Source of the DNA: Leucobacter sp. wl10
Lineage (GTDB): Bacteria; Actinomycetota; Actinomycetes; Actinomycetales; Microbacteriaceae
NCBI RefSeq assembly: GCF_003569785.1
Contig: NZ_KZ983990.1
Coordinates: 172,967 to 236,966, forward strand
Direction: 5' to 3'
DNA: 64,000 nucleotides
The position numbers were made by a program, and so were the translations under genes. Below the pieces are notes generated by a model, which was not told where the DNA came from, ran no database searches, and saw nothing but the letters and a program-made list of their open reading frames with translations. This document shows, piece after piece, positions 1 to 64,000 of this stretch. The stretch's first letter is position 1; each line of letters opens with the position of its first letter.

Positions 1-517
1 CCTCGTTGAGCGCCAGGCCGATGATCGCGAGCGTGAAGTAGCTCAGCAGGTCCTTGGTGTTGAGAGTGACGATCGCCTCGGTGAAGGGGATCCCGAGCTC
101 GAAGGCTTTGTAGATCGTGGGGAGCAGGCCCCAGAACACGAGCTGAACGTACACGGGAGTGCCGCGGAAGAGCCAAAGGTACACCCACGCGACGGCCTTG
201 ACGACGGGGTTCGGCGACTGCCGCATGACCGCGATCGCGACGCCGAGCACCACGGCGATGACCATCGAGTAGACGGTGAGCTGCAGGGTGTACCAGGCTC
301 CTCTGGCGATGCGCTCGTCGAAGAGGTACTTGCCGACCTCGCCCCAGTTGTAGACGGGCCGGTTGAACGCCGAGTCGTATAGGAACAGCGCCGCGAGCAG
401 CACGAGCACCACGGCGAAGATGGCGCGCCAGGGGTGCCTCAGACGGATGGCCTGGATCTGCTCCGGCTCGCGGTGCGGGGCTCCCTGCCCCGCACCGTCG
501 GAGTTGCGTTCGTTCAT
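1..517 (-). CDS. Amino-acid ABC transporter permease, N-terminal part (cut by window edge)
   Basis: Translating the minus strand from the ATG at 517-515 gives about 172 residues, open to the window edge. After a charged N-terminus there is a membrane segment around residues 30-45, then the start typical of the HisM/GlnP permease domain (GAWYTLQLTVYSM, with LFRGTPVYVQL further on). Family knowledge: these inner-membrane subunits form the channel for polar amino-acid uptake. The start lies 10 nt after the stop of the receptor gene upstream, so the two are one operon; an ATPase gene is expected beyond the window. The C-terminus, including the EAA loop, is not visible. Confidence 0.9.
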   Translation of the reverse strand, partial: MNERNSDGAGQGAPHREPEQIQAIRLRHPWRAIFAVVLVLLAALFLYDSAFNRPVYNWGEVGKYLFDERIARGAWYTLQLTVYSMVIAVVLGVAIAVMRQSPNPVVKAVAWVYLWLFRGTPVYVQLVFWGLLPTIYKAFELGIPFTEAIVTLNTKDLLSYFTLAIIGLALNE

Positions 518-527
518 GAGCGGAGGA

Positions 528-1430
528 TCAGGCCTTGCCGGCGTTGATCGTGGCCTCGTCGACCGCACCGGCCTCGATGCCGGCGCCGGTCAGGATCTCG
601 AGGTATGTGCCGTCGTCGATGAGCGACTGCAGGGCCGCCTGCACGGCTTTGGTGGTGTCGCTGTCCTTCTGGGTCGCGAAGCCGTAGGGCGCGGCGTCGA
701 AGACGTCGCCGACGGCCTCGAGCTGGCCGGAGAGCTTCGCCACGGCGTCGCCGGTCACCGGCAGGTCGGCCGAGAACGCATCGGCGCGGCCGTCGACCAC
801 CGCCTGGGTCGCCTCGGGCTGCCCTTCGAAGCGCAGGATCTCGATCGCCTCCTTGCCCGCATCGGTACACGCCTTCGACTTCGCCGGCAGCTCGTCGGTG
901 TCCTGCACCGTCGTCGCCTGCACCGCGACCGTCAGGCCGCAGGCGGAGTCGGGGTTGACATTCGACCCGGCCGCAGCGGCCCACTGGGTGCCCGCGTTCA
1001 GGAAGTTGACGAAATCCACCGACTTCTGACGCTCGACCGTGTCGGTGAAGGACGATGAGCCCATGTCGAGCGCGCCCTCCTGGATGCGGGGGATGATGCT
1101 GTCGAAACCGAGGATCTCCCACTGCGGGTCGAGACCGAGCTTCGCCGAGACCGCCTCCGCCAGATCGACGCCCCAGCCGGTCGGGTTGCCGTCGGCGTCC
1201 TTGTACTCGTTGGGCGGGTACTGGGCGTCGGTGCCGATGCGCAGCACCCCGGACTTCTTGACCTCGGCGGGCAGCAGGTCGACCGCCGCCTGGTCCGGCT
1301 CGATGCTCCCCGCCGCGGGGGTGCTCCCGTTGCCGGCGGAACCGCCACCCTCGGTAGCGGCGTTGTTGACGCAACCGGCCAGCGTCAGCACGGCGGCGGC
1401 GAGCGCGGGAAGCGCATAACGAATCTTCAT
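528..1430 (-). CDS. Amino-acid ABC transporter substrate-binding lipoprotein
   Basis: The 300-residue product starts with a signal peptide ending in a lipobox (LTLAGC, Cys near residue 20) followed by a Gly/Ser/Ala-rich linker, so it should be anchored to the outer face of the membrane. The mature part has the family 3 receptor pattern: SGVLRIGTDAQYPP opening, WGVDLAEAVSAKLGL, then a GSSSFTDTVERQK stretch that lines the ligand site. It is the first gene of an operon with the permease that starts 10 nt downstream. The ligand cannot be read from sequence; a polar or cationic amino acid is likely. Confidence 0.92.
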   Translation of the reverse strand: MKIRYALPALAAAVLTLAGCVNNAATEGGGSAGNGSTPAAGSIEPDQAAVDLLPAEVKKSGVLRIGTDAQYPPNEYKDADGNPTGWGVDLAEAVSAKLGLDPQWEILGFDSIIPRIQEGALDMGSSSFTDTVERQKSVDFVNFLNAGTQWAAAAGSNVNPDSACGLTVAVQATTVQDTDELPAKSKACTDAGKEAIEILRFEGQPEATQAVVDGRADAFSADLPVTGDAVAKLSGQLEAVGDVFDAAPYGFATQKDSDTTKAVQAALQSLIDDGTYLEILTGAGIEAGAVDEATINAGKA

Positions 1431-1484
1431 TGATCCCTCCAGTTGGGAAGACCGGGCGGATCCCGGTGTGCGATTTCGGTTTTG

Positions 1485-1512
1485 AGTGTACTGGGCACAG
1501 GCAACGGATCAA
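1485..1512 (-). promoter_or_regulatory. Possible promoter of the importer operon
   Basis: On the minus strand a TTGATC box (1512-1507) and a TACACT box (1490-1485) are separated by 16 nt, about 55 nt before the receptor start. The rest of the 290-nt gap 1431-1721 shows no convincing gene. Weak, from pattern only. Confidence 0.35.
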
Positions 1513-1721
1513 TTACAGAGTCTCTATCCGGGTCCATACCAGTGCTGGAGCCGAGAGGCACGACCGCGCGATCATGCGGCTGCGGTCCCCGAAAATGAGG
1601 AGGTAACGTTCCGATTAAGCCTGGCGTCGGGAGCCGGAAGCCCTCGCCGAGCACGAGCCGCGGGGCATCCGCAGAGCTGTCAAGGGCTGGCGTCGATACC
1701 GAATCGTTATCTAGCCTGGAG

Positions 1722-4007
1722 ATGTCACGAGGATGCGGTGCGAGCCCGATGAGCAGGAGAGACAGCGCGGAACCCGCGGCGACCCCGAGCGGTCGGGATC
1801 GCCGCCCCGTCGCGCCCGATCCGCCGGCCCGCAGCACCGCCTCTCCACCGGAGACGCCCGCCGACCCCACGAGCGTGCGCCGCCCGCACGCGGTGCGCCG
1901 CGACATCCAGGGGCTCCGCGCGATCGCCGTGGTGCTCGTGCTCGTCTATCACCTCTCCCCTCGGAGCCTCTCGGGCGGATACATCGGCGTCGACGTGTTC
2001 TTCGTCATCTCGGGCTTCCTCATCACGGGGCAGCTGCTGCGCGAGGCCGAGGCGAGGGGCCGCGTCGACCTGCCCCGCTTCTGGGCGCGGCGCGCGCGGC
2101 GGCTGCTGCCCGCGGCGCTGCTGGTGCTCACGGCGACGCTGCTCGCGGTCTGGATCTTCGCGCCGCGCGGCTTCCTCCCCTCCTTCCTGACGCAGGTGGC
2201 CGCCTCGGCCGCGTACGTGCAGAACTGGGTGCTCGCGGCGCAGTCAGTCGACTACCTGGCGGCCGAGGCGCAGGTGTCGCCGGTGCAGCACTACTGGTCG
2301 CTCTCGGTCGAGGAGCAGTTCTACATCGTCTGGCCGCTCGTGGCGTTTCTCGCGGCGGCGCTGGCCGCGCGCTCGGCGGCCCGGCGGGGATCGGGCGGTC
2401 GGCGCTTCCGCAGCGTCTTCGCGCTGCTCGTGGGCGGCATCGCGATCGCATCGCTCGCCGCCTCGGTGGCCCTGACCGCGCTCGACCCCGCCCGCGCCTA
2501 CTTCGTCACCACGACCCGCGCGTGGGAGTTCGCGGTCGGCGGACTGCTCGCGTGCGTCGCCGCCTCCCCCGCGCGATGGCTCGATCGCATCGGCCCCCGC
2601 GTTCGCGCGCTGGCCGCCTGGTCCGGCCTCGCCGGCATCGGGGCGGCGGCGATCCTCTACACCGATGCGACGCCCTTCCCCGGCTACGCCGCCCTGCTGC
2701 CCGTGCTCGCCACCGCGCTCGTCATCGCCGCCCAGGAGCCGGAGCCGGCCTGGTCGCCGAGCGCCCTGCTCGCGTTGCGGCCCATGCAGTGGCTCGGCGA
2801 CGTCTCCTACGGGGCCTACCTGTGGCACTTCCCGCTCATCGCGCTGCTGCCGTTCGTGCTCGGCAGGGGCCTCGGCCCCTCTGAGGCGGCGGCGGTGGTC
2901 GTCGCGACGCTGCTGCTGGCCTGGGGCTCGAAGGTGCTCGTCGAGGATCCCTTCCGCACCGGCTTCTCTCGCGCGTGGCCGAGCGGTCGCACGCTCGCCA
3001 TCACCTCGGCCGGCATGACGGCGATGCTGCTCTTCGCGCTCGCGGGCGTGCAGGCCGCCGACCGCGCCGTGGAGGCGGAGCGGGCCCGGATCGCCGCGAT
3101 GCTGGAGAGCCCGGACCCGTGTCTCGGCGCGGCCGCTCTCGAACCCGGATCGGGTTGCGAGGCCACCCCCGAGCAGTTGCCGATCCCGGAACCCGCGCTC
3201 GCCGACAAGGGGCCGAAGCGCTGTCTCGACAGCATCGAGGACAGCGAACCCACGCCCTGCGAGTACGGGAGCGAACGGCCCGACGCGGATCGCGCCATCG
3301 CCCTCGTCGGCGACTCCCACGCCGAGCAGTGGCTCGTCCCGCTCGATCGCATCGCGCGTCAGGAGAACCGGCGGCTCGTCGTGATGGCGAAGGCGTCGTG
3401 CCCCTTCACCGCCGCGGAGCGGGACTTCGTGACGTCGCCCGACGCCGAGAACGAGCGGCTGCGGCAGAGCTGCACGGAGTGGAACAAGCGCGTACTCGCG
3501 GAGCTGGAGCGCGACCCGAGCATCGACACCGTGGTCACCGCGGCGAAGGCGAGCAACCGGGTGGTGCCGCAGGACGGTCTGAGCTGGCGCGAGACCGCGG
3601 CGCGCGCCTACGAGGAGCGGTGGAGCGAGCTGCCCGGATCCGTCGACCGGGTGATCGCGATCCGCGACACCCCGCTGCTGCCGGAGGGTGTGCTGCGGTG
3701 CGTCACCGAGCAGGGCGAGCGGGCCGCGCGGGAGTGCGCGGTGCCGGTCGACGAGGCGATGCCCGAGGATCCGCTCGCCGAGGCGGCGAGCGCCGCCGAC
3801 GGAGTCGAGCTGGTGGACCTGAGCGACTACTTCGTGGTCGACGGAGCCGTGCCGCCCGTGATCGGAGGGGTCCTCGCGTTCCGCGACTCGAACCACCTCA
3901 GCTGGGCCTACGCCGAGATGCTCACGGAGCCGCTCGCCGAGCGGATGCGCGACGTGCTCGATCCGGGTGGGGGTGCGGAATCCGGCGCCGACGCCGCCTC
4001 GACCTGA
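1722..4007 (+). CDS. OafA/YrhL-type acyltransferase 3 with C-terminal SGNH domain
   Basis: A 761-residue integral membrane acyltransferase. Residues about 60-430 carry the acyltransferase-3 domain: RDIQGLRAIAVVLVLVYH with the catalytic-type His, then GGYIGVDVFFVISGFLIT and some ten membrane segments. The C-terminal third (from about residue 525) is an extracytoplasmic SGNH domain with GDSHAEQW (nucleophile Ser) and a late DSNHLS block (Asp/His). Known members O-acetylate or acylate cell-surface glycans; the acceptor here is unknown. A TATCTA box at 1708-1713 sits 8 nt before the first ATG, suggesting a leaderless transcript; an in-frame ATG at 1749 is an alternative start. Confidence 0.88.
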   Translation: MSRGCGASPMSRRDSAEPAATPSGRDRRPVAPDPPARSTASPPETPADPTSVRRPHAVRRDIQGLRAIAVVLVLVYHLSPRSLSGGYIGVDVFFVISGFLITGQLLREAEARGRVDLPRFWARRARRLLPAALLVLTATLLAVWIFAPRGFLPSFLTQVAASAAYVQNWVLAAQSVDYLAAEAQVSPVQHYWSLSVEEQFYIVWPLVAFLAAALAARSAARRGSGGRRFRSVFALLVGGIAIASLAASVALTALDPARAYFVTTTRAWEFAVGGLLACVAASPARWLDRIGPRVRALAAWSGLAGIGAAAILYTDATPFPGYAALLPVLATALVIAAQEPEPAWSPSALLALRPMQWLGDVSYGAYLWHFPLIALLPFVLGRGLGPSEAAAVVVATLLLAWGSKVLVEDPFRTGFSRAWPSGRTLAITSAGMTAMLLFALAGVQAADRAVEAERARIAAMLESPDPCLGAAALEPGSGCEATPEQLPIPEPALADKGPKRCLDSIEDSEPTPCEYGSERPDADRAIALVGDSHAEQWLVPLDRIARQENRRLVVMAKASCPFTAAERDFVTSPDAENERLRQSCTEWNKRVLAELERDPSIDTVVTAAKASNRVVPQDGLSWRETAARAYEERWSELPGSVDRVIAIRDTPLLPEGVLRCVTEQGERAARECAVPVDEAMPEDPLAEAASAADGVELVDLSDYFVVDGAVPPVIGGVLAFRDSNHLSWAYAEMLTEPLAERMRDVLDPGGGAESGADAAST

Positions 4008-4131
4008 TCCTCCGGCCGTCGCGCAGGGGCGAGAGGGGTCGGGCCAGGCAGGGCGGAGACGGGGCTCAGCCGAGCGCGGGAACGAGCTCGTGGCGAAGCG
4101 CGAGGCCGCCCCTCGCCCTAGACTCGTGCCC

Positions 4132-5118
4132 ATGCTGACAACGGGAGCCGGGCGCCTGTACTTCGCGCTGCAAGCGGTCGCCGGAGCAGCCTGGTGGGTC
4201 GCCGTCTTCGCCGTGCCGCCGGTGCGCAGGGCCACGCTCGGCGGTCTCGACCCGGTGCTCGTCGCCGCCCTCGATCTTCCGCTGTTCGTCGGGGCGTCAG
4301 CGCTCGCGGCGACCGGACTGCGGGTCGCGGTGTGGATCGCGGCCCCGTGGACCGCGCTCGTCGCCTGCGGCATGGCGGTCTACGCGACCGTGACGGAGCG
4401 GGCGGGATGGGGCGCGGTGCTCATGGTCGCCGCGGCGATCGGCGGTGCGGGAGCGGCGCTCCTCGTGCTCACCGGGCGCATCCCGTCGGAGCGGCTGCTC
4501 GCCGGCCCGCTCGCGTTCCGCCAGGCCCGTCCCGCGACCGCGGGGCGCAACGTCGGACGCACCGGTGCGCAGATCGTCGGGTTCTGGGGGCTGTTCCTCG
4601 GGGCGATCCCGCTCGTCATCGCCGCCCTCGAGCAGCGCTGGGGGCTGCAGCTCGACCCACCCGCGGCCGTGCCCGTCGCGGGCGCGGTGCTCCTCGTCCC
4701 GGCGAGCGCCCTCGGGATCTGGGCTGCGCTCGCCATGTCGCTGCGCGGTGAGGGCACGCCGCTGCCCTCGGCCGCGGCCCGCCGTCTCGTCGTGAGCGGG
4801 CCGTACCGCTACGTGCGCAATCCCATGGCCGTCGCGGGCATCGCGCAGGGCGTGGCGGTGGGGCTGTTGCTCGGCTCCTGGCTGGTGGTGCTCTACGCGC
4901 TCAGCGGCTCACTGCTCTGGAACCGGGTCGTGCGCCCGCTCGAGGAGGCCGACCTGCAGGCGCGCTTCGGCGCCGCGTTCGCCGTCTACCGGGAGCGCGT
5001 CGCGTGCTGGATCCCGCGCCTGCGGCCCTGGGCCGAGGAGGAGACGCCCGTTCGCCGAGCGGCAGGGGCGCGGGATCGCGCACCGCGTCGATCCCGCACG
5101 CCCGAGCGCGGATCCTGA
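4132..5118 (+). CDS. Membrane protein related to isoprenylcysteine carboxyl methyltransferases
   Basis: 328 residues from the ATG at 4132. The start is preceded by a TAGACT box at about 4119, again fitting leaderless transcription; the open frame extends further upstream but that part looks non-coding. Several membrane segments occupy the first 230 residues. The C-terminal third has the ICMT/PEMT-like signature: RLVVSGPYRYVRNPM, then a late EEADLQARFGAAFAVYRERV block. Proteins with this fold methylate lipids or prenyl-cysteine with S-adenosylmethionine, but most bacterial members are uncharacterised. No functional partner is adjacent. Confidence 0.7.
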   Translation: MLTTGAGRLYFALQAVAGAAWWVAVFAVPPVRRATLGGLDPVLVAALDLPLFVGASALAATGLRVAVWIAAPWTALVACGMAVYATVTERAGWGAVLMVAAAIGGAGAALLVLTGRIPSERLLAGPLAFRQARPATAGRNVGRTGAQIVGFWGLFLGAIPLVIAALEQRWGLQLDPPAAVPVAGAVLLVPASALGIWAALAMSLRGEGTPLPSAAARRLVVSGPYRYVRNPMAVAGIAQGVAVGLLLGSWLVVLYALSGSLLWNRVVRPLEEADLQARFGAAFAVYRERVACWIPRLRPWAEEETPVRRAAGARDRAPRRSRTPERGS

Positions 5119-5132
5119 GCGATCCCGCGAGC

Positions 5133-6509
5133 CTACCTCGCGGTGAAGAAGAGGCGCTTGTTCGCGAACTCCCCGATGCCGATGGGTCCCATCTCGCGGC
5201 CGAAGCCCGAGCGCTTCACGCCGCCGAAGGGAAGCTCGGCGGCTTCCGCAGCGATGGTGTTGATGTGGGCCATGCCCACCTCGAGGCGGGAGGCCACGCG
5301 CGCGGCGCGCGCCTCGTCCGTGGAGAACACCGAGCCGCCGAGGCCCAGCGCACAGTCGTTCGCGAGCTCGAGCGCCTCATCGTCGCTGTGCACCTTGTAC
5401 ACGGTCGCGACGGGACCGAAGATCTCCTCGCGGTACGACTCCGAGTCGCGGGGCACGTCGACGAGCACCGCCGGCGAGTAGTGGGCCCCTGGGCCCTCCG
5501 ACAGCACGCCGCCGGCGAGCAGGCGCGCGCCCTCCGAGACGGCCCTCCGCACCTGCGCGTCGACGGTCTCGGCCGCCGCGCGGGTCGACAGCGGCACGTA
5601 CTCGCCCTCGCCCAGGTCGAGCTGGTCGCCGGGCTTCAGCCCGTCGGCGAGCCTCACCAGCTCCGCAACGAACTCGTCGTAAACGTCGGCCATGACGATG
5701 AGACGCTTGTTCGAATTGCACACCTGGCCGCCGTTGTAGGTGCGGAAGTCCCACGCCGCCTTCGCGACCGCCGCCGCATCGTCGGCGTCGAGCACGACCA
5801 TCGGATCGATGCCGCCGAGCTCGAGCACGCACTTCTTGAGATGCGCGCCGGCCTGGGCGCCGATGATGGCTCCGGCTCGCTCGGAACCCGTGAGCGAGAC
5901 GCCCTGCACGCGGGGATCGGCGATGATGGTCGCGATCTGATCGTGCGAGGTGAAGAGCGCCTGGTAGCCGCCGACGGGTACGCCGGCCTGCTCCATGATC
6001 TCCTGAATCACGAGGTTCGAGCGCGCGCAGATGTCGGCGTGCTTCAGCATGACGGTGTTGCCGAGCACCAGGTTCGGGGCCGCGAAGCGGGCGACCTGGT
6101 AGTACGGGAAGTTCCAGGGCATCACGCCGAGCAGGGCGCCCACCGGCAGGTGCTCGATGACGGCCCTGCCCGGGATCGTGCTCGGGATCTCGTAGTCGGT
6201 GATGAGGCCCGGCCCGTACACGGCGTAGTACTCGATGATGTCGGTCGCGAAGTCGACCTCATCGAGGCTCTCGGCGATCGACTTGCCCATCTCGGTCGCG
6301 ATGATCCGGGCGAGCTCCTCGCGGCGCTCCGCGAAGATCTCCGCGACGCGCTTCACGACGGCGGCGCGCTCCTGCACGCTCCGCTCCCGCCACTCGCGGT
6401 AGGCGGCGTCGGCCGCCGCGAGCTGCTGCTCGACCTGCTCGTCGGTCGCTGAATCGAAGGTCTCGACAATCTCCCCCGTCGCGGGGTTCTGAACTCGATA
6501 CTTCGCCAT
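5133..6509 (-). CDS. NAD(P)-dependent aldehyde dehydrogenase, succinate-semialdehyde type (paralog 1)
   Basis: 458 residues covering the whole ALDH fold. Seen: the MPWNFPYYQ cofactor-loop block, VSLTGSERAG, the general base Glu in LELGGIDPMV and the nucleophile Cys in GGQVCNSNKR. The short N-terminus and motif wording resemble GabD/Sad-type succinate-semialdehyde dehydrogenases; alpha-ketoglutarate semialdehyde is another plausible substrate given the proline-racemase and DapA-family genes nearby. A close paralog lies at 13576-14958. The gene follows the FAD dehydrogenase on the same strand after a 195-nt gap (6510-6704) in which no further gene is seen. Confidence 0.9.
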   Translation of the reverse strand: MAKYRVQNPATGEIVETFDSATDEQVEQQLAAADAAYREWRERSVQERAAVVKRVAEIFAERREELARIIATEMGKSIAESLDEVDFATDIIEYYAVYGPGLITDYEIPSTIPGRAVIEHLPVGALLGVMPWNFPYYQVARFAAPNLVLGNTVMLKHADICARSNLVIQEIMEQAGVPVGGYQALFTSHDQIATIIADPRVQGVSLTGSERAGAIIGAQAGAHLKKCVLELGGIDPMVVLDADDAAAVAKAAWDFRTYNGGQVCNSNKRLIVMADVYDEFVAELVRLADGLKPGDQLDLGEGEYVPLSTRAAAETVDAQVRRAVSEGARLLAGGVLSEGPGAHYSPAVLVDVPRDSESYREEIFGPVATVYKVHSDDEALELANDCALGLGGSVFSTDEARAARVASRLEVGMAHINTIAAEAAELPFGGVKRSGFGREMGPIGIGEFANKRLFFTAR

Positions 6510-6704
6510 GGTTTATCTGTTTCCCGTCTTCAATGGGACGCGCGTGTGCGCGCCGTGTCTATCGTCGCATCCGATGCGTCTGCAGCGCGAGTCCTCCAGC
6601 GTGCGGATCCCGTGAGCGGCCACTGCAGTCGAGCACGGAGCCGATGGCCGCGCCCGAGGCCGCTGGGCACGCCGCACCCGGTCGCACGCGGCGCGCAGAG
6701 ACGC

Positions 6705-7949
6705 TCAGCGGCCGCCCCGGAATCGCTTCGGAGTGAAAGGCTCGAGCACCGGCGCGACGCGATCGTTGCGGACCAGGTCGGCGACGGCCGCCGCAGTGGC
6801 CGGCGCGAGGGTCACCCCGTACATGCTGTGCGCTCCCGAGACGTAGGCGTTCGAGAGGCGTGGAAGTCGGCCGATGATCGGAAGCCCATCGGGTGCGAGC
6901 GGGCGCATGCCCGCCAGGGGCGTGACTTCGCTCAGGGCCGGGACCTCGTACCCCCTGATGTAGCTCTCGGGGGCGCGCAGGATCGCGTTCACGCGCACGT
7001 CGCTGACGAGCTCGTCGAGCCCGCCGAACTCCATTGTGCCGGCAAGGCGCAGCCGATCGTCGAGCGGCGTTACCGCGACCTTGGCGTCGTAGAGGTTGGT
7101 CGCGCCCTTGAGGCCGAGCGGCGGCAGTTCGACGCAGTAGCCCTTGCCCGGGCGGATGGGCAGGTTGGCCCCGAAGAGCCGCGACAGCGGTGCGGTCCAC
7201 GCCCCTGCGGCGAGCAAGAACTTGTCGCCCTCGAAGGCGCGCATGCCGCTCGAGACGCTGGTCACTCGACCGCCGGCGATCCGGACGCCGTCGACGGGGG
7301 CGTTCTCTACGATCTCGACGCCCATTTCGACGAGCTTGCCGCGCATCGCCTTCGTGAAGCCACGCGGGTCGAGGTGCAGTTCCTTCGGGAAGAACAGGCC
7401 GCCGCGCACTTCGTCCTTGAGCATGGGCTCGTGCTCGCGCACCGCGTCTCCGAGCAGCTTGATCGGCGCGATGCCGTGACGGCCCGTGAGATCGGCGTAG
7501 CTCAGGTGGTGGTGCATGTGCTTGTCGTCATGGAACGCCATGAGCAGCCCCCGGTGGTGCAGCTCGTAGTCGATGCCATCTGCGCGGTACTCGTCGAAGA
7601 CGCGCACGGAGTCGGCCATGAGCGCGAGGGTGTGCTCGAAGCCGGCGCGCTGCGAGGGCCCGTTCGAGGCTCGGAACATGCCGAGCATGAACGAGATGAA
7701 CGACGGCTTGAGCGATGGCCTGATGTAGAGCGGGCTGTCAGGCTGCGTCATCCACTTCATCGCGGAAAGCACGGCACCGGGGCCGGGCACGGGCAGCGCG
7801 TCGGCCGGGACCACCCATCCGGCGTTGACGTCGCTCGCGCCGAGGCCGGTCGCACGGGCGTCCACCACGGTCACCGTGCCCCCTTCGCGAGCGAGCTGGT
7901 AGGCGGTGGTGAGGCCGATGATGCCGCCGCCGATGACTACAGTGTGCAT
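6705..7949 (-). CDS. FAD-dependent amino-acid dehydrogenase, DadA-like
   Basis: 414 residues. The start at 7949 is chosen because it follows an AAAGGA ribosome-binding site and puts the Rossmann motif (VIGGGIIGLTTAYQLA) at the N-terminus; the frame runs open to 8075 but that part lacks homology features. It is a DAO-superfamily flavoprotein, with C-terminal GMRPLAPDGLPIIG and SGAHSMYGVTLAPATA blocks typical of D-amino-acid dehydrogenases. In known hydroxyproline degradation such an enzyme oxidises the D-epimer to a pyrroline. A GntR-type operator lies over its predicted promoter at 7999-8020, linking it to the rest of the island. Confidence 0.87.
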   Translation of the reverse strand: MHTVVIGGGIIGLTTAYQLAREGGTVTVVDARATGLGASDVNAGWVVPADALPVPGPGAVLSAMKWMTQPDSPLYIRPSLKPSFISFMLGMFRASNGPSQRAGFEHTLALMADSVRVFDEYRADGIDYELHHRGLLMAFHDDKHMHHHLSYADLTGRHGIAPIKLLGDAVREHEPMLKDEVRGGLFFPKELHLDPRGFTKAMRGKLVEMGVEIVENAPVDGVRIAGGRVTSVSSGMRAFEGDKFLLAAGAWTAPLSRLFGANLPIRPGKGYCVELPPLGLKGATNLYDAKVAVTPLDDRLRLAGTMEFGGLDELVSDVRVNAILRAPESYIRGYEVPALSEVTPLAGMRPLAPDGLPIIGRLPRLSNAYVSGAHSMYGVTLAPATAAAVADLVRNDRVAPVLEPFTPKRFRGGR

Positions 7950-7998
7950 CGCCGGTCCTTTCGTGAGCGTGGGCGAGGAACCGGGCAGTAGCCACCCG

Positions 7999-8044
7999 GA
8001 TGTCTTACAATCACACAATATGCCCCGAAGAATGCCGCGCACAA
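7999..8044 (-). promoter_or_regulatory. Promoter with GntR-type operator for the FAD dehydrogenase
   Basis: Operator-like GATGTCTTACAAT (7999-8011) is a variant of the ATTGTCTGACAAT palindrome found across the island. On the minus strand a TATTGT -10 box lies at 8020-8015 with a weak TTGTGC -35 at 8044-8039 (18-nt spacer), so the operator sits at or just past the expected transcription start. Confidence 0.5.
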
Positions 8045-8100
8045 CAGCACCCTCCCACCAATCGGCGACAGGCATCGCCGCACCGCCGATCAGCGTTCAC

Positions 8101-9012
8101 TCAGCCCGCCTCGCACGATCCCTCGCCCACAGCGACGGCGCTCGCGAGCGCGTCGAGCACGGCGCGTATCGCGGGGCTCTGCTGCGAGCCGCTGCGATGA
8201 GCGGCGAACACGGTCCGCGTAGGCCGGCCCGGCAGTTCGACCTGCCGCAGCCGCGGGCGCTCGCTCTGGAGCAGCAGCCGCGGCAGCACGGCGATCGCAT
8301 GCCCCGTCTCGACCAGCCGCATCTGCACGAGCAGGTCGTCGGACTCGAACTGCACCACTGGCTCGAGCCCGAGGCTGCGGCACATGGCGATGCACCAGGC
8401 GCGGGCGTCGCTGCCCATCGGCTCCATAACCCACGGTAGGCGCGCGCCGATCTCGGTCACCGCGACACCGCCGTCGTAGCTCTCGGGTACGGCGAGCACC
8501 ATGGCGTCGTCGATGAGATGCACCAGCTCGATGCCCTCCTGGCGACTGACCGGCAAGCCGGCGTACTCCTCGCCCAGCACGATGTCGAACTCGCGTGCCG
8601 CGAGCGCACGCAGCGAACGCGACGGCTCGATGCGGCTCACGAGCATGCGCGGGTGCGGGTCATCGCGCTCGAGCAGCCGAAGCGCCCGGGGCAGCATCGC
8701 GAGCGATGCGGTCTGCAGCGCGGCGACTCGCACGTCTCCCCGCGCCACCGCACGCACCGCGGCGACCGCGGCCTCGGCCCGCTCGACCTCGGTGAAGATG
8801 GCAGCGGCGCACTCCGCGAGGGTCTCGCCCTCGCGGGTCAGGCGCAGGCCGCGGCCCACCCGCTCGGTGAGCTGCGCCCCGACCTCCTCCTCGAGCACCT
8901 TGAGCTGCTGGGAGACGGTGGAGGGACTGAAGGACAGGGTCTCGCTGACGGCGATGAGGGATCCGCGCCGCTGCAGTTCCTGCAGCAGCAGCAGACGGTT
9001 GAGATTGAGCAC
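8101..9012 (-). CDS. LysR-family transcriptional regulator
   Basis: 303 residues. An N-terminal winged helix-turn-helix (about residues 1-60, with SLIAVSETLSFSPSTVSQQL as recognition region) is followed by a two-lobed LysR effector domain. It is divergent from the operon starting at 9138 and the 125-nt space holds a perfect TGTTTA-n6-TAAACA palindrome, so it most likely controls that operon and itself. The inducer is unknown; LysR logic suggests a substrate or intermediate of the adjacent enzymes. Confidence 0.9.
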   Translation of the reverse strand: MLNLNRLLLLQELQRRGSLIAVSETLSFSPSTVSQQLKVLEEEVGAQLTERVGRGLRLTREGETLAECAAAIFTEVERAEAAVAAVRAVARGDVRVAALQTASLAMLPRALRLLERDDPHPRMLVSRIEPSRSLRALAAREFDIVLGEEYAGLPVSRQEGIELVHLIDDAMVLAVPESYDGGVAVTEIGARLPWVMEPMGSDARAWCIAMCRSLGLEPVVQFESDDLLVQMRLVETGHAIAVLPRLLLQSERPRLRQVELPGRPTRTVFAAHRSGSQQSPAIRAVLDALASAVAVGEGSCEAG

Positions 9013-9032
9013 ACCTCAGTCTAATCATTCGA

Positions 9033-9050
9033 TGTTTACGAATATAAACA
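9033..9050. promoter_or_regulatory. Candidate LysR binding site
   Basis: TGTTTA CGAATA TAAACA is a perfect 6+6+6 inverted repeat with T-N11-A character, centred between the divergent LysR gene (start 9012) and the cyclodeaminase-like gene (start 9138). It lies about 20 nt upstream of the LysR start, as expected for an autoregulatory and activating site. Confidence 0.55.
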
Positions 9051-9137
9051 CCGACAATAAATCGCTTGTGGCGAATGTAAGTGTTCGTCAGTGTGGACAG
9101 GAGAGCCCGACTCCCGAAGATATGACCGAGGTATCCG

Positions 9138-10307
9138 ATGCCCCCACGCTCACCGTTCCTCTTCCTCTCCGAGGCCGACATGGTCGCCGCGGGCGTCGAC
9201 GACGTCGCCCGTTCCGTCGACGTCGCCGACGAGGTGTTCCGCCTGCTCAAGCAGGGCGACTACGTCATGGGCGGCGTGAACCGCAACAGCCACGGCCTCG
9301 TGCTGGTCTTCCCCGAGACCTCGCCCTTCCCGAACATGCCCACCGCCGGCCCCGACCGCCGCGTCTCGGCGATGCCCGCGTACCTCGGCGGCCGCTTCGA
9401 CGTCTGCGGTGTGAAGTGGTACGGCTCGAACGCCGAGAACCGCAAGCGCGGCCTGCCCCGCTCCGTGCTCACCGTCATGCTCAACGACAAGTCGACCGGC
9501 GAGCCCCTCGCGCTCATGGCCGCGAACCGCCTCAGCTCCTCGCGCACCGCGGCCGTGCCCGCCGTCGCGAGCCGCTACCTGCCCGCCGAGCCCGCCCGCG
9601 TGCTGGCCGTGGTCGGCTGCGGCGAGATCAACCGGCAGGCCGTGCGCGCGATCCTGTCGCAGCAACCCGGCATCGAACGCATCGTCTGCAACAACCGCTC
9701 GCGCGAGAAGGCCGAGGCCTTCGCCGAGTGGCTGCGCGCCGAGTACGGCGTCGAAACCGCGGTCGCCGGCACCGCCCGCGAGTGCGTCGCCGAGGCCGAC
9801 ATCGTGACCGTCGCCGCCTCGCGCACCGCTCCGCTGCGCATCGAGGCCGACTGGTTCACCCCTCACGCCTGCATCCTGCTCAGCGGCCCCATGCAGTCGG
9901 ACGAGAAGATCTGGACCGAGAGCCGCGTCGTCTACGACCACGTACCGCTGCACGAGGCCTACGTGGCCGACGCGCGCCGCGCCGACGATGTCGACAAGGC
10001 CTACCTCGGCCAGATCGGCGGCTACATGTACCGGCTGATCGACGCCGGCAAGGCGCCCCCGCTCGCCGAGTCGGAGGACCTCGGCACGATCATGGCCGAG
10101 GAGCGCCCGCCGTCGCGCGGCCGCACCGTGTTCATCGCGAGCGGCATGGCCGTCTTCGACGTCGCCTGGGGCTTCGACCTGCTCGAGAGCGCGAAGCAGA
10201 AGGGACTCGGCGTCGAGCTCGAGCTCTGGGGCTTCGACGAGGCCGAGGAGGGCGGGGGATCCCTCGCCGCAGACGAGACCGCCGCGGGCGAGGGAGCGGC
10301 CGCATGA
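9138..10307 (+). CDS. Ornithine cyclodeaminase / mu-crystallin family protein
   Basis: 389 residues. The NAD-binding core is clear (VLAVVGCGEINRQAVRAIL), preceded by the family active-site region with Lys (CGVKWYGSNAENRKRG) and an Arg in NRLSSSRTAAVPAVASRYL. The long N-terminus and wording (LSEADMVAAGV) match the actinobacterial subgroup that automated pipelines often label tyramine oxidase subunit B. Family members reduce cyclic imines such as pyrroline-2-carboxylate or deaminate amino acids. The stop overlaps the next ATG (ATGA at 10304), so it is translationally coupled to the glycerate kinase; the last 20 or so residues are a low-complexity Gly/Ala/Glu tail. Confidence 0.88.
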   Translation: MPPRSPFLFLSEADMVAAGVDDVARSVDVADEVFRLLKQGDYVMGGVNRNSHGLVLVFPETSPFPNMPTAGPDRRVSAMPAYLGGRFDVCGVKWYGSNAENRKRGLPRSVLTVMLNDKSTGEPLALMAANRLSSSRTAAVPAVASRYLPAEPARVLAVVGCGEINRQAVRAILSQQPGIERIVCNNRSREKAEAFAEWLRAEYGVETAVAGTARECVAEADIVTVAASRTAPLRIEADWFTPHACILLSGPMQSDEKIWTESRVVYDHVPLHEAYVADARRADDVDKAYLGQIGGYMYRLIDAGKAPPLAESEDLGTIMAEERPPSRGRTVFIASGMAVFDVAWGFDLLESAKQKGLGVELELWGFDEAEEGGGSLAADETAAGEGAAA

Positions 10308-11716
10308 AGATCAAGAACTACGACGCGCTCGTCGGAGTCGGCGACCGCGCCTCGCGCGAACTCGTGCTCGGCATCGTCGACGACGCCCTGAACCGGGTCG
10401 ACGGCTACCGGCGCGTCAGCGGGATCGTGCGGGTCGAGGGAGACATCCTGCACATCGGCAACCGCCGATGGAATCTGGCCGACAAGAAGAACGTCTACCT
10501 CATCGGCGCCGGCAAGGCCTGCAATGCCATGGTCATGGCCATCGACCGCGCGCTCGGCGAGCGCCTGACCCGCGGCATCGCCGTCGTGAAGATCGCGGAG
10601 CGCACCGACGAGTTCTCCGACCGCACCGAGGTCTACGTCGGCGGACACCCCCTCCCGAACCGGGCCGGCTACCGGGCCTCGCAGCGGGTGCTCGAGCTCG
10701 TCGACCAGGCCGGCCCCGACGATCTCTTCATCATCGCGGTGAGCGGCGGCAGTTCGGCCCTGCTGAACGCCCCGATCGAGCCCATCACAGTCGAGGACGA
10801 GGCCGCCGCCACCGAGGTGCTGCTCACCTCGGGCCTCGACATCTACGAAGTCAACGCCGTGCGCCGCCACATCTCGCGCACGAACGGAGGCCGCCTCGCG
10901 GAGCGCATCCGCGACCGCGGCGCGGAGCTCATCGGCATCGGCATCTCCGACGCCGTGGGCAAGCCGCCGACAGGCGACATCTGCGAGCCCGACCCCCACT
11001 ACGCGAGCACGCCCATCGGCCCGGATCCCACGACCCTCGACGACGCGCGCGCCGCGATCGACGGCCACGGCCTGCGCGACCGCCTACCGAGGAGCATCAT
11101 CGATTTCCTGGACGACGCCGGCCCCGAGCAGGAGACGCCGAAGGCGTTCCCCGAGAACACCTACTTCGTGATCAACACGCTGCCCGATCTCGCCGAGGCC
11201 GCGGCTGCGGCTGCCGAGACGCGCGGCGTGACCGCGCACATCCTCACCACCTTCCTCGAGGGAGAGAGCCGCGACGCCGGCACCTTCATGGCCGCCCTCG
11301 CCCGCGAGGTGCAGACCAGCGGTCGCCCCTTCCGGGCGCCGTGCGTCATCGTCAGCGGCGGCGAGACGGTCACCCGCATTCGCCCCGGCACCGTGATCAC
11401 CGGTCACGGCGGCCCCTCGCAGGAGCTCGCGCTGAGCTTCGCGCTCGCGGCGGCGGCGGCGCCCGGCGCCTGCATGTACGGCATGGACTCCGAGGGCACC
11501 GACGGGACCTCCTCGGCGGCGGGCGGCATCACCGACTCGACGTCGGCGGCCCGTGCGGCCGAGGCCGGCGTCGACATCCTCGCCCACTTGCGCGGCCACG
11601 CCAGCTTCGAGGCACTGGAGGCCATGGGCGACGTCGTGCTCACCGGCAACACCGGCACCAACCTCTGCGACCTCAACGTCCTCTACGTGCCGGCCCAGAA
11701 CGGAGGGGGCTCATGA
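10304..11716 (+). CDS. Glycerate 2-kinase, DUF4147/MOFRL family
   Basis: 470 residues. The N-terminal DUF4147 domain has YLIGAGKACNAM and the IIAVSGGSSALL block; the C-terminal MOFRL domain has GHGGPSQELALSFALAAA and the DGTSSAAGGITD motif. Family members phosphorylate D-glycerate at C2 or related hydroxy-acids. The start ATG overlaps the preceding stop and its own stop overlaps the following ATG, so this is the middle of a tightly coupled three-gene operon. With a true enolase next door 2-phosphoglycerate would become PEP, but that neighbour has an altered active site, so another hydroxy-acid may be the real substrate. Confidence 0.88.
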   Translation: MKIKNYDALVGVGDRASRELVLGIVDDALNRVDGYRRVSGIVRVEGDILHIGNRRWNLADKKNVYLIGAGKACNAMVMAIDRALGERLTRGIAVVKIAERTDEFSDRTEVYVGGHPLPNRAGYRASQRVLELVDQAGPDDLFIIAVSGGSSALLNAPIEPITVEDEAAATEVLLTSGLDIYEVNAVRRHISRTNGGRLAERIRDRGAELIGIGISDAVGKPPTGDICEPDPHYASTPIGPDPTTLDDARAAIDGHGLRDRLPRSIIDFLDDAGPEQETPKAFPENTYFVINTLPDLAEAAAAAAETRGVTAHILTTFLEGESRDAGTFMAALAREVQTSGRPFRAPCVIVSGGETVTRIRPGTVITGHGGPSQELALSFALAAAAAPGACMYGMDSEGTDGTSSAAGGITDSTSAARAAEAGVDILAHLRGHASFEALEAMGDVVLTGNTGTNLCDLNVLYVPAQNGGGS

Positions 11717-12984
11717 CCGTCATCACATCAGTCGTCGCCCGCCAGATCCTCGACTGCAAGGCCCGGCCGATGGTCGAGGTCGAGCTCCGCACCGAATCCG
11801 GTGTCGTGGGCCGCGCAGCCGCGCCGACCGGCTCCTCGGTCGGCATGCACGAGGCGAAGGTGCTGCGCGACGAGGATCCCTCGAGCTACGACGGTCTCGG
11901 CGTGCACCGCGCCGTGCGCAACGTCACCGAGGTCATCGCTCCGGAACTCGTCGGCACCGTGTTCGCGACCCAGCGCGATCTCGACGAGGCGCTTGTCGGC
12001 CTCGACGGCACGGCCGACAAGGGCGTGCTCGGCGGCAACGCCGTCTACCCGGTCTCGGTCGCGTTCCTCCGCGCGCAGGCCGCGGAGGCCGGCAAGCCCG
12101 TCTACGAGCACATCGCCCGGGGGCCGCTCGCCTCGATCCCGGTGCCGTGCTTCAACGTGATCAACGGCGGCCGCAACCGCGACGCCGTGCAGGCCTTCAA
12201 CGAGTTCATCGTGGTGCCCTACGGCGCTGAGACCATCGACGAGGCCGTCGAGATGGGCGTGCAGATCTTCAAGAAGCTGCCCGGCCTCATCGAGAGCGCC
12301 ACCGGCAACCCGGCGACCGTCGGCGGCTCGTACGGCTACGCCGCGCCCTACAGCGACCCGCACTCGGTGCTGTCGCTGCTGCAGGACGCGGTGGGCGCCG
12401 CCGGCTACGACGGCCGCGTCTCGTTCGCGCTCGACTGCGCCTCGAGCGAGATGTACGACCGCGAGAACAAGACCTACGAGCTCAACGGCGGCCGCGTCGA
12501 CAACGTCGGGCTGGTCGGCTACCTGAAGCAGCTCACCGAGGAGTTCGACCTGCTCTTCGTCGAGGATCCGCTCGACGAGGACGACTGGGCGGGCTTCTCG
12601 CTCGCCGTGCGCGAGCTGACCCGCACCTACGTGTTCGGCGACGACTTCATCGTCACGAACAAGGAGCGCCTCGACCGCGCCATCGCTGAGAAGGCCGCCG
12701 AGGGCTTCGTGCTCAAGCCGAACCAGATCGGCACGATCACCGAATCGCTCGACACCTTCGACACCGCCACCGAGAACGGCCTCTTCGCGCTGCCGTCGGG
12801 TCGCTCGGGCGGCGTCATCGACGACATCGTGATGGACCTCTCGCTCGGCCTGCAGGTGCCGTTCCAGAAGAACGGCGCCCCCCGCTCGGGCGAGCGCATC
12901 GAGAAGCTCAACTTCCTGATGCGCGCCGCGCAGGAGATCCCGGGCTCGGCGCTCAGCCGCATCGAGAGCCTCGCGCGCTACTAG
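11713..12984 (+). CDS. Enolase paralog with altered active site
   Basis: 423 residues aligning along the enolase fold: metal ligands Asp241, Glu284 (VEDPLDEDD) and Asp310 (VFGDDFIVTN), the Lys335 region (VLKPNQIGTITE) and Glu164 in AFNEFIVVP. Differences from true enolase: SHAGNKLAMQEF is replaced by GGRNRDAVQAFNEF, losing the substrate-loop His, and SHRSGETED is replaced by PSGRSGGVIDD, losing the second His and the Glu. So a role as the housekeeping enolase is unlikely; lyase activity on a different phosphorylated hydroxy-acid is inferred. It is coupled to the kinase by ATGA and followed by a perfect hairpin at 13017. Confidence 0.85.
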   Translation: MTVITSVVARQILDCKARPMVEVELRTESGVVGRAAAPTGSSVGMHEAKVLRDEDPSSYDGLGVHRAVRNVTEVIAPELVGTVFATQRDLDEALVGLDGTADKGVLGGNAVYPVSVAFLRAQAAEAGKPVYEHIARGPLASIPVPCFNVINGGRNRDAVQAFNEFIVVPYGAETIDEAVEMGVQIFKKLPGLIESATGNPATVGGSYGYAAPYSDPHSVLSLLQDAVGAAGYDGRVSFALDCASSEMYDRENKTYELNGGRVDNVGLVGYLKQLTEEFDLLFVEDPLDEDDWAGFSLAVRELTRTYVFGDDFIVTNKERLDRAIAEKAAEGFVLKPNQIGTITESLDTFDTATENGLFALPSGRSGGVIDDIVMDLSLGLQVPFQKNGAPRSGERIEKLNFLMRAAQEIPGSALSRIESLARY

Positions 12985-13016
12985 GCCGCGGCTGCTTCGC
13001 GAGAACGATGAGGGGT

Positions 13017-13036
13017 GAGGGATCCGCGGATCCCTC
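13017..13036. terminator. Perfect 20-bp palindrome after the enolase-like gene
   Basis: GAGGGATCCG followed directly by CGGATCCCTC, 33 nt after the enolase-like stop. It can fold as a GC-rich hairpin and probably ends the three-gene operon, though no U-tract follows. Confidence 0.45.
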
Positions 13037-13038
13037 GT

Positions 13039-13443
13039 GATCGGACTCGCGAACAGGGCGCCGCGCCCATCGTCGACGAGGTGCAGGCCGGGTGCGGACG
13101 CACCGGCGAGTTCTACGCGCTCGAACCGTCCGGCATCGTGCCTGACGTCGTCGCGACGGCGAAGTCGATCGGCGGGTTCGGCCTGCCGATGGCTCTGAAT
13201 CTCATCGCCCCCGAGCTCGACGCGTGGGAGCCCGGCGAGCATACGGGCGCATTCCGCGGAGATCAGCTCGCGTTCGTCGCCGCGGGGATCGCGCTCGCGT
13301 ACCGGCGCGAGACGAGCTTCCGCGAGCTGGTCAAGCGCTGCGGCCCGAACGGAGGGGTCATCAAGCTGATGCCGCCGATCAACACGCCGACCGCGCAGCT
13401 CGTCGAGGGGCTGCGGCTCACCGGAGAGGCGATCCCCCGCTAG
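13039..13443 (+). pseudogene. Remnant of an EctB-like class III aminotransferase
   Basis: The open frame contains the PLP half of a class III aminotransferase without its N-terminal two-thirds. It matches the intact paralog at 35774-37072 from the DEVQAGCGRTG region through TAKSIGGFGLPMALNLIAP and EPGEHTG to the C-terminal PNG-(G/E)-VIKLMPPINTP. Compared with that paralog about 60 residues are also missing internally: the text jumps from FRELV straight to KRCGPNG. No start or ribosome site is visible. It reads as a gene-conversion or recombination relic between flanking aldehyde-dehydrogenase and aminotransferase modules. Confidence 0.85.
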
Positions 13444-13496
13444 CGACGCAGCTCGAGAACGTAGCCGTCGCGCCCCGTCACGAAGCGGGCGACGAC

Positions 13497-13536
13497 GAGG
13501 GCGGGGCCCCGATCACACGATCGGAGCCCCGCCCTC
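13497..13536. terminator. Strong bidirectional terminator
   Basis: An 18-bp stem with a single mismatch (arms 13497-13514 and 13519-13536, beginning GAGGGCGGGGC) and an ACAC loop. It lies between the plus-strand pseudogene and the end of the minus-strand aldehyde dehydrogenase, as expected for convergent transcription. Confidence 0.8.
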
Positions 13537-13575
13537 GCGCGCACCGTTGGGCAGACGGCGCGCCTCGTCGCTGAA

Positions 13576-14958
13576 TCACTCCGCGACGAAGAAGAACCGC
13601 CGGTTCGAGAACTCCCCGATGCCCAGCGGGCCCATCTCGCGACCGAAGCCCGAGCGCTTCACACCGCCGAAGGGCAGCTCGGCCGACTCCGCCGCGATGA
13701 TGTTCACGTGGCTCATGCCGGCGTCGATCTTCGACGCGATCTTCTTCGCACGCGCCTCATCAGCCGCGAACACCGAAGCACCCAGGCCGAAATCGCAGTC
13801 GTTGGCCAGCGCCAGCGCCTCTTCGTCGCTCGACACCTTGTAGACCACCGCCACCGGGCCGAAGATCTCCTCGCGAGCCGACGCCGAATCCGTCGGGATG
13901 CCCGTCAGCACGGTCGGCGAGTAATAGGCCGTCTCGCCCTCCCCCAGCACGCCACCGGCCTCGATCTTCGCACCCGCGGCGACCGCGCGCTGCACCTGCT
14001 CGTGCACGCCCTCGGCCGCGGCACGGCTCGACAGCGGCACGTACTCGTTCTCGCCCAGGTCCAGCGGGTCGCCCGGCCTGAGTCCCTCGGCCTGCTTCTT
14101 CAGCTCCGCCACGAACTCGTCGTAGATGTCGGCCATGACGATCATGCGCTTGTTGCCGTTGCACACCTGACCGCAGTTGTACGTGCGGAAGTCCCAGCCG
14201 TCCTTCGCGACCGCTGCGACGTCCTCGACATCGTCGAGCACGACCATGGGGTCGAGACCGCCCAGCTCGAGCACGGCCTTCTTCAGGTGACGGCCTGCCT
14301 GCTCTCCGATGATCGAGCCGGCGCGCTCTGAACCGGTCAGGGACACGCCCTGCACGCGGGGGTCGGCGATGACGGTCGCGATCTGATCGTGCGACGCGAA
14401 CAGAGCCTGATAGCCACCCTCGGGAACACCCGCGTCGCGGAAGATCTGCTCCACCGCCAGTGCCGACTTCGGGCAGATATCGGCGTGCTTGAGCAGGATC
14501 GTGTTGCCCAGCAGCAGGTTCGGGGCCGCGAAGCGGGCGACCTGGTAGTAGGGGAAGTTCCACGGCATGATCCCGAGCAGCGCACCCACGGGCAGGTGCT
14601 CGACGAACGCCTTGCCCGGCACGGTGCTCGGGATCTCGTAGTCGGCGACCAGCGACGGGCCGTGCACGGCGTAGTAGTCGACGATCGAGGCCGCGAACTC
14701 GACCTCCTCGCGCGACTCCTGCAGGCCTTTGCCCATCTCCACGGCGATGGTCTTCGCGAGCTCTTCCTTGCGCTCCTCGAAGAGTTCACCGGCGCGCTTC
14801 ACGACCGCGGCGCGCTCTTGCACGCTCCGCTCGAGCCACGAACGATACGCCGCATCGGCACTCGCGAGGGCCTGCTCGATCTGCTCGTCGGTCTGCGCTT
14901 CGAAGGTCTCGAGAATCTCGCCCGTGGCGGGGTTCTGAACGCGGTACCTGCTGGACAT
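13576..14958 (-). CDS. NAD(P)-dependent aldehyde dehydrogenase, succinate-semialdehyde type (paralog 2)
   Basis: 460 residues, complete ALDH fold with MPWNFPYYQ, the Glu in LELGGLDPMV and the nucleophile Cys in CGQVCNGNKR. It is strikingly similar to the protein at 5133-6509 along its whole length, so the two are recent paralogs. It is the second gene of a minus-strand unit whose first gene is the small SDR (108-nt gap), and hence is probably under the operator at 15675. Likely substrate: a C4-C5 oxo-acid semialdehyde such as succinate or alpha-ketoglutarate semialdehyde; which of the two paralogs does what is not evident. Confidence 0.9.
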   Translation of the reverse strand: MSSRYRVQNPATGEILETFEAQTDEQIEQALASADAAYRSWLERSVQERAAVVKRAGELFEERKEELAKTIAVEMGKGLQESREEVEFAASIVDYYAVHGPSLVADYEIPSTVPGKAFVEHLPVGALLGIMPWNFPYYQVARFAAPNLLLGNTILLKHADICPKSALAVEQIFRDAGVPEGGYQALFASHDQIATVIADPRVQGVSLTGSERAGSIIGEQAGRHLKKAVLELGGLDPMVVLDDVEDVAAVAKDGWDFRTYNCGQVCNGNKRMIVMADIYDEFVAELKKQAEGLRPGDPLDLGENEYVPLSSRAAAEGVHEQVQRAVAAGAKIEAGGVLGEGETAYYSPTVLTGIPTDSASAREEIFGPVAVVYKVSSDEEALALANDCDFGLGASVFAADEARAKKIASKIDAGMSHVNIIAAESAELPFGGVKRSGFGREMGPLGIGEFSNRRFFFVAE

Positions 14959-15066
14959 AACACTCCTTAAGTGCGGTTGCGGCGGAGCGCTGCGGAGCAG
15001 GCCCCGAGTGTGGGTGGTTCGAATGGGGCCAGGACGGTCCCGGCCCGGTTCTCCCGCTGCGACGGG

Positions 15067-15663
15067 TCACCAGACGCGGAAGACCTGACCGGTCTCGACG
15101 CCGTAGGCGGATCGCACGTAGGCCTGGGCGACCTCGGCGCGGGTGGTCGATCGGAAGCCTCGAAACGCCTCCACCACCTGACCGGGCTCGAGCACGATGG
15201 TGGGGCTCACGGCGTTGATGCGCACGCCGTTCGGCAGGTCGAGCGCCGCGCGCCGCACGAAACCCTCGAGGCCGCTGTTGACGGTCGCCGTCACGTTGCT
15301 GCCGGGAATGGCATGCTGCGCCAGGATGCCGGTCGTGAGAGTGAAGGAGCCGTTCTCGGCGATGTGTGGCAAACCGGCGAGCACGGCGCCGATCTGACCG
15401 CCGAGCTTGCTGGTGAAGCCCGCGGCGAAGTGCTCGGGGGTCGCCTCGGTGAGATGCGCGGACGGGGCGGCGCCGAGCGCGGTCACCACGGCATCGACCG
15501 CCCCCGCGGTTTCGAACAGCGATCTGAGCGACGCGGTGTCCGTGATGTCGACGCTCGGGATCGAGGATCGTGAGGCGGCCACGACCTCGTCGCCCAGCTC
15601 CTGGAACGCTTCGACGACGGCGCTGCCGATGGTGCCCGATCCGCCGATGACGAGAACTCGCAT
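15067..15663 (-). CDS. Small atypical short-chain dehydrogenase
   Basis: 198 residues. A Rossmann dinucleotide motif opens the protein (VIGGSGTIGSAVVEAF) and a short ASRSS region follows strand 2, compatible with NADP. The usual SDR catalytic Tyr-xxx-Lys is not present: the equivalent stretch reads NVTATVNSGLEGFVRRAA. Small SDRs of this kind without the Tyr are known and mostly uncharacterised. The ribosome site AAGGAG directly follows an operator (15675-15687), so repression would block both transcription and initiation. The aldehyde dehydrogenase follows on the same strand. Confidence 0.8.
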   Translation of the reverse strand: MRVLVIGGSGTIGSAVVEAFQELGDEVVAASRSSIPSVDITDTASLRSLFETAGAVDAVVTALGAAPSAHLTEATPEHFAAGFTSKLGGQIGAVLAGLPHIAENGSFTLTTGILAQHAIPGSNVTATVNSGLEGFVRRAALDLPNGVRINAVSPTIVLEPGQVVEAFRGFRSTTRAEVAQAYVRSAYGVETGQVFRVW

Positions 15664-15674
15664 GCTTCCGCTCC

Positions 15675-15687
15675 TTGCCTGACAATC
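15675..15687 (-). promoter_or_regulatory. GntR-type operator before the small SDR
   Basis: On the minus strand ATTGTCAGGCAA, one substitution away from the palindrome ATTGTCAGACAAT at each of two positions. It lies between a possible TATCGT -10 box and the AAGGAG ribosome site of the gene starting at 15663. Confidence 0.55.
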
Positions 15688-15791
15688 TGACGATACACGA
15701 TCACCCTACCACGCGCGTCTCCCGCGCACCAGAGATGACGAACACCCGCCTTCACCCCTCCGCGCAACCCGGCATCGGCGACGCGCACCGG

Positions 15792-15845
15792 TTGACGCCG
15801 CGCGGGTTGGGGAGTAGCGTGTGCTCCGAGGTATTGTCTGACAAT
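15792..15845 (+). promoter_or_regulatory. Promoter and perfect operator for the DapA-family/racemase operon
   Basis: TTGACG (15792-15797) and TAGCGT (15815-15820) with a 17-nt spacer predict transcription from about 15827. The perfect 13-bp palindrome ATTGTC-T-GACAAT occupies 15833-15845, immediately downstream, the position of a roadblock-type repressor site. This is the best-scoring copy of the motif in the window. Confidence 0.65.
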
Positions 15846-15914
15846 CTGATTGCTTAACTGAGTCTGTTCATCGCCTCCTCACCCTCCGCATCATCGACCG
15901 AAAGGATCATTACA

Positions 15915-16820
15915 ATGACGTATCCCGAACTCAAGGGCATTCTCGCCGCTGTCGTCACTCCATTCGACGCCGACGGCAAGGTCGACTTCGCCGGGATCGA
16001 GCGCCAGGCCGAGTTCATTATCGGCAACGGCGTGCACGGCGTCGTCTCGGCCGGCAGCACGGGCGAGTTCGCCACCCTTTCCGTGGATGAGCAGAAGGCC
16101 GTCAACAAGGCCTACATCGAGGCGGCGCACGCCCACGGCGGTCTCGCGGTCGCCGGTACCGGCGCGCTCTCGACCGCCGAGGCGATCGAGCTCACCGCCG
16201 CCGCGAAGGAGGACGGCGCCGACGCCGTGATGATCGTCCCGCCGTTCTACGACGCGCTGAGCTTCGATGAGCTGCTCGCCCACTACAAGGCGATCTCCGA
16301 GGCCGTCGATATCCAGATCATGTACTACAACATGCCGGGCGTCACGGGCGTCGACCTCACCCCCGACCAGTTCGCGCGGCTGGGTCGGGAGACCAACGTC
16401 ACCTGCTTCAAGGACACCGGCGGCGACAACACCAAGATGGCCACGATCCTGTTCGAGCACGACGACGACATCAAGGCGTTCAACGGCTGGGACACCTACA
16501 CGTTCCAGGGCCTTGCGCTCGGCGCAGAGGCCGGCGTCTGGGGCGGCGCAAGCTTCATGCCCGCCCTCGCCGCCGAGCTCTACCAGGCGGTAGCGGTCGA
16601 GAAGGATCTCGTGCGCGGCCGCGAGCTGTGGGAGCGCATCAACCCGATCTGCGTGTGGCTCGAGGAGCCGAACTACGCGGCCGCCATCAAGGCCGGCGTC
16701 TCGCTCGCGGGCGTCGATGCGGGCAGCACCCGCCCCCCGATCCAGCCCGTCGGCCAGGAGCAGCGCGATGAGCTCGCGGCCCTGCTGCGGGAGGCCGGCG
16801 TCGAGGTCAAAGGCCAGTAG
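15915..16820 (+). CDS. DapA/NAL-family lyase or deaminase
   Basis: 301 residues, full TIM barrel of the dihydrodipicolinate synthase family. Seen: AGSTGEFATLS (phosphate or carboxylate loop), Tyr138 in YYNMPG and the Schiff-base Lys166 in CFKDTGGD. Family knowledge: relatives act as pyruvate-dependent aldolases, as 2-keto-3-deoxy-pentonate dehydratases and as pyrroline-4-hydroxy-2-carboxylate deaminase in hydroxyproline degradation. The next gene, 9 nt downstream, is a proline-racemase-superfamily member, and a DadA-like enzyme and semialdehyde dehydrogenases lie in the same regulon, which favours the deaminase role. Not the housekeeping lysine-pathway enzyme, judging by context. Confidence 0.85.
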   Translation: MTYPELKGILAAVVTPFDADGKVDFAGIERQAEFIIGNGVHGVVSAGSTGEFATLSVDEQKAVNKAYIEAAHAHGGLAVAGTGALSTAEAIELTAAAKEDGADAVMIVPPFYDALSFDELLAHYKAISEAVDIQIMYYNMPGVTGVDLTPDQFARLGRETNVTCFKDTGGDNTKMATILFEHDDDIKAFNGWDTYTFQGLALGAEAGVWGGASFMPALAAELYQAVAVEKDLVRGRELWERINPICVWLEEPNYAAAIKAGVSLAGVDAGSTRPPIQPVGQEQRDELAALLREAGVEVKGQ

Positions 16821-16829
16821 GCTCGCCTC

Positions 16830-17888
16830 ATGGCACGAAAGATCATCCACGCCATCGACGTCCACGCGGCCGGTGAAGCCGGCCGCGTGGTCGTGGGCGG
16901 TGACATGTTCGTTCGCGGCACGACCATGCAGGAGCGGCTCGTCTACTGCCAGGAGCACCTCGACGACTTCCGCCGGCTGCTGCTGCAGGAGCCCCGCGGC
17001 TACCCCTGCCTCTGCGGGGTCATAGTCACCTCGCCGGTGAACCCCGACAGCGATTTCGGCATCATCGTGTTCGAGCACGGCGGTTTCCGCCCGATGTCGG
17101 GCAGCAACACGATCTGCGCCGTCACGGCGCTCGTCGAGACCGGCCAGGTCCCGGTGGAGGAGCCGCTCACCCGGCTGCGCATGGACACCGCGACCGGGCT
17201 CGTCGAGCTCACCGTGAAGGTCGAGAACGGACGCGCCGTCGAGACCAGCATCGAGAATGTTCCCTCCTTCGCGATGGAGCTCGATCGCGAGTTCGATCTG
17301 CCCGAGTACGGCAAGGTGAAGGCCGACATCGTGTTCGGGGGCCAGTTCTACGTGCAGGCCCACGCCTCGCAGTTCGGTCTCGAGCTGAAGCCTGAGAACA
17401 CGAAGGCGATCATTCGCGCCGGCGCCCTGCTCCGCGAGGTCGCGCGGCGCGAATGCCCGGTGGTCCACCCCGAGCACCCCGAGGTCCGGGGCATCGCACT
17501 CGCGATGATCCACGGAGAGAGCGATACCGATGGGGCGGATGCGCGCAACGGCGTGATCTGCCCGAACGGTCCGGTCGATCCCGAGGATCCCGAGACCTGG
17601 ACGAGCACGCTCGACCGCTCACCGTGCGGCACCGGCACCTCGGGCCGCCTTGCGGCGAAGCACGCTCGAGGCGAGCTCGCCGTCGGCGAGGACTTCGTGC
17701 ACGAGAGCATGATCGGCTCGCTGTTCCGCGCCACCATCCGCGGGACCACGGAGGTCGGCGGCCGACCCGCGGTCCTGCCCACGATCGCGGGCCGCGGCTG
17801 GATCACCGGCATCCACGACTTCATCCTCGAGGACGACGACCCCTATTCCACCGGCTACCGCGTCGGTGACATCTGGGGCGCGGCCTGA
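16830..17888 (+). CDS. Proline racemase superfamily protein, Ser/Cys type (paralog 1)
   Basis: 352 residues with the two-lobed racemase fold. The two catalytic positions read Ser90 (PMSGSNTIC, where racemases have MCGHGT) and Cys266 (DRSPCGTGTSGRL). In this superfamily proteins with two Cys racemise or epimerise proline and 4-hydroxyproline, whereas members with one Cys replaced include trans-3-hydroxyproline dehydratases and some epimerases. Reaction: probably 2-epimerisation or dehydration of a hydroxylated cyclic imino acid. It is operonic with the DapA-family gene 9 nt upstream; a paralog with the same Ser/Cys pair lies at 29696. Confidence 0.87.
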   Translation: MARKIIHAIDVHAAGEAGRVVVGGDMFVRGTTMQERLVYCQEHLDDFRRLLLQEPRGYPCLCGVIVTSPVNPDSDFGIIVFEHGGFRPMSGSNTICAVTALVETGQVPVEEPLTRLRMDTATGLVELTVKVENGRAVETSIENVPSFAMELDREFDLPEYGKVKADIVFGGQFYVQAHASQFGLELKPENTKAIIRAGALLREVARRECPVVHPEHPEVRGIALAMIHGESDTDGADARNGVICPNGPVDPEDPETWTSTLDRSPCGTGTSGRLAAKHARGELAVGEDFVHESMIGSLFRATIRGTTEVGGRPAVLPTIAGRGWITGIHDFILEDDDPYSTGYRVGDIWGAA

Positions 17889-18006
17889 CCCTCGCAGCGC
17901 GCGACGCGATCGCGTCCTGGGCCGGTCGGCTATCGGCGCAGGGGCGTTCTCCTCGCCTCAAAGCCCCCGGGTGAGCGGCCGGGTCCGAAGCACCCGCGAA
18001 GCCTGG

Positions 18007-18028
18007 TACCCTAACAATCAGACAAACT
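18007..18028 (+). promoter_or_regulatory. Promoter/operator of the first GntR gene
   Basis: A TACCCT -10-like box (18007-18012) overlaps a degenerate operator, CTAACAATCAGACAAAC, which shares ACAATCAGAC with the racemase operator at 29633. Its place in front of the regulator gene suggests autoregulation. Confidence 0.45.
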
Positions 18029-18076
18029 CAGCATTTCGCGCGTGATCGTGAGGCGCCTACAGAATTGAAGAAGTAT

Positions 18077-18775
18077 ATGACGACGAGTAGTCGGTCGGCC
18101 AGTGTGGGCCAGGTCGCAGGTTTGTCACGCCGTGACGGCGCGATCCAGGAGATCCGCCGAGCGATCGTGCTGGGAACCCTGGTGCCCGGAGAGAAGATCA
18201 CCGAGGTCGGACTCGCCTCGCAGCTCGGCGTCAGCCGGCCCACGCTCCGCGAGGCGCTGAACCAGCTCGCTCGCGAGGGGCTCCTCGTACAGGAGCCCTA
18301 CCGCGGCATGCGCGTCGCCGAGCTCAGCGCCGGAGAGCATCTTGATCTCGCCCATACCCGCCACGCCGTCGACATGCTCGCGGTCGATTCGATCCTCGCC
18401 GTCCCCGACGGGCAGCGCATGGCCGCGCTCGACGAGTACTGGGAGGAGTTCGCCGCGGTCGAGAGGGATCCGGATCCCCTCATCCGCCACGAGGCGCACG
18501 TCGCCTTCCATCGCGGCATCTGGGAGGCCTCGGAGAACCAGGTGCTGCTGCGGCTGTGGCCGGTCATCGAGGCGCACATCACCATCGCGCTGGCGCAGGA
18601 TCAGGCGATCCGCTCGGATCCGAACCGCGCCCTCACCCAGCACCACGCGCTCATGGACGCGCTCCACAGCCGCGATCGCGACGCCGTCGATCGCGCCTTC
18701 CGAGAGCACACGATCCGCAGCGCGGAGGAGCTCCTCGAGATCATGGCCGCGCAGTCGACCGCGGTCGCCGTCTGA
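18077..18775 (+). CDS. GntR-family (FadR-type) transcriptional regulator 1
   Basis: 232 residues from ATG 18077 (a TTG 12 nt upstream is also in frame). The N-terminal winged helix carries the standard GntR pattern: IRRAIVLGTLVPGEKITE, then LASQLGVSRPTLREALNQLAREGLL. The all-helical FCD ligand domain follows, with the metal-site type Asp/His residues (HEAHVAFHRGIWEAS and a late ALTQHHALMDAL). It is the first candidate for the protein that binds the ATTGTCTGACAAT sites, one of which lies in its own promoter. It ends at a strong bidirectional terminator. Confidence 0.92.
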   Translation: MTTSSRSASVGQVAGLSRRDGAIQEIRRAIVLGTLVPGEKITEVGLASQLGVSRPTLREALNQLAREGLLVQEPYRGMRVAELSAGEHLDLAHTRHAVDMLAVDSILAVPDGQRMAALDEYWEEFAAVERDPDPLIRHEAHVAFHRGIWEASENQVLLRLWPVIEAHITIALAQDQAIRSDPNRALTQHHALMDALHSRDRDAVDRAFREHTIRSAEELLEIMAAQSTAVAV

Positions 18776-18780
18776 CGCAC

Positions 18781-18823
18781 GAGAGGGCCGCTCACGGAAT
18801 CGGATCCCGCGAGCGGCCCTCTC
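18781..18823. terminator. Strong bidirectional terminator
   Basis: A perfect 13-bp stem (GAGAGGGCCGCTC at 18781-18793 and its complement at 18811-18823) with a 17-nt loop, between the convergent GntR and SDR genes. Confidence 0.85.
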
Positions 18824-18845
18824 GCCCGGCGGCGGGCACGCAGCG

Positions 18846-19601
18846 CTACCGCACGTAGTCGGCGCCCATGATGTCGAGCGTGGCGCCGGTCATGTGGCGC
18901 GCGCGGCCCGAGGCGAGAAACGCCACCGTCTCGGCCACGTCCTCGGGCGGCACGACCTCCCGCATCGGCAGCGCGGCCAGCCTCTCCGGGGGCATGTGCC
19001 CCGCGATCATCCGGGTCGCGACCATCGCGGGGGCGATCGAGTAGGCGAGCACGCCCTCGTGGGCGAACGCGCGCGCGACGCCCTTCATGAGGTTCTGCAG
19101 GCCGGCCTTCGCGACACCGTAGGCGAGGTGCTCCCCGTCGTCGCCGCGGAGCGAGGAGCGGCTCGCCATCGAGATGATCGCGCCCCCGCCCTGCTTCCGG
19201 AAGTCGAGCACGGCGCGGCGCGTGAGCCACGCTGCCTGGCGCAGGTTCAGATCCATGTTCGCGTCCCAGCCGGCGAGCCACTCCTCCTCCGGCTCGAGGC
19301 GGGAGTAGATCCACAGGCCGGCGTTGTTCACGAGCACGTCGATGCCGCCGAGCGCATCGGTTGCCGCGTCCCACAGACCGTCGGGTCCGCCCTCGGAGGT
19401 GAGATCGGCCTGGAGCGCGACCGAGCCCCGGTCGCCGCCCTGGGCGACGAGCGCCTGGGCCTGCTCGTCGCTCGAGCCGTAGTGGATCGCGAGTCGCGCG
19501 CCGTCGCGGTGCAGCTTGCGGCAGATTTCGGTGCCGATGCCGCCGGTCGCGCCGGTGACGAGGATGCGCTTGCCGACCAGCAGGCCCTCCGCCGCGCTCA
19601 C
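18846..19601 (-). CDS. Short-chain dehydrogenase/reductase
   Basis: 251 residues, classical SDR: TGATGGIGTEI cofactor motif, NNAG, a Ser in ISMASRSSLRG and the catalytic AYGVAKAG (Tyr-xxx-Lys). The C-terminus (GATLDIMGADYVR) closes the fold. The start overlaps the stop of the upstream SDR by 4 nt, so the pair is translationally coupled and driven from the operator-controlled promoter near 20480. It probably oxidises or reduces a hydroxyl/keto group on an intermediate; the substrate is unknown. Confidence 0.88.
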   Translation of the reverse strand: MSAAEGLLVGKRILVTGATGGIGTEICRKLHRDGARLAIHYGSSDEQAQALVAQGGDRGSVALQADLTSEGGPDGLWDAATDALGGIDVLVNNAGLWIYSRLEPEEEWLAGWDANMDLNLRQAAWLTRRAVLDFRKQGGGAIISMASRSSLRGDDGEHLAYGVAKAGLQNLMKGVARAFAHEGVLAYSIAPAMVATRMIAGHMPPERLAALPMREVVPPEDVAETVAFLASGRARHMTGATLDIMGADYVR

Positions 19602-20335
19602 GAGAACAGCCCGCCCGTGATCTCGACGGTACCGCCCGTCACGTAACTCGACTCGGGGCCGACGAGGTAGGACATCAGGGCGGCGACGTCGGCCGGGCGG
19701 CCCACGCGCCCGATCGGGATGGGTTCTGCGAGTTGCTCTTCGGTGATGTTGTTGTCGCGCAGGCGCTTCTCGACCATGGGGGTGAGGATCTCGCCGGGGC
19801 AGACCGCGGTGACTCGGACGCCCTGCTTGCCGAAGTCGAGCGCGAGGCTCTTGCTCAGCGAGACGACAGCCGACTTCGATGCGTTGTAGGCGATGTGGCC
19901 GGGCGCCGGAATGAGGCCCCAGTTCGATGCGATGTTGGCAATCGAGCTCGTCTCGTTCTTCGTGAGCAGCGGCAGCGCCTCACGACAGGCGAAGTAGACG
20001 CCGGTCGTATTGACGCGGATGGTGTCGAACCAGTCCTCGTCGCTCAGGGCGAGCGCGTCGCCGCGGCGCATGATGCCGACGCAGTTGACGAGGGCGTTGA
20101 GGCTCTCGATGCGCCCGCCGAGCTCCTCGAACGCGGATCGGATCGCGAGGTGGTCTCCGAGGTCGACCACGACCTGCTCGATGCGGTCGCGGTTCCGATC
20201 ATCCTGCCAGGCGTCGTCTCGGAAGTGCAGGTCGAAGGCGAAGACTCGGAAACCGTCCGCGGCGAGCCGCGAGGCGACCTCGCTTCCGATTCCTCCGCCG
20301 GCCCCCGTGACGACCGCGGTCTTGGATTCGTTCAT
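19598..20335 (-). CDS. Short-chain dehydrogenase/reductase
   Basis: 245 residues, classical SDR: VTGAGGGIGSEVA, an Asp after strand 2 (FAFDLHF) suggesting NAD preference, NCVG, Ser in IASNWGLIPAPG and the AYNASKSA catalytic Tyr/Lys. First gene of a two-SDR unit; the second starts inside its stop codon region. The 5' region carries a good promoter and a GntR-type operator 118 nt upstream of the start. Confidence 0.88.
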   Translation of the reverse strand: MNESKTAVVTGAGGGIGSEVASRLAADGFRVFAFDLHFRDDAWQDDRNRDRIEQVVVDLGDHLAIRSAFEELGGRIESLNALVNCVGIMRRGDALALSDEDWFDTIRVNTTGVYFACREALPLLTKNETSSIANIASNWGLIPAPGHIAYNASKSAVVSLSKSLALDFGKQGVRVTAVCPGEILTPMVEKRLRDNNITEEQLAEPIPIGRVGRPADVAALMSYLVGPESSYVTGGTVEITGGLFS

Positions 20336-20452
20336 TCCTCATCATTCCCTTCGAGCTCGGCCCGCCTCAGCGGGATTGTTGTTTCGGCGCTCCATCTCGC
20401 CGTTGATCCGGAGGCAGGCGGGAAGCCGAACTCGTCGGCTCGCCCACTCAGA

Positions 20453-20509
20453 GTTGTCTGACAATCTGCCTTTGCGGCGACAGTACACCAGCGCCAAGAG
20501 GCTCGTCAA
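20453..20509 (-). promoter_or_regulatory. Promoter and operator of the two-SDR operon
   Basis: Reading the minus strand: TTGACG (20509-20504), 18-nt spacer, TACTGT (20485-20480), then the operator GTTGTCTGACAAT (plus-strand 20453-20465) just past the expected start site. The arrangement matches those at 15792 and 30805. Confidence 0.6.
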
Positions 20510-20730
20510 TCGACGCACCGGGCGATTCCGGCACAAAGTTCCCGGGCCCCGACGACCGCGCGATATCAACGCGAAATGGCCGCATCTCCATCGCAGAACG
20601 ACCGCAACACTGCCGCAGAAGACGACGAGCCGCGGGCCAACCTTCCTGTTCGCTGAATGGCGTCGACCGAGCCGCGAGAACACCCGACACCCGAGCCCGG
20701 TCTGCGATAACGTATGACCAAGTCCACCAA

Positions 20731-20743
20731 ATTGCCAGACAAA
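20731..20743 (+). promoter_or_regulatory. GntR-type operator overlapping the ribosome site of the AroE-like gene
   Basis: ATTGCCAGACAAA differs from the palindrome at two positions and runs into the AAAGGAG ribosome site. Position and spacing mirror the site before the small SDR at 15675. Confidence 0.5.
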
Positions 20744-20754
20744 GGAGCCCTCCG

Positions 20755-21624
20755 ATGGTCTCACCCGCGTTCCTCGTCGGCCTCGTCGGTACCGGCACCA
20801 TCCAGTCGCTCTCACCCGCACTGCACATGGCCGAGGGGCGGGCGCACGGACTCTCACACGTGTTCCGCCCCATCGACATCGCCGCTCTCGGCCTCGAGCT
20901 CGACCAGCTCCCCGAGATCCTGGACTGGTCCGAACGGCTGGGCTACAACGCGATGACCGTCACCCATCCCTGCAAGCAGCAGGTCATCGACTACCTCGAT
21001 CGCGTCGATCCGGTGGCCGCCGAGCTCGGTGCGGTGAACACCGTGGTCTACGCACCCGAGGGCCGCGTGGGCTACAACACCGACACGACCGGCTTCGAGC
21101 ACGCGTTCCGCGACGGCATGGGCGACGCGACGCTGCGCCGGGTGGTGCAGCTCGGCGCGGGCGGGGCCGGCACCGCGGTCGCCGACGCGCTCGTGCGACT
21201 CGGAGCCGAACAGCTCACGATCGTGGACATCGACGAGTACCGGTCGTCGTCCCTCGCCGCCGACCTGCGCGGACGGCGCGGGGCGAACGCGGTCTCGGCG
21301 CCGCACGCCGAACTGACGGCGCTGCTCGCCGAGGCCGACGGCGTGGTGCACTGCACGCCGCAGGGCATGCACGATCACCCCGGCGCACCCTTCGACACGG
21401 CGCTGCTGCGCTCCGATCTCTGGGTCGCCGACATCGTGTACCGCCCGCTCGAGACCGAGCTGCTGCGCGCCGCCCGCGCGACGGGCTGCACGACCCTCGC
21501 GGGCGGCCGCATGGCCGTCTATCAGGCCGTCGACGCGTTCCGCCTCATCACGGGCGTCGAGCCCGATGCCGAGCGCATGATGCGGCACTTCCGCGAGCTT
21601 GCGGCAGCGGAGGGCGTGGCCTAG
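20755..21624 (+). CDS. Shikimate/quinate dehydrogenase-like protein
   Basis: 289 residues, AroE fold. The substrate domain has SLSPALHMAEG and the catalytic Lys in MTVTHPCKQ, with the conserved Asp in NTDTTGFEHAF; the NAD(P) domain has LGAGGAGTAVADAL. The gene is isolated from other aromatic-biosynthesis genes but is preceded by an operator of the island, so a catabolic polyol/hydroxy-acid dehydrogenase role (as in quinate use) is more likely than housekeeping shikimate synthesis. An EPSP-synthase-like gene lies 5 kb downstream in the same island. The VDIDEYRSS stretch after strand 2 carries an Asp, favouring NAD. Confidence 0.85.
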   Translation: MVSPAFLVGLVGTGTIQSLSPALHMAEGRAHGLSHVFRPIDIAALGLELDQLPEILDWSERLGYNAMTVTHPCKQQVIDYLDRVDPVAAELGAVNTVVYAPEGRVGYNTDTTGFEHAFRDGMGDATLRRVVQLGAGGAGTAVADALVRLGAEQLTIVDIDEYRSSSLAADLRGRRGANAVSAPHAELTALLAEADGVVHCTPQGMHDHPGAPFDTALLRSDLWVADIVYRPLETELLRAARATGCTTLAGGRMAVYQAVDAFRLITGVEPDAERMMRHFRELAAAEGVA

Positions 21625-21814
21625 CCGGAGCCCGCCGACGCTCCGCGCCCGGCTTCCACCCACCCCTTCATGCCCTGCAGCGCGGTCCCGTCCGTCCGCA
21701 CCTCGACGAGCGCCGATACCAGATCTTCGAAGACCGCGCGCGGCGATTCTTGGACGGAGCGACTCTTCGCAACCTGGCCGGCGCGATGGCAGATCCCGCA
21801 AGTCCAGGCCCGGT

Positions 21815-23008
21815 TCACACTTGTCTGGAGACCGTCTTGCTCTCTCCTTCACCGGTGACCGGGGCTCCCCACACGAGTTCCATGCCGAAGCCCGGCTTGT
21901 CAGGTACGAACATCTTGCCGTTTCTGAGCACGTACGCGCTGAAGTCCACGCCCTCCGTCGTATCGGTGATGCCCTCCACGAGCGCCACGCCGGGGTAGCC
22001 CGCGCAGAACTGAGCCGCGTAGTGGGTCTTGAGCTTGATCCCCCAGGCATGCGGCGAAATGCGAGCGCCGATCTCCCTCAACCGCGGCATCAATCGACGC
22101 CAACTGGTCAATCCGAACGCGTGGCCGAGCCCGAGATCGCCCTGGACGTCCATCTGGAACACTCCGAGGTACCCCTGCTCATACAGCTCGATCAGCAGCT
22201 CGACCTCGGGGTCCGTTTCACCATCGGCGATCAAGGTCCTCGGCGACACCCGATCGAGGTGCTCCCTCAGGGCACGAAAACCCTCGAGGTTCTCGCGGAA
22301 CGGCTCCTCGATCCAGTACAGCCCGACATCGGCGACCGCATCGACATACTCCTTCATCCGGTCAACCGTGTACGCATCATTGGCGTCCACCAGAATCTCG
22401 CAGTCAGGGAAGTGCTCCCGCACCATCCTTGTGACCTCGATGTCTCTCCTCAGCCCGTCAGGCCAGTCCATCCACCTGGGCGCTCGCCCGATCTTCAGCT
22501 TGAAGGCCCGATAGCCGTAGTCATAGCCGTACCGGCAGTTCTCCAAGACCTGCCGCAGGCCTCCCGGCCTCGTGTCGGGACTGATGTCGTCGAAGTAGAT
22601 CAGTGTGTCGTACACCGGCACCGGGTTGAGACCGTCGTTGCCGAACATCTTGTAGCACGGGATGCCCAGAATTCTGCCCGCCAGGTCATGCAGCGCGAAG
22701 TCGAACGACGACAACGACATGTCCAGAATGCCCTGGTCCGGTGCGAACAGCTCCGCGACAGTCCTGCCCAGAACGAGCTCGTCCTCGGTCAGATCCGGGC
22801 GGTAGAACAGGCCGGACGCCAGCCCCCACCCCGAAGCCCCTCGATCGGTGAGGAGCTCCTTCACCAGAACCTCGTCGCCGTATCCGTGTTCGTCTCGGAA
22901 GGCGTTCTTGCCGATGAGCCTCGGAAAACGCGTGCGGATCTTGTAGGTGTTGACCTTATGGATCGTGTGAGCGGCGAGATCACTCGCCCCCGTCTCCGTT
23001 GATGCCAT
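21815..23008 (-). CDS. Mandelate racemase/muconate-lactonizing family dehydratase (enolase superfamily)
   Basis: 397 residues from the ATG at 23008, chosen for its GAGGAG site. Seen: the KxK pair Lys170/Lys172 (FKLKIGR), metal ligands Asp208 (VDANDAYT), Glu234 (WIEEPF) and Glu264 (ADGETD), and a late His320 (SPHAWG). This is the mandelate-racemase type layout, usual for acid-sugar dehydratases. It is the last gene of a unit with the kinase and aminotransferase upstream. The third-codon GC looks lower than in neighbours, hinting at separate acquisition. The 190 nt beyond its end (21625-21814) hold only an unrecognised 65-codon open frame. Confidence 0.87.
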   Translation of the reverse strand: MASTETGASDLAAHTIHKVNTYKIRTRFPRLIGKNAFRDEHGYGDEVLVKELLTDRGASGWGLASGLFYRPDLTEDELVLGRTVAELFAPDQGILDMSLSSFDFALHDLAGRILGIPCYKMFGNDGLNPVPVYDTLIYFDDISPDTRPGGLRQVLENCRYGYDYGYRAFKLKIGRAPRWMDWPDGLRRDIEVTRMVREHFPDCEILVDANDAYTVDRMKEYVDAVADVGLYWIEEPFRENLEGFRALREHLDRVSPRTLIADGETDPEVELLIELYEQGYLGVFQMDVQGDLGLGHAFGLTSWRRLMPRLREIGARISPHAWGIKLKTHYAAQFCAGYPGVALVEGITDTTEGVDFSAYVLRNGKMFVPDKPGFGMELVWGAPVTGEGESKTVSRQV

Positions 23009-23066
23009 TTCACTCCTCAGTGACGATTGTTCGACCTCCGTGTTTCGAGTCTCCCGCGTGGCCTCG

Positions 23067-24410
23067 CTATGCCTCCCCGAGCACCGCGTCCAGCGCGCCG
23101 AGCAGGCGCGTCGCATGCTCCTCTCCGAACACGAGCGGCGGACGGATCTTGAGCACGTTCGAGGCCGCGCCCGTCGCGGAGATGAGCACGCGGCGCTCGC
23201 GCAACCCGTTCACGATCGCCGTCGCCCGCGCGGCGTCCGGCGACTTCTCACCCCGGTTGGCGACGATCTCGACGCCGCAGTAGAGCCCCGCGCCGCGCAC
23301 GTCGCCGATCGCCTCGTGGCGTCGGGCCAGCTCCTCGAGCCCCGTGCGCAACACGCCCCCGATCCGCTGCGCGTTCTCCTGCAGGCCCTCGTCCCTGATC
23401 ACGTCGAAGGTCGCCTGAGCCGCCGCCATCGCGACCGTGTTGCCGCCGAACGTGTTGAAGTAGCGGGTGTCGTGCCCGAAGCGCTCGACGACGTCGTGCC
23501 GCACGACGACGCCTGCGACGGGATAGCCGTTGCCCATCGGCTTGCCGAGCGTGACGATGTCGGGGTCGAGGTCGTGCCGCTGGTAGCCCCAGAAGCGATC
23601 GCCCGACCGGGCGAAGCCGCACTGCACCTCGTCGGCGACCATGAGCCCGCCCGCGGCGTGCACCACCTCGGCCACGCGCTGCAGCAGCGTCGTGGGCTCC
23701 GCGAAAATGCCGTCCGAGGTGAAGAGGGAATCGGCCACGAAGGCGGCGAGGCCCTCGCCGTGCCGCTCGATGTCGTGGATCTGCTCGGCGACGTCCGCGA
23801 CGAACCGCTCGATCAATTCCTCGCGGGGCAGTCGGTACGAGTCGGGGGTGCGCACGCGGCGCACGTAGACGCCGAGCGGCGAGTGCTCGCCGAGCGAGGG
23901 CGAGAAGCCCGCGCTGAGGGAGGAGTTGCCGTGATAGGCCTCGGAGGTGACGATGATCCCTCGCCGGCCGGTGCGGTGCTGAGCGATGCGCAACGCGAGG
24001 TCGTTCGCCTCGGACCCGGTGCAGGTGAACATCGTGCGGCCCCGCGCTGCGAGCTCGCCGCCGAATGTGCCGAGCAGGTCCTGCGCGTACGCGAGGATGC
24101 CGTCCTGCAGGTACCGGGTGTGCGTGCACAGCGTATCCATCTGCCGGCTCACGGCCGCGGTCACCGCCGGATGAGCGTGGCCGACCGAGACGACGTTGTT
24201 GTAGGCGTCGAGATACTCGTTGCCGTCGCGGTCCCAGAGCAGCACTCCCCTGCCGCGGCTCACCTGCACCGGTTCCTGATAGAAGAGCCGATAGGCCGGA
24301 CCGAGCAGGCGCTCCCGGCGGTCGATCATCGCCCGCGTAACCGCGTCGAGTCCTTCGGCCCGGGCCGGGTCGAAGGCGTTGTTCATCTTTCCGCGAGGCG
24401 TTGCGGTCAT
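23067..24410 (-). CDS. Class III PLP aminotransferase or phospho-lyase
   Basis: 447 residues. Seen: the FTCTGSEANDLAL cofactor block, the Asp in VADEVQCGFARSG and the PLP Lys in TLGKPMGNGYPV. The general wording (YNNVVSVGHAHPAV, FNTFGGNTVAMAAA) resembles AGXT2 and the related ethanolamine-phosphate and 5-phosphohydroxylysine phospho-lyases. It lies 30 nt after an APH-type kinase gene, the pairing known from hydroxylysine degradation (kinase makes the phosphate ester, PLP enzyme eliminates it), so a phospho-lyase reaction on a phosphorylated hydroxy-amine is a serious possibility. An AAAGGAG site supports the start. Confidence 0.87.
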   Translation of the reverse strand: MTATPRGKMNNAFDPARAEGLDAVTRAMIDRRERLLGPAYRLFYQEPVQVSRGRGVLLWDRDGNEYLDAYNNVVSVGHAHPAVTAAVSRQMDTLCTHTRYLQDGILAYAQDLLGTFGGELAARGRTMFTCTGSEANDLALRIAQHRTGRRGIIVTSEAYHGNSSLSAGFSPSLGEHSPLGVYVRRVRTPDSYRLPREELIERFVADVAEQIHDIERHGEGLAAFVADSLFTSDGIFAEPTTLLQRVAEVVHAAGGLMVADEVQCGFARSGDRFWGYQRHDLDPDIVTLGKPMGNGYPVAGVVVRHDVVERFGHDTRYFNTFGGNTVAMAAAQATFDVIRDEGLQENAQRIGGVLRTGLEELARRHEAIGDVRGAGLYCGVEIVANRGEKSPDAARATAIVNGLRERRVLISATGAASNVLKIRPPLVFGEEHATRLLGALDAVLGEA

Positions 24411-24440
24411 TGCATGCTCCTTTCGGGGGAAGCGCGCGGG

Positions 24441-25517
24441 CTAGGCGCGGAAGGCGTCGAGGATCTCGGAGACCTCGTCGAAGGGACGGTCGAGGAACCA
24501 CTCGAGCTGAGCCCAGCCCTGCTGGGTGTTGCGCATGATGTACCCGACGTTCTCGGGGAAGAGCAACGCACGGCGGGTGGTGATGAGCGCGCGGGCTATC
24601 ACCCGCGCCATGACGAGGTGGGGAACGAGACTTAACTCGCGATCCGTGAGCGCCGCCAGTCGCAGGTACCCCCGCAGCAGATCCTTGCCCGCGGCGAAGG
24701 GATCATCCACCGGATGCCGGGCGAGATCTCGAGGCAGTTGATTCAGGAGAGCGGTCGAGACGTCGACGGCCACGGTGGTCGTGACGGAATCGCCGAAGTC
24801 GAAGACGCCGGTGAGGAACTCCTCGCGGCTCGGGTCACCGAGCAGGTTCGACTTGCTGAAGTCGTTGTGCAGGACTTGCATCCGCATTCCGTTCACCTCA
24901 GCCGAGATGTCGGCGAAACGCGCCAGGCCGGCGGCGAGCGCCGCACGCCTCCTCCTGTCCTGAACGAAAGCCAGCAAGGGGGTGAGTTCGAGCGCTCGGC
25001 GCGCGTCCCAGGCGAGGGGGCGGGTCGCGCAGGGATGAGCGAACGATTCGGTGGCGATGCGAAGCTTGGCGAGGGCCTCGCCCACGAGTTCGCGTTGCCG
25101 CGCATCCGTCTCCAGCTCGTCGAGAGTGGTGCCCGGGAGGTATTCGATGAGATGCACCTCCCGGTTCTGACCCGCTTCGTCCACGAGTGCGGTGACGGAT
25201 CGGCCGCTGAGGTCAGCGCGGAACCTCGGTATCGGGATCGACGGATCGGTATCGATCACGTGCTGATGCAGCTGGCGCACGAAATCGAGTTCTCCTCGAT
25301 CATCGCCCGGATTGGCCACCTTCATGACGAATCGCGGCATTCGATTGATGTCGACCCGGAAGGTGTCGTCTTTCTCGGTTGCGAGCCGCAAGACCTGCGC
25401 GTCCAATCCGTACACGTCACGAACGACCGCGCGCGCCTCACCGCTCCCCATCGAGACGTAGTCGCCCGTCAGGCCGCCCCCATCCATGAGGGCGGCTGCT
25501 GTCCTCGGTTCAGACAT
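24441..25517 (-). CDS. APH-family small-molecule kinase (hydroxylysine-kinase-like)
   Basis: 358 residues from the ATG at 25517; an ATG at 25526 is also in frame but lies directly on the AGAGG site. Kinase features: Lys in RFVMKVANP, the catalytic HNDFSKSNLL loop and metal-binding DFGDSV. Despite the fold name there is no reason to think of antibiotic resistance: the gene is first in a catabolic operon with a class III PLP enzyme and an acid-sugar dehydratase. By analogy with hydroxylysine kinase it may phosphorylate a hydroxylated amino compound. Its promoter shares an operator with the divergent GntR gene. Confidence 0.82.
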   Translation of the reverse strand: MSEPRTAAALMDGGGLTGDYVSMGSGEARAVVRDVYGLDAQVLRLATEKDDTFRVDINRMPRFVMKVANPGDDRGELDFVRQLHQHVIDTDPSIPIPRFRADLSGRSVTALVDEAGQNREVHLIEYLPGTTLDELETDARQRELVGEALAKLRIATESFAHPCATRPLAWDARRALELTPLLAFVQDRRRRAALAAGLARFADISAEVNGMRMQVLHNDFSKSNLLGDPSREEFLTGVFDFGDSVTTTVAVDVSTALLNQLPRDLARHPVDDPFAAGKDLLRGYLRLAALTDRELSLVPHLVMARVIARALITTRRALLFPENVGYIMRNTQQGWAQLEWFLDRPFDEVSEILDAFRA

Positions 25518-25544
25518 CGGTGGCATCCTCTCGAGTTATGTCTG

Positions 25545-25581
25545 GTTGTCTGACAATAGCACGTTAGAAGGACACTGCCAA
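25545..25581 (-). promoter_or_regulatory. Promoter and operator in the kinase/GntR divergent region
   Basis: On the minus strand TTGGCA (25581-25576), 17-nt spacer, TATTGT (25558-25553). The -10 box is embedded in the operator GTTGTCTGACAAT (25545-25557), so a bound regulator would exclude polymerase from the kinase operon and possibly from the divergent GntR gene. Confidence 0.6.
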
Positions 25582-25654
25582 TGGCGCTGCTGAGGTCAGG
25601 CTATGATCGGCGGATACGGATTTCGACGGCCGACTGGATCCGAGGTGACCGCCA

Positions 25655-26359
25655 ATGCACGAAGACCTGCTGCCTCTCGAGCGCCTCTCGGTCGCAGATC
25701 GAGCCACGAACCGCCTGCGGGAGCATGTGCTGTCGGGTGCGATCGAAGCCGGTACGCGCCTCACCGAGCTGAGCCTCGCGGAGCGGTTGGGCATCGGTCG
25801 AGCCTCGGTGCGCGCCGCGCTCGTACAGCTCTCGTTCGAGGGCCTGGTGGTGAAGACTCCCTACACGGGATGGCACATCGCCGAGCTTTCATCGCGCTCG
25901 GTCTGGGAGACCTGGACGCTGCGGGCGAGCCTCGAGAGTCTCGCCGCGCGCATCATCGCGGAGAATCTCGACGGCCCCACGCGCGAGGCGATCACTGCGT
26001 CTCACCGAGCCTTCCACGAGGTCTGTCTGAACGGTCAGGTCGATGGCATCAGCGCCCGAGACTTCGAGTTCCATAAGCTGACGGTGGAGCTCTCGGGGCA
26101 TCAGCGCCTGCGCGAGCAGTACCGATTGGTCGAGAACCAGGTGAGACTGTTCATCATCACCAGCAACGCGCACGCCGCCGTAACCGGCGAAGAGGCCTTC
26201 GCGCAGCACGAGGCGCTTATGGCGGCGCTGTTCTCGGGAGACCCCGAGGTCGCGGCCCGCGAGGCGTGGCAGCACAGCCACAGCGCCGGCATACGCCTCT
26301 CCCGGTGGATCGAGCGGCGCGCTGTCGACGCGACTGAGCGCGACGAGACGAGCCGGTGA
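25655..26359 (+). CDS. GntR-family (FadR-type) transcriptional regulator 2
   Basis: 234 residues. Winged helix: ATNRLREHVLSGAIEAGTRLTE then LAERLGIGRASVRAALVQLSFEGLV; FCD domain with Asp/His pattern (ARDFEFHKLTVELSGH, then HEALMAALFSGD). It is divergent from the kinase operon with an island-type operator in the 137-nt gap, making it the second candidate for the regulon repressor. It precedes the EPSP-synthase-like gene by 55 nt on the same strand and may be co-transcribed with it. Confidence 0.92.
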   Translation: MHEDLLPLERLSVADRATNRLREHVLSGAIEAGTRLTELSLAERLGIGRASVRAALVQLSFEGLVVKTPYTGWHIAELSSRSVWETWTLRASLESLAARIIAENLDGPTREAITASHRAFHEVCLNGQVDGISARDFEFHKLTVELSGHQRLREQYRLVENQVRLFIITSNAHAAVTGEEAFAQHEALMAALFSGDPEVAAREAWQHSHSAGIRLSRWIERRAVDATERDETSR

Positions 26360-26414
26360 GTCTCGGCGCCCAAAGGCCCGAGGCGACCGGCGTCCGATTG
26401 AAAGCAGTGGCAGC

Positions 26415-27668
26415 ATGACGACAGACTTCATCCCCCGCGTGCCCGGCTCGCGCAGCATCGCCGCGCGGGCGCTCGTCTGCGCGGCGCTCGCCGACGGCAC
26501 GAGCGCCGTGTCGCGCGTGCCCCGCAACGACGACGCCCGGGCGATGGCAGGCGGACTGGATCAGACCGCGGCCACCCTCCGCGAGGAGGGATCCGACGCC
26601 TACCTCGTGACCGGGTCGCCCCGCTTCGCGCCGCCGCAGACCCCGCTCGACTGCAACGCCTCGGGCACGACCATGCGTTTCCTGGCCGCGCTCTCCGTGC
26701 TCACCGACGCCCCCGTTCTGCTCACGGGCACCGATCGCCTGCTCGAGCGTCCCATGGAAGGGCTCTATCGCGCACTGCGTCGTCTCGGCAAGGAGATCGA
26801 GGACCGTCCGGGCCTGCGCCGCATCACCGGCGCCCCGACGATTCCCGGCTCCCTCTCCATCGACGCGAGCGACTCCGGCCAGTTCGTGAGCGGGCTGCTC
26901 ATGGCCCTGGCGGCCTCGGGACACGGCGTCGAGCTGCGCGCCCTGCGGCCGGTCTCGCGCCCCTTCATCGCGATGACGGCGACGGTGATGCGCGCGTTCG
27001 GCGCCGAGATCGAGATGAGAGAGGACGGCGAAGACCTCGTCTTCGTCATCGCGGGCAGCGGCTACCGACACCGCGACTACGCCGTCGAACCCGACATCAT
27101 GAGCGCCAACTACTTCGCGGCGGCCGCGGCCATCACGGGGCGCCCGGTCTTCATACCCGACGTGCTGCGGAACACGATGCAGGGCGACGCGGTGATGCTG
27201 GAGACGCTCGAGGAGATGGGCGCGACCGTCGATTGGCGCGACGGCGGCGTGCGAGTGAGCCGAGCCGCTGGGGCGGCGCTGCGGGGCCGCACCGCCGACC
27301 TCGCCCCGATGCCCGACATGTGCCTGACGATCGGCGCCGTCGCGGCGGTCGCCGAGGGCGACACGACCCTGACCTCCACCCGCATCCTGCGGCACAAGGA
27401 GTCGGATCGACTGTCGGCCATGATCACGGAGCTCGGGAAGCTCGGCATCTCGACGGTCGTGACCGCCGACGATGACACGCTCGTGATCCGCCCGAACGGG
27501 CGCCTCGAACCGGCCGCGATCGACACCTTCGAGGACCACCGCATGGCGATGGCCTTCGGCCTCCTCACGCTCGTCGAACCGCGGATCGTCATCAACGACC
27601 CGGAGTGCTCGGCCAAGACCTGGCCCGGCTTCTTCGCGGAGCTCGAGCGGTACCGCACGGGCGCGTAG
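26415..27668 (+). CDS. EPSP synthase (AroA)-like enolpyruvyl transferase paralog
   Basis: 417 residues spanning both EPSPS domains: PGSRSIAARAL near the N-terminus, NASGTTMRFL, the Asp in MPDMCLTIGAVA, RHKESDRLSAM, EDHRMAMAFG and DPECSAKTWPGFF. Departures from true AroA are Arg13 where a PEP-contacting Lys is normal (PGSKS), NASGTTMR instead of the usual GNAGTAMR and RHKESDR instead of RVKETDR. So it is a divergent paralog in a catabolic neighbourhood, probably not the housekeeping enzyme. It could transfer enolpyruvyl to, or remove it from, a cyclic hydroxy-acid; the role is inferred only. Confidence 0.82.
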   Translation: MTTDFIPRVPGSRSIAARALVCAALADGTSAVSRVPRNDDARAMAGGLDQTAATLREEGSDAYLVTGSPRFAPPQTPLDCNASGTTMRFLAALSVLTDAPVLLTGTDRLLERPMEGLYRALRRLGKEIEDRPGLRRITGAPTIPGSLSIDASDSGQFVSGLLMALAASGHGVELRALRPVSRPFIAMTATVMRAFGAEIEMREDGEDLVFVIAGSGYRHRDYAVEPDIMSANYFAAAAAITGRPVFIPDVLRNTMQGDAVMLETLEEMGATVDWRDGGVRVSRAAGAALRGRTADLAPMPDMCLTIGAVAAVAEGDTTLTSTRILRHKESDRLSAMITELGKLGISTVVTADDDTLVIRPNGRLEPAAIDTFEDHRMAMAFGLLTLVEPRIVINDPECSAKTWPGFFAELERYRTGA

Positions 27669-27682
27669 CCGGGGCATCGCGG

Positions 27683-27746
27683 AGGGATCCGTCACGACAG
27701 GGATCCGTCGCGACAGGGATCTCTCGCGGCAGGGATCCCTCGCGAG
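27683..27746 (+). repeat. Four tandem 16-bp repeats containing GGGATC
   Basis: AGGGATCC or AGGGATCT recurs at 27683, 27699, 27715 and 27731 with an exact 16-nt period (unit AGGGATCCGTCRCGAC with changes). The last copies also form a hairpin (CTCTCGCG at 27721 with CGCGAGAG at 27741), which may terminate transcription from the EPSPS-like gene. Confidence 0.7.
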
Positions 27747-27762
27747 AGGAGCGCATCCTCCG

Positions 27763-27802
27763 AAATTGCCGATTGGCGACAATCGCCCGCCTGCGGTACT
27801 GT
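27763..27802 (+). promoter_or_regulatory. Promoter and second-type operator of the dehydratase gene
   Basis: ATTGCCGATTGGCGACAAT (27765-27783) is a pseudo-palindrome (ATTGCCG, 5-nt spacer, CGACAAT). A TTGGCG -35 (27773-27778) lies within it and a TACTGT -10 (27797-27802) follows after 18 nt. The exact reverse complement of 27763-27783 recurs on the other side of the gene at 29608-29628. Confidence 0.6.
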
Positions 27803-27834
27803 CGTCGTCACGGCACACGAGGCGAGGGGGCACC

Positions 27835-29589
27835 ATGGCCGATTGCACCGGCGACAACGGCGGCGACTGCGGTTCGTGCGGGCTGCGCAGCCGGGAATGG
27901 TTCGAGGGACAGGGCAACGCCCCGTTCAACCACCGCGCCAACCTCAAGGCCGGCGGACACCTGGGCGAGATGTTCGACGGCCGCCCGGTGATCGGCATCG
28001 CGAACTCCGCCTCCGACCTCGTGCCCTGCAACTCGGGCCTCACCGACCTCGCCGAGCGCGCAGTGCGGGGCGTGCTCGAGGCAGGCGGCTTCCCACTCGT
28101 GTTCCCGACCATGTCGATCGGCGACTCGATCATGCGGCCGAGCGGCATGATGTACCGCAACCTCATGAGCCTGGAGCTCGAGGAGCTCGCGCGCGCGAAT
28201 CCCGTCGACGGGCTCGTCATCCTCACCGGCTGCGACAACACCGCACCGGCCTACGCCATGGGGGCGGCGAGCACCGGTCTGCCGACGATGATGATCCACG
28301 CGGGCCCCATGCTCAGCGGCAACTGGCGCGCCCGCCAGATGGCCTCGGGCACCGACATGTACAAGCTGGGCGACGAGGCGCGCAAGGGCGTGCTCACGCC
28401 CGCCGACCTCGACGACGCCGAGTACGGCATCTCCCGCGGCACGGGCACCTGCAACACCATGGGCACGGCATGCACGATGGGGGCGGTGCTCGAGTCGATG
28501 GGCCTCTCGCTCATGGGCACTGCGAACATTCCCGCCATGGACGCGCGGAAGCGGGCCGCAGCGCAGCAGACGGGCCGCCGCATCGTCGAGCTCGTGCGCG
28601 AAGGGGTGGGCATCGCCGACATCCTCACGCCCGCCGCCTTCCGCAACGGCGTGCGCACGAACGCCGCCCTGGGCGGCGGCACCAACACCACCGCCCACCT
28701 ACTCGCGCTCGCAGGTCGCCTGGGCCTCGAATTCAGCATCGACGACATCGAGCGGTACAGCCGCGAGGTGCCCCTGCTCGCGAACGTCATGCCGTCGGGC
28801 GAGTACCTGATGGAGGACTTCTACAACGCGGGCGGACAGGCCGCTCTGATGAGGAGCATGGGCGATCTGCTCGACCCCGATGCGCCGACCGTCTCGGGAC
28901 GCACGATCGGCGAGGAGATCGCGTCGGCGCGGGTGTGGGACGAGCGCGTGATCCGCCGCCGCGAGAATCCGGTGAGCAGCGCGCCCGCCCTCGCGATCCT
29001 GTGCGGCAGCCTCGCCCCCCGCGGCGCTCTCATCAAGGCGACCGCGGCCGACTCCCGGCTGCTCGACCACCGCGGGCCCGCAGTCGTCTTCGATTCGATC
29101 GAGGATCTCGACGCGCGTCTCGACAGCCCCGACCTCGAAGTCGACGAGAACTCGGTGCTCGTGCTGCGAGGGATCGGCCCGACCGCCTATCCGGGCGCGC
29201 CCGAGCTCGGCAACTTCAAGATCCCGAGGAAGCTCCTCGACCGCGGCGTGACCGACCTCGTCCGCATCTCGGACGGCCGCATGAGCGGCACCGCCTTCGG
29301 TGCCGTGGTGCTGCAGGTCACGCCGGAGGCGGGCGTCGGCGGGCCGCTCGCGCTCGTGCGCGACGGCGACATCATCCATCTCGACGTGGCGAATCGCCGT
29401 CTCGACCTCGAGGTCGACGATGAGGATCTCGAGGCGCGCCGCCGAAGCTGGCAGCCGCCCGAGCAGCAGTTCGACCGCGGCTACCGCCGCCTCTACGTCG
29501 AGCACGTGATGCAGGCCGATGCCGGCTTCGACTTCGACTTCCTCCGCGGCAGCTCTGGTGCGCCGCGGATGAAGCGGCGCCCGTACTGA
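27835..29589 (+). CDS. IlvD/Edd-family dehydratase
   Basis: 584 residues from ATG 27835; the frame is open from 27766 but only this start has a GAGGGGG site and the N-terminal DCTGDNGG region seen in sugar-acid members. Iron-sulfur ligand cysteines sit in LTGCDNTAPA and TGTCNTMGTACTMG; SDGRMSGTAFG near the C-terminus is the family substrate/cofactor loop. Relatives dehydrate dihydroxy-acids, phosphogluconate or C5-C6 aldonic acids. It is probably not biosynthetic IlvD given its operator-flanked, catabolic context; a pentonate-type or hydroxylated amino-acid-derived substrate feeding the DapA-family enzyme is inferred. Confidence 0.87.
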   Translation: MADCTGDNGGDCGSCGLRSREWFEGQGNAPFNHRANLKAGGHLGEMFDGRPVIGIANSASDLVPCNSGLTDLAERAVRGVLEAGGFPLVFPTMSIGDSIMRPSGMMYRNLMSLELEELARANPVDGLVILTGCDNTAPAYAMGAASTGLPTMMIHAGPMLSGNWRARQMASGTDMYKLGDEARKGVLTPADLDDAEYGISRGTGTCNTMGTACTMGAVLESMGLSLMGTANIPAMDARKRAAAQQTGRRIVELVREGVGIADILTPAAFRNGVRTNAALGGGTNTTAHLLALAGRLGLEFSIDDIERYSREVPLLANVMPSGEYLMEDFYNAGGQAALMRSMGDLLDPDAPTVSGRTIGEEIASARVWDERVIRRRENPVSSAPALAILCGSLAPRGALIKATAADSRLLDHRGPAVVFDSIEDLDARLDSPDLEVDENSVLVLRGIGPTAYPGAPELGNFKIPRKLLDRGVTDLVRISDGRMSGTAFGAVVLQVTPEAGVGGPLALVRDGDIIHLDVANRRLDLEVDDEDLEARRRSWQPPEQQFDRGYRRLYVEHVMQADAGFDFDFLRGSSGAPRMKRRPY

Positions 29590-29607
29590 CCGCCGCCCCG
29601 GGCCGCT

Positions 29608-29638
29608 ATTGTCGCCAATCGGCAATTTGTCTTACAAT
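29608..29638 (+). promoter_or_regulatory. Double operator/promoter before the second racemase-family gene
   Basis: 29608-29628 is the exact inverted copy of the dehydratase operator (core ATTGTCGCCAATCGGCAAT). It abuts the GntR-type operator variant TTTGTCTTACAAT (29626-29638), whose TACAAT can serve as -10, with TTGTCG at 29609 as -35 (18-nt spacer). So two different regulators may converge here. Confidence 0.55.
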
Positions 29639-29695
29639 CAGACGCAACAACCTCCCGGCGCGCTCGCGCCGACACCAGAGCAAAGGAGCCCGACC

Positions 29696-30748
29696 ATGCG
29701 ATCGAATCGCGTACTCAACGTCGTCAACGCCCACTGCGAGGGCGAGATCGGCAACGTCATCATCGGCGGCATCGGCCAGGTGCAGGGCGAGACGATGTTC
29801 GACAAGAAGCTCTGGTTCGAGGAGAACTACGATCAGGTCCGCGAGCTCATGCTCTTCGAGCCGCGCGCCGCGGTCTGGCACAACGTGAACGCCATCGTGC
29901 CCTCCAACAGCCCCGAGGCGGCGATGGGCTACATCATCCTCGAGACCACCGAGTACCCGGCGATGTCGGGGTCGAACACGATCTGCGTCGCCACGGTGCT
30001 GCTCGAGACCGGGATCCTGCCGATGACCGAGCCCGTCACCGAGCTCACCCTCGAGGCCCCGGTCGGGCTCGTCCGGTTGCGCTGCGAGTGCGAGAACGGC
30101 AAGGTGACGAAGGTCACCTTCACGAACCAGCCGGCCTTCTGCTACGCCCGCGACACGATGGTCGAGGTCGAGGGCATCGGCACCGTGCGAGTCGACGTCG
30201 CCTTCGGCGGCATGACCTTCGCCATGGTCGAGGCGCAGGATCTCGGCTTCTCCCTCAGCCCCGGCGAGGCGCGCGAACTCTGCGACGTGGGCGAGCGGAT
30301 CAAGCTCGCTACGGCCGAGCAGGTGCCCGTCGCCTACCCCGGCAATCCCGACATGCCGGGTATCACCAACTTCGAGTGGATGGGCCCGCTGCGTCGCGAC
30401 GCCGACGGCGACCTCGCCGCCAAGTGCACGGTCGTCGTCTCGCCCGGCCGCTGCGATCGCTCCCCCTGCGGCACCGGCACCTCGGCCCGCCTCGCCCTGT
30501 TGCACGCGCGCGGAGACATCGAGGTCGGCGAGAGCTTCACCCACGAGTCGATCACCGGCAGCACCTTCAGCGCTCAGATCGAGGGCACCGCGAAGGTCGG
30601 CCGGTACGACGCCGTCATCCCCCAGGTCGGCGGTCAGGCATGGATCACGGGCCTGAGCCAGATGACCCTCGACCCGACCGATCCCTATCCCCACGGCTTC
30701 ACGCTCAGCGACACCTGGTTCGGCATCGAGGCGGGTGCAAGGGGCTGA
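29696..30748 (+). CDS. Proline racemase superfamily protein, Ser/Cys type (paralog 2)
   Basis: 350 residues from ATG 29696 (AAAGGAG site). Catalytic positions are Ser91 (AMSGSNTIC) and Cys258 (DRSPCGTGTSARL), as in the paralog at 16830, but the two proteins are otherwise well diverged, so they likely act on different imino acids or catalyse different steps (epimerisation versus dehydration). It lies between the IlvD-like dehydratase and the amino-acid importer, and its promoter carries operators of both types seen in the island. Confidence 0.87.
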   Translation: MRSNRVLNVVNAHCEGEIGNVIIGGIGQVQGETMFDKKLWFEENYDQVRELMLFEPRAAVWHNVNAIVPSNSPEAAMGYIILETTEYPAMSGSNTICVATVLLETGILPMTEPVTELTLEAPVGLVRLRCECENGKVTKVTFTNQPAFCYARDTMVEVEGIGTVRVDVAFGGMTFAMVEAQDLGFSLSPGEARELCDVGERIKLATAEQVPVAYPGNPDMPGITNFEWMGPLRRDADGDLAAKCTVVVSPGRCDRSPCGTGTSARLALLHARGDIEVGESFTHESITGSTFSAQIEGTAKVGRYDAVIPQVGGQAWITGLSQMTLDPTDPYPHGFTLSDTWFGIEAGARG

Positions 30749-30804
30749 GAAGGCGCAGCAAGATTGCGGAACCGTCACAAACCGGACAACCAACATCTTG
30801 GGTG

Positions 30805-30860
30805 TGGACAGATGCCACAGAAGCTCATAGACTCTCGAAGCGACGAGAGTGTCTGACAAT
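30805..30860 (+). promoter_or_regulatory. Promoter and operator of the amino-acid importer operon
   Basis: TGGACA (30805-30810), 17-nt spacer, TAGACT (30828-30833); a small CTCTCG/CGAGAG inverted repeat follows, then the operator AGTGTCTGACAAT (30848-30860), 25 nt before the GTG start. Repressor binding would block elongation. Confidence 0.6.
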
Positions 30861-30884
30861 CAAACAGTCAAAGGAGATGAGATT

Positions 30885-31760
30885 GTGGCAAAGAAAAAGG
30901 GCAACAGTGCGAATCGAATGGTGCTGACCTTCATCGTAGTGATCCTCCTCGCACTCGGCGGCGGCTTCCTCGGCGCGAAGCTGAGCGGTGGCGGCGGCGG
31001 CGGTGACGACGCATCCGCCCAGGGCTCCTGGCTCCAGGAGATCAAGGATCGCGGCGTGCTGCGCGTCGGCGTGGCGATCTCGCCGCCGCACACGGTCGAG
31101 CTCGAGGACGGTACGTTCGGCGGTCCCAACCTCATTCCGCTGCAGAACCTCGCCGATGCGCTCAACGTCAAATTGGAGACCGTTCCCGCCGAGTGGAAGA
31201 ACATCGTCGCCGGTTTGCAGGCGGGTCGCTACGACTTCGCGGCGAACCTCGACCGTACGCTCGAGCGCGCGACCGCGGTGCAGTTCACCAATCCGGTCTG
31301 GGACTACCCGGCCGCCATGGCGGTGATGGCGGACGCGCCCTACACCACGGTCGACGATGTCGTCACCTCCGGCAACCCGATCAGCATCGTCACAGGTTCG
31401 GCAGCGTCCGGCGGCTTCCCGCGCAAGTTCCCCGAGGCCAACTACCAGGAGTCCGACGCATACACGAGCTCACTGCAGACGCTGCTCGCCGGCCGCGTCG
31501 TCGCCATCACCGGCGACCTGCCGACCCTCGTGAGCTTCGCCCAGGAGAACTCGGACGTCAAGATCATCCTCCCCGACCCCGACGTCTACCGCGGCTTCGC
31601 GGCCTACGGCGTTCCCGCGACCGCCGACGCGCGCTCGGTGGAGACCGTGAACATCGCCATCGAGCGCGCGATCAACGACGGGCTCATGGACGAGGCCTAC
31701 GCAAAGGTGGGCTACGTGACCGAGGATCAGCTCGGCGAGGCAGGGCTGCTGAAGCAGTAG
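30885..31760 (+). CDS. Amino-acid ABC transporter substrate-binding protein, membrane-anchored
   Basis: 291 residues. GTG 30885 is preferred because AAAGGAG lies 10 nt upstream; the frame opens at 30849, inside the operator. One membrane segment (about residues 13-30) is followed by a run of glycines and acidic residues; there is no lipobox Cys, so the receptor is either held by an uncleaved anchor or cleaved and released. The mature part is family 3 (RGVLRVGVAISPPH, WKNIVAGLQAGRYDFAAN). It heads a three-gene importer operon. The ligand is presumably the imino or amino acid degraded by the island. Confidence 0.88.
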   Translation: MAKKKGNSANRMVLTFIVVILLALGGGFLGAKLSGGGGGGDDASAQGSWLQEIKDRGVLRVGVAISPPHTVELEDGTFGGPNLIPLQNLADALNVKLETVPAEWKNIVAGLQAGRYDFAANLDRTLERATAVQFTNPVWDYPAAMAVMADAPYTTVDDVVTSGNPISIVTGSAASGGFPRKFPEANYQESDAYTSSLQTLLAGRVVAITGDLPTLVSFAQENSDVKIILPDPDVYRGFAAYGVPATADARSVETVNIAIERAINDGLMDEAYAKVGYVTEDQLGEAGLLKQ

Positions 31761-31785
31761 TCGAGCAGAAGCTAGCGGAACGCTT

Positions 31786-32523
31786 ATGTATAAGACATAT
31801 ACATTCGACTGGTCTGTGATCAGCACCAACTTCGACACCCTGCTCGGAGGCCTGGGCACCACACTCCAGCTCGCGATCATCACCATCGCGCTCAGCATGA
31901 TCCTGGCGGTACCGGTCGCCGTCGGACGCATGTCGGACATCGCGATCATCCGGTGGATCTTCCAGATCTACATCGAGATCTTCCGGTGCACTCCGATGCT
32001 CGTGCAGCTCTTCTGGATCTACTACGCGATGCCCGCGCTGACCGGCGTGACGCTTCCGGGCTTCACCTCGGCCATCATCGCCCTCACGGCCAACCTCACC
32101 GCGTTCATGGCCGAAGCGTACCGGTCCGGCTTCCAGGCCGTGCCGGTGGAGCAGATCGAGGCCGGGGTCATGCTGCGATTGACCCCTATGCAGCGGCTGG
32201 TGCACATCATCCTGCCGCAGGCGCTGCGCCAACAGGTGCCGGTGATCCTCTCCTTGAACATCTCGATGTTCAAAGACACGGCGCTGGTCTCGACCATCGC
32301 GGTGGCCGATCTCATGTTCATCTCGAACACGATCTCCGCGCAGTCGTACCGGGCGCTCGAGGTGTTCACCTCGGCAGCGGTGATCTACTTCATCGTCGCC
32401 TTCCCCGTTTCGCTCATCACGAGCTACCTGGAGCGCCGCATGCAACAGAACGGCCAGAAGGTACCGGGCCGACGCAGGCCGGTCAAGACCCTCGTCGAAG
32501 CCGTGAAGAAGGAGGCGAACTGA
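31786..32523 (+). CDS. Amino-acid ABC transporter permease
   Basis: 245 residues with about five membrane segments: GLGTTLQLAIITIALSMIL start, FRCTPMLVQLFWIYYA, and the EAA-type loop (AEAYRSGFQAVPVEQIEAG then LPQALRQQVPV) that docks the ATPase. This is the HisM/GlnP domain. It is the only permease in the operon, so the channel is probably a homodimer. Its stop overlaps the next start (TGATG at 32521). Confidence 0.92.
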   Translation: MYKTYTFDWSVISTNFDTLLGGLGTTLQLAIITIALSMILAVPVAVGRMSDIAIIRWIFQIYIEIFRCTPMLVQLFWIYYAMPALTGVTLPGFTSAIIALTANLTAFMAEAYRSGFQAVPVEQIEAGVMLRLTPMQRLVHIILPQALRQQVPVILSLNISMFKDTALVSTIAVADLMFISNTISAQSYRALEVFTSAAVIYFIVAFPVSLITSYLERRMQQNGQKVPGRRRPVKTLVEAVKKEAN

Positions 32524-33341
32524 TGACCGACGAACAGAATCCCCGGACGGGGCAGACCCCGACCGGAACGGTGCGCACGATCACCGCATCGATCGGGCAG
32601 GTGCTGGTCTCGGCGCGTGGACTCCAGAAGAGCTTCGGCGATCGGCAGATCCTGAAGAACGTCGACTTCGACATGAAGGCCGGCGACATCACGGTCATCA
32701 TCGGAAAGTCGGGCTCGGGCAAGAGTACGCTGCTGCGCGCACTGGCCGGCCTCACCGATCCCGATGACGGCAGGATCATCTTCGACGGCGAGGTCGTCTT
32801 CGAGGACGAGGAGCGCACGGAGGTCTGGGAAGAACTCGACTCGCACGTCGGTATGATCTTCCAGTCGTACACGCTCTGGCCGCACATGGACGTGCTTGCG
32901 AATCTCACGCTGGCACCGCTCAAGAAGCTCGGCCTCAGCAAGGAGGAGGCGCTGGAGCGCGCGAAGAGATCGCTCGCCGAGGTGGGCATGTCGGATCACC
33001 TGCGCAGTAAGCCCAGCCAACTCTCGGGCGGTGAACGACAGCGAGTGGCGATCGCGCGAGCGCTCATGATGGAGCCGAAGCTGCTGCTCTGCGACGAGAT
33101 CACGAGTGCTCTCGACCCGCCCGTCGCGGCAGAGGTGCTCGGGGTGCTGCAGCGTCTGAAGGAGACCGATGGGATCGCCATCGCCCTCGTGACCCATGAC
33201 ATGGCCTTCGCGGCGCGCGCCGCCGATCGCCTGGTCTTCTTCCACGAGGGGGAGATCGCGGTGAACACGACACCCGACGACGCGTTCAACCGCAACGACA
33301 ACCCCGATCTCAAGAAGTTCGTGGATGCCGTGAGGTTCTGA
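32523..33341 (+). CDS. Amino-acid ABC transporter ATP-binding protein
   Basis: 272 residues, GlnQ/HisP type: Walker A GKSGSGKST, Q-loop FQSYTLWPH, signature LSGGERQR, Walker B LLLCDEITSALD and switch His in VTHDM. It lacks any C-terminal regulatory domain. It completes a receptor-permease-ATPase set, translationally coupled to the permease. A hairpin follows at 33379. Confidence 0.94.
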   Translation: MTDEQNPRTGQTPTGTVRTITASIGQVLVSARGLQKSFGDRQILKNVDFDMKAGDITVIIGKSGSGKSTLLRALAGLTDPDDGRIIFDGEVVFEDEERTEVWEELDSHVGMIFQSYTLWPHMDVLANLTLAPLKKLGLSKEEALERAKRSLAEVGMSDHLRSKPSQLSGGERQRVAIARALMMEPKLLLCDEITSALDPPVAAEVLGVLQRLKETDGIAIALVTHDMAFAARAADRLVFFHEGEIAVNTTPDDAFNRNDNPDLKKFVDAVRF

Positions 33342-33378
33342 CCCAAAGCGGCGTCCGGCTTCAGCGGCGCGTGCGCTC

Positions 33379-33426
33379 GGGGCGCTTCGGCGGCCGGGAG
33401 AACACCCCGGGTCGTCGAAGCGCCCC
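33379..33426 (+). terminator. Hairpin between the importer and the isomerase-like gene
   Basis: An 11-bp perfect stem (GGGGCGCTTCG at 33379-33389, complement at 33416-33426) with a GC-rich 26-nt loop, no U-tract. It probably attenuates rather than fully ends transcription, since the next gene on the same strand starts 43 nt later. Confidence 0.55.
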
Positions 33427-33468
33427 GCTGATATCTCGACAGGGGCACCGAAAGGAGTGTCAAGAACC

Positions 33469-34305
33469 ATGAAACTGTGCCTGAATCAGGCCACCGCAAT
33501 GCCGTACGGGCTGGAGGAGACCATCAGAGCCTCCGCAGCGGCGGGCATCGAACACATCGGCGTCTGGGTCGAGCCGGTCCAGGAGGCCGGACCCGCTGCA
33601 GTGCGCCGCTGGCTGAACGACTCGGGTCTCACGGCGACGTCGATGAGCCGGGTAGGCTTCCTCACGAACAAGCGGGGCGTCGAGCTCTCGGCGGCGTACG
33701 ATGCCGTGCGCTCGGCGCTCGAGATGTGCGCCGAGCTCTCGATCCCGACGCTCTCCTTCGTCGCGGGCGGCCTGCCCGAGCACGACCGCTCGATCCGGAA
33801 CGCCGAAGGCCGGGTGCGCGACGCCTTCGAGACGCTGCTGCCCGACATCGTCTCCAGCGGCGTGCAGGTGATGCTCGAGCCCATTCACCCGCTCTTCGTC
33901 AACGATCGCTCGATCATCACGACCGTGGGCCAGGCGCTTCGAGTGATCGACGGCCTGCCTGCCGAGCAAGTCGGCGTGCTGGTCGATTCCTGGGCGACCT
34001 TCTGGGATCCCGAGTTCGAGGACTCCGTGGCGCGGGCGGGCTCGCAAGGGCGCCTGTCGGGCTACCAGATCAACGATTTCAAGCTGCCGCTGCCCGCGCC
34101 GAACAATATGCAGAGCCGCCTGCAGCCGGGCGACGGGGTCATCGACCTGGTGGCGATGACCCGCACGATGCTCGAGGCGGGCTACACTGGCCCGATCGAG
34201 GTCGAGATCTTCAACGACGACATCTGGGCGCAACCGCTCGACGTCATCCTGCGGCAGACCGTCGAGGCCTACGATCGCGTGATCGTTCAGAACCTTGTCC
34301 GCTGA
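33469..34305 (+). CDS. Sugar phosphate isomerase/epimerase-like TIM-barrel protein
   Basis: 278 residues from ATG 33469, which has AAAGGAG upstream; a GTG at 33457 lies inside that site. AP-endonuclease-2/xylose-isomerase-like barrel: EHIGVWVEP, metal-type Glu in MLEPIHPLF, Asp in GVLVDSWATFWDP, a Gln-Ile-Asn-Asp strand (GYQINDFKL) and a terminal Glu (PIEVEIF). Relatives isomerise or epimerise keto-acids and sugars (IolE, Hyi hydroxypyruvate isomerase type). Placed after the importer it may act on a keto-acid product; exact function unknown. Confidence 0.82.
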   Translation: MKLCLNQATAMPYGLEETIRASAAAGIEHIGVWVEPVQEAGPAAVRRWLNDSGLTATSMSRVGFLTNKRGVELSAAYDAVRSALEMCAELSIPTLSFVAGGLPEHDRSIRNAEGRVRDAFETLLPDIVSSGVQVMLEPIHPLFVNDRSIITTVGQALRVIDGLPAEQVGVLVDSWATFWDPEFEDSVARAGSQGRLSGYQINDFKLPLPAPNNMQSRLQPGDGVIDLVAMTRTMLEAGYTGPIEVEIFNDDIWAQPLDVILRQTVEAYDRVIVQNLVR

Positions 34306-34544
34306 ACCGTTCATAGAGCTCAAGGAGGTCGGTGCATGCGGTGGGGCCGTTCCCTGAACGCTGTGAGCACTCGATGCGCAGGCGGGTACCGGCGCGCCCG
34401 CGCTGTCGAAGCCACCCGCTTTCGATGGGGGCGCAGGGACGACACGGGCAAGCAGGCGAGCTCCGTGCGCCGTCTCGGGATCCGCTGCGCACGGGCGCAC
34501 TCTCAACGGCGCCTGATTCAGCGGGAGAACGGAAGCAGCTGGAG

Positions 34545-35552
34545 ATGAGCACCGAACGCATCCCCTTCGAGCGCCTCGTCGAGGCGATCGAGACCGTGCT
34601 CGTCGAGGCCGGCGCCTCGCCCGAGGTCGCCGGGATCCTCGCCCTCAACCACGCGGGCTGCGAGCGCGATGGCGCCCTGAGCCACGGGGTGTTCCGCGTG
34701 TCCCAGTATGCGGAGACCCTGCGCTCCGGATACCTCGACAGCGTCGCGGAACCACGTGTCGAGCGCGTCAGCTCGAGCTACCTGCGGGTGGACGCCGCCG
34801 GCGGCATCGCCCAGCTCGCGCTCTCACGCGCCCGCGACGAGATCTCGCGGGCCGTCGAGGAGCAGGGCGTCGCCGTCGTCGCGATCCGCGACTCACAGCA
34901 CCACAGCGCGCTCTGGCCCGACCTCGAGCCGTTCGCCGATGCCGGCTACGTCGCGGTGACCGCGGTCACGGGCGGCGAGCCGACCGTCGCACCGGCCGGA
35001 GCGCACCGGGCCGTGCTCAGCACGAACCCCTTCGCCTTCGCTATGCCCATCGAGGGGGCTCCGCACCTCATCGCCGACTTCGCGACCTCCTCGATGTCGT
35101 ACGGCGACCTCACCCTCGCGGCGCAGGCCGGCCGGTCCGTTCCGGTCGGCACCGGTGTCGACGCCGCGGGAGGCGAAACCACCGACCCGCGCGCCATCGT
35201 CGACGGCGGCGTGCTCCTGCCGTTCGGCGGGCACAAGGGCGCGATGCTCTCGATGATGGTGGAGCTGCTGGCGTCCGCGCTCACCGGCGGCGACTTCTCG
35301 TTCGAAGCGCAGCGGGACAAGCCGGGCGGGGCACACTCCACGCGCACCGGGCAGTTCTTGCTGGTCATCGACCCCGACCGCGGCGCATCGACGCCCTTCG
35401 CCGGTCGGGCGAGCCGCCTGGTGCAGGCGCTCCGCGATGCCGGCATGGATCGCATGCCGGCGGACCACCGCTATCGGACGCGCGCCGAGGCCGAGACCCT
35501 CGGCATTCCCGTCACCCCAGCGATCCGCGAGCTGCTCGACGCCGCGGATTGA
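34545..35552 (+). CDS. Ldh2-family NAD(P) oxidoreductase (malate/ureidoglycolate/pyrroline-carboxylate reductase type)
   Basis: 335 residues from ATG 34545 (GGAG immediately upstream); the 240 nt before it (34306-34544) show no gene. Ldh2 features: HGVFRVSQYAETL with catalytic-type His, RDSQHHSALW, STNPFAFAMP, a DFATSSMSYG loop and LPFGGHKGAMLSMMVELL. Members reduce pyrroline-2-carboxylate or piperideine-2-carboxylate, or oxidise malate or ureidoglycolate. Because trans-3-hydroxyproline dehydratases (related to the Ser/Cys proteins here) yield pyrroline-2-carboxylate, the reductase reading is attractive. Confidence 0.85.
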   Translation: MSTERIPFERLVEAIETVLVEAGASPEVAGILALNHAGCERDGALSHGVFRVSQYAETLRSGYLDSVAEPRVERVSSSYLRVDAAGGIAQLALSRARDEISRAVEEQGVAVVAIRDSQHHSALWPDLEPFADAGYVAVTAVTGGEPTVAPAGAHRAVLSTNPFAFAMPIEGAPHLIADFATSSMSYGDLTLAAQAGRSVPVGTGVDAAGGETTDPRAIVDGGVLLPFGGHKGAMLSMMVELLASALTGGDFSFEAQRDKPGGAHSTRTGQFLLVIDPDRGASTPFAGRASRLVQALRDAGMDRMPADHRYRTRAEAETLGIPVTPAIRELLDAAD

Positions 35553-35773
35553 GGAGTCGACGCTCCCGGCACCCGTTCGGCTTCGCCGCGCGCCACCCGC
35601 TGAAGCACGCACCGAGCAGCCACCCGATCACCAGGCGTTTCGTCGCGGTAAGTAATCGATAAGGTTCCGAGAAGCTTTCGAGAAGGTTGCTCGACCAGCC
35701 TCGAGTACAGACGGGGCCGCTGGGGCACCCGCACGAGCACCGGGGCGACTCGGCGCACTGAAGGGGCAGAGCA

Positions 35774-37072
35774 ATGACCACCACCGACACCACCAACCGG
35801 CAGGCAGGCCTCACCGTCGAGACTTTCGAGCGGCGCGAGTCGAATGTGCGCATGTACTGCCGCGACGTGCCGATCGTCTTCGACACCGCGCAGGGCACGG
35901 TGCTGCGCGGTGAAGACGGACGCGAGTACCTCGACTTCTTCGCCGGCGCCGGCGCCCTGAACTACGGGCACAACGATCCGCGGATGCGGGACGCCATCAT
36001 CGGCCATCTGCGCGGCAGGGCGGTGGTGCACGGGCTCGACCTCTTCACGCGGGTCAAACGGGAACTGCTCGAGACGATCGAACAGCAGCTCCTGGGCCCT
36101 CGCGACCTGGACTATCGGGTGCAGTTCACCGGACCGACCGGAGCGGATGCGAACGAGGCGGCCCTCAAGCTCGCCCGCAAAGCGACGGGACGCAGCCGGG
36201 TCGTCGCCTTCAACGGCGGCTATCACGGGATGACCGCGGGCGCGTACGCGGTCAGCGGCGGACGGAGCGCGGGGAAGAACTTCGGATCGCTCACTCACGA
36301 TGTCACCTTCGTACCGTTCGAGGACGGACCCCATGGCGAGTTCGACTCGCTCGGCTTCCTGAGGCGCCTCGTCGAGGACCGGCGCAGCGGCACCGACGTT
36401 CCGGCTGCCGTGATCGTCGAGGCCGTGCAGATCCAGGCCGGCGTGTTCGGGGCCTCCGCCAAGTGGCTGCGCGATCTGCGGGATTGGACGCGCGAACACG
36501 GCATCGTGCTGATCTTGGACGAGGTGCAAGCCGGATGCGGACGCACCGGCCAGTTCTTCAGCTTCGAGCGGTCGGGCATCGTTCCCGACATCGTCACCAC
36601 TGCGAAGTCGATCAGCGGCTTCGGGCTGCCCATGGCGCTGAACCTCATCGCACCCGCGCTCGACGTCTGGGAGCCCGGGGAGCACACCGGAACCTTCCGG
36701 GGAAATCAGCTCTCGTTCGTAACCGCGAGGATCGCGCTGGCGTACTGGACCGATCCCGCCTTCCTCGAGCTCGTCAGCCGGAACTGCGCGACGATGAACG
36801 ATGCCGTCACCGGCGCGCACGGCCGGGAAGGATTCATCGGGCTGCCGGGCGTCGAATCGGCGCGGGTGCGAGGCCTCATCGCCGGTGTCGATTTCGGCCT
36901 CGGCAATGCGGACGCCGCGCACGCTGCGCAGCGACGCGCACTCGAGGCCGGAGTGCTGGTGGAGCGTTGCGGGCCGAATGGCGAAGTCATCAAGCTCATG
37001 CCCCCGATCAATACGCCGACCGAGCGGCTCGTCGAAGGACTGCAGATCATCGGGGCAGCGATCAACCGCTGA
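35774..37072 (+). CDS. EctB-like class III aminotransferase (diaminobutyrate/2-oxoglutarate type)
   Basis: 432 residues. Opening ETFERRESNVRMYCR and DFFAGAGALNYGHN are hallmarks of the EctB group; PLP features include FTGPTGADANEAALK, the Asp in LDEVQAGCGRTG and the Lys in TTAKSISGFG. No ectA or ectC lies nearby, so ectoine synthesis here is unlikely; a terminal-amine transamination of a diamino acid in the degradative route fits better. A truncated copy is at 13039-13443. The 220-nt upstream gap has no convincing promoter. A perfect terminator follows at 37077. Confidence 0.87.
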   Translation: MTTTDTTNRQAGLTVETFERRESNVRMYCRDVPIVFDTAQGTVLRGEDGREYLDFFAGAGALNYGHNDPRMRDAIIGHLRGRAVVHGLDLFTRVKRELLETIEQQLLGPRDLDYRVQFTGPTGADANEAALKLARKATGRSRVVAFNGGYHGMTAGAYAVSGGRSAGKNFGSLTHDVTFVPFEDGPHGEFDSLGFLRRLVEDRRSGTDVPAAVIVEAVQIQAGVFGASAKWLRDLRDWTREHGIVLILDEVQAGCGRTGQFFSFERSGIVPDIVTTAKSISGFGLPMALNLIAPALDVWEPGEHTGTFRGNQLSFVTARIALAYWTDPAFLELVSRNCATMNDAVTGAHGREGFIGLPGVESARVRGLIAGVDFGLGNADAAHAAQRRALEAGVLVERCGPNGEVIKLMPPINTPTERLVEGLQIIGAAINR

Positions 37073-37076
37073 TCAC

Positions 37077-37102
37077 GCGCCCCGTCCGCCCGGACGGGGC
37101 GC
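37077..37102. terminator. Rho-independent-type terminator
   Basis: GCGCCCCGTCCG (37077-37088), CC loop, perfect complement (37091-37102), followed by a short T-containing stretch. It closes the operon ending in the EctB-like gene and marks the right border of the first island. Confidence 0.8.
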
Positions 37103-37207
37103 TCACGCTTTCCTAGACCCTCGGTCGCAGCCCGGAGCGTCGGCTGCAGATGCAGACCGCCTACCATCTCCGGCACGCGCGCCGAGGCATCGACCACGAG
37201 GTTCGCG

Positions 37208-37963
37208 CTATCGCCTAACTCTCCGTCGCCGGGGCTGAGCACGCCCCACGAGATAGCACGCCACCCGCGCGACAGCGGGATCGGGATCGGCGACGAGTGC
37301 GCCGAGCGCCGCACGGGCGGCCCCTCTCGGGATCTCCCCCAGCGCCTGAGCCAGCCGGCTGCGCGCCGCGAAGTCGTACCGGGGCACGCCCGCACCGGCC
37401 GCCCTGAGCCCGTCGGTCAGCGCCGCCGCGATCTCCTGCTCGACAGCGGCGGATCGAGCGGCCAGCGCGCCCAGCACCTCTGCGGCCTCCACGTCACGCG
37501 ATCCCGCGACGATCATGGCGACGAGTCGCGGCAGCACGCGAGACAGCGCCTGCTCAGCGGTCGGGCTCGATGCGCCGGGCTCCTGCGGCGAGCGCGCTTC
37601 GAACCCCGCGCGGGCGGCCAACGCCAGCGCCGCGAGGTCGGCGACCTCGTCGTCCGCGTCGCCGACGAGCACGGAAAGCGCCTCAGTGACCGCCGCCCCT
37701 TCGAGATCGCCGAGCGCTCGTACGGCGCGCATCCTCACCCGGGCGTCGGGATCCCGAACCCGAGCCACGAGCGCGGCCACCGCGGGCTCGCCCGCCCGCG
37801 CGATCGCCCACCGCAGCGCGCCGGCCACGTCGAGCACGTCCTCCCAGTCCTCAGGGGCGGCGACCCCGATCTCGTCGAGGCGGCCGAGCAGCGCGCGCTC
37901 GCGCGCGATGCGATCCTCGGTCTCCCGCCGCAGCTCGGCGATCAGCATGCCCGCCTCCCTCAC
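37208..37963 (-). pseudogene. C-terminal part of a MerR-type regulator with HEAT repeats
   Basis: About 250 residues. The first 35 (LIAELRRETEDRIARERALLGRLDEIG) look like the helical dimer segment that follows a MerR DNA-binding domain, and the rest is HEAT-repeat-like helices (PDARVRMRAVRALGDLEG and similar). Actinobacterial MerR-HEAT proteins carry an N-terminal MerR helix-turn-helix that is absent here; upstream, in another frame, is a different HEAT gene fragment. So this is probably a truncated gene, although a GTG (37963) or ATG (37948) with a GGGAGG site could still give a short product. Confidence 0.65.
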
Positions 37964-37979
37964 CCGGCCCCTGGCCGAA

Positions 37980-38111
37980 GTCCGGCTCCTCGCCGCAGCG
38001 CCGGATCAGCACCGGCACATCCTCGGAGTGCGGGCGGGTGCCCGCGGCGAGCGCCGCCTGCAGCCTGGCCGACGGATCCGGCGCGCCGAGGGCCCGGTCG
38101 AGCGATGTCAT
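37980..38111 (-). pseudogene. N-terminal fragment of a HEAT-repeat protein
   Basis: From the ATG at 38111 the frame reads MTSLDRALGAPDPSARLQAA and on to VPVLIRRCGEEPDF, the typical start of a HEAT-repeat protein, then turns into low-quality Gly/Arg sequence as the frame runs antisense-like into the MerR-HEAT remnant. A deletion joining two once-adjacent genes out of frame near 37975 explains this. Confidence 0.6.
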
Positions 38112-38187
38112 GTCTCCTCCTCTCGGTATCGATCGAGCAGATACCGAGTGAGGCGCCTGACACGGTGTCAGGGTCAAGGGCGGCCGA

Positions 38188-38757
38188 TCACACGGCGCCG
38201 ACGAGCTTTCCGCTCTTCGACACCTCGGGGTCCGTGCACGAGGACAGGTCGAAGCAGCACGGCCGCCGCTTGCCGTCGCGCAGCTTCGAGATCGTGACCT
38301 CGACGCGGCGCTCGCGCGTCTGCGGGTTCTTCGTGGCCTCGATCCAGCGCACCCACTCCCAGCGCGCCATCGGGGTGAGGCTCGGCCAGGCCTCGGCGAG
38401 ATCCGGTGCCGCGTCGAGGGCGGCCGTGAGATCGGACGGGAGCTCGGGCTCGGGCCACTGCTTCACCGGCTCGACCTCGATCGTCACCGTGTCGCCGTCG
38501 CCGAGCGCCTCGCCCGAGCCGCCGGCCAGGGCCTGCAGCAGACCCCCGTCGACCGAGAGCCAGTGGCCCCGCATGCCGTCGGGCTCGATCACCGTCTCGA
38601 ACGCGTGCCCGTTCATCACGGCCGCGACCGCGACCTGGCCCCGCGAAGGCAGCGCCGCGCTCGCCTCGGCGGGGAACCGCAGGATGATCCGGTCCCCGAT
38701 CCGCTCGGGCCGGCCCTCGAAGGCGATCGGCTGTCGCTCGGACGTGCGCTCGGACAT
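38188..38757 (-). CDS. YdeI/DUF1905-type protein
   Basis: 189 residues from ATG 38757 with a GAGGAG site. The N-terminal half is DUF1905-like (a beta-barrel with ILRFPAEASAALPSRGQVAV); the C-terminal half is the YdeI/OmdA-like helical module (SDLTAALDAAPDLAEAWPSL, MARWEWVRWIEATKNPQTRERRV). It ends with a cysteine-containing CCFDLSSCTDPEV tail. Function of the family is not established. Unrelated in theme to the islands on either side. Confidence 0.75.
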   Translation of the reverse strand: MSERTSERQPIAFEGRPERIGDRIILRFPAEASAALPSRGQVAVAAVMNGHAFETVIEPDGMRGHWLSVDGGLLQALAGGSGEALGDGDTVTIEVEPVKQWPEPELPSDLTAALDAAPDLAEAWPSLTPMARWEWVRWIEATKNPQTRERRVEVTISKLRDGKRRPCCFDLSSCTDPEVSKSGKLVGAV

Positions 38758-38858
38758 GATGCTCGTCTCCTCCTCGGTCGGCGGTTCGTACGGCACCCAG
38801 GCTACCCGCGCGACGGCGGCGCGGCTTCTCGATTCCTGATCGATGCGGGATCCGGTCG

Positions 38859-39737
38859 CTATTTGAGCAGCCTCGACAGCACCCGGTCGGCGAGCGGCTT
38901 GCCGCCCGTCTGGCAGGCGGGGCAGTACTCCAGCGTGGAGTCGGCGAAGATGACCTGCCTGACCGTGTCGCCGCAGACGGGGCACGACTCGCCAGCCCTG
39001 CCGTGCACCCGCATCGCCGTCTTCTTCTCGCGCTTGAGCTCCGCGGCCGGGAGCCCCTCGGCCCGGTCAACCGCCTCCCGCAGCGTCGACCGCAGGGCGT
39101 CGTACAGCCGCAGCGCGTCGTCCCGCGGCATGTCCGCGGGCTTGAAGGGCGACATGCGGGCGGCGTGCAGGATCTCGTCGGAGTAGGCGTTGCCGATGCC
39201 CGCGATGAGCGACTGCGTGCGCAGCACGCCCTTGATCTGCGACCGGCCCGCGGCGGCGAGGATGCCCGCGAAGGCCTCGAAGGTGAACGCGTCGTCGAGC
39301 GGGTCGGGGCCGAGGCGGGCGATGCCGGGCACGTCCATGGGATCGCCCACCAGGTACAGCGCGAGGTTCTTCTTCGTGCCCGCCTCGGTGATGTCGAGGC
39401 AGCCCCCGAACGAGCCCTCCTCCTCGCCGCGGATCGTGAGCCGCGCGGCGAGCGGACCGCGCCCAGGCTTGGCCGCGGTCTTCGGCGGGTCGCCGCGCCA
39501 CGCGATCCAGCCGGCCCGCGCCAGGTGGATGATCAGGTGATCGGCGCCGACGCGCAGGTCGAGGAACTTGCCACGGCGCTCGACCTCATCGACGGTGCGC
39601 CCGCTCAGCTCGGACGACTGGATGGCGACGGTCTTCAGCGCGGCGAACGCGAACACGTCGAGGCGGTCGACGACGCGTCCGCCGATCCTTCGTCGCAGCT
39701 CGCCCACCAGCGCGGCCACCTCGGGCAGTTCGGGCAT
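38859..39737 (-). CDS. Fpg/Nei-family DNA glycosylase
   Basis: 292 residues starting MPELPEV, giving the N-terminal Pro nucleophile and Glu3 after Met removal. The H2TH region (SLIAGIGNAYSDEIL) and a C-terminal zinc finger of four cysteines (CPVCGD then CPACQ) are present. It excises oxidised bases in base-excision repair and cleaves the strand by beta-elimination. Start at 39737 fixed by the invariant MPELPE. Whether it is Fpg-like or Nei-like in specificity cannot be decided; actinobacteria usually have several. Confidence 0.92.
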   Translation of the reverse strand: MPELPEVAALVGELRRRIGGRVVDRLDVFAFAALKTVAIQSSELSGRTVDEVERRGKFLDLRVGADHLIIHLARAGWIAWRGDPPKTAAKPGRGPLAARLTIRGEEEGSFGGCLDITEAGTKKNLALYLVGDPMDVPGIARLGPDPLDDAFTFEAFAGILAAAGRSQIKGVLRTQSLIAGIGNAYSDEILHAARMSPFKPADMPRDDALRLYDALRSTLREAVDRAEGLPAAELKREKKTAMRVHGRAGESCPVCGDTVRQVIFADSTLEYCPACQTGGKPLADRVLSRLLK

Positions 39738-39924
39738 GCCCTCATTATGACAGCGGCGCCGGAGGCAGAGGCCCCCGACGGAATTCGCGCTGCAACGGGC
39801 GCCAGGGCCGAGGCGGCACAGCGGTGCCCCGCAAGCCGGGCCCGCGTTCGCCGAAGGAGCCGTTGAGCAGGATGCGAGCACCCCGGGCGCGGACAGCGAC
39901 GAGCGCGAGGGCGACGCCGACGAT

Positions 39925-41151
39925 TCAGGCGATGCCGACGACCGCGGCGAGCGCGCCGCCCGCCGCGCCGGCGACCACCGCCGCCCAGGCGGGGAGCCTC
40001 CCGACCACCAGCATGAGGAAGCCGGTGACGGCGATCACGAGTGGCGCGATCCCGGTGATCGCCGAGACGATCACCGGGTTCCAGAGGGCTGCGGCGAGGA
40101 TCCCGACCACCGCGGCGTTCGCTCCCGCGATGGCGGCGCGCGCTCCCGCGCTCTGCCGGAGCCGATTCCAGAAGGGCAGAGCCGCGACGAGCAGGAGGAG
40201 ACCCGGAAGGAACACGGCGACGAGCGCGAGGAGCGCCGCCGGCAGCGCTGCAGCGCCGGTCTCCGTCTCGAAACCGAGGTAGGCGGCGAAGGCGAACAGC
40301 GGCCCCGGCAGCGCCTGCGCGGCCCCGTAGCCGGCGAGGAGCCGGTCCTGCGTCACCTCGGCCGCGATGGCCGGCTCCGCCTGCAGCAGCGGGAGCACGA
40401 CGTGTCCGCCGCCGAACACGAGCGCTCCAGCGCGATAGAACGCGTCTGCGATGCCGGTCCACCCACCCGGGACCAGGCGGGCGAGTGCGGGCAGCCCCGC
40501 GAGCAGCAGGCCGAACACGGCGAGCGCCGCGAATCCCGCCCGTCGGGAGACGCGCGTCGCGAGGGGAGCGCCGGTCGCCGGGATCACGCCTCGGCACCAC
40601 AGCGCGCCCGCGACGATCCCGATGCCGATCGCGGCGAGCTGGCCGAAGCTTCCGGGTAGCAGCAGCGCCAGTGCCGCGGCGGCTGCGCCGATGATGATCC
40701 GCCGCGGGTCGGGGGTGAGCGCGCGCGCCATGCCCCAGACCGCGTGGGCGACGACGGCGACCGCGACGGCCCGCAGCCCCATCGCCACGCCGTGCCCGAG
40801 CGGGCCGTCGAGCGAGACCGCGCCGACGGCGAACAGCACCATGAGCAGCGCCGAGGGCAGCGTGAACGCCGCCCAGGCGGCGAGCGCCCCGAGCGCACCG
40901 CCCCTGATGAGCCCGAGCGCGAAGCCGACCTGGCTGGACGCCGGGCCGGGGAGAAACTGGCAGAGCGCGACCAGCTCCCCGTACTGCCGGTCGCTCACCC
41001 ACCGGCGCCTCGCGACGAGCTCCTCCCGGAAGTAGCCCAGGTGCGCGACGGGACCGCCGAACGAGGTGACGCCGAGCTTCAAGAACACGCGGAAGACCTC
41101 GGCGGCTCCGCCTCGTGGAGTCGCCTGAGCCGGATCCCGACCCGGCGTCAT
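39925..41151 (-). CDS. ChrA-family chromate transporter
   Basis: 408 residues in two homologous halves, the long-chain CHR type. The first half has FLKLGVTSFGGPVAHLGYF and FLPGPASSQVGFALG, the second AGALVFGGGHVVLPLL and AAQALPGPLFAFAAY, with about ten membrane segments overall. CHR proteins export chromate or act on related anions, but many are of unproven function. No ChrB-type regulator is adjacent. The last codons merge into an Ala/Gly-rich tail. Confidence 0.88.
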   Translation of the reverse strand: MTPGRDPAQATPRGGAAEVFRVFLKLGVTSFGGPVAHLGYFREELVARRRWVSDRQYGELVALCQFLPGPASSQVGFALGLIRGGALGALAAWAAFTLPSALLMVLFAVGAVSLDGPLGHGVAMGLRAVAVAVVAHAVWGMARALTPDPRRIIIGAAAAALALLLPGSFGQLAAIGIGIVAGALWCRGVIPATGAPLATRVSRRAGFAALAVFGLLLAGLPALARLVPGGWTGIADAFYRAGALVFGGGHVVLPLLQAEPAIAAEVTQDRLLAGYGAAQALPGPLFAFAAYLGFETETGAAALPAALLALVAVFLPGLLLLVAALPFWNRLRQSAGARAAIAGANAAVVGILAAALWNPVIVSAITGIAPLVIAVTGFLMLVVGRLPAWAAVVAGAAGGALAAVVGIA

Positions 41152-41483
41152 CGGGCGAGCAGCTCGACGGGCTTCTGGGCGCTCACGGCGAGGGCTCGCC
41201 TCCCGTCGTCTCTCGAACCGGCATCCTCATATCTTGGCAACGATCCGGCAGGCGGACGGCTGATCACGGCGCCGATCGGCAAGTGTTCACGAAGCCGCCA
41301 TGTTGCGGGTCGCGTGCGGCGACCCGCAGCGCGCGATTCCGGGCGCGCAGGTCGGGTGCGCGCTGCCCGGCCGGGTCCGAGCGAGAACTGCGGATCCCGC
41401 TCGCCGTCTACCGAGCGCAGCAGAACCCGACCGACCGCCCGACCGCTCACCGGACGGCATCGGAGCTAACCGCGGCCGGCCCC
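41152..41483. other. Intergenic region without a recognisable gene
   Basis: 332 nt between the divergently oriented upstream end of the ChrA gene and the end of the first amine oxidase. Open frames here encode Arg/Pro-rich, low-complexity products and are not credible genes. It presumably contains the ChrA promoter, but no clear boxes were identified. Confidence 0.5.
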
Positions 41484-42587
41484 TCACAGATCGAGAAAGA
41501 GGTCGGACGGGTAACGCGACTGCTCGCCCTGCGCCCACTCGGCCACCAACTCGCCCACCGCGGGAGAAACCTTGAAGCCGTGCCCTGAGAAGCCTGTCAG
41601 GACGAGGACCCTCTCATCCTCAGGCAGCTCGCAGATGTACTCCCGCCGCTGGGGAGTGTACGTCTCGTAATAGGTCTCGACCCGGAAGGGCTCGGGGGCG
41701 AGGCCGGGCAGGTATTTCTCGACGAGCAGCGCAAACTCCCCGACCCCTTCGCCCGGCCGCAGCCACCGCTCGGTGGCGTCGGGGTCATCGACCGGCAGAT
41801 GCGAATCGTAGCCCAGGCCGAGTTTGACGGCCCTCCCGTCAGCGCTGGGCAGACCGTAGATGTAGTCGGGCATCAGCCGGATGAACGGCACGAAAGACTC
41901 GAATCGCGCCGCTTCGCTTGGGAAGTACCACGCGGAGGTCAGCCTCCGTACCGTCAGCTCCGGGACCGCTCCGCCGAGCAGCTTGCCGGTCCAGGCCCCG
42001 GCCGCTACCACGACGCGATCGTAGGTTTGCCAGCCCTCTGCGTCGCGCACCCCGACACCGGCGGCACGCGACTCGATCGCCTGAACGGCAGTGCCCGGCC
42101 GCAGCTCGGCACCGTACGCCTCGGCCAAGCGACCGGTAAGCACGACCGAGAGCTCGGGGTCGATTCGCCCCGCGTTCGGATCGAAGAGCACGACCTCGCC
42201 GGGGTTCATGCGGATCTCGGGGAAGCGCCGCTCGAGCTCGCCTCGAGAGAGGACCTGCGGCGAAGAAGTCAGCTCGCACGATTCAATGGCGCGCCGCACG
42301 GGATCCAGCGAGGGATCCCCCATCACGAGGCCGCCCGTGAACGTGAGCAGCGAGGCACCCGTGCGCTCGTTGAGTCGGCGCCAGATGGCTTCAGCTCGCT
42401 CGATCAGGAGACTGTAGCGGGGGTCGTTCAGCTCGACCCGGGAGAAAAGACGCGAATCTCCCCCAGCTCCACCGGCCGCGTGCCCGATCGGGTACTGCTC
42501 GTACCCGACCACCTCGATGCCCCTGCGCGCGAGCTGATACGCAGCCTGCACGCCAACGGTACCGATACCTATGACGGCGATTCTCAT
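41484..42587 (-). CDS. FAD-dependent amine oxidase, sarcosine/N-methyltryptophan oxidase family (paralog A)
   Basis: 367 residues: N-terminal Rossmann motif (VIGIGTVGVQAAYQL), GGAGGDSRLFSRVELNDPRY after it, and C-terminal FSGHGFKVSPAVGE typical of monomeric sarcosine oxidase. At the place of the covalent-flavin Cys (KTCMYT in the known enzyme) it has ETYYETYTP, so FAD is probably non-covalent and chemistry may differ. Members oxidise N-methyl or secondary amino acids. Last gene of a three-gene minus-strand unit after the aldehyde dehydrogenase and aminotransferase. Confidence 0.87.
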   Translation of the reverse strand: MRIAVIGIGTVGVQAAYQLARRGIEVVGYEQYPIGHAAGGAGGDSRLFSRVELNDPRYSLLIERAEAIWRRLNERTGASLLTFTGGLVMGDPSLDPVRRAIESCELTSSPQVLSRGELERRFPEIRMNPGEVVLFDPNAGRIDPELSVVLTGRLAEAYGAELRPGTAVQAIESRAAGVGVRDAEGWQTYDRVVVAAGAWTGKLLGGAVPELTVRRLTSAWYFPSEAARFESFVPFIRLMPDYIYGLPSADGRAVKLGLGYDSHLPVDDPDATERWLRPGEGVGEFALLVEKYLPGLAPEPFRVETYYETYTPQRREYICELPEDERVLVLTGFSGHGFKVSPAVGELVAEWAQGEQSRYPSDLFLDL

Positions 42588-42600
42588 GCGTTGCCGTTCT

Positions 42601-43863
42601 TCACCTCGGGCCGGCGAGTTCGACGAGCACCTCGCGCCAGACTTCGAGCAGACGGTCGACCTCCGCCTCGGTGATGACGAGCGCGGGGATCATGCGCACG
42701 ATGCTGCCGTAGGGACCGCAGGCGAGCATGATGACCTTTCGTTCGAGCGCCGCCGCGAGCACCTTCGAGGTGAGATCGGGGACGGGCTCGCGATTCGGAC
42801 CGACAAGTTCGACGGCCTGCATCAGGCCGAGGCCGCGAACATCGCCAATGACGGGGAACTCCCTCGAAAGCTCCACCAGGCCGTCGCGCAGCCTCTGACC
42901 GCGACGGGCGGCGTTGCCGACGAGATCCTCGTCCGCGATCACGGAGATCGTCTCGATCGCCGCGGCACAGGCCACCGCGTTGGCCGAGTAGGTACCGCCC
43001 TGCGACCCCGGAAGCGCCTTCGCCATGATCTCGGGCCGGGCGGCGATGCCCGAAAGGGGGAAGCCGCTCGCGATACCCTTCGCGAAGACAATGATGTCTG
43101 GGGCGACGCCGAAGTGCTCGTGAGCCCAGAACTTGCCGGTGCGCCCGACCCCGGCCTGAACCTCATCGAAGATCAGCAGCATGCCGTACTCGTCGGCGAT
43201 CTCGCGCAGCGCGCTGAAGAACTCGGCGTTGCCGGGCAGATAGCCCGCCTCGCCGAGGATGGGCTCGACGAGGATCGCGGCTACGTCGTCCGGCGTGGTC
43301 AGCGTCGCGAGGATGTGGTGCAGCTCCTGGAGCGCGAAGCGATTGGCCTCCTCCTCGCTCCAGCCGTAACGGAAGGCCGAGGGGAACGGAGCGATGACGA
43401 CGCCGGTCGGCAGCGGCCCGCTGGCCGCCGCCCGGAATCGAGCGCCCGAAGTCGTGAGCGCAGAGGCACCGATCGTGCGTCCGTGGAACGATCCCTGGAA
43501 GACGACGACGTTCTGCCGCCCGGTGGCGTTGCGCGCGAGCCGCACGGCCGACTCGACCGCCTCGGCCCCGGAGTTGGCGAAGAAGAAGTCGCTCAGGTGC
43601 TCCGGCAGCACCCCGCTCAACGCCTCCATGAGCTCCGGCAGCCGATCATGCAGGTAGACCCCGTACTGGCCGTGGATGAGCTTTCCGGTCTGCTGCTGCG
43701 CTGCCCCTACGACGCGAGGATGGCAGTGTCCCGTTGAGGTGACCCCGATGCCCGAGGTCGCGTCGAGATACGTCTCGCCGGTGTCGGTCGTGATCGTCGT
43801 GCCCCGGCCCGAGACGACCCGGAGCGGAGTGGCCTGACGGAGTGCCTGGCTGAGCTGTGCCAT
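42601..43863 (-). CDS. Class III aminotransferase, GabT/ArgD-like
   Basis: 420 residues. PLP features: FFANSGAEAVESAVRLAR, the Asp in IFDEVQAGVGRTG and the Lys in VFAKGIASGFP. The wording ATSGIGVTSTGHCHP and QGSFHGRTIGASALT fits the omega-aminotransferase branch (4-aminobutyrate, ornithine or other terminal amines). 13 nt upstream of the amine oxidase gene and 36 nt after the aldehyde dehydrogenase gene; an aminotransferase followed by semialdehyde oxidation is the usual logic for terminal diamine or amino-acid breakdown. Confidence 0.88.
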   Translation of the reverse strand: MAQLSQALRQATPLRVVSGRGTTITTDTGETYLDATSGIGVTSTGHCHPRVVGAAQQQTGKLIHGQYGVYLHDRLPELMEALSGVLPEHLSDFFFANSGAEAVESAVRLARNATGRQNVVVFQGSFHGRTIGASALTTSGARFRAAASGPLPTGVVIAPFPSAFRYGWSEEEANRFALQELHHILATLTTPDDVAAILVEPILGEAGYLPGNAEFFSALREIADEYGMLLIFDEVQAGVGRTGKFWAHEHFGVAPDIIVFAKGIASGFPLSGIAARPEIMAKALPGSQGGTYSANAVACAAAIETISVIADEDLVGNAARRGQRLRDGLVELSREFPVIGDVRGLGLMQAVELVGPNREPVPDLTSKVLAAALERKVIMLACGPYGSIVRMIPALVITEAEVDRLLEVWREVLVELAGPR

Positions 43864-43899
43864 GTTCTTGCGGAGTCCCTTTCTATCCTTGCCGTCGGC

Positions 43900-45402
43900 T
43901 CAGCGGGTGAGCGCCGTGTTCAAGCCGATGCATACATTTTTGGTCTGGGTGTAGCTGGCCAGCGTCTCGATGCCCTTCTCCCTGCCCCACCCGCTGTTCT
44001 TGAAGCCGCCGAAGGGGATCTCGATGCCGGTGCCCACCTCGAAGGTGTTGATGTTGACCTGGCCGGCCCGGATCCTCTTGGCGAGCGATAGCGCTTTGTC
44101 GATGTCCTTGGTCCAGACGTAGGACGAGAGGCCGAACTCAGAGTCATTGGCGATCTCGGCCGCCTCCTCGAGCCCGTCGAAACGGATGACCGTCATGACG
44201 GGTCCGAAGATCTCCTCCTGCGCAAGGCGATGCTTGTTGTTCGGCACCTCGACGACGGTCGGTTCGACGAAGTAGCCCTTGCGATCGGGCACCCCGCCGC
44301 CCGTGAGCACCACCCCGCCCCCCTCGCACGCGGCCTCGAGGTAGGCGGCCACGCGTTCCTGCTGACGCTTCGAGACGAGCGGGCCGAGCGTCGCGCCTTC
44401 AATCCCCTCGCCGATCGTGAGGCTGCGGGCTCGTTCGACGAGCAGGTCGAGGAACTCCTCGCCGCGCGCGGAGCGCTGCACCAGCAGACGGGTGCCTGCG
44501 GCGCAGGTCTGACCGGCATTGCTGAAGATCGAGCCGCTGACCCCTGCGATCGCGAGCTCGAAGTCGGCGTCGTCGAAGACGACCACGGGCGACTTTCCAC
44601 CGAGTTCGAGCACACTCGGAGTCACGTTCCTGGCCGCGGCGAGCGCGACCTCCTTGCCGGTAGCCACCGAGCCGGTAAAGGTGATCTGATCGATGCCCGG
44701 ATGCGAGGAGAGCGTGCGGCCGGCGTCGACCCCTCCTGGAACCACGTTGAACACGCCCGCGGGCACACCGCACTCGGTCGCGATTGCGGCGATCAGCAGC
44801 GGGTTGAGGGGGCAGTCGGGCGAGGGCTTCAGCACGACCGAGCAGCCCATGGCAAGCGCGGGAGCTCCCCCGCGACCCGTGTTCTGGGCGGGGTAGTTGA
44901 AGGGGATGATCTGGCCCGAGACGCCGATCGGTTCGAGCAGAGTGAAGTCGACGAGGTGATCGGCGAGCGGCACCGTGCGGCCGCCGTGCTTATCGGCAAG
45001 GCCGGCGTAGAACTCGAAATAGCGCGCGGTGGCCTCGATATCGGCGAGCGCCTCGGCATGCGGCTTGCCGACATCGAGGGTCTCGATGACTGCGAGGTGC
45101 TCGGCTCGCTCGCGCAGCGTGAGTGCGATGCGGTTGAGGATCTGGCCGCGCTGCGATGGGCGGCGGCGGGCCCATGCTCCCGACTCGAATGAGGCGCGGG
45201 CGGAGGCCACCGCGCGGTCGATGTCAGCCGGCTGCCCGTCCGCGACCTCGATCAGCGGTTCCTCGGTGGCCGGATCGACCACCGCGCAGTAGTCCCCGGT
45301 GTAGTCGCGCTGGAAATGCCCGTCGATATAGGGGGCCAGACGAGTGGAATCGATGCCGAGAGCCGCGAGCGCCCCCTGCGCCCGCTGAGTGCTGGAGATC
45401 AT
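43900..45402 (-). CDS. NAD-dependent aldehyde dehydrogenase
   Basis: 500 residues, complete ALDH: PFNYPAQNT, FTGSVATGKEV, the general-base Glu in LELGGKSPVVVFDDAD and the nucleophile Cys in GQTCAAGTR. Length and motifs resemble betaine-aldehyde/aminoaldehyde dehydrogenases rather than the two shorter paralogs at 5 and 14 kb. First gene of the minus-strand unit; its promoter region is shared with the divergent aminotransferase at 45660 and carries a palindromic element at 45475. Confidence 0.9.
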   Translation of the reverse strand: MISSTQRAQGALAALGIDSTRLAPYIDGHFQRDYTGDYCAVVDPATEEPLIEVADGQPADIDRAVASARASFESGAWARRRPSQRGQILNRIALTLRERAEHLAVIETLDVGKPHAEALADIEATARYFEFYAGLADKHGGRTVPLADHLVDFTLLEPIGVSGQIIPFNYPAQNTGRGGAPALAMGCSVVLKPSPDCPLNPLLIAAIATECGVPAGVFNVVPGGVDAGRTLSSHPGIDQITFTGSVATGKEVALAAARNVTPSVLELGGKSPVVVFDDADFELAIAGVSGSIFSNAGQTCAAGTRLLVQRSARGEEFLDLLVERARSLTIGEGIEGATLGPLVSKRQQERVAAYLEAACEGGGVVLTGGGVPDRKGYFVEPTVVEVPNNKHRLAQEEIFGPVMTVIRFDGLEEAAEIANDSEFGLSSYVWTKDIDKALSLAKRIRAGQVNINTFEVGTGIEIPFGGFKNSGWGREKGIETLASYTQTKNVCIGLNTALTR

Positions 45403-45470
45403 GAACGTCCTTATTACGCGGTGAACACGGTTTGGAGAAGCGGATCACGAGCGCGTCGACGCACTTCGTG

Positions 45471-45493
45471 CCATATAGTGAACTATGTGTTCC
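45471..45493. promoter_or_regulatory. Candidate operator in the ALDH/aminotransferase divergent region
   Basis: Contains the perfect inverted repeat ATAGT-GA-ACTAT (45475-45486), flanked by CCAT before and GTGTTCC after. A closely related block (CCATATAG...TATGTTTTCC) lies at 62536-62563 in the divergent region of the peptide importer, which suggests one regulator for both. Confidence 0.5.
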
Positions 45494-45659
45494 ATTTCCC
45501 ATCGCAAGTCTATACTCACCCGGCCTTACAAAACCAGGGTCGCCGTGTAAAGCCTTGTTCCGCTAGCATTGCGGATAAGAGGTGCCAGGATTCAGAACAG
45601 CTGACCCAGAATGCGGTTCGGCAAAGATCCGGCTCGAATCCATTTGAAAGGGGATCGAC

Positions 45660-46925
45660 GTGGCGCAGGCAGGGCGTGCACTCTGGGTGCCGAGTACGCA
45701 GATGGGCCTCGTGCAGGGCATGCAGACGATGGTCGTCAAGGGCGAAGGCGCCTACATCCTCACCGAGGAGGGCTCGCGTCTCTACGATGCCAGCGCGACT
45801 CTCTGGTACGCAAACATCGGGCACGGCGACGCGCGCGTGGTCGAGGCGGCCGCGGATCAGATGCGCGAACTGGAGACCTTTCAGACCTGGGGCGGCTTCC
45901 TCAATCCCCGCGCCGCCGAGCTCGCCGACCGCCTGAGCGAGCGTCACGCCCCCTTCCCCGATTCCAAAGTGCTCTTCGGCGCCGGCGGATCCGATGCCGC
46001 TGAGCTCGCGTTCAAGCTCGCCCGCCTCCACTGGCAGCGCAAGGGAGCCCACGAGAAGCGCACCATTCTCAGCCGCGAGAACGCCTATCACGGCCTCCAT
46101 GCGTTCGGCACGAGCCTCTATGGCAACAATGACATGCGCTCGCTCTACGGCGGCGGTAACCTGATCCCCGACACGGGCCTCATCTCTCGCGACGACATCG
46201 AGGCGGTACGACGCCAGGTGCTCGAAATCGGCCCCGAGCGCATCGCCGCGATCGCAGCAGAGCCGGTGATCGGTTCGGGTGGCGTGCACCCGCCCGCCGA
46301 CGGCTACCTGGAGGGCCTGCGGGCCCTGTGCGACGAGTTCGACATGCTCCTCATCTTCGACGAGGTGATCTCGGGTTTCGGCCGCACCGGAGAGTGGTTC
46401 GCCTCGGACCACTTCGGCGTGCAGCCCGATATGACGATGTTCGCCAAGGGCATCACCTGCGGCTATTTCCCGCTCGGCGGCCTCTTCGTCTCGCGCAAGA
46501 TCTGGGAGCCCTTCTGGAGTGAGGACCCCGAGTTCATCTACCACTTCGGCGTGACCTACTCGGGCCACGCAACGGGCTGCGCCGTCGCCCTGAAGGTGCT
46601 CGACATCCTCGAGGAGGATCGGCTGCTGCCCCGGGTGAAGCACCTCGGCACCCGGCTGGCGAACGGCCTGCGCGAGCAAGTCGCTGCGGCACCGGGCGTT
46701 AAGACCGCACGCAGCGTCGGCCTCATCGGCATCGTCGAGCTCTCGGACGGCATCGACGCGCGCGCGGTGAGCCTCGTCATGCGGTCCTCGCACGGCGTGC
46801 TCGCCCGGCCGCTCGGCACCACGGCCATCGCCCTCGCTCCGCCCTTCATCAGCACCGAGGCCGAGATCGAGAATCTCATCGACGCACTATCGACCGCGCC
46901 CGCCAGCGCCCCGGCCTCATCGTGA
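45660..46925 (+). CDS. Class III aminotransferase (omega-amino acid type)
   Basis: 421 residues; GTG start at 45660 behind AAAGGGG. PLP features: FGAGGSDAAELAFKLAR, the Asp in IFDEVISGFGRTG and the Lys in MFAKGITCGYFPLGG. The VTYSGHATGCAVALKVL block is typical of pyruvate-dependent omega-aminotransferases. It heads a plus-strand operon; its stop overlaps the GTG of the aldo-keto reductase. It probably removes the amino group of an imported amine or beta/omega-amino acid, with the reductase or the divergent ALDH processing the aldehyde. Confidence 0.88.
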   Translation: MAQAGRALWVPSTQMGLVQGMQTMVVKGEGAYILTEEGSRLYDASATLWYANIGHGDARVVEAAADQMRELETFQTWGGFLNPRAAELADRLSERHAPFPDSKVLFGAGGSDAAELAFKLARLHWQRKGAHEKRTILSRENAYHGLHAFGTSLYGNNDMRSLYGGGNLIPDTGLISRDDIEAVRRQVLEIGPERIAAIAAEPVIGSGGVHPPADGYLEGLRALCDEFDMLLIFDEVISGFGRTGEWFASDHFGVQPDMTMFAKGITCGYFPLGGLFVSRKIWEPFWSEDPEFIYHFGVTYSGHATGCAVALKVLDILEEDRLLPRVKHLGTRLANGLREQVAAAPGVKTARSVGLIGIVELSDGIDARAVSLVMRSSHGVLARPLGTTAIALAPPFISTEAEIENLIDALSTAPASAPASS

Positions 46926-47737
46926 CCGCGAACCACGACCTGCCCCCGATGGGCCTCGGAACCTGGCCGGCACTCGGCTACGAAGCGGCTGAGATGGTCG
47001 CCTCGGCCGCCGCGATGGGCTACCGGCTCATCGACACCGCGCAGAACTACGACAACGAGGCAGCGGTCGGCGAGGGCGTGCGCCGCAGCGGCGTGGCCCG
47101 GGAGGAGCTCTGGATCGCGTCGAAGCTGCGCGGCAAGTACCAGGGCCGCAAGACTTCGCAGCGAGCCGTCGAGGAGTCGCTGCTGCGAATGCGCCTCGAT
47201 CACTTCGACCTCTACATGATCCACTGGCCGAACCCTGAGCGGGGGCTCTACGTCGAGACCTGGCACGAGCTCGTCGAGGCCCGCGGGCGCGGCCTCGTGC
47301 GGCACATCGGCGTCTGCAACTTCACAGTACCGATGCTCGACGAGATAACCTCGGCCACGGGCGTCGCCCCCTTCGTCAACCAGATCGAGATGAACCCGTT
47401 CTGGTCGCGCGCCGAGGAGCGCGCCGCCCACGCCGAACGCGGCATCCGCACCGAGGCCTACAGCCCGCTCGGACGGGGAGGCGATCTGCTGAGCGATCCC
47501 CTGCTGGTCTCGATCGCCGGCAAGTACGGTGCACCGGTCAGCACCCTCGCGCTCGCCTGGGAGATCAGCCGCGGCGCTACCCCGCTGCCGAAATCAGCGA
47601 GCCCCGAGCGTCAGCGCAGCAACCTGTCCGCGGTCGAGCTCCGCATCGACGACGAGGATCTGCGGGCCATCGACGAACTCGACGGCTCGCATCCCGAATC
47701 GCCGCTCAGCGACCCCATGAGATACGAGCAGCTCTGA
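46922..47737 (+). CDS. Aldo-keto reductase
   Basis: 271 residues from a GTG overlapping the preceding stop. The catalytic tetrad is complete: Asp and Tyr in IDTAQNYDNE, Lys in WIASKLRG, His in MIHWPNP; the NADPH loop near the C-terminus reads PLPKSASPERQRSN. It likely reduces an aldehyde or keto product of the coupled aminotransferase. AKR5-like small length (no long C-terminal loop). Confidence 0.9.
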   Translation: MTANHDLPPMGLGTWPALGYEAAEMVASAAAMGYRLIDTAQNYDNEAAVGEGVRRSGVAREELWIASKLRGKYQGRKTSQRAVEESLLRMRLDHFDLYMIHWPNPERGLYVETWHELVEARGRGLVRHIGVCNFTVPMLDEITSATGVAPFVNQIEMNPFWSRAEERAAHAERGIRTEAYSPLGRGGDLLSDPLLVSIAGKYGAPVSTLALAWEISRGATPLPKSASPERQRSNLSAVELRIDDEDLRAIDELDGSHPESPLSDPMRYEQL

Positions 47738-47782
47738 TCAGAGCTCCATTCCAGAACAGACACTCACGAAGGAGAGAACCCC

Positions 47783-48472
47783 ATGTCCGACGCCCGACGC
47801 AAGCTCATCAGCTTCGACTGCTACGGCACGCTCATCCGCTTCGACCTCGACGGCGCCGTGCGGTCGATCGTCGGCCCTCGCGCCGCCGAGTACGGCATCG
47901 ACCTCCAAGGCCTCCTCGCAGACCTCCGCGTGATCCGCTTCTTCGCGACCTCGAGCCTCTACCGCCGCTACCAGGACATCTTGCGCGACACCCTCGAGAT
48001 CGCCTGCATGCGCCACGGCATCCCCTACGACGAGCGCTTCGGCGACGAGCTCATCGAGGCGGTGCGGCGCTTCGAGCCTTTCGGCGACGTGCATGCGGGG
48101 CTCACTCGTCTGCAGGAGATGGGCTACCAGCTCGCGCTGCTCACCAACAGCGACAACGACCTGATCCCTCACCACGTGAAGACGCTCGGCATCGACTTCG
48201 ATCATGTGTTCACCGCCGAGGACGCCCGCGCCTACAAGCCCCGAAAGCAGGCATTCGAGTACATGTTCCGCATCGTCGACCGCCCTCGCGAGCTCCTCAC
48301 CCACGCGGCGCAGGGGTGGGAGTACGACATCATCCCGACGGCCGGCATGGGCGTGCGCCGTGTGTGGATCAACCGCTCGAGACTGCCCGGCAACCCGCGC
48401 TTCGCCCCGTATCACGAGGTGGCGGACACGCACGGTCTCGCTGACCTCATGGCCGAGACCGACCGGGGCTGA
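47783..48472 (+). CDS. HAD-superfamily hydrolase, type II haloacid dehalogenase-like
   Basis: 229 residues. HAD motifs: nucleophile Asp in SFDCYGTLIRFD (with the Tyr typical of L-2-haloacid dehalogenases), LLTNSDNDL (motif 2), KPRKQAFEY (motif 3) and a late GWEYDIIPTAGMG. GAAGGAG site upstream. Actual substrate may be a phosphate ester or a halo-acid; the dehalogenase key Arg/Asn set was not verified. It lies in the operon between the reductase and the LysA-like gene (5-nt gap). Confidence 0.85.
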   Translation: MSDARRKLISFDCYGTLIRFDLDGAVRSIVGPRAAEYGIDLQGLLADLRVIRFFATSSLYRRYQDILRDTLEIACMRHGIPYDERFGDELIEAVRRFEPFGDVHAGLTRLQEMGYQLALLTNSDNDLIPHHVKTLGIDFDHVFTAEDARAYKPRKQAFEYMFRIVDRPRELLTHAAQGWEYDIIPTAGMGVRRVWINRSRLPGNPRFAPYHEVADTHGLADLMAETDRG

Positions 48473-48477
48473 CCCCG

Positions 48478-49845
48478 ATGGTGTCCGATATCCGCGAGCG
48501 CAGGCACGATGCCGTGCGGCGGCTGATGCGCAGCGGGCTGCTCAACGACGACGCGCCGCTGTGCGGCGTGATCGACCTCGACACCCTGCGCGAGTGCGCG
48601 TCGGAGCTGCAGCGGACGTACCGCTCGCCGGCTCCGACGCTGCACGCCGTCGCCGCGAAGTCCGTGACGTTGCTGCCGGTGCTGCGCGAGTTCGCCGAAC
48701 TCGGCCTCGGCTGCGAGGTGGCGACGGCCGGCGAGCTCTCCCTCGCCCTGCGAGCGGGCTTCGCTCCCGAGCACATCGTCTTCGACTCGCCGGCCAAGAC
48801 TCGCAGCGATCTGCGTCGCGCCCTCGAGCTCGGCGTAGCGGTCAACGCCGACAACTTCGACGAGCTCGAGCGCATCGATGCGCTCGTGCGCGAGGGCGCG
48901 AGCCGCTCGGCTGTGCTCGGGCTGCGCATCAACCCGCAGACCGGCGCCGGCGAGATCGGCGCCATGAGCACGGCGACGCGGCACTCGAAGTTCGGGGTGG
49001 GGCTCGCCGATGACCGGGAGCGCGTCGTCGGCGCCTATCTCCACCGCCCCTGGCTCAACCAGCTGCACGTGCACTCCGGCTCGCAGGGGATCTCGCTCGA
49101 GCACGCAGCGCAAGGCGTGCGCCTCGTCTGGGAGCTGGCCGAGGAGATCAATGCCCGTGCCGGAGAGCGCCGCGTCACTCACCTCGACATCGGAGGCGGG
49201 CTGCCCGTGAACTTCGCGGACGACAGGATCACGCCCTCGTTCGCCGAGCATCGCGAGGCGATCGAGCGCGCCGCCCCCGGCGTCTTCTCGGGCCGCTACG
49301 CACTCACTACCGAGTTCGGCCGCGCGCTCACCGCCAAGAGCGGCACGCTCATCGGGCTCGTCGAGTACGCCAAGCAGACGGGCGGGCGCAGAATAGCGAT
49401 CACCCACGTGGGCGTGCAGGTCGCGACCCGCACGGTCTTCGCGCCCGAGTCCTGGCCGCTGCGAGTCGAGGTCTTCGACGCCCTCGGCGAACCGAAATCC
49501 GGCGATCCAGCGCCGCACGACATCGCGGGACCGGCCTGCTTCGCGGGCGATCTGATCGCGCAGAACCGCTTGCTGCCGCCGGTCGAGGCCGGCGACGCCG
49601 TGGCGATCCCCGACACGGGCGGCTACTACTTCTCGACCCACTACTCCTACAACGCCCTGCCGCGGCCGGCCGTCTACACGGTCGGGACCGAATCCGACGG
49701 CTCGAGGCGCTGGCGCATCGCTCGCCGCCAGCAGCGCGTCGACGACATCGTCGCCGACGCGGGGCTACACGCTGACGCTGATGCGGTCGGCGGCCTCGCG
49801 CACGAGCTTGCCGAACTCTCGGCCGATGTCCCGCGTGAAGCGTGA
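48478..49845 (+). CDS. Fold-III PLP decarboxylase, LysA/ODC-like
   Basis: 455 residues. PLP Lys in LHAVAAKSVTLLPVL, HVHSGSQGI, the Gly-rich DIGGGLPVNF, and the C-terminal Cys in GPACFAGDLIAQNR with TGGYYFSTHYSYNALPRP. This is the alanine-racemase-fold decarboxylase family (diaminopimelate, ornithine, arginine). It starts 5 nt after the HAD gene. The last 27 codons overlap the end of the convergent IclR gene by 81 nt, and this tail looks unlike family members, suggesting that the original stop codon was lost. Confidence 0.85.
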   Translation: MVSDIRERRHDAVRRLMRSGLLNDDAPLCGVIDLDTLRECASELQRTYRSPAPTLHAVAAKSVTLLPVLREFAELGLGCEVATAGELSLALRAGFAPEHIVFDSPAKTRSDLRRALELGVAVNADNFDELERIDALVREGASRSAVLGLRINPQTGAGEIGAMSTATRHSKFGVGLADDRERVVGAYLHRPWLNQLHVHSGSQGISLEHAAQGVRLVWELAEEINARAGERRVTHLDIGGGLPVNFADDRITPSFAEHREAIERAAPGVFSGRYALTTEFGRALTAKSGTLIGLVEYAKQTGGRRIAITHVGVQVATRTVFAPESWPLRVEVFDALGEPKSGDPAPHDIAGPACFAGDLIAQNRLLPPVEAGDAVAIPDTGGYYFSTHYSYNALPRPAVYTVGTESDGSRRWRIARRQQRVDDIVADAGLHADADAVGGLAHELAELSADVPREA

Positions 49846-50535
49846 GCTCGGCATCGAGATGCAGATGCTCGCGATCGGCGTGCCCTGTGCGTCGAAGATC
49901 GGCGCTCCGATCGCCGACACCGCGGAGCGGTACTCGCGATCGTTGATCGCGTAGCCGAGCCGGCGCACCTCCGTGAGCTGCTGCAGCAGCTGGTCGCGCT
50001 CGGTCACGGTGAAATTCGTGTACTGCTCGTGCTGCCTCGCCAGCACCGTCTCGAGCTGTTCCTGCGGCAGGTAGGCGAGTAGCGCCTTGCCCGTCGAGGT
50101 CGCGTGGATGGGCGAGATGTCACCGATCGGCGAGAAGGTGCGCACGACCTGATCGCAGTCGACCCTGAAGATCAGCACCATCGATTCGAGCGTGTCGACG
50201 ACCGAGAGGTGAATCGTCTCGTTGACCTGATCCCTGAGCCAGGTCATCGGCTCCTGCGCGCGCGCCAGCAACTCGCCGCCGTCGAGCGAACGCGGGCGAA
50301 CGATGAGCGAGCGGGGGGAGATCTCCCAGCGGGTCGAGTCGCCGTTGCTGCGCATGATCCAGCCCGCGGCTTCAAGCGTCGTGAGAGTACGCTGCACGGT
50401 GGACTTCGAGTAGCTGAAGATCTGCACGAGTTCGCTCAGCGAGACGGGCTGCTGTCGCGCGACCTCCTCGAGGATTGTGAAGGTGCGCAGCGCACTCGAC
50501 ATCTGCGACGTCGACTGGTTACGGTTCTCAGTCAT
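49765..50535 (-). CDS. IclR-family transcriptional regulator
   Basis: 256 residues from ATG 50535. N-terminal winged helix (LRTFTILEEVARQQPVSLSE, then SYSKSTVQRTLTTLEAAGW) and a C-terminal effector domain (HATSTGKALLAYLP, RRLGYAINDREY, AIGAPIFDAQGTPIASICIS). It is the only IclR protein in the second island and sits at its centre; GTTCC-rich candidate sites at 45.49, 56.38 and 62.5-62.76 kb are possible targets (inference). The 208 nt before it contain CGTTCGAAACCCGTTCCC, perhaps an autoregulatory site. Confidence 0.92.
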   Translation of the reverse strand: MTENRNQSTSQMSSALRTFTILEEVARQQPVSLSELVQIFSYSKSTVQRTLTTLEAAGWIMRSNGDSTRWEISPRSLIVRPRSLDGGELLARAQEPMTWLRDQVNETIHLSVVDTLESMVLIFRVDCDQVVRTFSPIGDISPIHATSTGKALLAYLPQEQLETVLARQHEQYTNFTVTERDQLLQQLTEVRRLGYAINDREYRSAVSAIGAPIFDAQGTPIASICISMPSSRFTRDIGREFGKLVREAADRISVSV

Positions 50536-50743
50536 GGCTTTAGGCTTTCTTCGCGAACGGTGGAGAGATCTGAGCCGAGTCTCTGCGGTGTGAAGACGCG
50601 ATCGCTCGATCGACCCGCGCGACATCGTCGTGCGCGAATGCTCCATCGTGCGTCAGAGGGCGCAAGGCGTACTCCCGTTCGAAACCCGTTCCCAACAGCA
50701 TAGGCGAGCCGCGACGCCCTCGTGACACGCGAAATCGCGAGTT

Positions 50744-51631
50744 TCACGACGTCTCACGCATGGAGGCGAAGAGGGACTCGTTGAGGCGAGCGGTGAGCTC
50801 CATGTCGACCGAGATCGCCCGCCCGTCGATCGATCCGATGGCGGTCGCGAGGCGCATGGCCGACATGAGCCAGGCCCCCTCGATCGAGCCGAGCTCGGAG
50901 AGGGTCAGCGCACCGAACTCGGTACCGAGACCGAGGGTCGGCGCGGCCTCGAACACGGCCTGCTGGGTCGTGCCCGGTAGCACGCCGTGCGCATAGTCGG
51001 TGGTGTAGAGTACGCCGTCTCGCTGCCAGAGAAGCGCGGCGGTCGTGCCCTCGAGCAGGTAGCCGTCTCGCGTAGCGTAGATCGCGTCGTCGCAGCCGGC
51101 CTCGGTCGCGATGCGCTCGCCGAGCAGATTGCCCGCGTACGAGAGGCTCTTGACCCCGTGCAGCAGCCAAGGCAGCTCGGTGGACTCGCCGAGCGCGGTA
51201 CCGCGGTTGAGGACCATCGCGCTGCGCGGATACAGGCGCCGCTCGGTCAGCTCGGCGGGGGACGCGTAGCGCCTGATCCAGCCCGAGGCGGGCACGCCCT
51301 CGGCGCCGGCGGTCACGACGTAGCGCAGCGCGAACTCCTCGTCGACCGCGCCGCTCTCATCGACGACCCGCGCGGTCGCGAGGCGCCATGCATCGAGGGC
51401 GAGGGCGGGCAGGCCGAGCTGCGAGAGGGAGCGCTCGAACCTTGCCAGGTGCGCTTCGAGCGCGAGCAGCGAGCGGCCCTTGCCGTGTACGACCTCGAAC
51501 GCACCGAACCCCCGCGTTACGCCGAGGTCGTTCGCATCGAGTCGAGGCATGCCCGCCCTGATCTCGCAGGCCACCCCGCTGCCGTCGAGCAGCGGCCGCG
51601 TGAGGTGCACGAACTCCTGATGGTTGGCCAT
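50744..51631 (-). CDS. Class IV PLP aminotransferase or aminodeoxychorismate-lyase-like protein
   Basis: 295 residues from ATG 51631 (AAAGGA upstream). Fold-type IV signature: RGFGAFEVVHGKG, the PLP Lys in LHGVKSLSYAGN and DDAIYATRDGYLLEGTTAAL. The family includes branched-chain and D-amino-acid transaminases and PabC. No folate genes nearby, so a D- or branched-amino-acid transaminase in the catabolic island is favoured; an R-selective omega-transaminase is another option. It follows the LysR gene by 47 nt. Confidence 0.85.
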   Translation of the reverse strand: MANHQEFVHLTRPLLDGSGVACEIRAGMPRLDANDLGVTRGFGAFEVVHGKGRSLLALEAHLARFERSLSQLGLPALALDAWRLATARVVDESGAVDEEFALRYVVTAGAEGVPASGWIRRYASPAELTERRLYPRSAMVLNRGTALGESTELPWLLHGVKSLSYAGNLLGERIATEAGCDDAIYATRDGYLLEGTTAALLWQRDGVLYTTDYAHGVLPGTTQQAVFEAAPTLGLGTEFGALTLSELGSIEGAWLMSAMRLATAIGSIDGRAISVDMELTARLNESLFASMRETS

Positions 51632-51678
51632 CCTGGTTTCCTTTCGTGGATTGTCTTGGATCATTTGCAGGCTTCAAC

Positions 51679-52554
51679 TCAGTAGGTGCTTCGCAGAACG
51701 GATCGCGCGATCGCGTCGGCCAGCGCCTGCACGGCCTTGGCGTCGTCCTCGTGCAGCTCGGGCCGGCGCAGCAGCACGAAGTTGACGCCGCCGAGCTCGG
51801 GCAGGTCGGCCGCCGGTGAGCAGACCGTCAGGTCGCGCGGCACGAGCGAGAGCGGCAGCGCTCCGATACCCAGCCCAGCGCGGATCGCCGCGATGATGCC
51901 GTTCGACCCTTGGCACTCGCAGGCCGCGCGCCACCCCCGATCCGCCTCGGCGAGCGCGCCGAACACGCGATCCCTCGTCATGCTCGGCGCACGGTAGGTG
52001 ACCAGCGGCACGGGGTCATCGGGCCCGGGTTCGACGCCCCGGTCGGCGACCCAGACCAGGCGATCCGGCGCCACGACGGTGCGATGGAAGGCGGGCATGA
52101 GGTGCGCATCGAATTGCTTCACGAGGGCGAGATCGAGCTCCTCGCGCCTCAGCGCATCGATCAGGGGGAGGTACTCCTGCACCGAGAGCGAGAACACCAC
52201 ATCGGGGTGCGCGCTCGTGAAGGCCCGCAGCATCATGGGGAGTTGGGTCGAGGCGAAGTCCTCGGCCGCGCCGAAGCGGATGCGCCCCAGCCGGCGCTCG
52301 GCGCCGAGGAAGCGCAGGATGTCCTGGTGCGCCTCCTCGAACCGAGCCGCGAGCGAGCGCAGAGACTCCCCCGTGCTCGTGAGCGTGATCTTGCGTCCCC
52401 CGCGCACGAAGAGCGGGGCACCGGCCATCGCCTCGAGCCGCTGCACATGCTGGGTGATGGTCGGCTGGCTCATGTCTCGCAGCCTTGCGGCCTGCGAGAA
52501 GCTGCGCAACTCGCAGACGGCGAGGAACGAGCGCAGTACCTTCGGGTCAACCAT
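51679..52554 (-). CDS. LysR-family transcriptional regulator
   Basis: 291 residues from ATG 52554. Helix-turn-helix: LRSFLAVCELRSFSQAARL then SQPTITQHVQRLEAMAG; the periplasmic-binding-like effector domain follows. Divergent from the MFS transporter gene, with a perfect TATTGG-n5-CCAATA palindrome in the 88-nt gap, so it probably controls that transporter and its own unit. Confidence 0.92.
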   Translation of the reverse strand: MVDPKVLRSFLAVCELRSFSQAARLRDMSQPTITQHVQRLEAMAGAPLFVRGGRKITLTSTGESLRSLAARFEEAHQDILRFLGAERRLGRIRFGAAEDFASTQLPMMLRAFTSAHPDVVFSLSVQEYLPLIDALRREELDLALVKQFDAHLMPAFHRTVVAPDRLVWVADRGVEPGPDDPVPLVTYRAPSMTRDRVFGALAEADRGWRAACECQGSNGIIAAIRAGLGIGALPLSLVPRDLTVCSPAADLPELGGVNFVLLRRPELHEDDAKAVQALADAIARSVLRSTY

Positions 52555-52569
52555 GTCCACCCCCGGAGC

Positions 52570-52586
52570 TATTGGAAATCCCAATA
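52570..52586. promoter_or_regulatory. Candidate LysR binding site
   Basis: TATTGG AAATC CCAATA, a perfect 6+5+6 inverted repeat containing T-N11-A, 16 nt upstream of the LysR start and 57 nt upstream of the MFS start. Confidence 0.6.
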
Positions 52587-52642
52587 CCGACTATTGAATC
52601 GACCGGCTCAATACGATGGCGGTGTCCCGACAGGAAGTGACC

Positions 52643-53923
52643 ATGTCCCACGAATCCGTGCCGCCCACTACCGGGTCGATCCCTGCGCCTTCGGGGCGTC
52701 CGAGCTGGGGCGAGGCCTTCGGCGTGCTGAGAGTGCCGAACTTCCGCCGCTTCGTGAGCGCCTACGGGGTGCTCGTCACCTCGCTGTCGATGCAGCGGAT
52801 CATGCTGGCCTGGTCGGTGCTCGAGGTCTCGGGCGACCTGACCCATGTGGGCCTCGCCGTGGCGACGCAGTATCTGCCCATGCTGCTGCTCGGCCTGCCG
52901 GGAGGGGTGGTCGCCGATCGATGGAGCAAGCGACGCACGCTGCTGGCCTGCCAGCTGGGCTACCTCGCCCTCGCGGTTGCGGTCCTCGTGATCGCCTTCG
53001 CGCAGTCGCTCGACCTCGTCGCCATCTACCTCTTCGGGGCGCTCATCGGCGTCGTCCAGGCCTTCCATCTGCCGGCCTCGCAGGGCATCATCGGCGAGAT
53101 GGTGAGCGCGCGCGCGATCCCCGCGGCCATCTCGCTCACCTCCTCCGCCTTCCAGGCCGGCCAGGTGATCGGGCCGGCACTCGGGGGCCTGCTGCTCGCG
53201 CAGCTGGGCACCGCCTGGTCCTGGGCGGTCAACCTGCTCGTCGTGGCGATCTCGATGCTCCTGCTGCTGCGGGTCGACCGGTCCCGGCTCACGATCCGCC
53301 ACCGCCCGCCCGGGGACCGCACGACGGTCTCGGAGGGGCTGCGCTACGTGGCGCGCAAGCCGACCCTCACGATCGTGCTGCTCCTCATCCTCATCATCTC
53401 GATCTGCGTCTACGCGACCCCGGTGTTCCTCACCGCGTACGCGGAGCAGGAATTCCGCATCGGCGCCGCCGGCTACGGCATGCTCACCTCGATCATGGCG
53501 GTCGGCGCCCTCGCCGGCGCGGTGCTGAGCGCGAAGCGACCGGCGCCGACGCTCGCGATGATCCTGCTCTTCACCGTGGCGCTCGGCGTGAGCCAGGCGA
53601 TCATGGGCCTGGTCTACGCGCTCGCCCTCTTCAGCGCGACGCTGTTCATCCGCGGCGCCACGAGCCTGTTCACCACGACCGCCGCGAACTCCTTCGTGCA
53701 GCTGCGCACGCATCCGCTCATGCTGGGCCGAGTCATGTCGTTCTACGGCATAATGATGAACGGAGGCATGGCACTCGGCAACCTCGTCATCGGAGCGCTC
53801 ATCGCGGGCTTCGGAGTGCGTCCCGTGATGATCGCCGCGGGAGTGCTGCCCGCCGTGCTCGCGCTTGCGGTCTGGCTCTTCGTCCGGCGCTCCGGCCCCG
53901 GGGCCGGCCGAGCAGAGCGCTGA
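52643..53923 (+). CDS. MFS transporter, EntS/drug-efflux-like
   Basis: 426 residues from ATG 52643, which has AGGAAG upstream; an ATG at 52616 is also in frame. About twelve membrane segments with the MFS loop motif GVVADRWSKRRTLLACQ between segments 2 and 3. The wording (ATQYLPMLLLGLPGGVVADR, ISLTSSAFQAGQVIGPALGGLL) matches the EntS-like exporter branch. It may expel a toxic intermediate or an unrelated compound; control by the divergent LysR is likely. Confidence 0.88.
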   Translation: MSHESVPPTTGSIPAPSGRPSWGEAFGVLRVPNFRRFVSAYGVLVTSLSMQRIMLAWSVLEVSGDLTHVGLAVATQYLPMLLLGLPGGVVADRWSKRRTLLACQLGYLALAVAVLVIAFAQSLDLVAIYLFGALIGVVQAFHLPASQGIIGEMVSARAIPAAISLTSSAFQAGQVIGPALGGLLLAQLGTAWSWAVNLLVVAISMLLLLRVDRSRLTIRHRPPGDRTTVSEGLRYVARKPTLTIVLLLILIISICVYATPVFLTAYAEQEFRIGAAGYGMLTSIMAVGALAGAVLSAKRPAPTLAMILLFTVALGVSQAIMGLVYALALFSATLFIRGATSLFTTTAANSFVQLRTHPLMLGRVMSFYGIMMNGGMALGNLVIGALIAGFGVRPVMIAAGVLPAVLALAVWLFVRRSGPGAGRAER

Positions 53924-53976
53924 GCGCGGAGCGAGCTCCGGCCCGCCCCGCGCATCGGCAGGAGCACCGCGGAACA

Positions 53977-55005
53977 CTACTCGACGACGACCTCGGCGAG
54001 CACCGTGCCGAAGATAATCGACTCATCGCCGATGTTCGTCGCGCAGCGGCGGCGGATCCAGACGACGATACCGTCGTTCGGCGCGGTGACCTCACCGCGC
54101 ACGTTGCCGAGGTGGTCGACGACCTCGGCGAGCAGCGCGCCCCCCGTCACCTCGTCGCCGGGCTCGGCGTGGGCCACGTAGAAGCCGCCGGCGGCCGAAG
54201 GTGCGAAGGTGGCGTCGACTCGGCGGTAGCTGCCGCGCAGCTCGGCCTCCCCCTCGAGCACGCCCGTGTAGCGCAGAATGTTGAGCAGGCTGCCCAGGTG
54301 GTGCTGGACCATTTCGCGGCGGTAGGTCCCACCCCCGTACTCGAGTGTCACCGCGGGCTTGCCCGCCTCGAGGAAGGCGATGCGGGAGGTGCCGCCCCAG
54401 GCTCCTCCCTTCCAGAGGATCTCGTTGCCGGCCGCGATACCGAGCGGCTGCGCGAGCTCCTCGAAGCCGCCCTGCACGACGGCGAGGGGGGCGATCTGGC
54501 CGTAAGCACCGCCGGTGTGGATATCGACCATCGCGTCGGCGGCGGGGATGATCTCGCGGATGTAGAGATCTGCGAGCCTGTTCGAGAAGGTGCCGGTCGG
54601 GGAGCCGGGGAAGATGCGGTTGAAGTTGCAGCCGTCGACGCCGCTCTCGCGCGCATCCGCGACGAATGCGGTCTCGCTCAGGCACGGGATCGCGATGACC
54701 GTGCCGTGCATCTGCTCGGGATCGAGGTGGGCGAAGAGGCTCCGTACGGCCTGCTGACCGTCGTACTCGTCGCCGTGCACACCGCCCTGCACCACGATGC
54801 GGGGGCCTTTGAAGCGGCCGTGGAAGACTCGGAAGTCGAAGCCCGCCTCGAGGCCGTGCACATCGGTGCCGAGCACGATGCGGCCGTCGGCGACGCTGCC
54901 GGGGGCGACCACGGTGCCGCCGAGGCCGAAGTTCTCGGTCTGCGGCTCGTCGGTGGCGGCCGGCACCTTCACCGGCTGCTGCTTCCAGGTCTCTGTTTCG
55001 GTCAT
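53977..55005 (-). CDS. AstE/aspartoacylase-family deacylase
   Basis: 342 residues from ATG 55005 (GAGGAAC site). Zinc metallo-hydrolase pattern: VQGGVHGDEYDGQQAV (first His and Glu), a GCNFNRIFPGSPTG Arg/Asn block, MVDIHTGGAYGQ (second His) and the catalytic Glu region VTLEYGGGTYR. The C-terminal 90 residues form a beta-barrel-like tail. Members remove N-acyl groups from amino acids or ectoine derivatives. Positioned downstream of an amine oxidase and the peptide importer, it could deacylate an imported N-acyl amine. Confidence 0.87.
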   Translation of the reverse strand: MTETETWKQQPVKVPAATDEPQTENFGLGGTVVAPGSVADGRIVLGTDVHGLEAGFDFRVFHGRFKGPRIVVQGGVHGDEYDGQQAVRSLFAHLDPEQMHGTVIAIPCLSETAFVADARESGVDGCNFNRIFPGSPTGTFSNRLADLYIREIIPAADAMVDIHTGGAYGQIAPLAVVQGGFEELAQPLGIAAGNEILWKGGAWGGTSRIAFLEAGKPAVTLEYGGGTYRREMVQHHLGSLLNILRYTGVLEGEAELRGSYRRVDATFAPSAAGGFYVAHAEPGDEVTGGALLAEVVDHLGNVRGEVTAPNDGIVVWIRRRCATNIGDESIIFGTVLAEVVVE

Positions 55006-55104
55006 CGACTGTTCCTCACTGTCTGTGTTGTTGTGCACTCGTTGCCGGTGCGGCATCATCCGCCGCACCGTCCTTGGCCGATCGGGCCGGGGTCTCGCCG
55101 CCGC

Positions 55105-56232
55105 TCAGGCGGTCTCGCGTTCGCGCCGCAGAAAGGCGGTGTCGGGGTCGTCAGGCGCGTCGAGCGCGAGATCGGCCACGATCTGCCCATAGGCGGGAGC
55201 GAGCTTGAATCCGTGCCCCGAGAAGCCGACGGCATAGGTGACGTGCGAGCCGGCGGAGGCCTTCTGCACCACGGGGCGCGCATCGGGCGTGTACCCCTCG
55301 AAGTAGGTCTCGAGCCGGAACGGCTGGGGTTGCAGCGAGGGGAAGTACTCGGCGAGCCGGCGCCTGAAGCCCGCGAAGTTCTCCTCTCGCACGACGTAGT
55401 CGGCCTCGTCGGGCGTCGGCACATCGAGGTGGTGGACGCCCGAAAGACCCAGCTTGATCGAGATGCCGTCTTGAGAGGGGACCCCGTAGAACTGCTCGGG
55501 CTCGAAGCGCACGAACGGGGGCAGGCCCTCGAGCGCTCCGAACTCTCGCGGGAAGAACCAGGCCGATGTCACCTTGCGGGGCTGCACGACGCCGCTGCCG
55601 ACCGCCGTCGCGAGCTGCGGAGCCCAAGCACCTGTCGACACGACGACCTCGTCGTACTCGCGTGCGCCCCGGTCGGTGCGCACGGCGACGGTGTCGCCGA
55701 TCTCGTCGACACCGAGCACCCTCGTGCCCTCGAACACGGAGGCGCCTCGAGCTGCGGCAGCGGTGACTGTGCTCAGGATCGTGAGCTCGGGCCTGATCAG
55801 GCCGCCGTCGTGATCGTAGAGGCCGACGTCGTCGTCGTGGAACACCATCTGAGGGTAGCGCTCGCGCAGCTGCGAGGGGGTGAGCTGATCGACCCGCAGT
55901 CCGTAGCGCTCGATACCCTCGATCGAGCGGACGACCTGCCCGCATCCCGCGGTGCCGACGGCGAGCGCGCCGGTGATGACGCGCAGCTGCTGGCGGGTCT
56001 CCGCCTCGAGCCTCTGCCAGATCTCCTCGGCGCGCTGGATGAGGGGTACGTAGGCGGGGTCCTCGTACTGGATGGTGCGGAACACGCGGCCGTCGCCGCC
56101 CGACGCGCCGAGGCCGTGGCCCACCGAGTGCATCTCGTAGCCGTCGACCTCGACGCCCTCGTGGCGCGAGAGCTGCCATAACGCCTGTGCCCCGATGGCC
56201 CCGAGGCCGATCACTGCGATGCGTCTGCTCAT
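55105..56232 (-). CDS. FAD-dependent amine oxidase, sarcosine/N-methyltryptophan oxidase family (paralog B)
   Basis: 375 residues from ATG 56232. Rossmann motif VIGLGAIGAQALWQL; GASGGDGRVFRTIQYEDPAY; C-terminal FSGHGFKLAPAYGQ. The covalent-flavin Cys position reads ETYFEGYTPD, so as in paralogs A and C the cysteine is missing. It lies between the deacylase and phosphotriesterase-family genes. Upstream are a GTATCA...TGATAC palindrome over the promoter and a 34-nt element shared with the promoter of paralog C. Confidence 0.88.
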   Translation of the reverse strand: MSRRIAVIGLGAIGAQALWQLSRHEGVEVDGYEMHSVGHGLGASGGDGRVFRTIQYEDPAYVPLIQRAEEIWQRLEAETRQQLRVITGALAVGTAGCGQVVRSIEGIERYGLRVDQLTPSQLRERYPQMVFHDDDVGLYDHDGGLIRPELTILSTVTAAAARGASVFEGTRVLGVDEIGDTVAVRTDRGAREYDEVVVSTGAWAPQLATAVGSGVVQPRKVTSAWFFPREFGALEGLPPFVRFEPEQFYGVPSQDGISIKLGLSGVHHLDVPTPDEADYVVREENFAGFRRRLAEYFPSLQPQPFRLETYFEGYTPDARPVVQKASAGSHVTYAVGFSGHGFKLAPAYGQIVADLALDAPDDPDTAFLRRERETA

Positions 56233-56270
56233 CTTGAAACCACCGTCCGTCTCCCTGATGCACTCCAAAA

Positions 56271-56287
56271 GTATCAGAATATGATAC
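56271..56287. promoter_or_regulatory. Palindromic operator over the promoter of amine oxidase B
   Basis: GTATCA GAATA TGATAC is a perfect 6+5+6 inverted repeat. On the minus strand it includes a TATTCT -10 box, 17 nt after a TTGTAA -35 box; binding would repress transcription of the gene starting at 56232. Confidence 0.55.
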
Positions 56288-56360
56288 GTTGTACCACTTT
56301 ACAAGCCGCTTCTGTCAAAAAAGTTCGTGCTGTTGCTTGATGATCTGGGGCCTGTCGCTC

Positions 56361-56394
56361 GATTTTCGAGCCTAACGTTCCACATTTCAGCATG
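56361..56394 (+). repeat. 34-nt element shared with 62701-62734
   Basis: Begins GATTTTCGAGCC, contains GTTCCACATTTCAGCA. It matches the element at 62701-62734 at 27 of 34 positions in the same orientation relative to the plus strand, although the genes it precedes are on opposite strands. Likely a regulator-binding site. Confidence 0.6.
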
Positions 56395-56403
56395 GCTTAG
56401 GAA

Positions 56404-57309
56404 TCAATCTGCGAACACTCTCCGCGGATTCTCGACCAGCAGCAGACGGAGCTCGTCGGCTCCGATGCCCCGCAAGCGCAGCTCGGGTGCAAGCCGTTCG
56501 AATATCGCCGCGTATCCGGTTCCGCCGTAGGCCCGCATGTGCGACTTCATGCAGACGTCCTGCGAGAGCAGCAGGCGATCCTCGAAGCCCCGACGGAAGA
56601 CCTCGGCGATCAGATCGGCGCGCAGGCCGGTCTCCCAGTCGTTCTGGCAGCGCAGCAGATCGAACTGCACCCACGCGCCGCTGCGGGCGATCTGCTCGTG
56701 CAACTCGGGATCGTGCACGCTGTCGAGATGTCCGATGATGCACTTCGAGAGATCTGCGTCTTCCTCGCCGAGCACCTCGAGCTGGTGCAGCGAGACGCGG
56801 GAGCCGAAAGCGTGGGTGCTCAAGGGCAGCCCGGTGCTCCGCTGGGCGCGGGCCGCGGCCCGCAGCGCGCGCTCCTCGGCGGGGCTCATCATGAGACTGC
56901 TCGCGATTTCGCCGATGATCCCGGGCTTCACCCCGCTCTCCCCGACGCCCTGCTCGATCTCGAGCACGAGCGCATCGGCCAGCCGCGAGACACTCCACTC
57001 GGCGACCTCTCTGGGATGGAACTCCTGCAGGTACCAGCCCGCGCCCATGACGATATTGAGCCCGGTTTCGCGCGCGATCCTCTGCAGCACCAGCGGATCG
57101 CGCCCGATACCGGGCGGCGTGACGTCGCAGAGCGTCGTTCCGCCGGCCTCCCGGAGCGACGCGAGCTCGCGCACCACGAGGGGCACGTCAGTCAGGCGGA
57201 GATTGTAATCCCCGGTCACGGAGTAGCGGTCGATCCACACATGCTCGTGCATGAGCGTCACGCCCAACTGGTCCGCCTCGGTCTCTCCGAGCACCGTCTG
57301 CACCGTCAT
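56404..57309 (-). CDS. Phosphotriesterase-family metal-dependent hydrolase
   Basis: 301 residues from ATG 57309. Binuclear-metal TIM barrel of the amidohydrolase superfamily: LMHEHVWID (HxH), a Glu in GIIGEIA at the bridging position used by Lys in true phosphotriesterases, STHAFGSR and IIGHLDSVHD (two His) and LSQDVCMKSHM (Asp). Most family members are lactonases or carboxyl-ester/N-acyl hydrolases, so the name should not be taken as organophosphate activity. It follows the peptide-binding protein gene after a strong hairpin and probably hydrolyses an imported lactone or amide. Confidence 0.87.
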   Translation of the reverse strand: MTVQTVLGETEADQLGVTLMHEHVWIDRYSVTGDYNLRLTDVPLVVRELASLREAGGTTLCDVTPPGIGRDPLVLQRIARETGLNIVMGAGWYLQEFHPREVAEWSVSRLADALVLEIEQGVGESGVKPGIIGEIASSLMMSPAEERALRAAARAQRSTGLPLSTHAFGSRVSLHQLEVLGEEDADLSKCIIGHLDSVHDPELHEQIARSGAWVQFDLLRCQNDWETGLRADLIAEVFRRGFEDRLLLSQDVCMKSHMRAYGGTGYAAIFERLAPELRLRGIGADELRLLLVENPRRVFAD

Positions 57310-57357
57310 AGCACCACCCCCGTCCCCCGAAGGGCCCGCGTCTCGAACAGGGAAGAC

Positions 57358-57393
57358 GATCGCCCCGGGCCGCAAGCCGTCCCCGGGGCGATC
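57358..57393. terminator. Hairpin between receptor and hydrolase genes
   Basis: A perfect 12-bp stem (GATCGCCCCGGG at 57358-57369, complement at 57382-57393) in the 94-nt gap. It could partly terminate the importer transcript, lowering expression of the downstream hydrolase and oxidase genes. Confidence 0.7.
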
Positions 57394-57403
57394 GCGGTCG
57401 GGT

Positions 57404-58975
57404 TTACTGGATCTCGACGTTGGAGTAGAGGGCGACCCCAGCGACGTCGAACGTCATCTTCGTGACGTCCGACGACCAGAACGGCGTGGTGTTCTCCTCC
57501 CAGAGCGGGATCATCCAGGCGTTCTCGATGATCTGCTTCTGGAAGTCCTGCACGAACTTGATGCGCTCATCGCGATTGGCCATGCCCAGCTGGGCCGTGT
57601 TGGCCTCGTCGATCTCAGCCGGAGCGTTGGTGTAGGCGAAGAAGCTCTCCAGGTTGCCCGCATCGGCGCTCGTGTTCCAGTCGATCAACATGTCGTAGTC
57701 GAGACCTTGCCAGCGTTCGCGCAGGCCGTTCGAGTCGGTCTTGTAGATCGACAGGTTCACGCCGAGCTTCTTGAGCTGCTGCTGCACGTTTTCCATGTTG
57801 GTGTCGGCGCCCGGGGTGTAGACGATGACCTCGATGTCGAGCGGCTTGCCGTCCTTCTCGCGCACGCCGTTCGCACCCATCTTCCAGCCCGCGTCGTCAA
57901 GGATCTTCGACGCGGCGTCGAGATCGTACGCCAGCTGGTCGGAGAGGTCGATGCGGAAGGGATGCGAGGAGTTCTCGACGCCCGTGGCGGGGCTGAAGAT
58001 GTTCGGCTTGGTAGCGAGCATCTCCTTGCGGTCGAAGCCGATCATCAGCGCCTTGCGTACGGCCTGGTCGCTCATGATGGGGCTGCCGAGGTTGATCTTC
58101 CAGCTCGCCGAGATGGCGGGCAGCGGCTTCGGGGAGTTCTGGAAGCCTGCATTCTTGAGCAGGCCGGCGTCGGCCTCGGTGACCGTGTGGACGACGTCGA
58201 TCTCGCCCGAGAGCGCGGCGCCCGAGCGGGTCGAATCGTTGTCCATGATGTTGAACTGCAGCGTCTTGATCTTGCCGGGGCCCTGGTTGTCCCAGCCCTC
58301 GGCGCCCCAGGCGTAGTCGTCGTTGCGCTTGAGGGTCAGGCGCTCCATCGGCACGTACTCCGTGACGACGTAGGGTCCGCTACCCTGCAGGCCTCCGACG
58401 ACGCATCGCTCGGCGGGCTTGAGCGCCACCGACTCCTTCGAGTAGATCGCGAGCTGCGGCGTCGAGACCCCGTACAAGAACGCCACGTTGGGCTCGCTGA
58501 AGCGCACCTTGACGGTGCTCTTGTCGACGACCTCGGTCGTCTCGTAGCCCGCGAGGTGGGCTTGAGCCGCCCAGGCATCGGCGCCCAGCTCGAAGAGGCG
58601 GTCGAAGTTCGCCTTGACGGTCTCTGCGTCGAGCTTCGAACCGTCGGTGAAGGTCACATCGTCGCGCAGTTTGAATGTGTACTCGGTGGCGTCCTTATTG
58701 ACCTCGAACTCCGTGGCGAGCCATGGGCGGGGCACGCCATCCGGACCCATGTAGACCAGAGAGTCGGCCATCTGGCGCGACCACTGCAGTGTGACGCGCA
58801 TGTCGAGCGTGCCGGGATCGAGACAGCCGCCGTCGGCGTCGATGGCGACGCGTATGGTGTCCCGGCCTGTGCCGCCGGCGCCGGCGCCGCTCGACCCTCC
58901 GGAGCAGCCCACCAGCACCAGCATCGCGGCGATGGCAACTGCGCCACCCGCGATCAGCCTGTTCTTGAGTTTCAT
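57404..58975 (-). CDS. Peptide/nickel-type ABC transporter substrate-binding lipoprotein
   Basis: 523 residues: signal peptide with lipobox VLVGC (Cys24) and a Gly/Ser linker, then a family 5 receptor (LKLRDDVTFTDGSKLDAETV-like region, SWKINLGSPIMSDQAVRKAL, WMIPLWEENTTPFW). It binds oligopeptides or other cationic/acylated compounds and delivers them to the DppBC channel. AGAGGA site upstream. It is the last importer gene, 32 nt after the ATPase gene. Confidence 0.92.
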   Translation of the reverse strand: MKLKNRLIAGGAVAIAAMLVLVGCSGGSSGAGAGGTGRDTIRVAIDADGGCLDPGTLDMRVTLQWSRQMADSLVYMGPDGVPRPWLATEFEVNKDATEYTFKLRDDVTFTDGSKLDAETVKANFDRLFELGADAWAAQAHLAGYETTEVVDKSTVKVRFSEPNVAFLYGVSTPQLAIYSKESVALKPAERCVVGGLQGSGPYVVTEYVPMERLTLKRNDDYAWGAEGWDNQGPGKIKTLQFNIMDNDSTRSGAALSGEIDVVHTVTEADAGLLKNAGFQNSPKPLPAISASWKINLGSPIMSDQAVRKALMIGFDRKEMLATKPNIFSPATGVENSSHPFRIDLSDQLAYDLDAASKILDDAGWKMGANGVREKDGKPLDIEVIVYTPGADTNMENVQQQLKKLGVNLSIYKTDSNGLRERWQGLDYDMLIDWNTSADAGNLESFFAYTNAPAEIDEANTAQLGMANRDERIKFVQDFQKQIIENAWMIPLWEENTTPFWSSDVTKMTFDVAGVALYSNVEIQ

Positions 58976-59007
58976 TTCGGGTGTGTCCTCTCGTGTGGAT
59001 GGGAAGA

Positions 59008-60630
59008 TTACAAGTTGATCGCCGCGTCGAGCAGACGCCGCGTGTACGGATCCCGCGGAGCCGCGAACACCGCGGCCGAGGGGCCCGCCTCGACGATCTC
59101 GCCTCGGTTGATGATGGCGACCTCATCGGCGAAGTTGCTCACCAGCGCCAGATCATGCGAGATGAATAGGTAGGCCATGCCGAACTCCCGCTGCAGTTCG
59201 CCGAGCAGTTCCATCACCTGATCCTGTACGACGACGTCGAGGGCCGAGACCGGCTCGTCGCAGACCACGAGCTTCGGCGAGGAGGCGAGCGCACGGGCGA
59301 TGCCGACGCGCTGACGCTGGCCGCCGCTGAGCTCGGTCACGCGGCGCTTCAGGAACGAATCGGGCAGTCCGACCGCGTCGAGCAACTCACTCGCCCGCTT
59401 CTGCCGGCTGAGCCGATTGCCGATGCCGTGCACGGTCAGGGGTTCCGTAATGATGTCTTGAATGGACATGAGCGGATCGAGCGAGCTGAATGGGCTCTGG
59501 TACACGACCGAGATGTCGCGACGGACCTCGCGCAGCCGGCGTCCCCGTGCATGAGTGATGTCCTCGCCGAGGAACTCGATGGTGCCCGAGCTCACGTCTT
59601 CGAGGCGCAGACAGAGACGGGCCGTTGTGGTCTTGCCCGATCCGGACTCGCCGATGAGCGCCAGGGTGCGCCCGGCCCGGATCTCAATCGAGACATCCTT
59701 GACCGCCTCGACCTGCCTGCTCTTGTCGAATCGATCGCGGTAATTCTTGAAGAGACGATCGGCCCTCAGCACGATCGGCGCCGTATGCTCGGCTTCCTCG
59801 GCCTCCGCCAGCGCGTCGTCCTCCTGCTCCGCGATCGCCTCGATGAGGAACTGCGGGTTCTTTGAGGCGAGCAGCTTCGTGTAAGGGTTCTCGGAGTTCG
59901 CGAGCACTTCAGACGATCTGCCCGTCTCCACGATGCGCCCCTGCTGCATCACGATCGTGCGGTCGGCGCGGTTCGTGGCGAGCGCGAGATCGTGCGTGAT
60001 GAGCACGAGGGCCTTGCCCCGCTCCCGTACAAGGCCCTCGAAGTGATTCATGATCTGCTGAGAGACGGTGACGTCGAGCGCGCTCGTGGGTTCGTCTGCG
60101 ATGATCAGGTCGGGATCACCCGCGAATGCCGCTGCGATGAGCACGCGCTGGCGCATCCCACCCGAGAGTTCGTGGGGGAAGGAGAGCGCGACGCGCTCCA
60201 CATCGATGAGACCCGCGGCCCGCAGCAGCTCATGCACCTTGGCCTTGGCCTCGCTCCGCGTGCAGAGCTTGTGCAGCAGCAGCGATTCGGCGACCTGCGC
60301 GGCGACCCGCTTCGTCGGGTTGAGTGACGTCATCGGATCCTGGGGCACGTAGCCGACCCTGCGGCCGCGGATCCTGCGCATCACCTTGTCGTCGGCCCCG
60401 ATCACCTCCTCCCCCTGCAGAAGGATGCTGCCCCGCTGCAGCGCGTTCTCGGGCAGCAGGCCGACCATGGTGCTCATCGCCGTCGACTTGCCCGAGCCGG
60501 ACTCGCCGACGATCGCGACGATCTCGCCCTCGCGGACATCCATCTCGAAGTCGCGCAGCGCGGGCAGCAGCCGTTCCCGCACCCTGTAGTCGACGTCCAG
60601 ACCTGCGATGCTCAGCAGATTCTTGCTCAT
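59008..60630 (-). CDS. Fused dual ATP-binding protein of a peptide-type ABC importer (DppD-DppF)
   Basis: 540 residues with two complete cassettes. First: Walker A GESGSGKSTA, signature LSGGMRQR, Walker B IADEPTSALD. Second: Walker A GESGSGKTTT, signature LSGGQRQR, Walker B VCDEPVSALD. Each is followed by a switch His (ITHDLAL, ISHDLAL). The start at 60630 overlaps the permease stop (ATGA). Fusion of the two ATPases into one chain is common in actinobacterial systems of this type. Confidence 0.93.
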   Translation of the reverse strand: MSKNLLSIAGLDVDYRVRERLLPALRDFEMDVREGEIVAIVGESGSGKSTAMSTMVGLLPENALQRGSILLQGEEVIGADDKVMRRIRGRRVGYVPQDPMTSLNPTKRVAAQVAESLLLHKLCTRSEAKAKVHELLRAAGLIDVERVALSFPHELSGGMRQRVLIAAAFAGDPDLIIADEPTSALDVTVSQQIMNHFEGLVRERGKALVLITHDLALATNRADRTIVMQQGRIVETGRSSEVLANSENPYTKLLASKNPQFLIEAIAEQEDDALAEAEEAEHTAPIVLRADRLFKNYRDRFDKSRQVEAVKDVSIEIRAGRTLALIGESGSGKTTTARLCLRLEDVSSGTIEFLGEDITHARGRRLREVRRDISVVYQSPFSSLDPLMSIQDIITEPLTVHGIGNRLSRQKRASELLDAVGLPDSFLKRRVTELSGGQRQRVGIARALASSPKLVVCDEPVSALDVVVQDQVMELLGELQREFGMAYLFISHDLALVSNFADEVAIINRGEIVEAGPSAAVFAAPRDPYTRRLLDAAINL

Positions 60631-61481
60631 CGTTCTCCGATCGACTTCGAAACGCGGTTCACAGCCATCACGATCAGAATGAACGGGAGACCGGGCAGCA
60701 CCGCCACCCACCAGGCGCTGTTGATGTATCCCTGCCCCTGGGCGATAAGCGCGCCCCACTCGGGTTCGGGCGGAGTCTGGCCGAAACCCAGGTAGCCGAG
60801 CGAGCCGATCGAGAGCAGCGCGGTGCCGAACTGCAGCGTGGCAAGGGCGATCAGCGGTCGCAGCGTGTTCGGCATGATGTGGCGGAAGATGACCCAGGGC
60901 AAGCGCGCTCCCGAGGAGTAGGCCGCCTCCACGAAGGTGAGGTCGCGGATCCGGAACACCTCGGCGCGCATCATGCGCCCGAAGGCGGTGATGAAGCCGA
61001 GGGCGACGCCGAGGGCCACGACGACCGTGCTGTTGCCGAGGCCTGCGAGCACTGAGAGCGTGATCAGAATGCCGGGCAGCGCCATGACCGCGTCGAACAG
61101 CCGGCTGATGACCGTGTCGACGATACCGCCGAAGGTACCGGCGAACAGACCGAGCAACGCTCCGGCCACGAGACTCACGCTGACCGAGAAGGCCGCCGCG
61201 AGCAGCGAGACCTGCGAACCGTAGACCACGCGCGCGTACAGATCTCGACCGAGCTCATCGGTTCCGAACCACTGTCCGGGTCCCGGAGGCATCAGGGAAC
61301 GAGAAGTGTCTCCGACGATCGGATCGAAGCCGGTGAACCACTGCGGAACGATCGCGTAGGCGGTGAAGAGCAGGATCACGAGACCTGCCAACCAGATGTC
61401 CCAGCTCGAGACGGCTCGCCGGAAGCGGCCGACACCCCTGGGGTCTTGCCGGATCAGGACGGCCTGAGTCGATTCAGCCAC
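60627..61481 (-). CDS. Peptide-type ABC importer permease (DppC-like)
   Basis: 284 residues with about five to six membrane segments. Seen: the N-terminal segment followed by HWFGTDELGRDLYARV-type motif (FGTDELGRDLYAR), and the EAA loop (FVEAAYSSGARLPWVIFRHIMPN). It forms the channel with the DppB-like subunit, whose gene overlaps its start by 8 nt. Confidence 0.92.
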   Translation of the reverse strand: MAESTQAVLIRQDPRGVGRFRRAVSSWDIWLAGLVILLFTAYAIVPQWFTGFDPIVGDTSRSLMPPGPGQWFGTDELGRDLYARVVYGSQVSLLAAAFSVSVSLVAGALLGLFAGTFGGIVDTVISRLFDAVMALPGILITLSVLAGLGNSTVVVALGVALGFITAFGRMMRAEVFRIRDLTFVEAAYSSGARLPWVIFRHIMPNTLRPLIALATLQFGTALLSIGSLGYLGFGQTPPEPEWGALIAQGQGYINSAWWVAVLPGLPFILIVMAVNRVSKSIGER

Positions 61482-62409
61482 GCCTTCCCTCCTGTCGGAT
61501 ACGGGGATCGAGCAATGGGTAGCTCAGATCGATGAGCAGATTCACGATGACGAAGATGACCGCAGCGACGACCACGACGCCCTGGACCACCGGCAGATCG
61601 GCGTTCTTCACGCTCTCGAGGATCACGCGGCCGAGGCCCGCGCGGTTGAACACCGTCTCCGTGACGACTGCACCGGTGAGTAGGCCCCCGGCGAGCACGC
61701 CGGTGATCGTGAGGGTCGGGATGAAGGCGTTCTTCAGACCGTGCACCAAGACCACCCGCAGGCGGCTGTTGCCCCGGCACAGGGCCGCGAAGGCATAGGG
61801 TCCCCTCATCACCTGGCCCAGCGATGCCGAGAGCACTTGACCGATCACCGCCGCCGGCTCGATGGCGAGCACGATGACGGGCAGGATGAGCGTTCGCCAG
61901 TCGCTACTGCCGAAGGCGGGCGACCAGCCCAGTTTGAAGGCGAACAGCATGATGAAGAGGATGCCGATCCAGAAGGTCGGGATCGAGACGCCGACCGAGG
62001 GGAGCGCATTGAAGAAGTTGCGCAGCCACGGCTTCTTCACCCAGTTCGCCACGATCGCCAGGGCGACGCCGCCGATAAGGCCGAGCAGGATCGCAGGAAC
62101 CGCGATCGCGAAGGTCTTCGGGAGCGCGGCCATCACCACCTTGAGCACCGGCTGGCGATCCCGGTATGAACTGCCGAAATCCCCCTGGAGGAGGGAGACG
62201 ATCTGCTCGCCGTACCTCACAGCGAGAGGCTTGTCGAGCCCCAGTGAGATCCGGATCTGCTCGATCTGCTCAGGGGCAAGGCCCGTGTCACCCATACGGG
62301 CGAGGGCCGCATCGCCCGGAAGGATGTTGAGCAGGAAGAAGGCCAGCGTATAAGCGAGCCAGAGCACCACGAACGCTTGCGCAGCTCTTTTCAGGACGTA
62401 GGCCTTCAT
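61474..62409 (-). CDS. Peptide-type ABC importer permease (DppB-like)
   Basis: 311 residues: N-terminal membrane segment, FFLLNILPGDAA, an extracytoplasmic loop and YGEQIVSLLQGDFGSSYRD, then the permease core with the C-terminal TETVFNRAGLGRV block. First gene of the importer operon (GGAG site before the ATG). Its 5' region is the 400-nt divergent control region shared with amine oxidase C. Confidence 0.92.
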   Translation of the reverse strand: MKAYVLKRAAQAFVVLWLAYTLAFFLLNILPGDAALARMGDTGLAPEQIEQIRISLGLDKPLAVRYGEQIVSLLQGDFGSSYRDRQPVLKVVMAALPKTFAIAVPAILLGLIGGVALAIVANWVKKPWLRNFFNALPSVGVSIPTFWIGILFIMLFAFKLGWSPAFGSSDWRTLILPVIVLAIEPAAVIGQVLSASLGQVMRGPYAFAALCRGNSRLRVVLVHGLKNAFIPTLTITGVLAGGLLTGAVVTETVFNRAGLGRVILESVKNADLPVVQGVVVVAAVIFVIVNLLIDLSYPLLDPRIRQEGRRG

Positions 62410-62809
62410 TCATCACACTCCGACTCGGCATTGCGTCAGGGATCCGTCATCCGTTTTACGAGGACCGCGCGGAACCGTGTTTCCGAAACGATCAGCCCTA
62501 ATCTAACACGTCGTTCCACAGTAAAGGTAACAGTTCCATATAGCGGACTTAACTATGTTTTCCCGGGAGAATAGAGTTGCTTAAGAACGGCGGATTCATG
62601 CGAGATACTCGGCCGTGTCAATGCGGGAGCGCGTTCCCAATTAAGGACCGCATGGTGGCACGGCGATTACCTCTTCACCCATATCGGCCGAGGGTGCGGC
62701 GATTCTCGAGCGTATAGTTCCAAATTACAGCACGCCGTTCTACACTAGGGAATAGTCTGTTCCGCCATCGCCAGTCGGCTCGGCGGACACGCGCAGAGAG
62801 GCTTCTCAC
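62410..62809. promoter_or_regulatory. Divergent control region of the peptide importer and amine oxidase C
   Basis: 400 nt, visibly AT-richer than the genes, no credible coding frame. It holds several GTTCC/GGAAC-type half sites: GGAACCGTGTTTCC at about 62471, GTTCCACAG (62513), GTTCCATATAGCGGAC (62533) within a block related to 45471-45493, GTTCCC (62633), GTTCCAAAT (62717) and GGAATAGTCTGTTCC at about 62749. A plus-strand promoter TTCCAA (62718-62723), 17 nt, TACACT (62741-62746) overlaps the 34-nt element 62701-62734. Multiple sites suggest cooperative control, possibly by the IclR protein. Confidence 0.55.
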
Positions 62810-63928
62810 ATGAGAATCGCGATCATCGGCCTGGGAGCGATCGGCAGTCAGGCGCTGCTGCATCTCTCGCAGCAGGAGGGCGTACAGGCGGTCGGCTACG
62901 ACCTCTACAGTCCGGGCCACGGCTTCGGGGCATCCGGCGGCGAGAACCGTCTCTTCCCGAGGGTCGGCACCGATTACGAGAACTACACCGAACTGATCGA
63001 CTACGCTCTCTCGGTCTGGGAGAGACTCGAGGGCGATAGCGGCCGCACGATCGTCAAGCGCGCAGGATATCTCGCAGTGGGCGACGAAGCCGCGGCCTCG
63101 CGGAGCCACATCATCCGAGCGGCTGCGGCCGGAGGCACTCCCGCCCGCATCCTGACTCGTGCCCAGCTGCAGGACGAGTTCGGCTTCCAGAGCTATCGCG
63201 AGGGGGATATCGGCGCCTTCGACCCCACCGGAGGCATGATCCGCACCGACGCCGCCATCTTCGAGGCGGCTCGCGCGGCAGAAGCGTTCGGAGCGCAGTT
63301 GCATCCATGGAGCCGGGTGACCGCACTCGAGACGACCCCTCACGAGGTGCGCCTCCACCTCGGCGACCAGACGCACCGCTTCGATCTCGCTGTGGTTACA
63401 ACGGGGCCTTGGGTACATCAGCTGCTCCCGGAGCTTCGCCGGCTGGTTCACGTGCACAGGCCCACCTCAGCCTGGTTCTTGCCGAAAGCGGCCCGCACGA
63501 TGCGCGGACTGCCAGCAATCTCGAGAGAAGGGCAGCAGCAGTACTACGCTGCCCCGACCTTCGACGGCGCCTCGCTCAAGGTCGGATACGGAGGTCTGCG
63601 CCAGCAGAACCTCGCCAGCGCGCCCGAACCCGCGCACACGCTGATCGACCCGGACGAACTCGGCGAGTTTCCCAGGATCCTCGGCGAGTATCTGACCGCC
63701 TTCAACCCGACCCCGTCGCGCATCGCTCACTTCTTCGAGGGGTACACCGATTCCTCGCGCCCGATCATCCAGCGTACGCACGATCGCGTAGTCGTCGGCG
63801 TCGGGTTCTCGGGCCTCGGCTTCAAACTCTCCCCGGTGTTCGGCAGGCTGCTTGCCGAGACGGCGACCGACCGACCCGGCAAACTGCTCGGACCCCTCAG
63901 GGAGAGCATCCCCTCCTTCCCGCTCTGA
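62810..63928 (+). CDS. FAD-dependent amine oxidase, sarcosine/N-methyltryptophan oxidase family (paralog C)
   Basis: 372 residues. Rossmann motif IIGLGAIGSQALLHL, GASGGENRLFPRVGTDYENY, and C-terminal FSGLGFKLSPVFGR, where the His of the usual FSGHGFK is Leu. The covalent-flavin position reads HFFEGYTDS, again without Cys. It is the most divergent of the three paralogs and faces the importer operon, so it probably acts on the imported compound. The 72 nt after its stop, to the window edge, show no gene. Confidence 0.87.
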   Translation: MRIAIIGLGAIGSQALLHLSQQEGVQAVGYDLYSPGHGFGASGGENRLFPRVGTDYENYTELIDYALSVWERLEGDSGRTIVKRAGYLAVGDEAAASRSHIIRAAAAGGTPARILTRAQLQDEFGFQSYREGDIGAFDPTGGMIRTDAAIFEAARAAEAFGAQLHPWSRVTALETTPHEVRLHLGDQTHRFDLAVVTTGPWVHQLLPELRRLVHVHRPTSAWFLPKAARTMRGLPAISREGQQQYYAAPTFDGASLKVGYGGLRQQNLASAPEPAHTLIDPDELGEFPRILGEYLTAFNPTPSRIAHFFEGYTDSSRPIIQRTHDRVVVGVGFSGLGFKLSPVFGRLLAETATDRPGKLLGPLRESIPSFPL

Positions 63929-64000
63929 CGGGCACCTGCGAGAGAGCATCTGCGATGCGGAGACGGGCGAGGGTCTGTCCGATGAACGGTGTGTGGGGTC

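What the first reader, a model, noticed from the sequence alone, without database searches (positions are those of the whole stretch)
7999..30860. One palindromic operator (ATTGTC-T-GACAAT) links at least eight transcription units
Seen directly: copies or close variants at 7999, 15675, 15833 (perfect), 18012, 20453, 20731, 25545, 29626 and 30848. At most of them a recognisable -10 box places the transcription start at or just before the motif. The units are a DadA-like oxidase, small SDR plus ALDH, DapA-like plus racemase, GntR1, two SDRs, AroE-like, kinase plus aminotransferase plus dehydratase, racemase 2 and the importer. Inference: one GntR/FadR-type repressor (18077 or 25655) controls the whole island, defining a single degradative system that gene order alone would not reveal.
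Basis: partly seen in the sequence, partly recalled or inferred. Interest (0 to 1): 0.8.

Follow-up and report, generated by a model that had tools for sequence, protein, structure and literature searches.

The report
Nine gene switches, one likely repressor
In a Leucobacter genome, nine copies (seven close, two degenerate) of one DNA palindrome sit just in front of genes in a 23,000-base stretch; one regulator protein likely binds all nine and would keep off, until needed, enzymes and an importer predicted to break down hydroxyproline-like amino acids.

Summary
All four sites within one mismatch of ATTGTCnGACAAT in the 3.8 Mb genome lie in this island, as do 7 of 13 within two.

The regulator is most likely GntR1 (18077-18775). 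Its relatives carry CnGATTGTCnGACAATCnG before island-gene homologues: 41 of 44 strong sites in 24 loci, against 1 site in 26 control loci. GntR2 has no close relative in 53 other Leucobacter genomes.

In five Leucobacter relatives the shared genes form one cluster with operators at two intergenic places; here they are spread over nine. Two related Paracoccus plasmids hold most of the operator-bearing families in one block, supporting one catabolic system: 4-hydroxyproline-like chemistry plus an unassigned kinase-phospholyase arm. 'Controls the whole island' is too broad: several units lack an operator. Binding, repression, inducer and substrate are untested. New member of a known kind (HypR-like GntR/FCD regulons).

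The parts
7999..8011 (.). operator copy, centre 53 bp upstream of DAO (6705-7952, -); follows a TATTGT -10-like box
   Evidence: (score 16.5); a Microbacterium relative has the same site-DAO link (L038)
15674..15686 (.). operator copy, 17 bp upstream of the small SDR (then ALDH_b)
   Evidence: (18.9); same link in Sinomonas humi L061
15833..15845 (.). perfect operator ATTGTCTGACAAT, 76 bp upstream of the DapA-like gene
   Evidence: (27.2); its reverse complement is the AlkR footprint in PMC12042122
18011..18029 (.). degenerate operator upstream of GntR1 (possible autoregulation)
   Evidence: 14.3; 16 of 25 GntR1-family genes in the relatives' loci have a strong site upstream
20453..20465 (.). 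operator, 124 bp upstream of SDR3-SDR2
   Evidence: (23.3)
20731..20743 (.). degenerate operator, 18 bp upstream of AroE-like
   Evidence: (14.3)
25545..25557 (.). operator overlapping the predicted -10 of the APH-AT3-MR_MLE unit (TTGGCA-17-TATTGT); also 104 bp upstream of GntR2
   Evidence: (21.6)
29626..29638 (.). operator, 64 bp upstream of racemase 2, overlapping a TACAAT box
   Evidence: (24.3)
30848..30860 (.). operator, 31 bp upstream of the importer unit
   Evidence: (23.2); SBP homologues have a strong site upstream in 11 of 11 relatives' loci where one was found
18077..18775 (+). GntR1, GntR/FCD regulator, the proposed binder of all nine operators
   Evidence: PF00392+PF07729; orthologues and operator co-occurrence; model m836cc8db7d37, mean pLDDT 86
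6705..7952 (-). DAO/DadA-like FAD oxidoreductase (predicted D-hydroxyproline oxidase)
   Evidence: PF01266; NF001933 below its cut-off
13576..14958 (-). ALDH_b (predicted semialdehyde dehydrogenase), 73% identical to ALDH_a 5133-6509
   Evidence: PF00171
15067..15663 (-). small SDR
15915..16820 (+). DapA-like (predicted pyrroline-4-hydroxy-2-carboxylate deaminase)
   Evidence: PF00701; CFK and YNMP motifs
16830..17888 (+). proline-racemase-family protein 1, Ser/Cys pair
   Evidence: PF05544, motifs
18846..20335 (-). SDR2 and SDR3
   Evidence: 39-42% homologues in the Paracoccus blocks
20755..21624 (+). AroE-like dehydrogenase
   Evidence: NF009201 above cut-off
24441..25526 (-). APH-family kinase (homologues named hydroxylysine kinase by some sources)
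   Evidence: PF01636
23067..24410 (-). class III PLP enzyme (AT3) closest to phospholyase 5g4i and human ethanolamine-phosphate phospho-lyase 6tor
   Evidence: PF00202
21815..23008 (-). enolase-superfamily (MR_MLE) protein
   Evidence: PF13378
29696..30748 (+). proline-racemase-family protein 2, Ser/Cys pair
   Evidence: PF05544, motifs
30885..33341 (+). polar-amino-acid-type ABC importer (SBP, permease, ATPase)
33469..37072 (+). AP_endonuc_2-type protein, Ldh_2 dehydrogenase and EctB-like aminotransferase downstream of the importer
   Evidence: membership of the importer's transcription unit is inferred

Best explanation
Nine copies of one palindrome stand in front of genes of this island, and the GntR/FCD regulator GntR1 (18077-18775) likely binds them all as a dimer and would repress nine transcription units that are predicted to form one catabolic system for hydroxyproline-like amino acids. 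Shown by calculation: the sites, their rarity elsewhere in the genome, their position 17-124 bp before start codons, and the conserved pairing of this operator with GntR1 relatives and with homologues of the same enzymes in other actinobacteria. Inferred: (1) GntR1 dimers sit over the -10/start region and block RNA polymerase; (2) an intermediate of the pathway, or hydroxyproline itself, releases them; (3) the core reactions are racemase-family epimerase, DAO oxidase, DapA-like deaminase and ALDH, i.e. trans-4-hydroxyproline to 2-oxoglutarate; (4) a kinase plus phospholyase plus MR_MLE unit and an AroE-like gene form an extra arm that came under the same operator. Its substrate is not known; a hydroxylated amino acid such as hydroxylysine is the leading guess.
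For: Genome-wide concentration of the operator in the island. A motif learned without the window recovers exactly the nine sites (log-likelihood 183 against 29.0-32.9 in five base-shuffled sets, which were run with fewer restarts, 40 against 120). Five of six Leucobacter relatives with a GntR1 orthologue have a cluster (Ldh2, GntR1, SBP-permease-ATPase, DAO, DapA, racemase and, where the contig reaches, SDR3, SDR2, ALDH) with operators on both sides of GntR1 or of GntR1-small SDR. 44 strong sites in 22 of 24 GntR1-relative loci (392 kb) against 1 in 26 control GntR loci (379 kb); 25 of the 44 lie outside the training stretches, in 17 loci; 41 of 44 are within 320 bp upstream of an island-gene homologue. 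GntR1's helix segment VSRPTxREALN is invariant in 7 of 7 orthologues, GntR2's differs (IGRASVRAALV). A different FCD repressor, AlkR, was footprinted on exactly ATTGTCAGACAAT over -10 regions (PMC12042122, passages read), and its structure 9isw fits the GntR1 model (TM 0.77). One-block gene sets on Paracoccus versutus and P. ferrooxidans plasmids (closely related to each other) support one system. Both racemases carry the Ser/Cys pair that PMC4113996 (passages) reports for a 4-hydroxyproline epimerase.
Against: No binding or expression data. Three of nine sites (7999, 18012, 20731) score below the best peak of 60 simulated windows. Upstream of the 24 GntR1 relatives only 16 have a site of 17 or more; five are weak (12.4-15.4) and three (L049, L054, L057) have none. 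Leucobacter chromiisoli (G011) has GntR1 but neither cluster nor site. The AroE and APH units have an operator only in this genome among those examined. Of the NCBIfam families listed, no equivalog cut-off is reached by DAO, DapA, either racemase or either ALDH, so the hydroxyproline reading rests on the combination of families. In Paracoccus the regulator is a different GntR (27% identical) without this operator, and homology there is low for several genes (28-45%). The same 13-mer core serves AlkR, so the core sequence alone does not prove GntR1 binding.
Confidence: 0.77

Rival explanations
1. GntR2 (25655-26359), alone or together with GntR1, binds the operator; GntR1 merely sits in the cluster.
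For: GntR2 is also a GntR/FCD protein and an operator lies 104 bp upstream of it. Its binding preference is unknown.
Against: No close GntR2 relative in 53 other Leucobacter genomes (best 36%), and GntR2 was never the best match in any of the 24 operator-region loci, which were chosen for GntR1 but carry the sites. The recognition segment differs. A second palindrome with two exact copies in the genome, both beside IlvD, offers GntR2 a possible target of its own.
Confidence: 0.1
2. The regulon is real but is a patchwork: the kinase-phospholyase-MR_MLE and AroE units are metabolically unrelated to the hydroxyproline-type core and were captured by operator gain. (Compatible with GntR1 as the regulator.)
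For: The kinase has no relative at E<=1e-55 in 395 other genomes of the order; 13 other genomes of the family have distant ones (32-38%); its best plasmid relatives are proteobacterial (45-47%). In Rhizobium, Sinorhizobium and one Thioclava plasmid the kinase-phospholyase pair occurs without racemase genes within about 10 kb.
Against: On two related Paracoccus plasmids kinase, phospholyase and AroE-like gene stand next to the importer-DapA-DAO-SDR-ALDH-racemase-SDR-SDR block, an association separate from the one in the window.
Confidence: 0.3
3. GntR1 is an activator, or acts differently at different promoters.
For: Such proteins can do both depending on site position; deletion of S. coelicolor HypR lowered one promoter (PMC6608401, passages).
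Against: Predicted -10 boxes (score 9 or more, no shuffled control) lie at or just upstream of the motif at five of nine sites, a blocking position.
Confidence: 0.12
4. The motif is a chance or promoter-composition effect (TATTGT-like -10 boxes).
For: At 3 mismatches the window count equals chance.
Confidence: 0.02

Closest known systems
HypR of Streptomyces coelicolor (SCO6294), L-hydroxyproline regulon
   Same: FadR-subfamily GntR with FCD domain, represses scattered promoters incl. its own; targets a DAO-type dehydrogenase, DapA-like deaminase and racemase-family epimerase (PMC6608401: abstract, passages and section 20 read)
   Different: Operator there is CTNTGC(A/C)ATGTCAC, not above chance here; three-subunit D-Hyp dehydrogenase there, one DAO gene here; collagenase and 2-oxoglutarate dehydrogenase/decarboxylase targets there, kinase-phospholyase and AroE here. 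The HypR protein sequence was not compared.
HypR regulons of Proteobacteria
   Same: GntR regulon for 4-hydroxyproline with epimerase, oxidase, deaminase, semialdehyde dehydrogenase, sometimes an ABC importer and ornithine cyclodeaminase (PMC5343134 passages)
   Different: HypR sites have 2 nt between GT and AC (PMC4494728 passages); here 3 nt
AlkR/VanR of Pseudomonas aeruginosa
   Same: Footprint ATTGTCAGACAAT over -10 regions, FCD fold (PMC12042122 passages; 9isw)
   Different: Controls alkane monooxygenase, responds to acyl-CoA; 21% identical to GntR1 over the fold match
4-hydroxyproline epimerases and neighbours of the proline racemase superfamily
   Same: DAO, DapA-like, ALDH, OCD or Ldh_2 neighbours; Ser/Cys pair (PMC4113996 passages)
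   Different: SDR, shikimate, aminotransferase and GntR do not occur in that main text (term search)
Arthrobacter-type phospholyase 5g4i (source organism recalled) and human ethanolamine-phosphate phospho-lyase 6tor
   Same: Best solved relatives of AT3 (23067-24410), 370 and 329 bits
   Different: Substrate of AT3 unknown

Membership tests
GntR family, FadR/FCD subfamily (for GntR1) | N-terminal GntR winged helix and C-terminal FCD domain | tested here: met
   PF00392 60.6 bits, PF07729 54 bits, both above cut-off; fold matches to FCD regulators
GntR family, FadR/FCD subfamily (for GntR1) | palindromic operator with GT-N3-AC core (TKGT/ACMA) | tested here: met
   CnGATTGTCnGACAATCnG; consensus from PMC4494728 (passages)
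GntR family, FadR/FCD subfamily (for GntR1) | direct DNA binding and ligand release | not testable with these tools
   needs EMSA
GntR family, FadR/FCD subfamily (for GntR1) | metal-ligand histidines of metal-binding FCD proteins | tested here: inconclusive
   His141, 145, 189, 211 invariant in 7 of 7; the ligand pattern is recalled, geometry not measured
HypR-type hydroxyproline regulon | target genes epimerase, D-Hyp oxidase, deaminase, semialdehyde dehydrogenase | tested here: met
   by family and operator position only
HypR-type hydroxyproline regulon | operator of S. coelicolor HypR | tested here: not met
   13 matches at up to 3 mismatches in the window, 16.6 expected
HypR-type hydroxyproline regulon | 2-nt spacing of HypR sites in the set of PMC4494728 | tested here: not met
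   3-nt spacing
HypR-type hydroxyproline regulon | induction by hydroxyproline | not testable with these tools
   no expression data
4-hydroxyproline 2-epimerase (ProR1, ProR2) | Ser/Cys catalytic pair rather than the Ser/Thr of a trans-3-hydroxyproline dehydratase | tested here: met
   MSGSNT and DRSPCGTG in both; rule from PMC4113996, which also reports mixed activities in one cluster
4-hydroxyproline 2-epimerase (ProR1, ProR2) | NCBIfam equivalog cut-off | tested here: not met
   all listed scores below cut-off; ProR2 scores highest with a trans-3-hydroxyproline dehydratase model (416 of 550 needed), ProR1 with a proline racemase model (305 of 556)
hydroxylysine kinase / phospho-lyase pair (APH, AT3) | activity on hydroxylysine | not testable with these tools
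   source names only; AT3 nearest to phospholyases incl. the ethanolamine-phosphate type

The most novel reading that the evidence does not exclude
GntR1 heads a collagen-residue regulon not met in the listings of paper searches: one repressor couples 4-hydroxyproline breakdown to a hydroxylysine kinase-phospholyase arm, and foreign genes joined it one by one by gaining operator copies, turning the compact cluster of Leucobacter relatives into a nine-operator dispersed regulon.
Probability: 0.2. Interest if true: 0.68.

Novelty: new member of a known kind. Interest (0 to 1): 0.47.

Why it matters
It proposes a regulator and an operator for an amino-acid catabolic cluster found in many actinobacteria, shows one operator kept while gene order is reshuffled, and groups unassigned enzymes (two SDRs, AroE-like, kinase, phospholyase) with a partly known pathway, which makes their substrates directly testable.

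Tried and rejected
Loose motif counts inside the window do not separate signal from chance and were replaced by genome-wide and cross-genome tests. The 3-mismatch genome scan is uninformative. The family-wide pattern scan found matches in 59 of 398 genomes; the window's genome has most places (5), yet only 2 of those 398 genomes, the own one included, carry GntR1 at E<=1e-40 (few Leucobacter were drawn), so I did not use it as a co-occurrence test. In the genus scan of the 11-mer 23 of 54 genomes have a match, and the reversed control is about as frequent outside the own genome, so lone 11-mers mean nothing. The same 13-mer core is used by AlkR, so lone matches elsewhere prove nothing about GntR1.

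The six outside places at two mismatches were fetched and scored: 6.7-15.7, each overlapped by some long open frame, which says little at this G+C. The best (15.7) lies about 60 bp before an argH-like start and is not counted as a target. S. coelicolor HypR operator: not enriched. Collagenase PF01752: no match, but the 14 control genomes gave none either, so this is no proof of absence. A third half-site 8 bp downstream, seen in several sites, has its GAC in 16 of 88 flanks; not claimed. The listings of paper searches showed no report of this regulon in Micrococcales; the library holds open-licence papers only. One search, for the motif letters, listed 20 of 441 papers and gave AlkR. Structure search of the kinase in PDB sequences gave nothing useful.

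Dropped rows: of the 12 of 54 Leucobacter genomes with a GntR1 match, the own one and six orthologues were kept; five genomes and a second hit in G011 at 30-37% identity were left out. Loci L062-L087 (22-49% identity, often over short segments, other phyla) served as controls. Six named Leucobacter loci (L052, L055, L056, L058, L059, L060) have the contig lengths of G046, G031, G043, G016, G011 and G052 and are not independent of them; L042 and L061 are both Sinomonas humi. One of the three strong sites without an island gene (L044, 17109) was not looked into.
Full report
1. What is there. Inside the window alone a 3-mismatch search cannot tell them from chance (8 found, 7.1 expected). In the whole 3.8 Mb draft genome the picture is clear: 4 of 4 places with 0-1 mismatch and 7 of 13 with up to 2 lie in this island, against 3 places for the reversed pattern genome-wide; with the longer TTGTCnGACAATCnGAC, 6 of 6 places at up to 2 mismatches lie here, while at 3 mismatches signal drowns (9 of 28 strand hits in the island, 26 control hits).

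2. An independent test. GntR1 relatives were collected from named genomes (50 loci; 24 are clear relatives at 48-84% identity, L038-L061, one of them only over 76 residues). Expectation-maximisation on the 300 bp upstream of those 24 genes, with the window left out, gave the palindrome CnGATTGTCnGACAATCnG (log-likelihood 183; five base-shuffled sets 29.0-32.9, with fewer restarts). 16 of 24 upstream stretches hold a site of 17 or more, five a weak one (12.4-15.4), and L049, L054 and L057 none. Scanning the window with that matrix ranks the nine sites 1 to 9 (27.2 to 14.3); the best score in 60 simulated windows has mean 12.4 and maximum 18.4. Six sites exceed every control; 7999 has in addition a cross-genome link to DAO; 18012 and 20731 rest on rank and place.

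3. Which regulator. At 17 or more there are 44 sites in the 24 loci (392 kb; 22 loci) and 1 in 26 control GntR loci (379 kb); 19 of the 44 are inside the training stretches and 25 outside. 41 of 44 lie within 320 bp upstream of a homologue of an island gene, starts being estimated from tblastn: SBP 11 of 11, Ldh2 7 of 7, GntR1 family 16 of 25, DAO 8 of 19, small SDR 3 of 12, DapA 2 of 17, SDR3 1 of 8, ALDH_b 1 of 2, and none before ProR1 (0 of 16), ProR2 (0 of 3), SDR2 (0 of 8), ALDH_a (0 of 5), permease or ATPase (0 of 11 each). Of the three others, one precedes a sodium:alanine symporter gene (L040), one lies about 0.25 kb or more before a sodium:neurotransmitter-symporter-type gene (L045), and one (L044) was not examined. 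GntR2 has no close relative in the genus and was never the best match in these loci. I therefore assign the operator to GntR1.

4. Relatives' architecture. Six of 53 other Leucobacter genomes have a GntR1 orthologue (48-53%). In five, GntR1 lies between a divergent Ldh2 gene and importer-DAO-DapA-racemase genes, followed by SDR3, SDR2 and ALDH where the contig reaches (the order of ALDH varies), with operators on both sides of GntR1 or of GntR1-small SDR; the sixth, L. chromiisoli, has only GntR1 and an ALDH and no site. Sinomonas humi L061 (GntR1 84% over 76 residues, racemase 78%, ALDH_b 77%) and Microbacterium sp. 1.5R L038 (GntR1 79%) share the window's split arrangement of DAO, ALDH_b, DapA and GntR1. 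In the window the shared genes are spread over more promoters, each with its own operator.

5. One system? On plasmids of Paracoccus versutus and P. ferrooxidans (related plasmids, so one observation rather than two) one block holds kinase (45%), phospholyase-like AT3 (65%), AroE-like (40% over 192 aa), another GntR, an amino-acid importer, DapA-like (32%), DAO (28-29%), an SDR, ALDH (34%), racemase (40%), SDR2 (41-42%) and SDR3 (39-40%); MR_MLE is not there. P. pantotrophus has the second half, and beside it a racemase 74% identical to racemase 2 followed by an Ldh family gene. Rhizobium sp. NXC24 has glycerate kinase, enolase, OCD, AroE, DapA, racemase, DAO, ALDH, SDR2 and SDR3 homologues in 15 kb. 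The kinase is absent at E<=1e-55 from 395 other genomes of the order, with distant relatives (32-38%) in 13 of 397 other genomes of the family.

6. Function. Racemase-family, DAO, DapA-like and ALDH genes are the known set for trans-4-hydroxyproline (PMC6608401 section 20, PMC4113996 passages). Both racemases carry Ser and Cys. Of the NCBIfam families listed, none of these genes passes an equivalog cut-off, so this is a prediction. AT3 resembles phospholyases, and several kinase homologues are called hydroxylysine kinase by their sources; the arm's substrate is open.

7. Mechanism. GntR1 is predicted to be a winged-helix/FCD protein. A repressor of related fold, AlkR, protects exactly ATTGTCAGACAAT over -10 regions (PMC12042122 passages). 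Here predicted -10 boxes (no shuffled control) are at or just before the motif at five of nine sites, with weaker ones at two more. Repression with release by a metabolite is the likely mode; it is not shown.

8. A second operator. ATTGCCGATTGGCGACAAT occurs exactly twice in the genome at up to the one mismatch searched in its arms (a third, one-mismatch place has other middle letters), at 27765 (before IlvD) and, reversed, at 29608 (beside the racemase 2 operator). It may belong to GntR2; untested.

9. Verdict. Observation confirmed; interpretation partly supported; new member of a known kind.

Noticed in passing
27765-27783 and 29608-29626: A second perfect palindrome, ATTGCCGATTGGCGACAAT and its reverse complement, two copies in the genome, flanking the IlvD/EDD gene; possible GntR2 operator and dual control of racemase 2.
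   Followed up: partly
13027-13440 (+): Decayed piece of an EctB-like aminotransferase, 71% and 67% identical to two parts of the intact copy at 35774-37072.
   Followed up: partly
26415-27668 (+): A further aroA-like gene (TIGR01356 above cut-off) just downstream of GntR2; the genome has three EPSP-synthase-family places.
   Followed up: partly
9138-12984 (+): OCD, DUF4147/MOFRL glycerate-kinase-type and enolase paralogue in a row without the operator; the same trio stands beside the racemase cluster in Rhizobium sp. NXC24 (L110) and Microbacterium sp. 1.5R (L038).
   Followed up: partly
L120 1051-1069 (G000 contig C8): Weak operator-like site (15.7) about 60 bp before an argH-like gene, named by eye from the translation.
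   Followed up: partly
L050, L051, L053: In Kineosporia and an actinomycete MAG a racemase-2-like gene (59%) directly follows GntR1, with the operator between DAO and GntR1.
   Followed up: no
L040 5056-5074; L045 1201-1219: Strong operator sites near sodium:alanine and sodium:neurotransmitter symporter genes, suggesting alternative importers in the regulon.
   Followed up: partly
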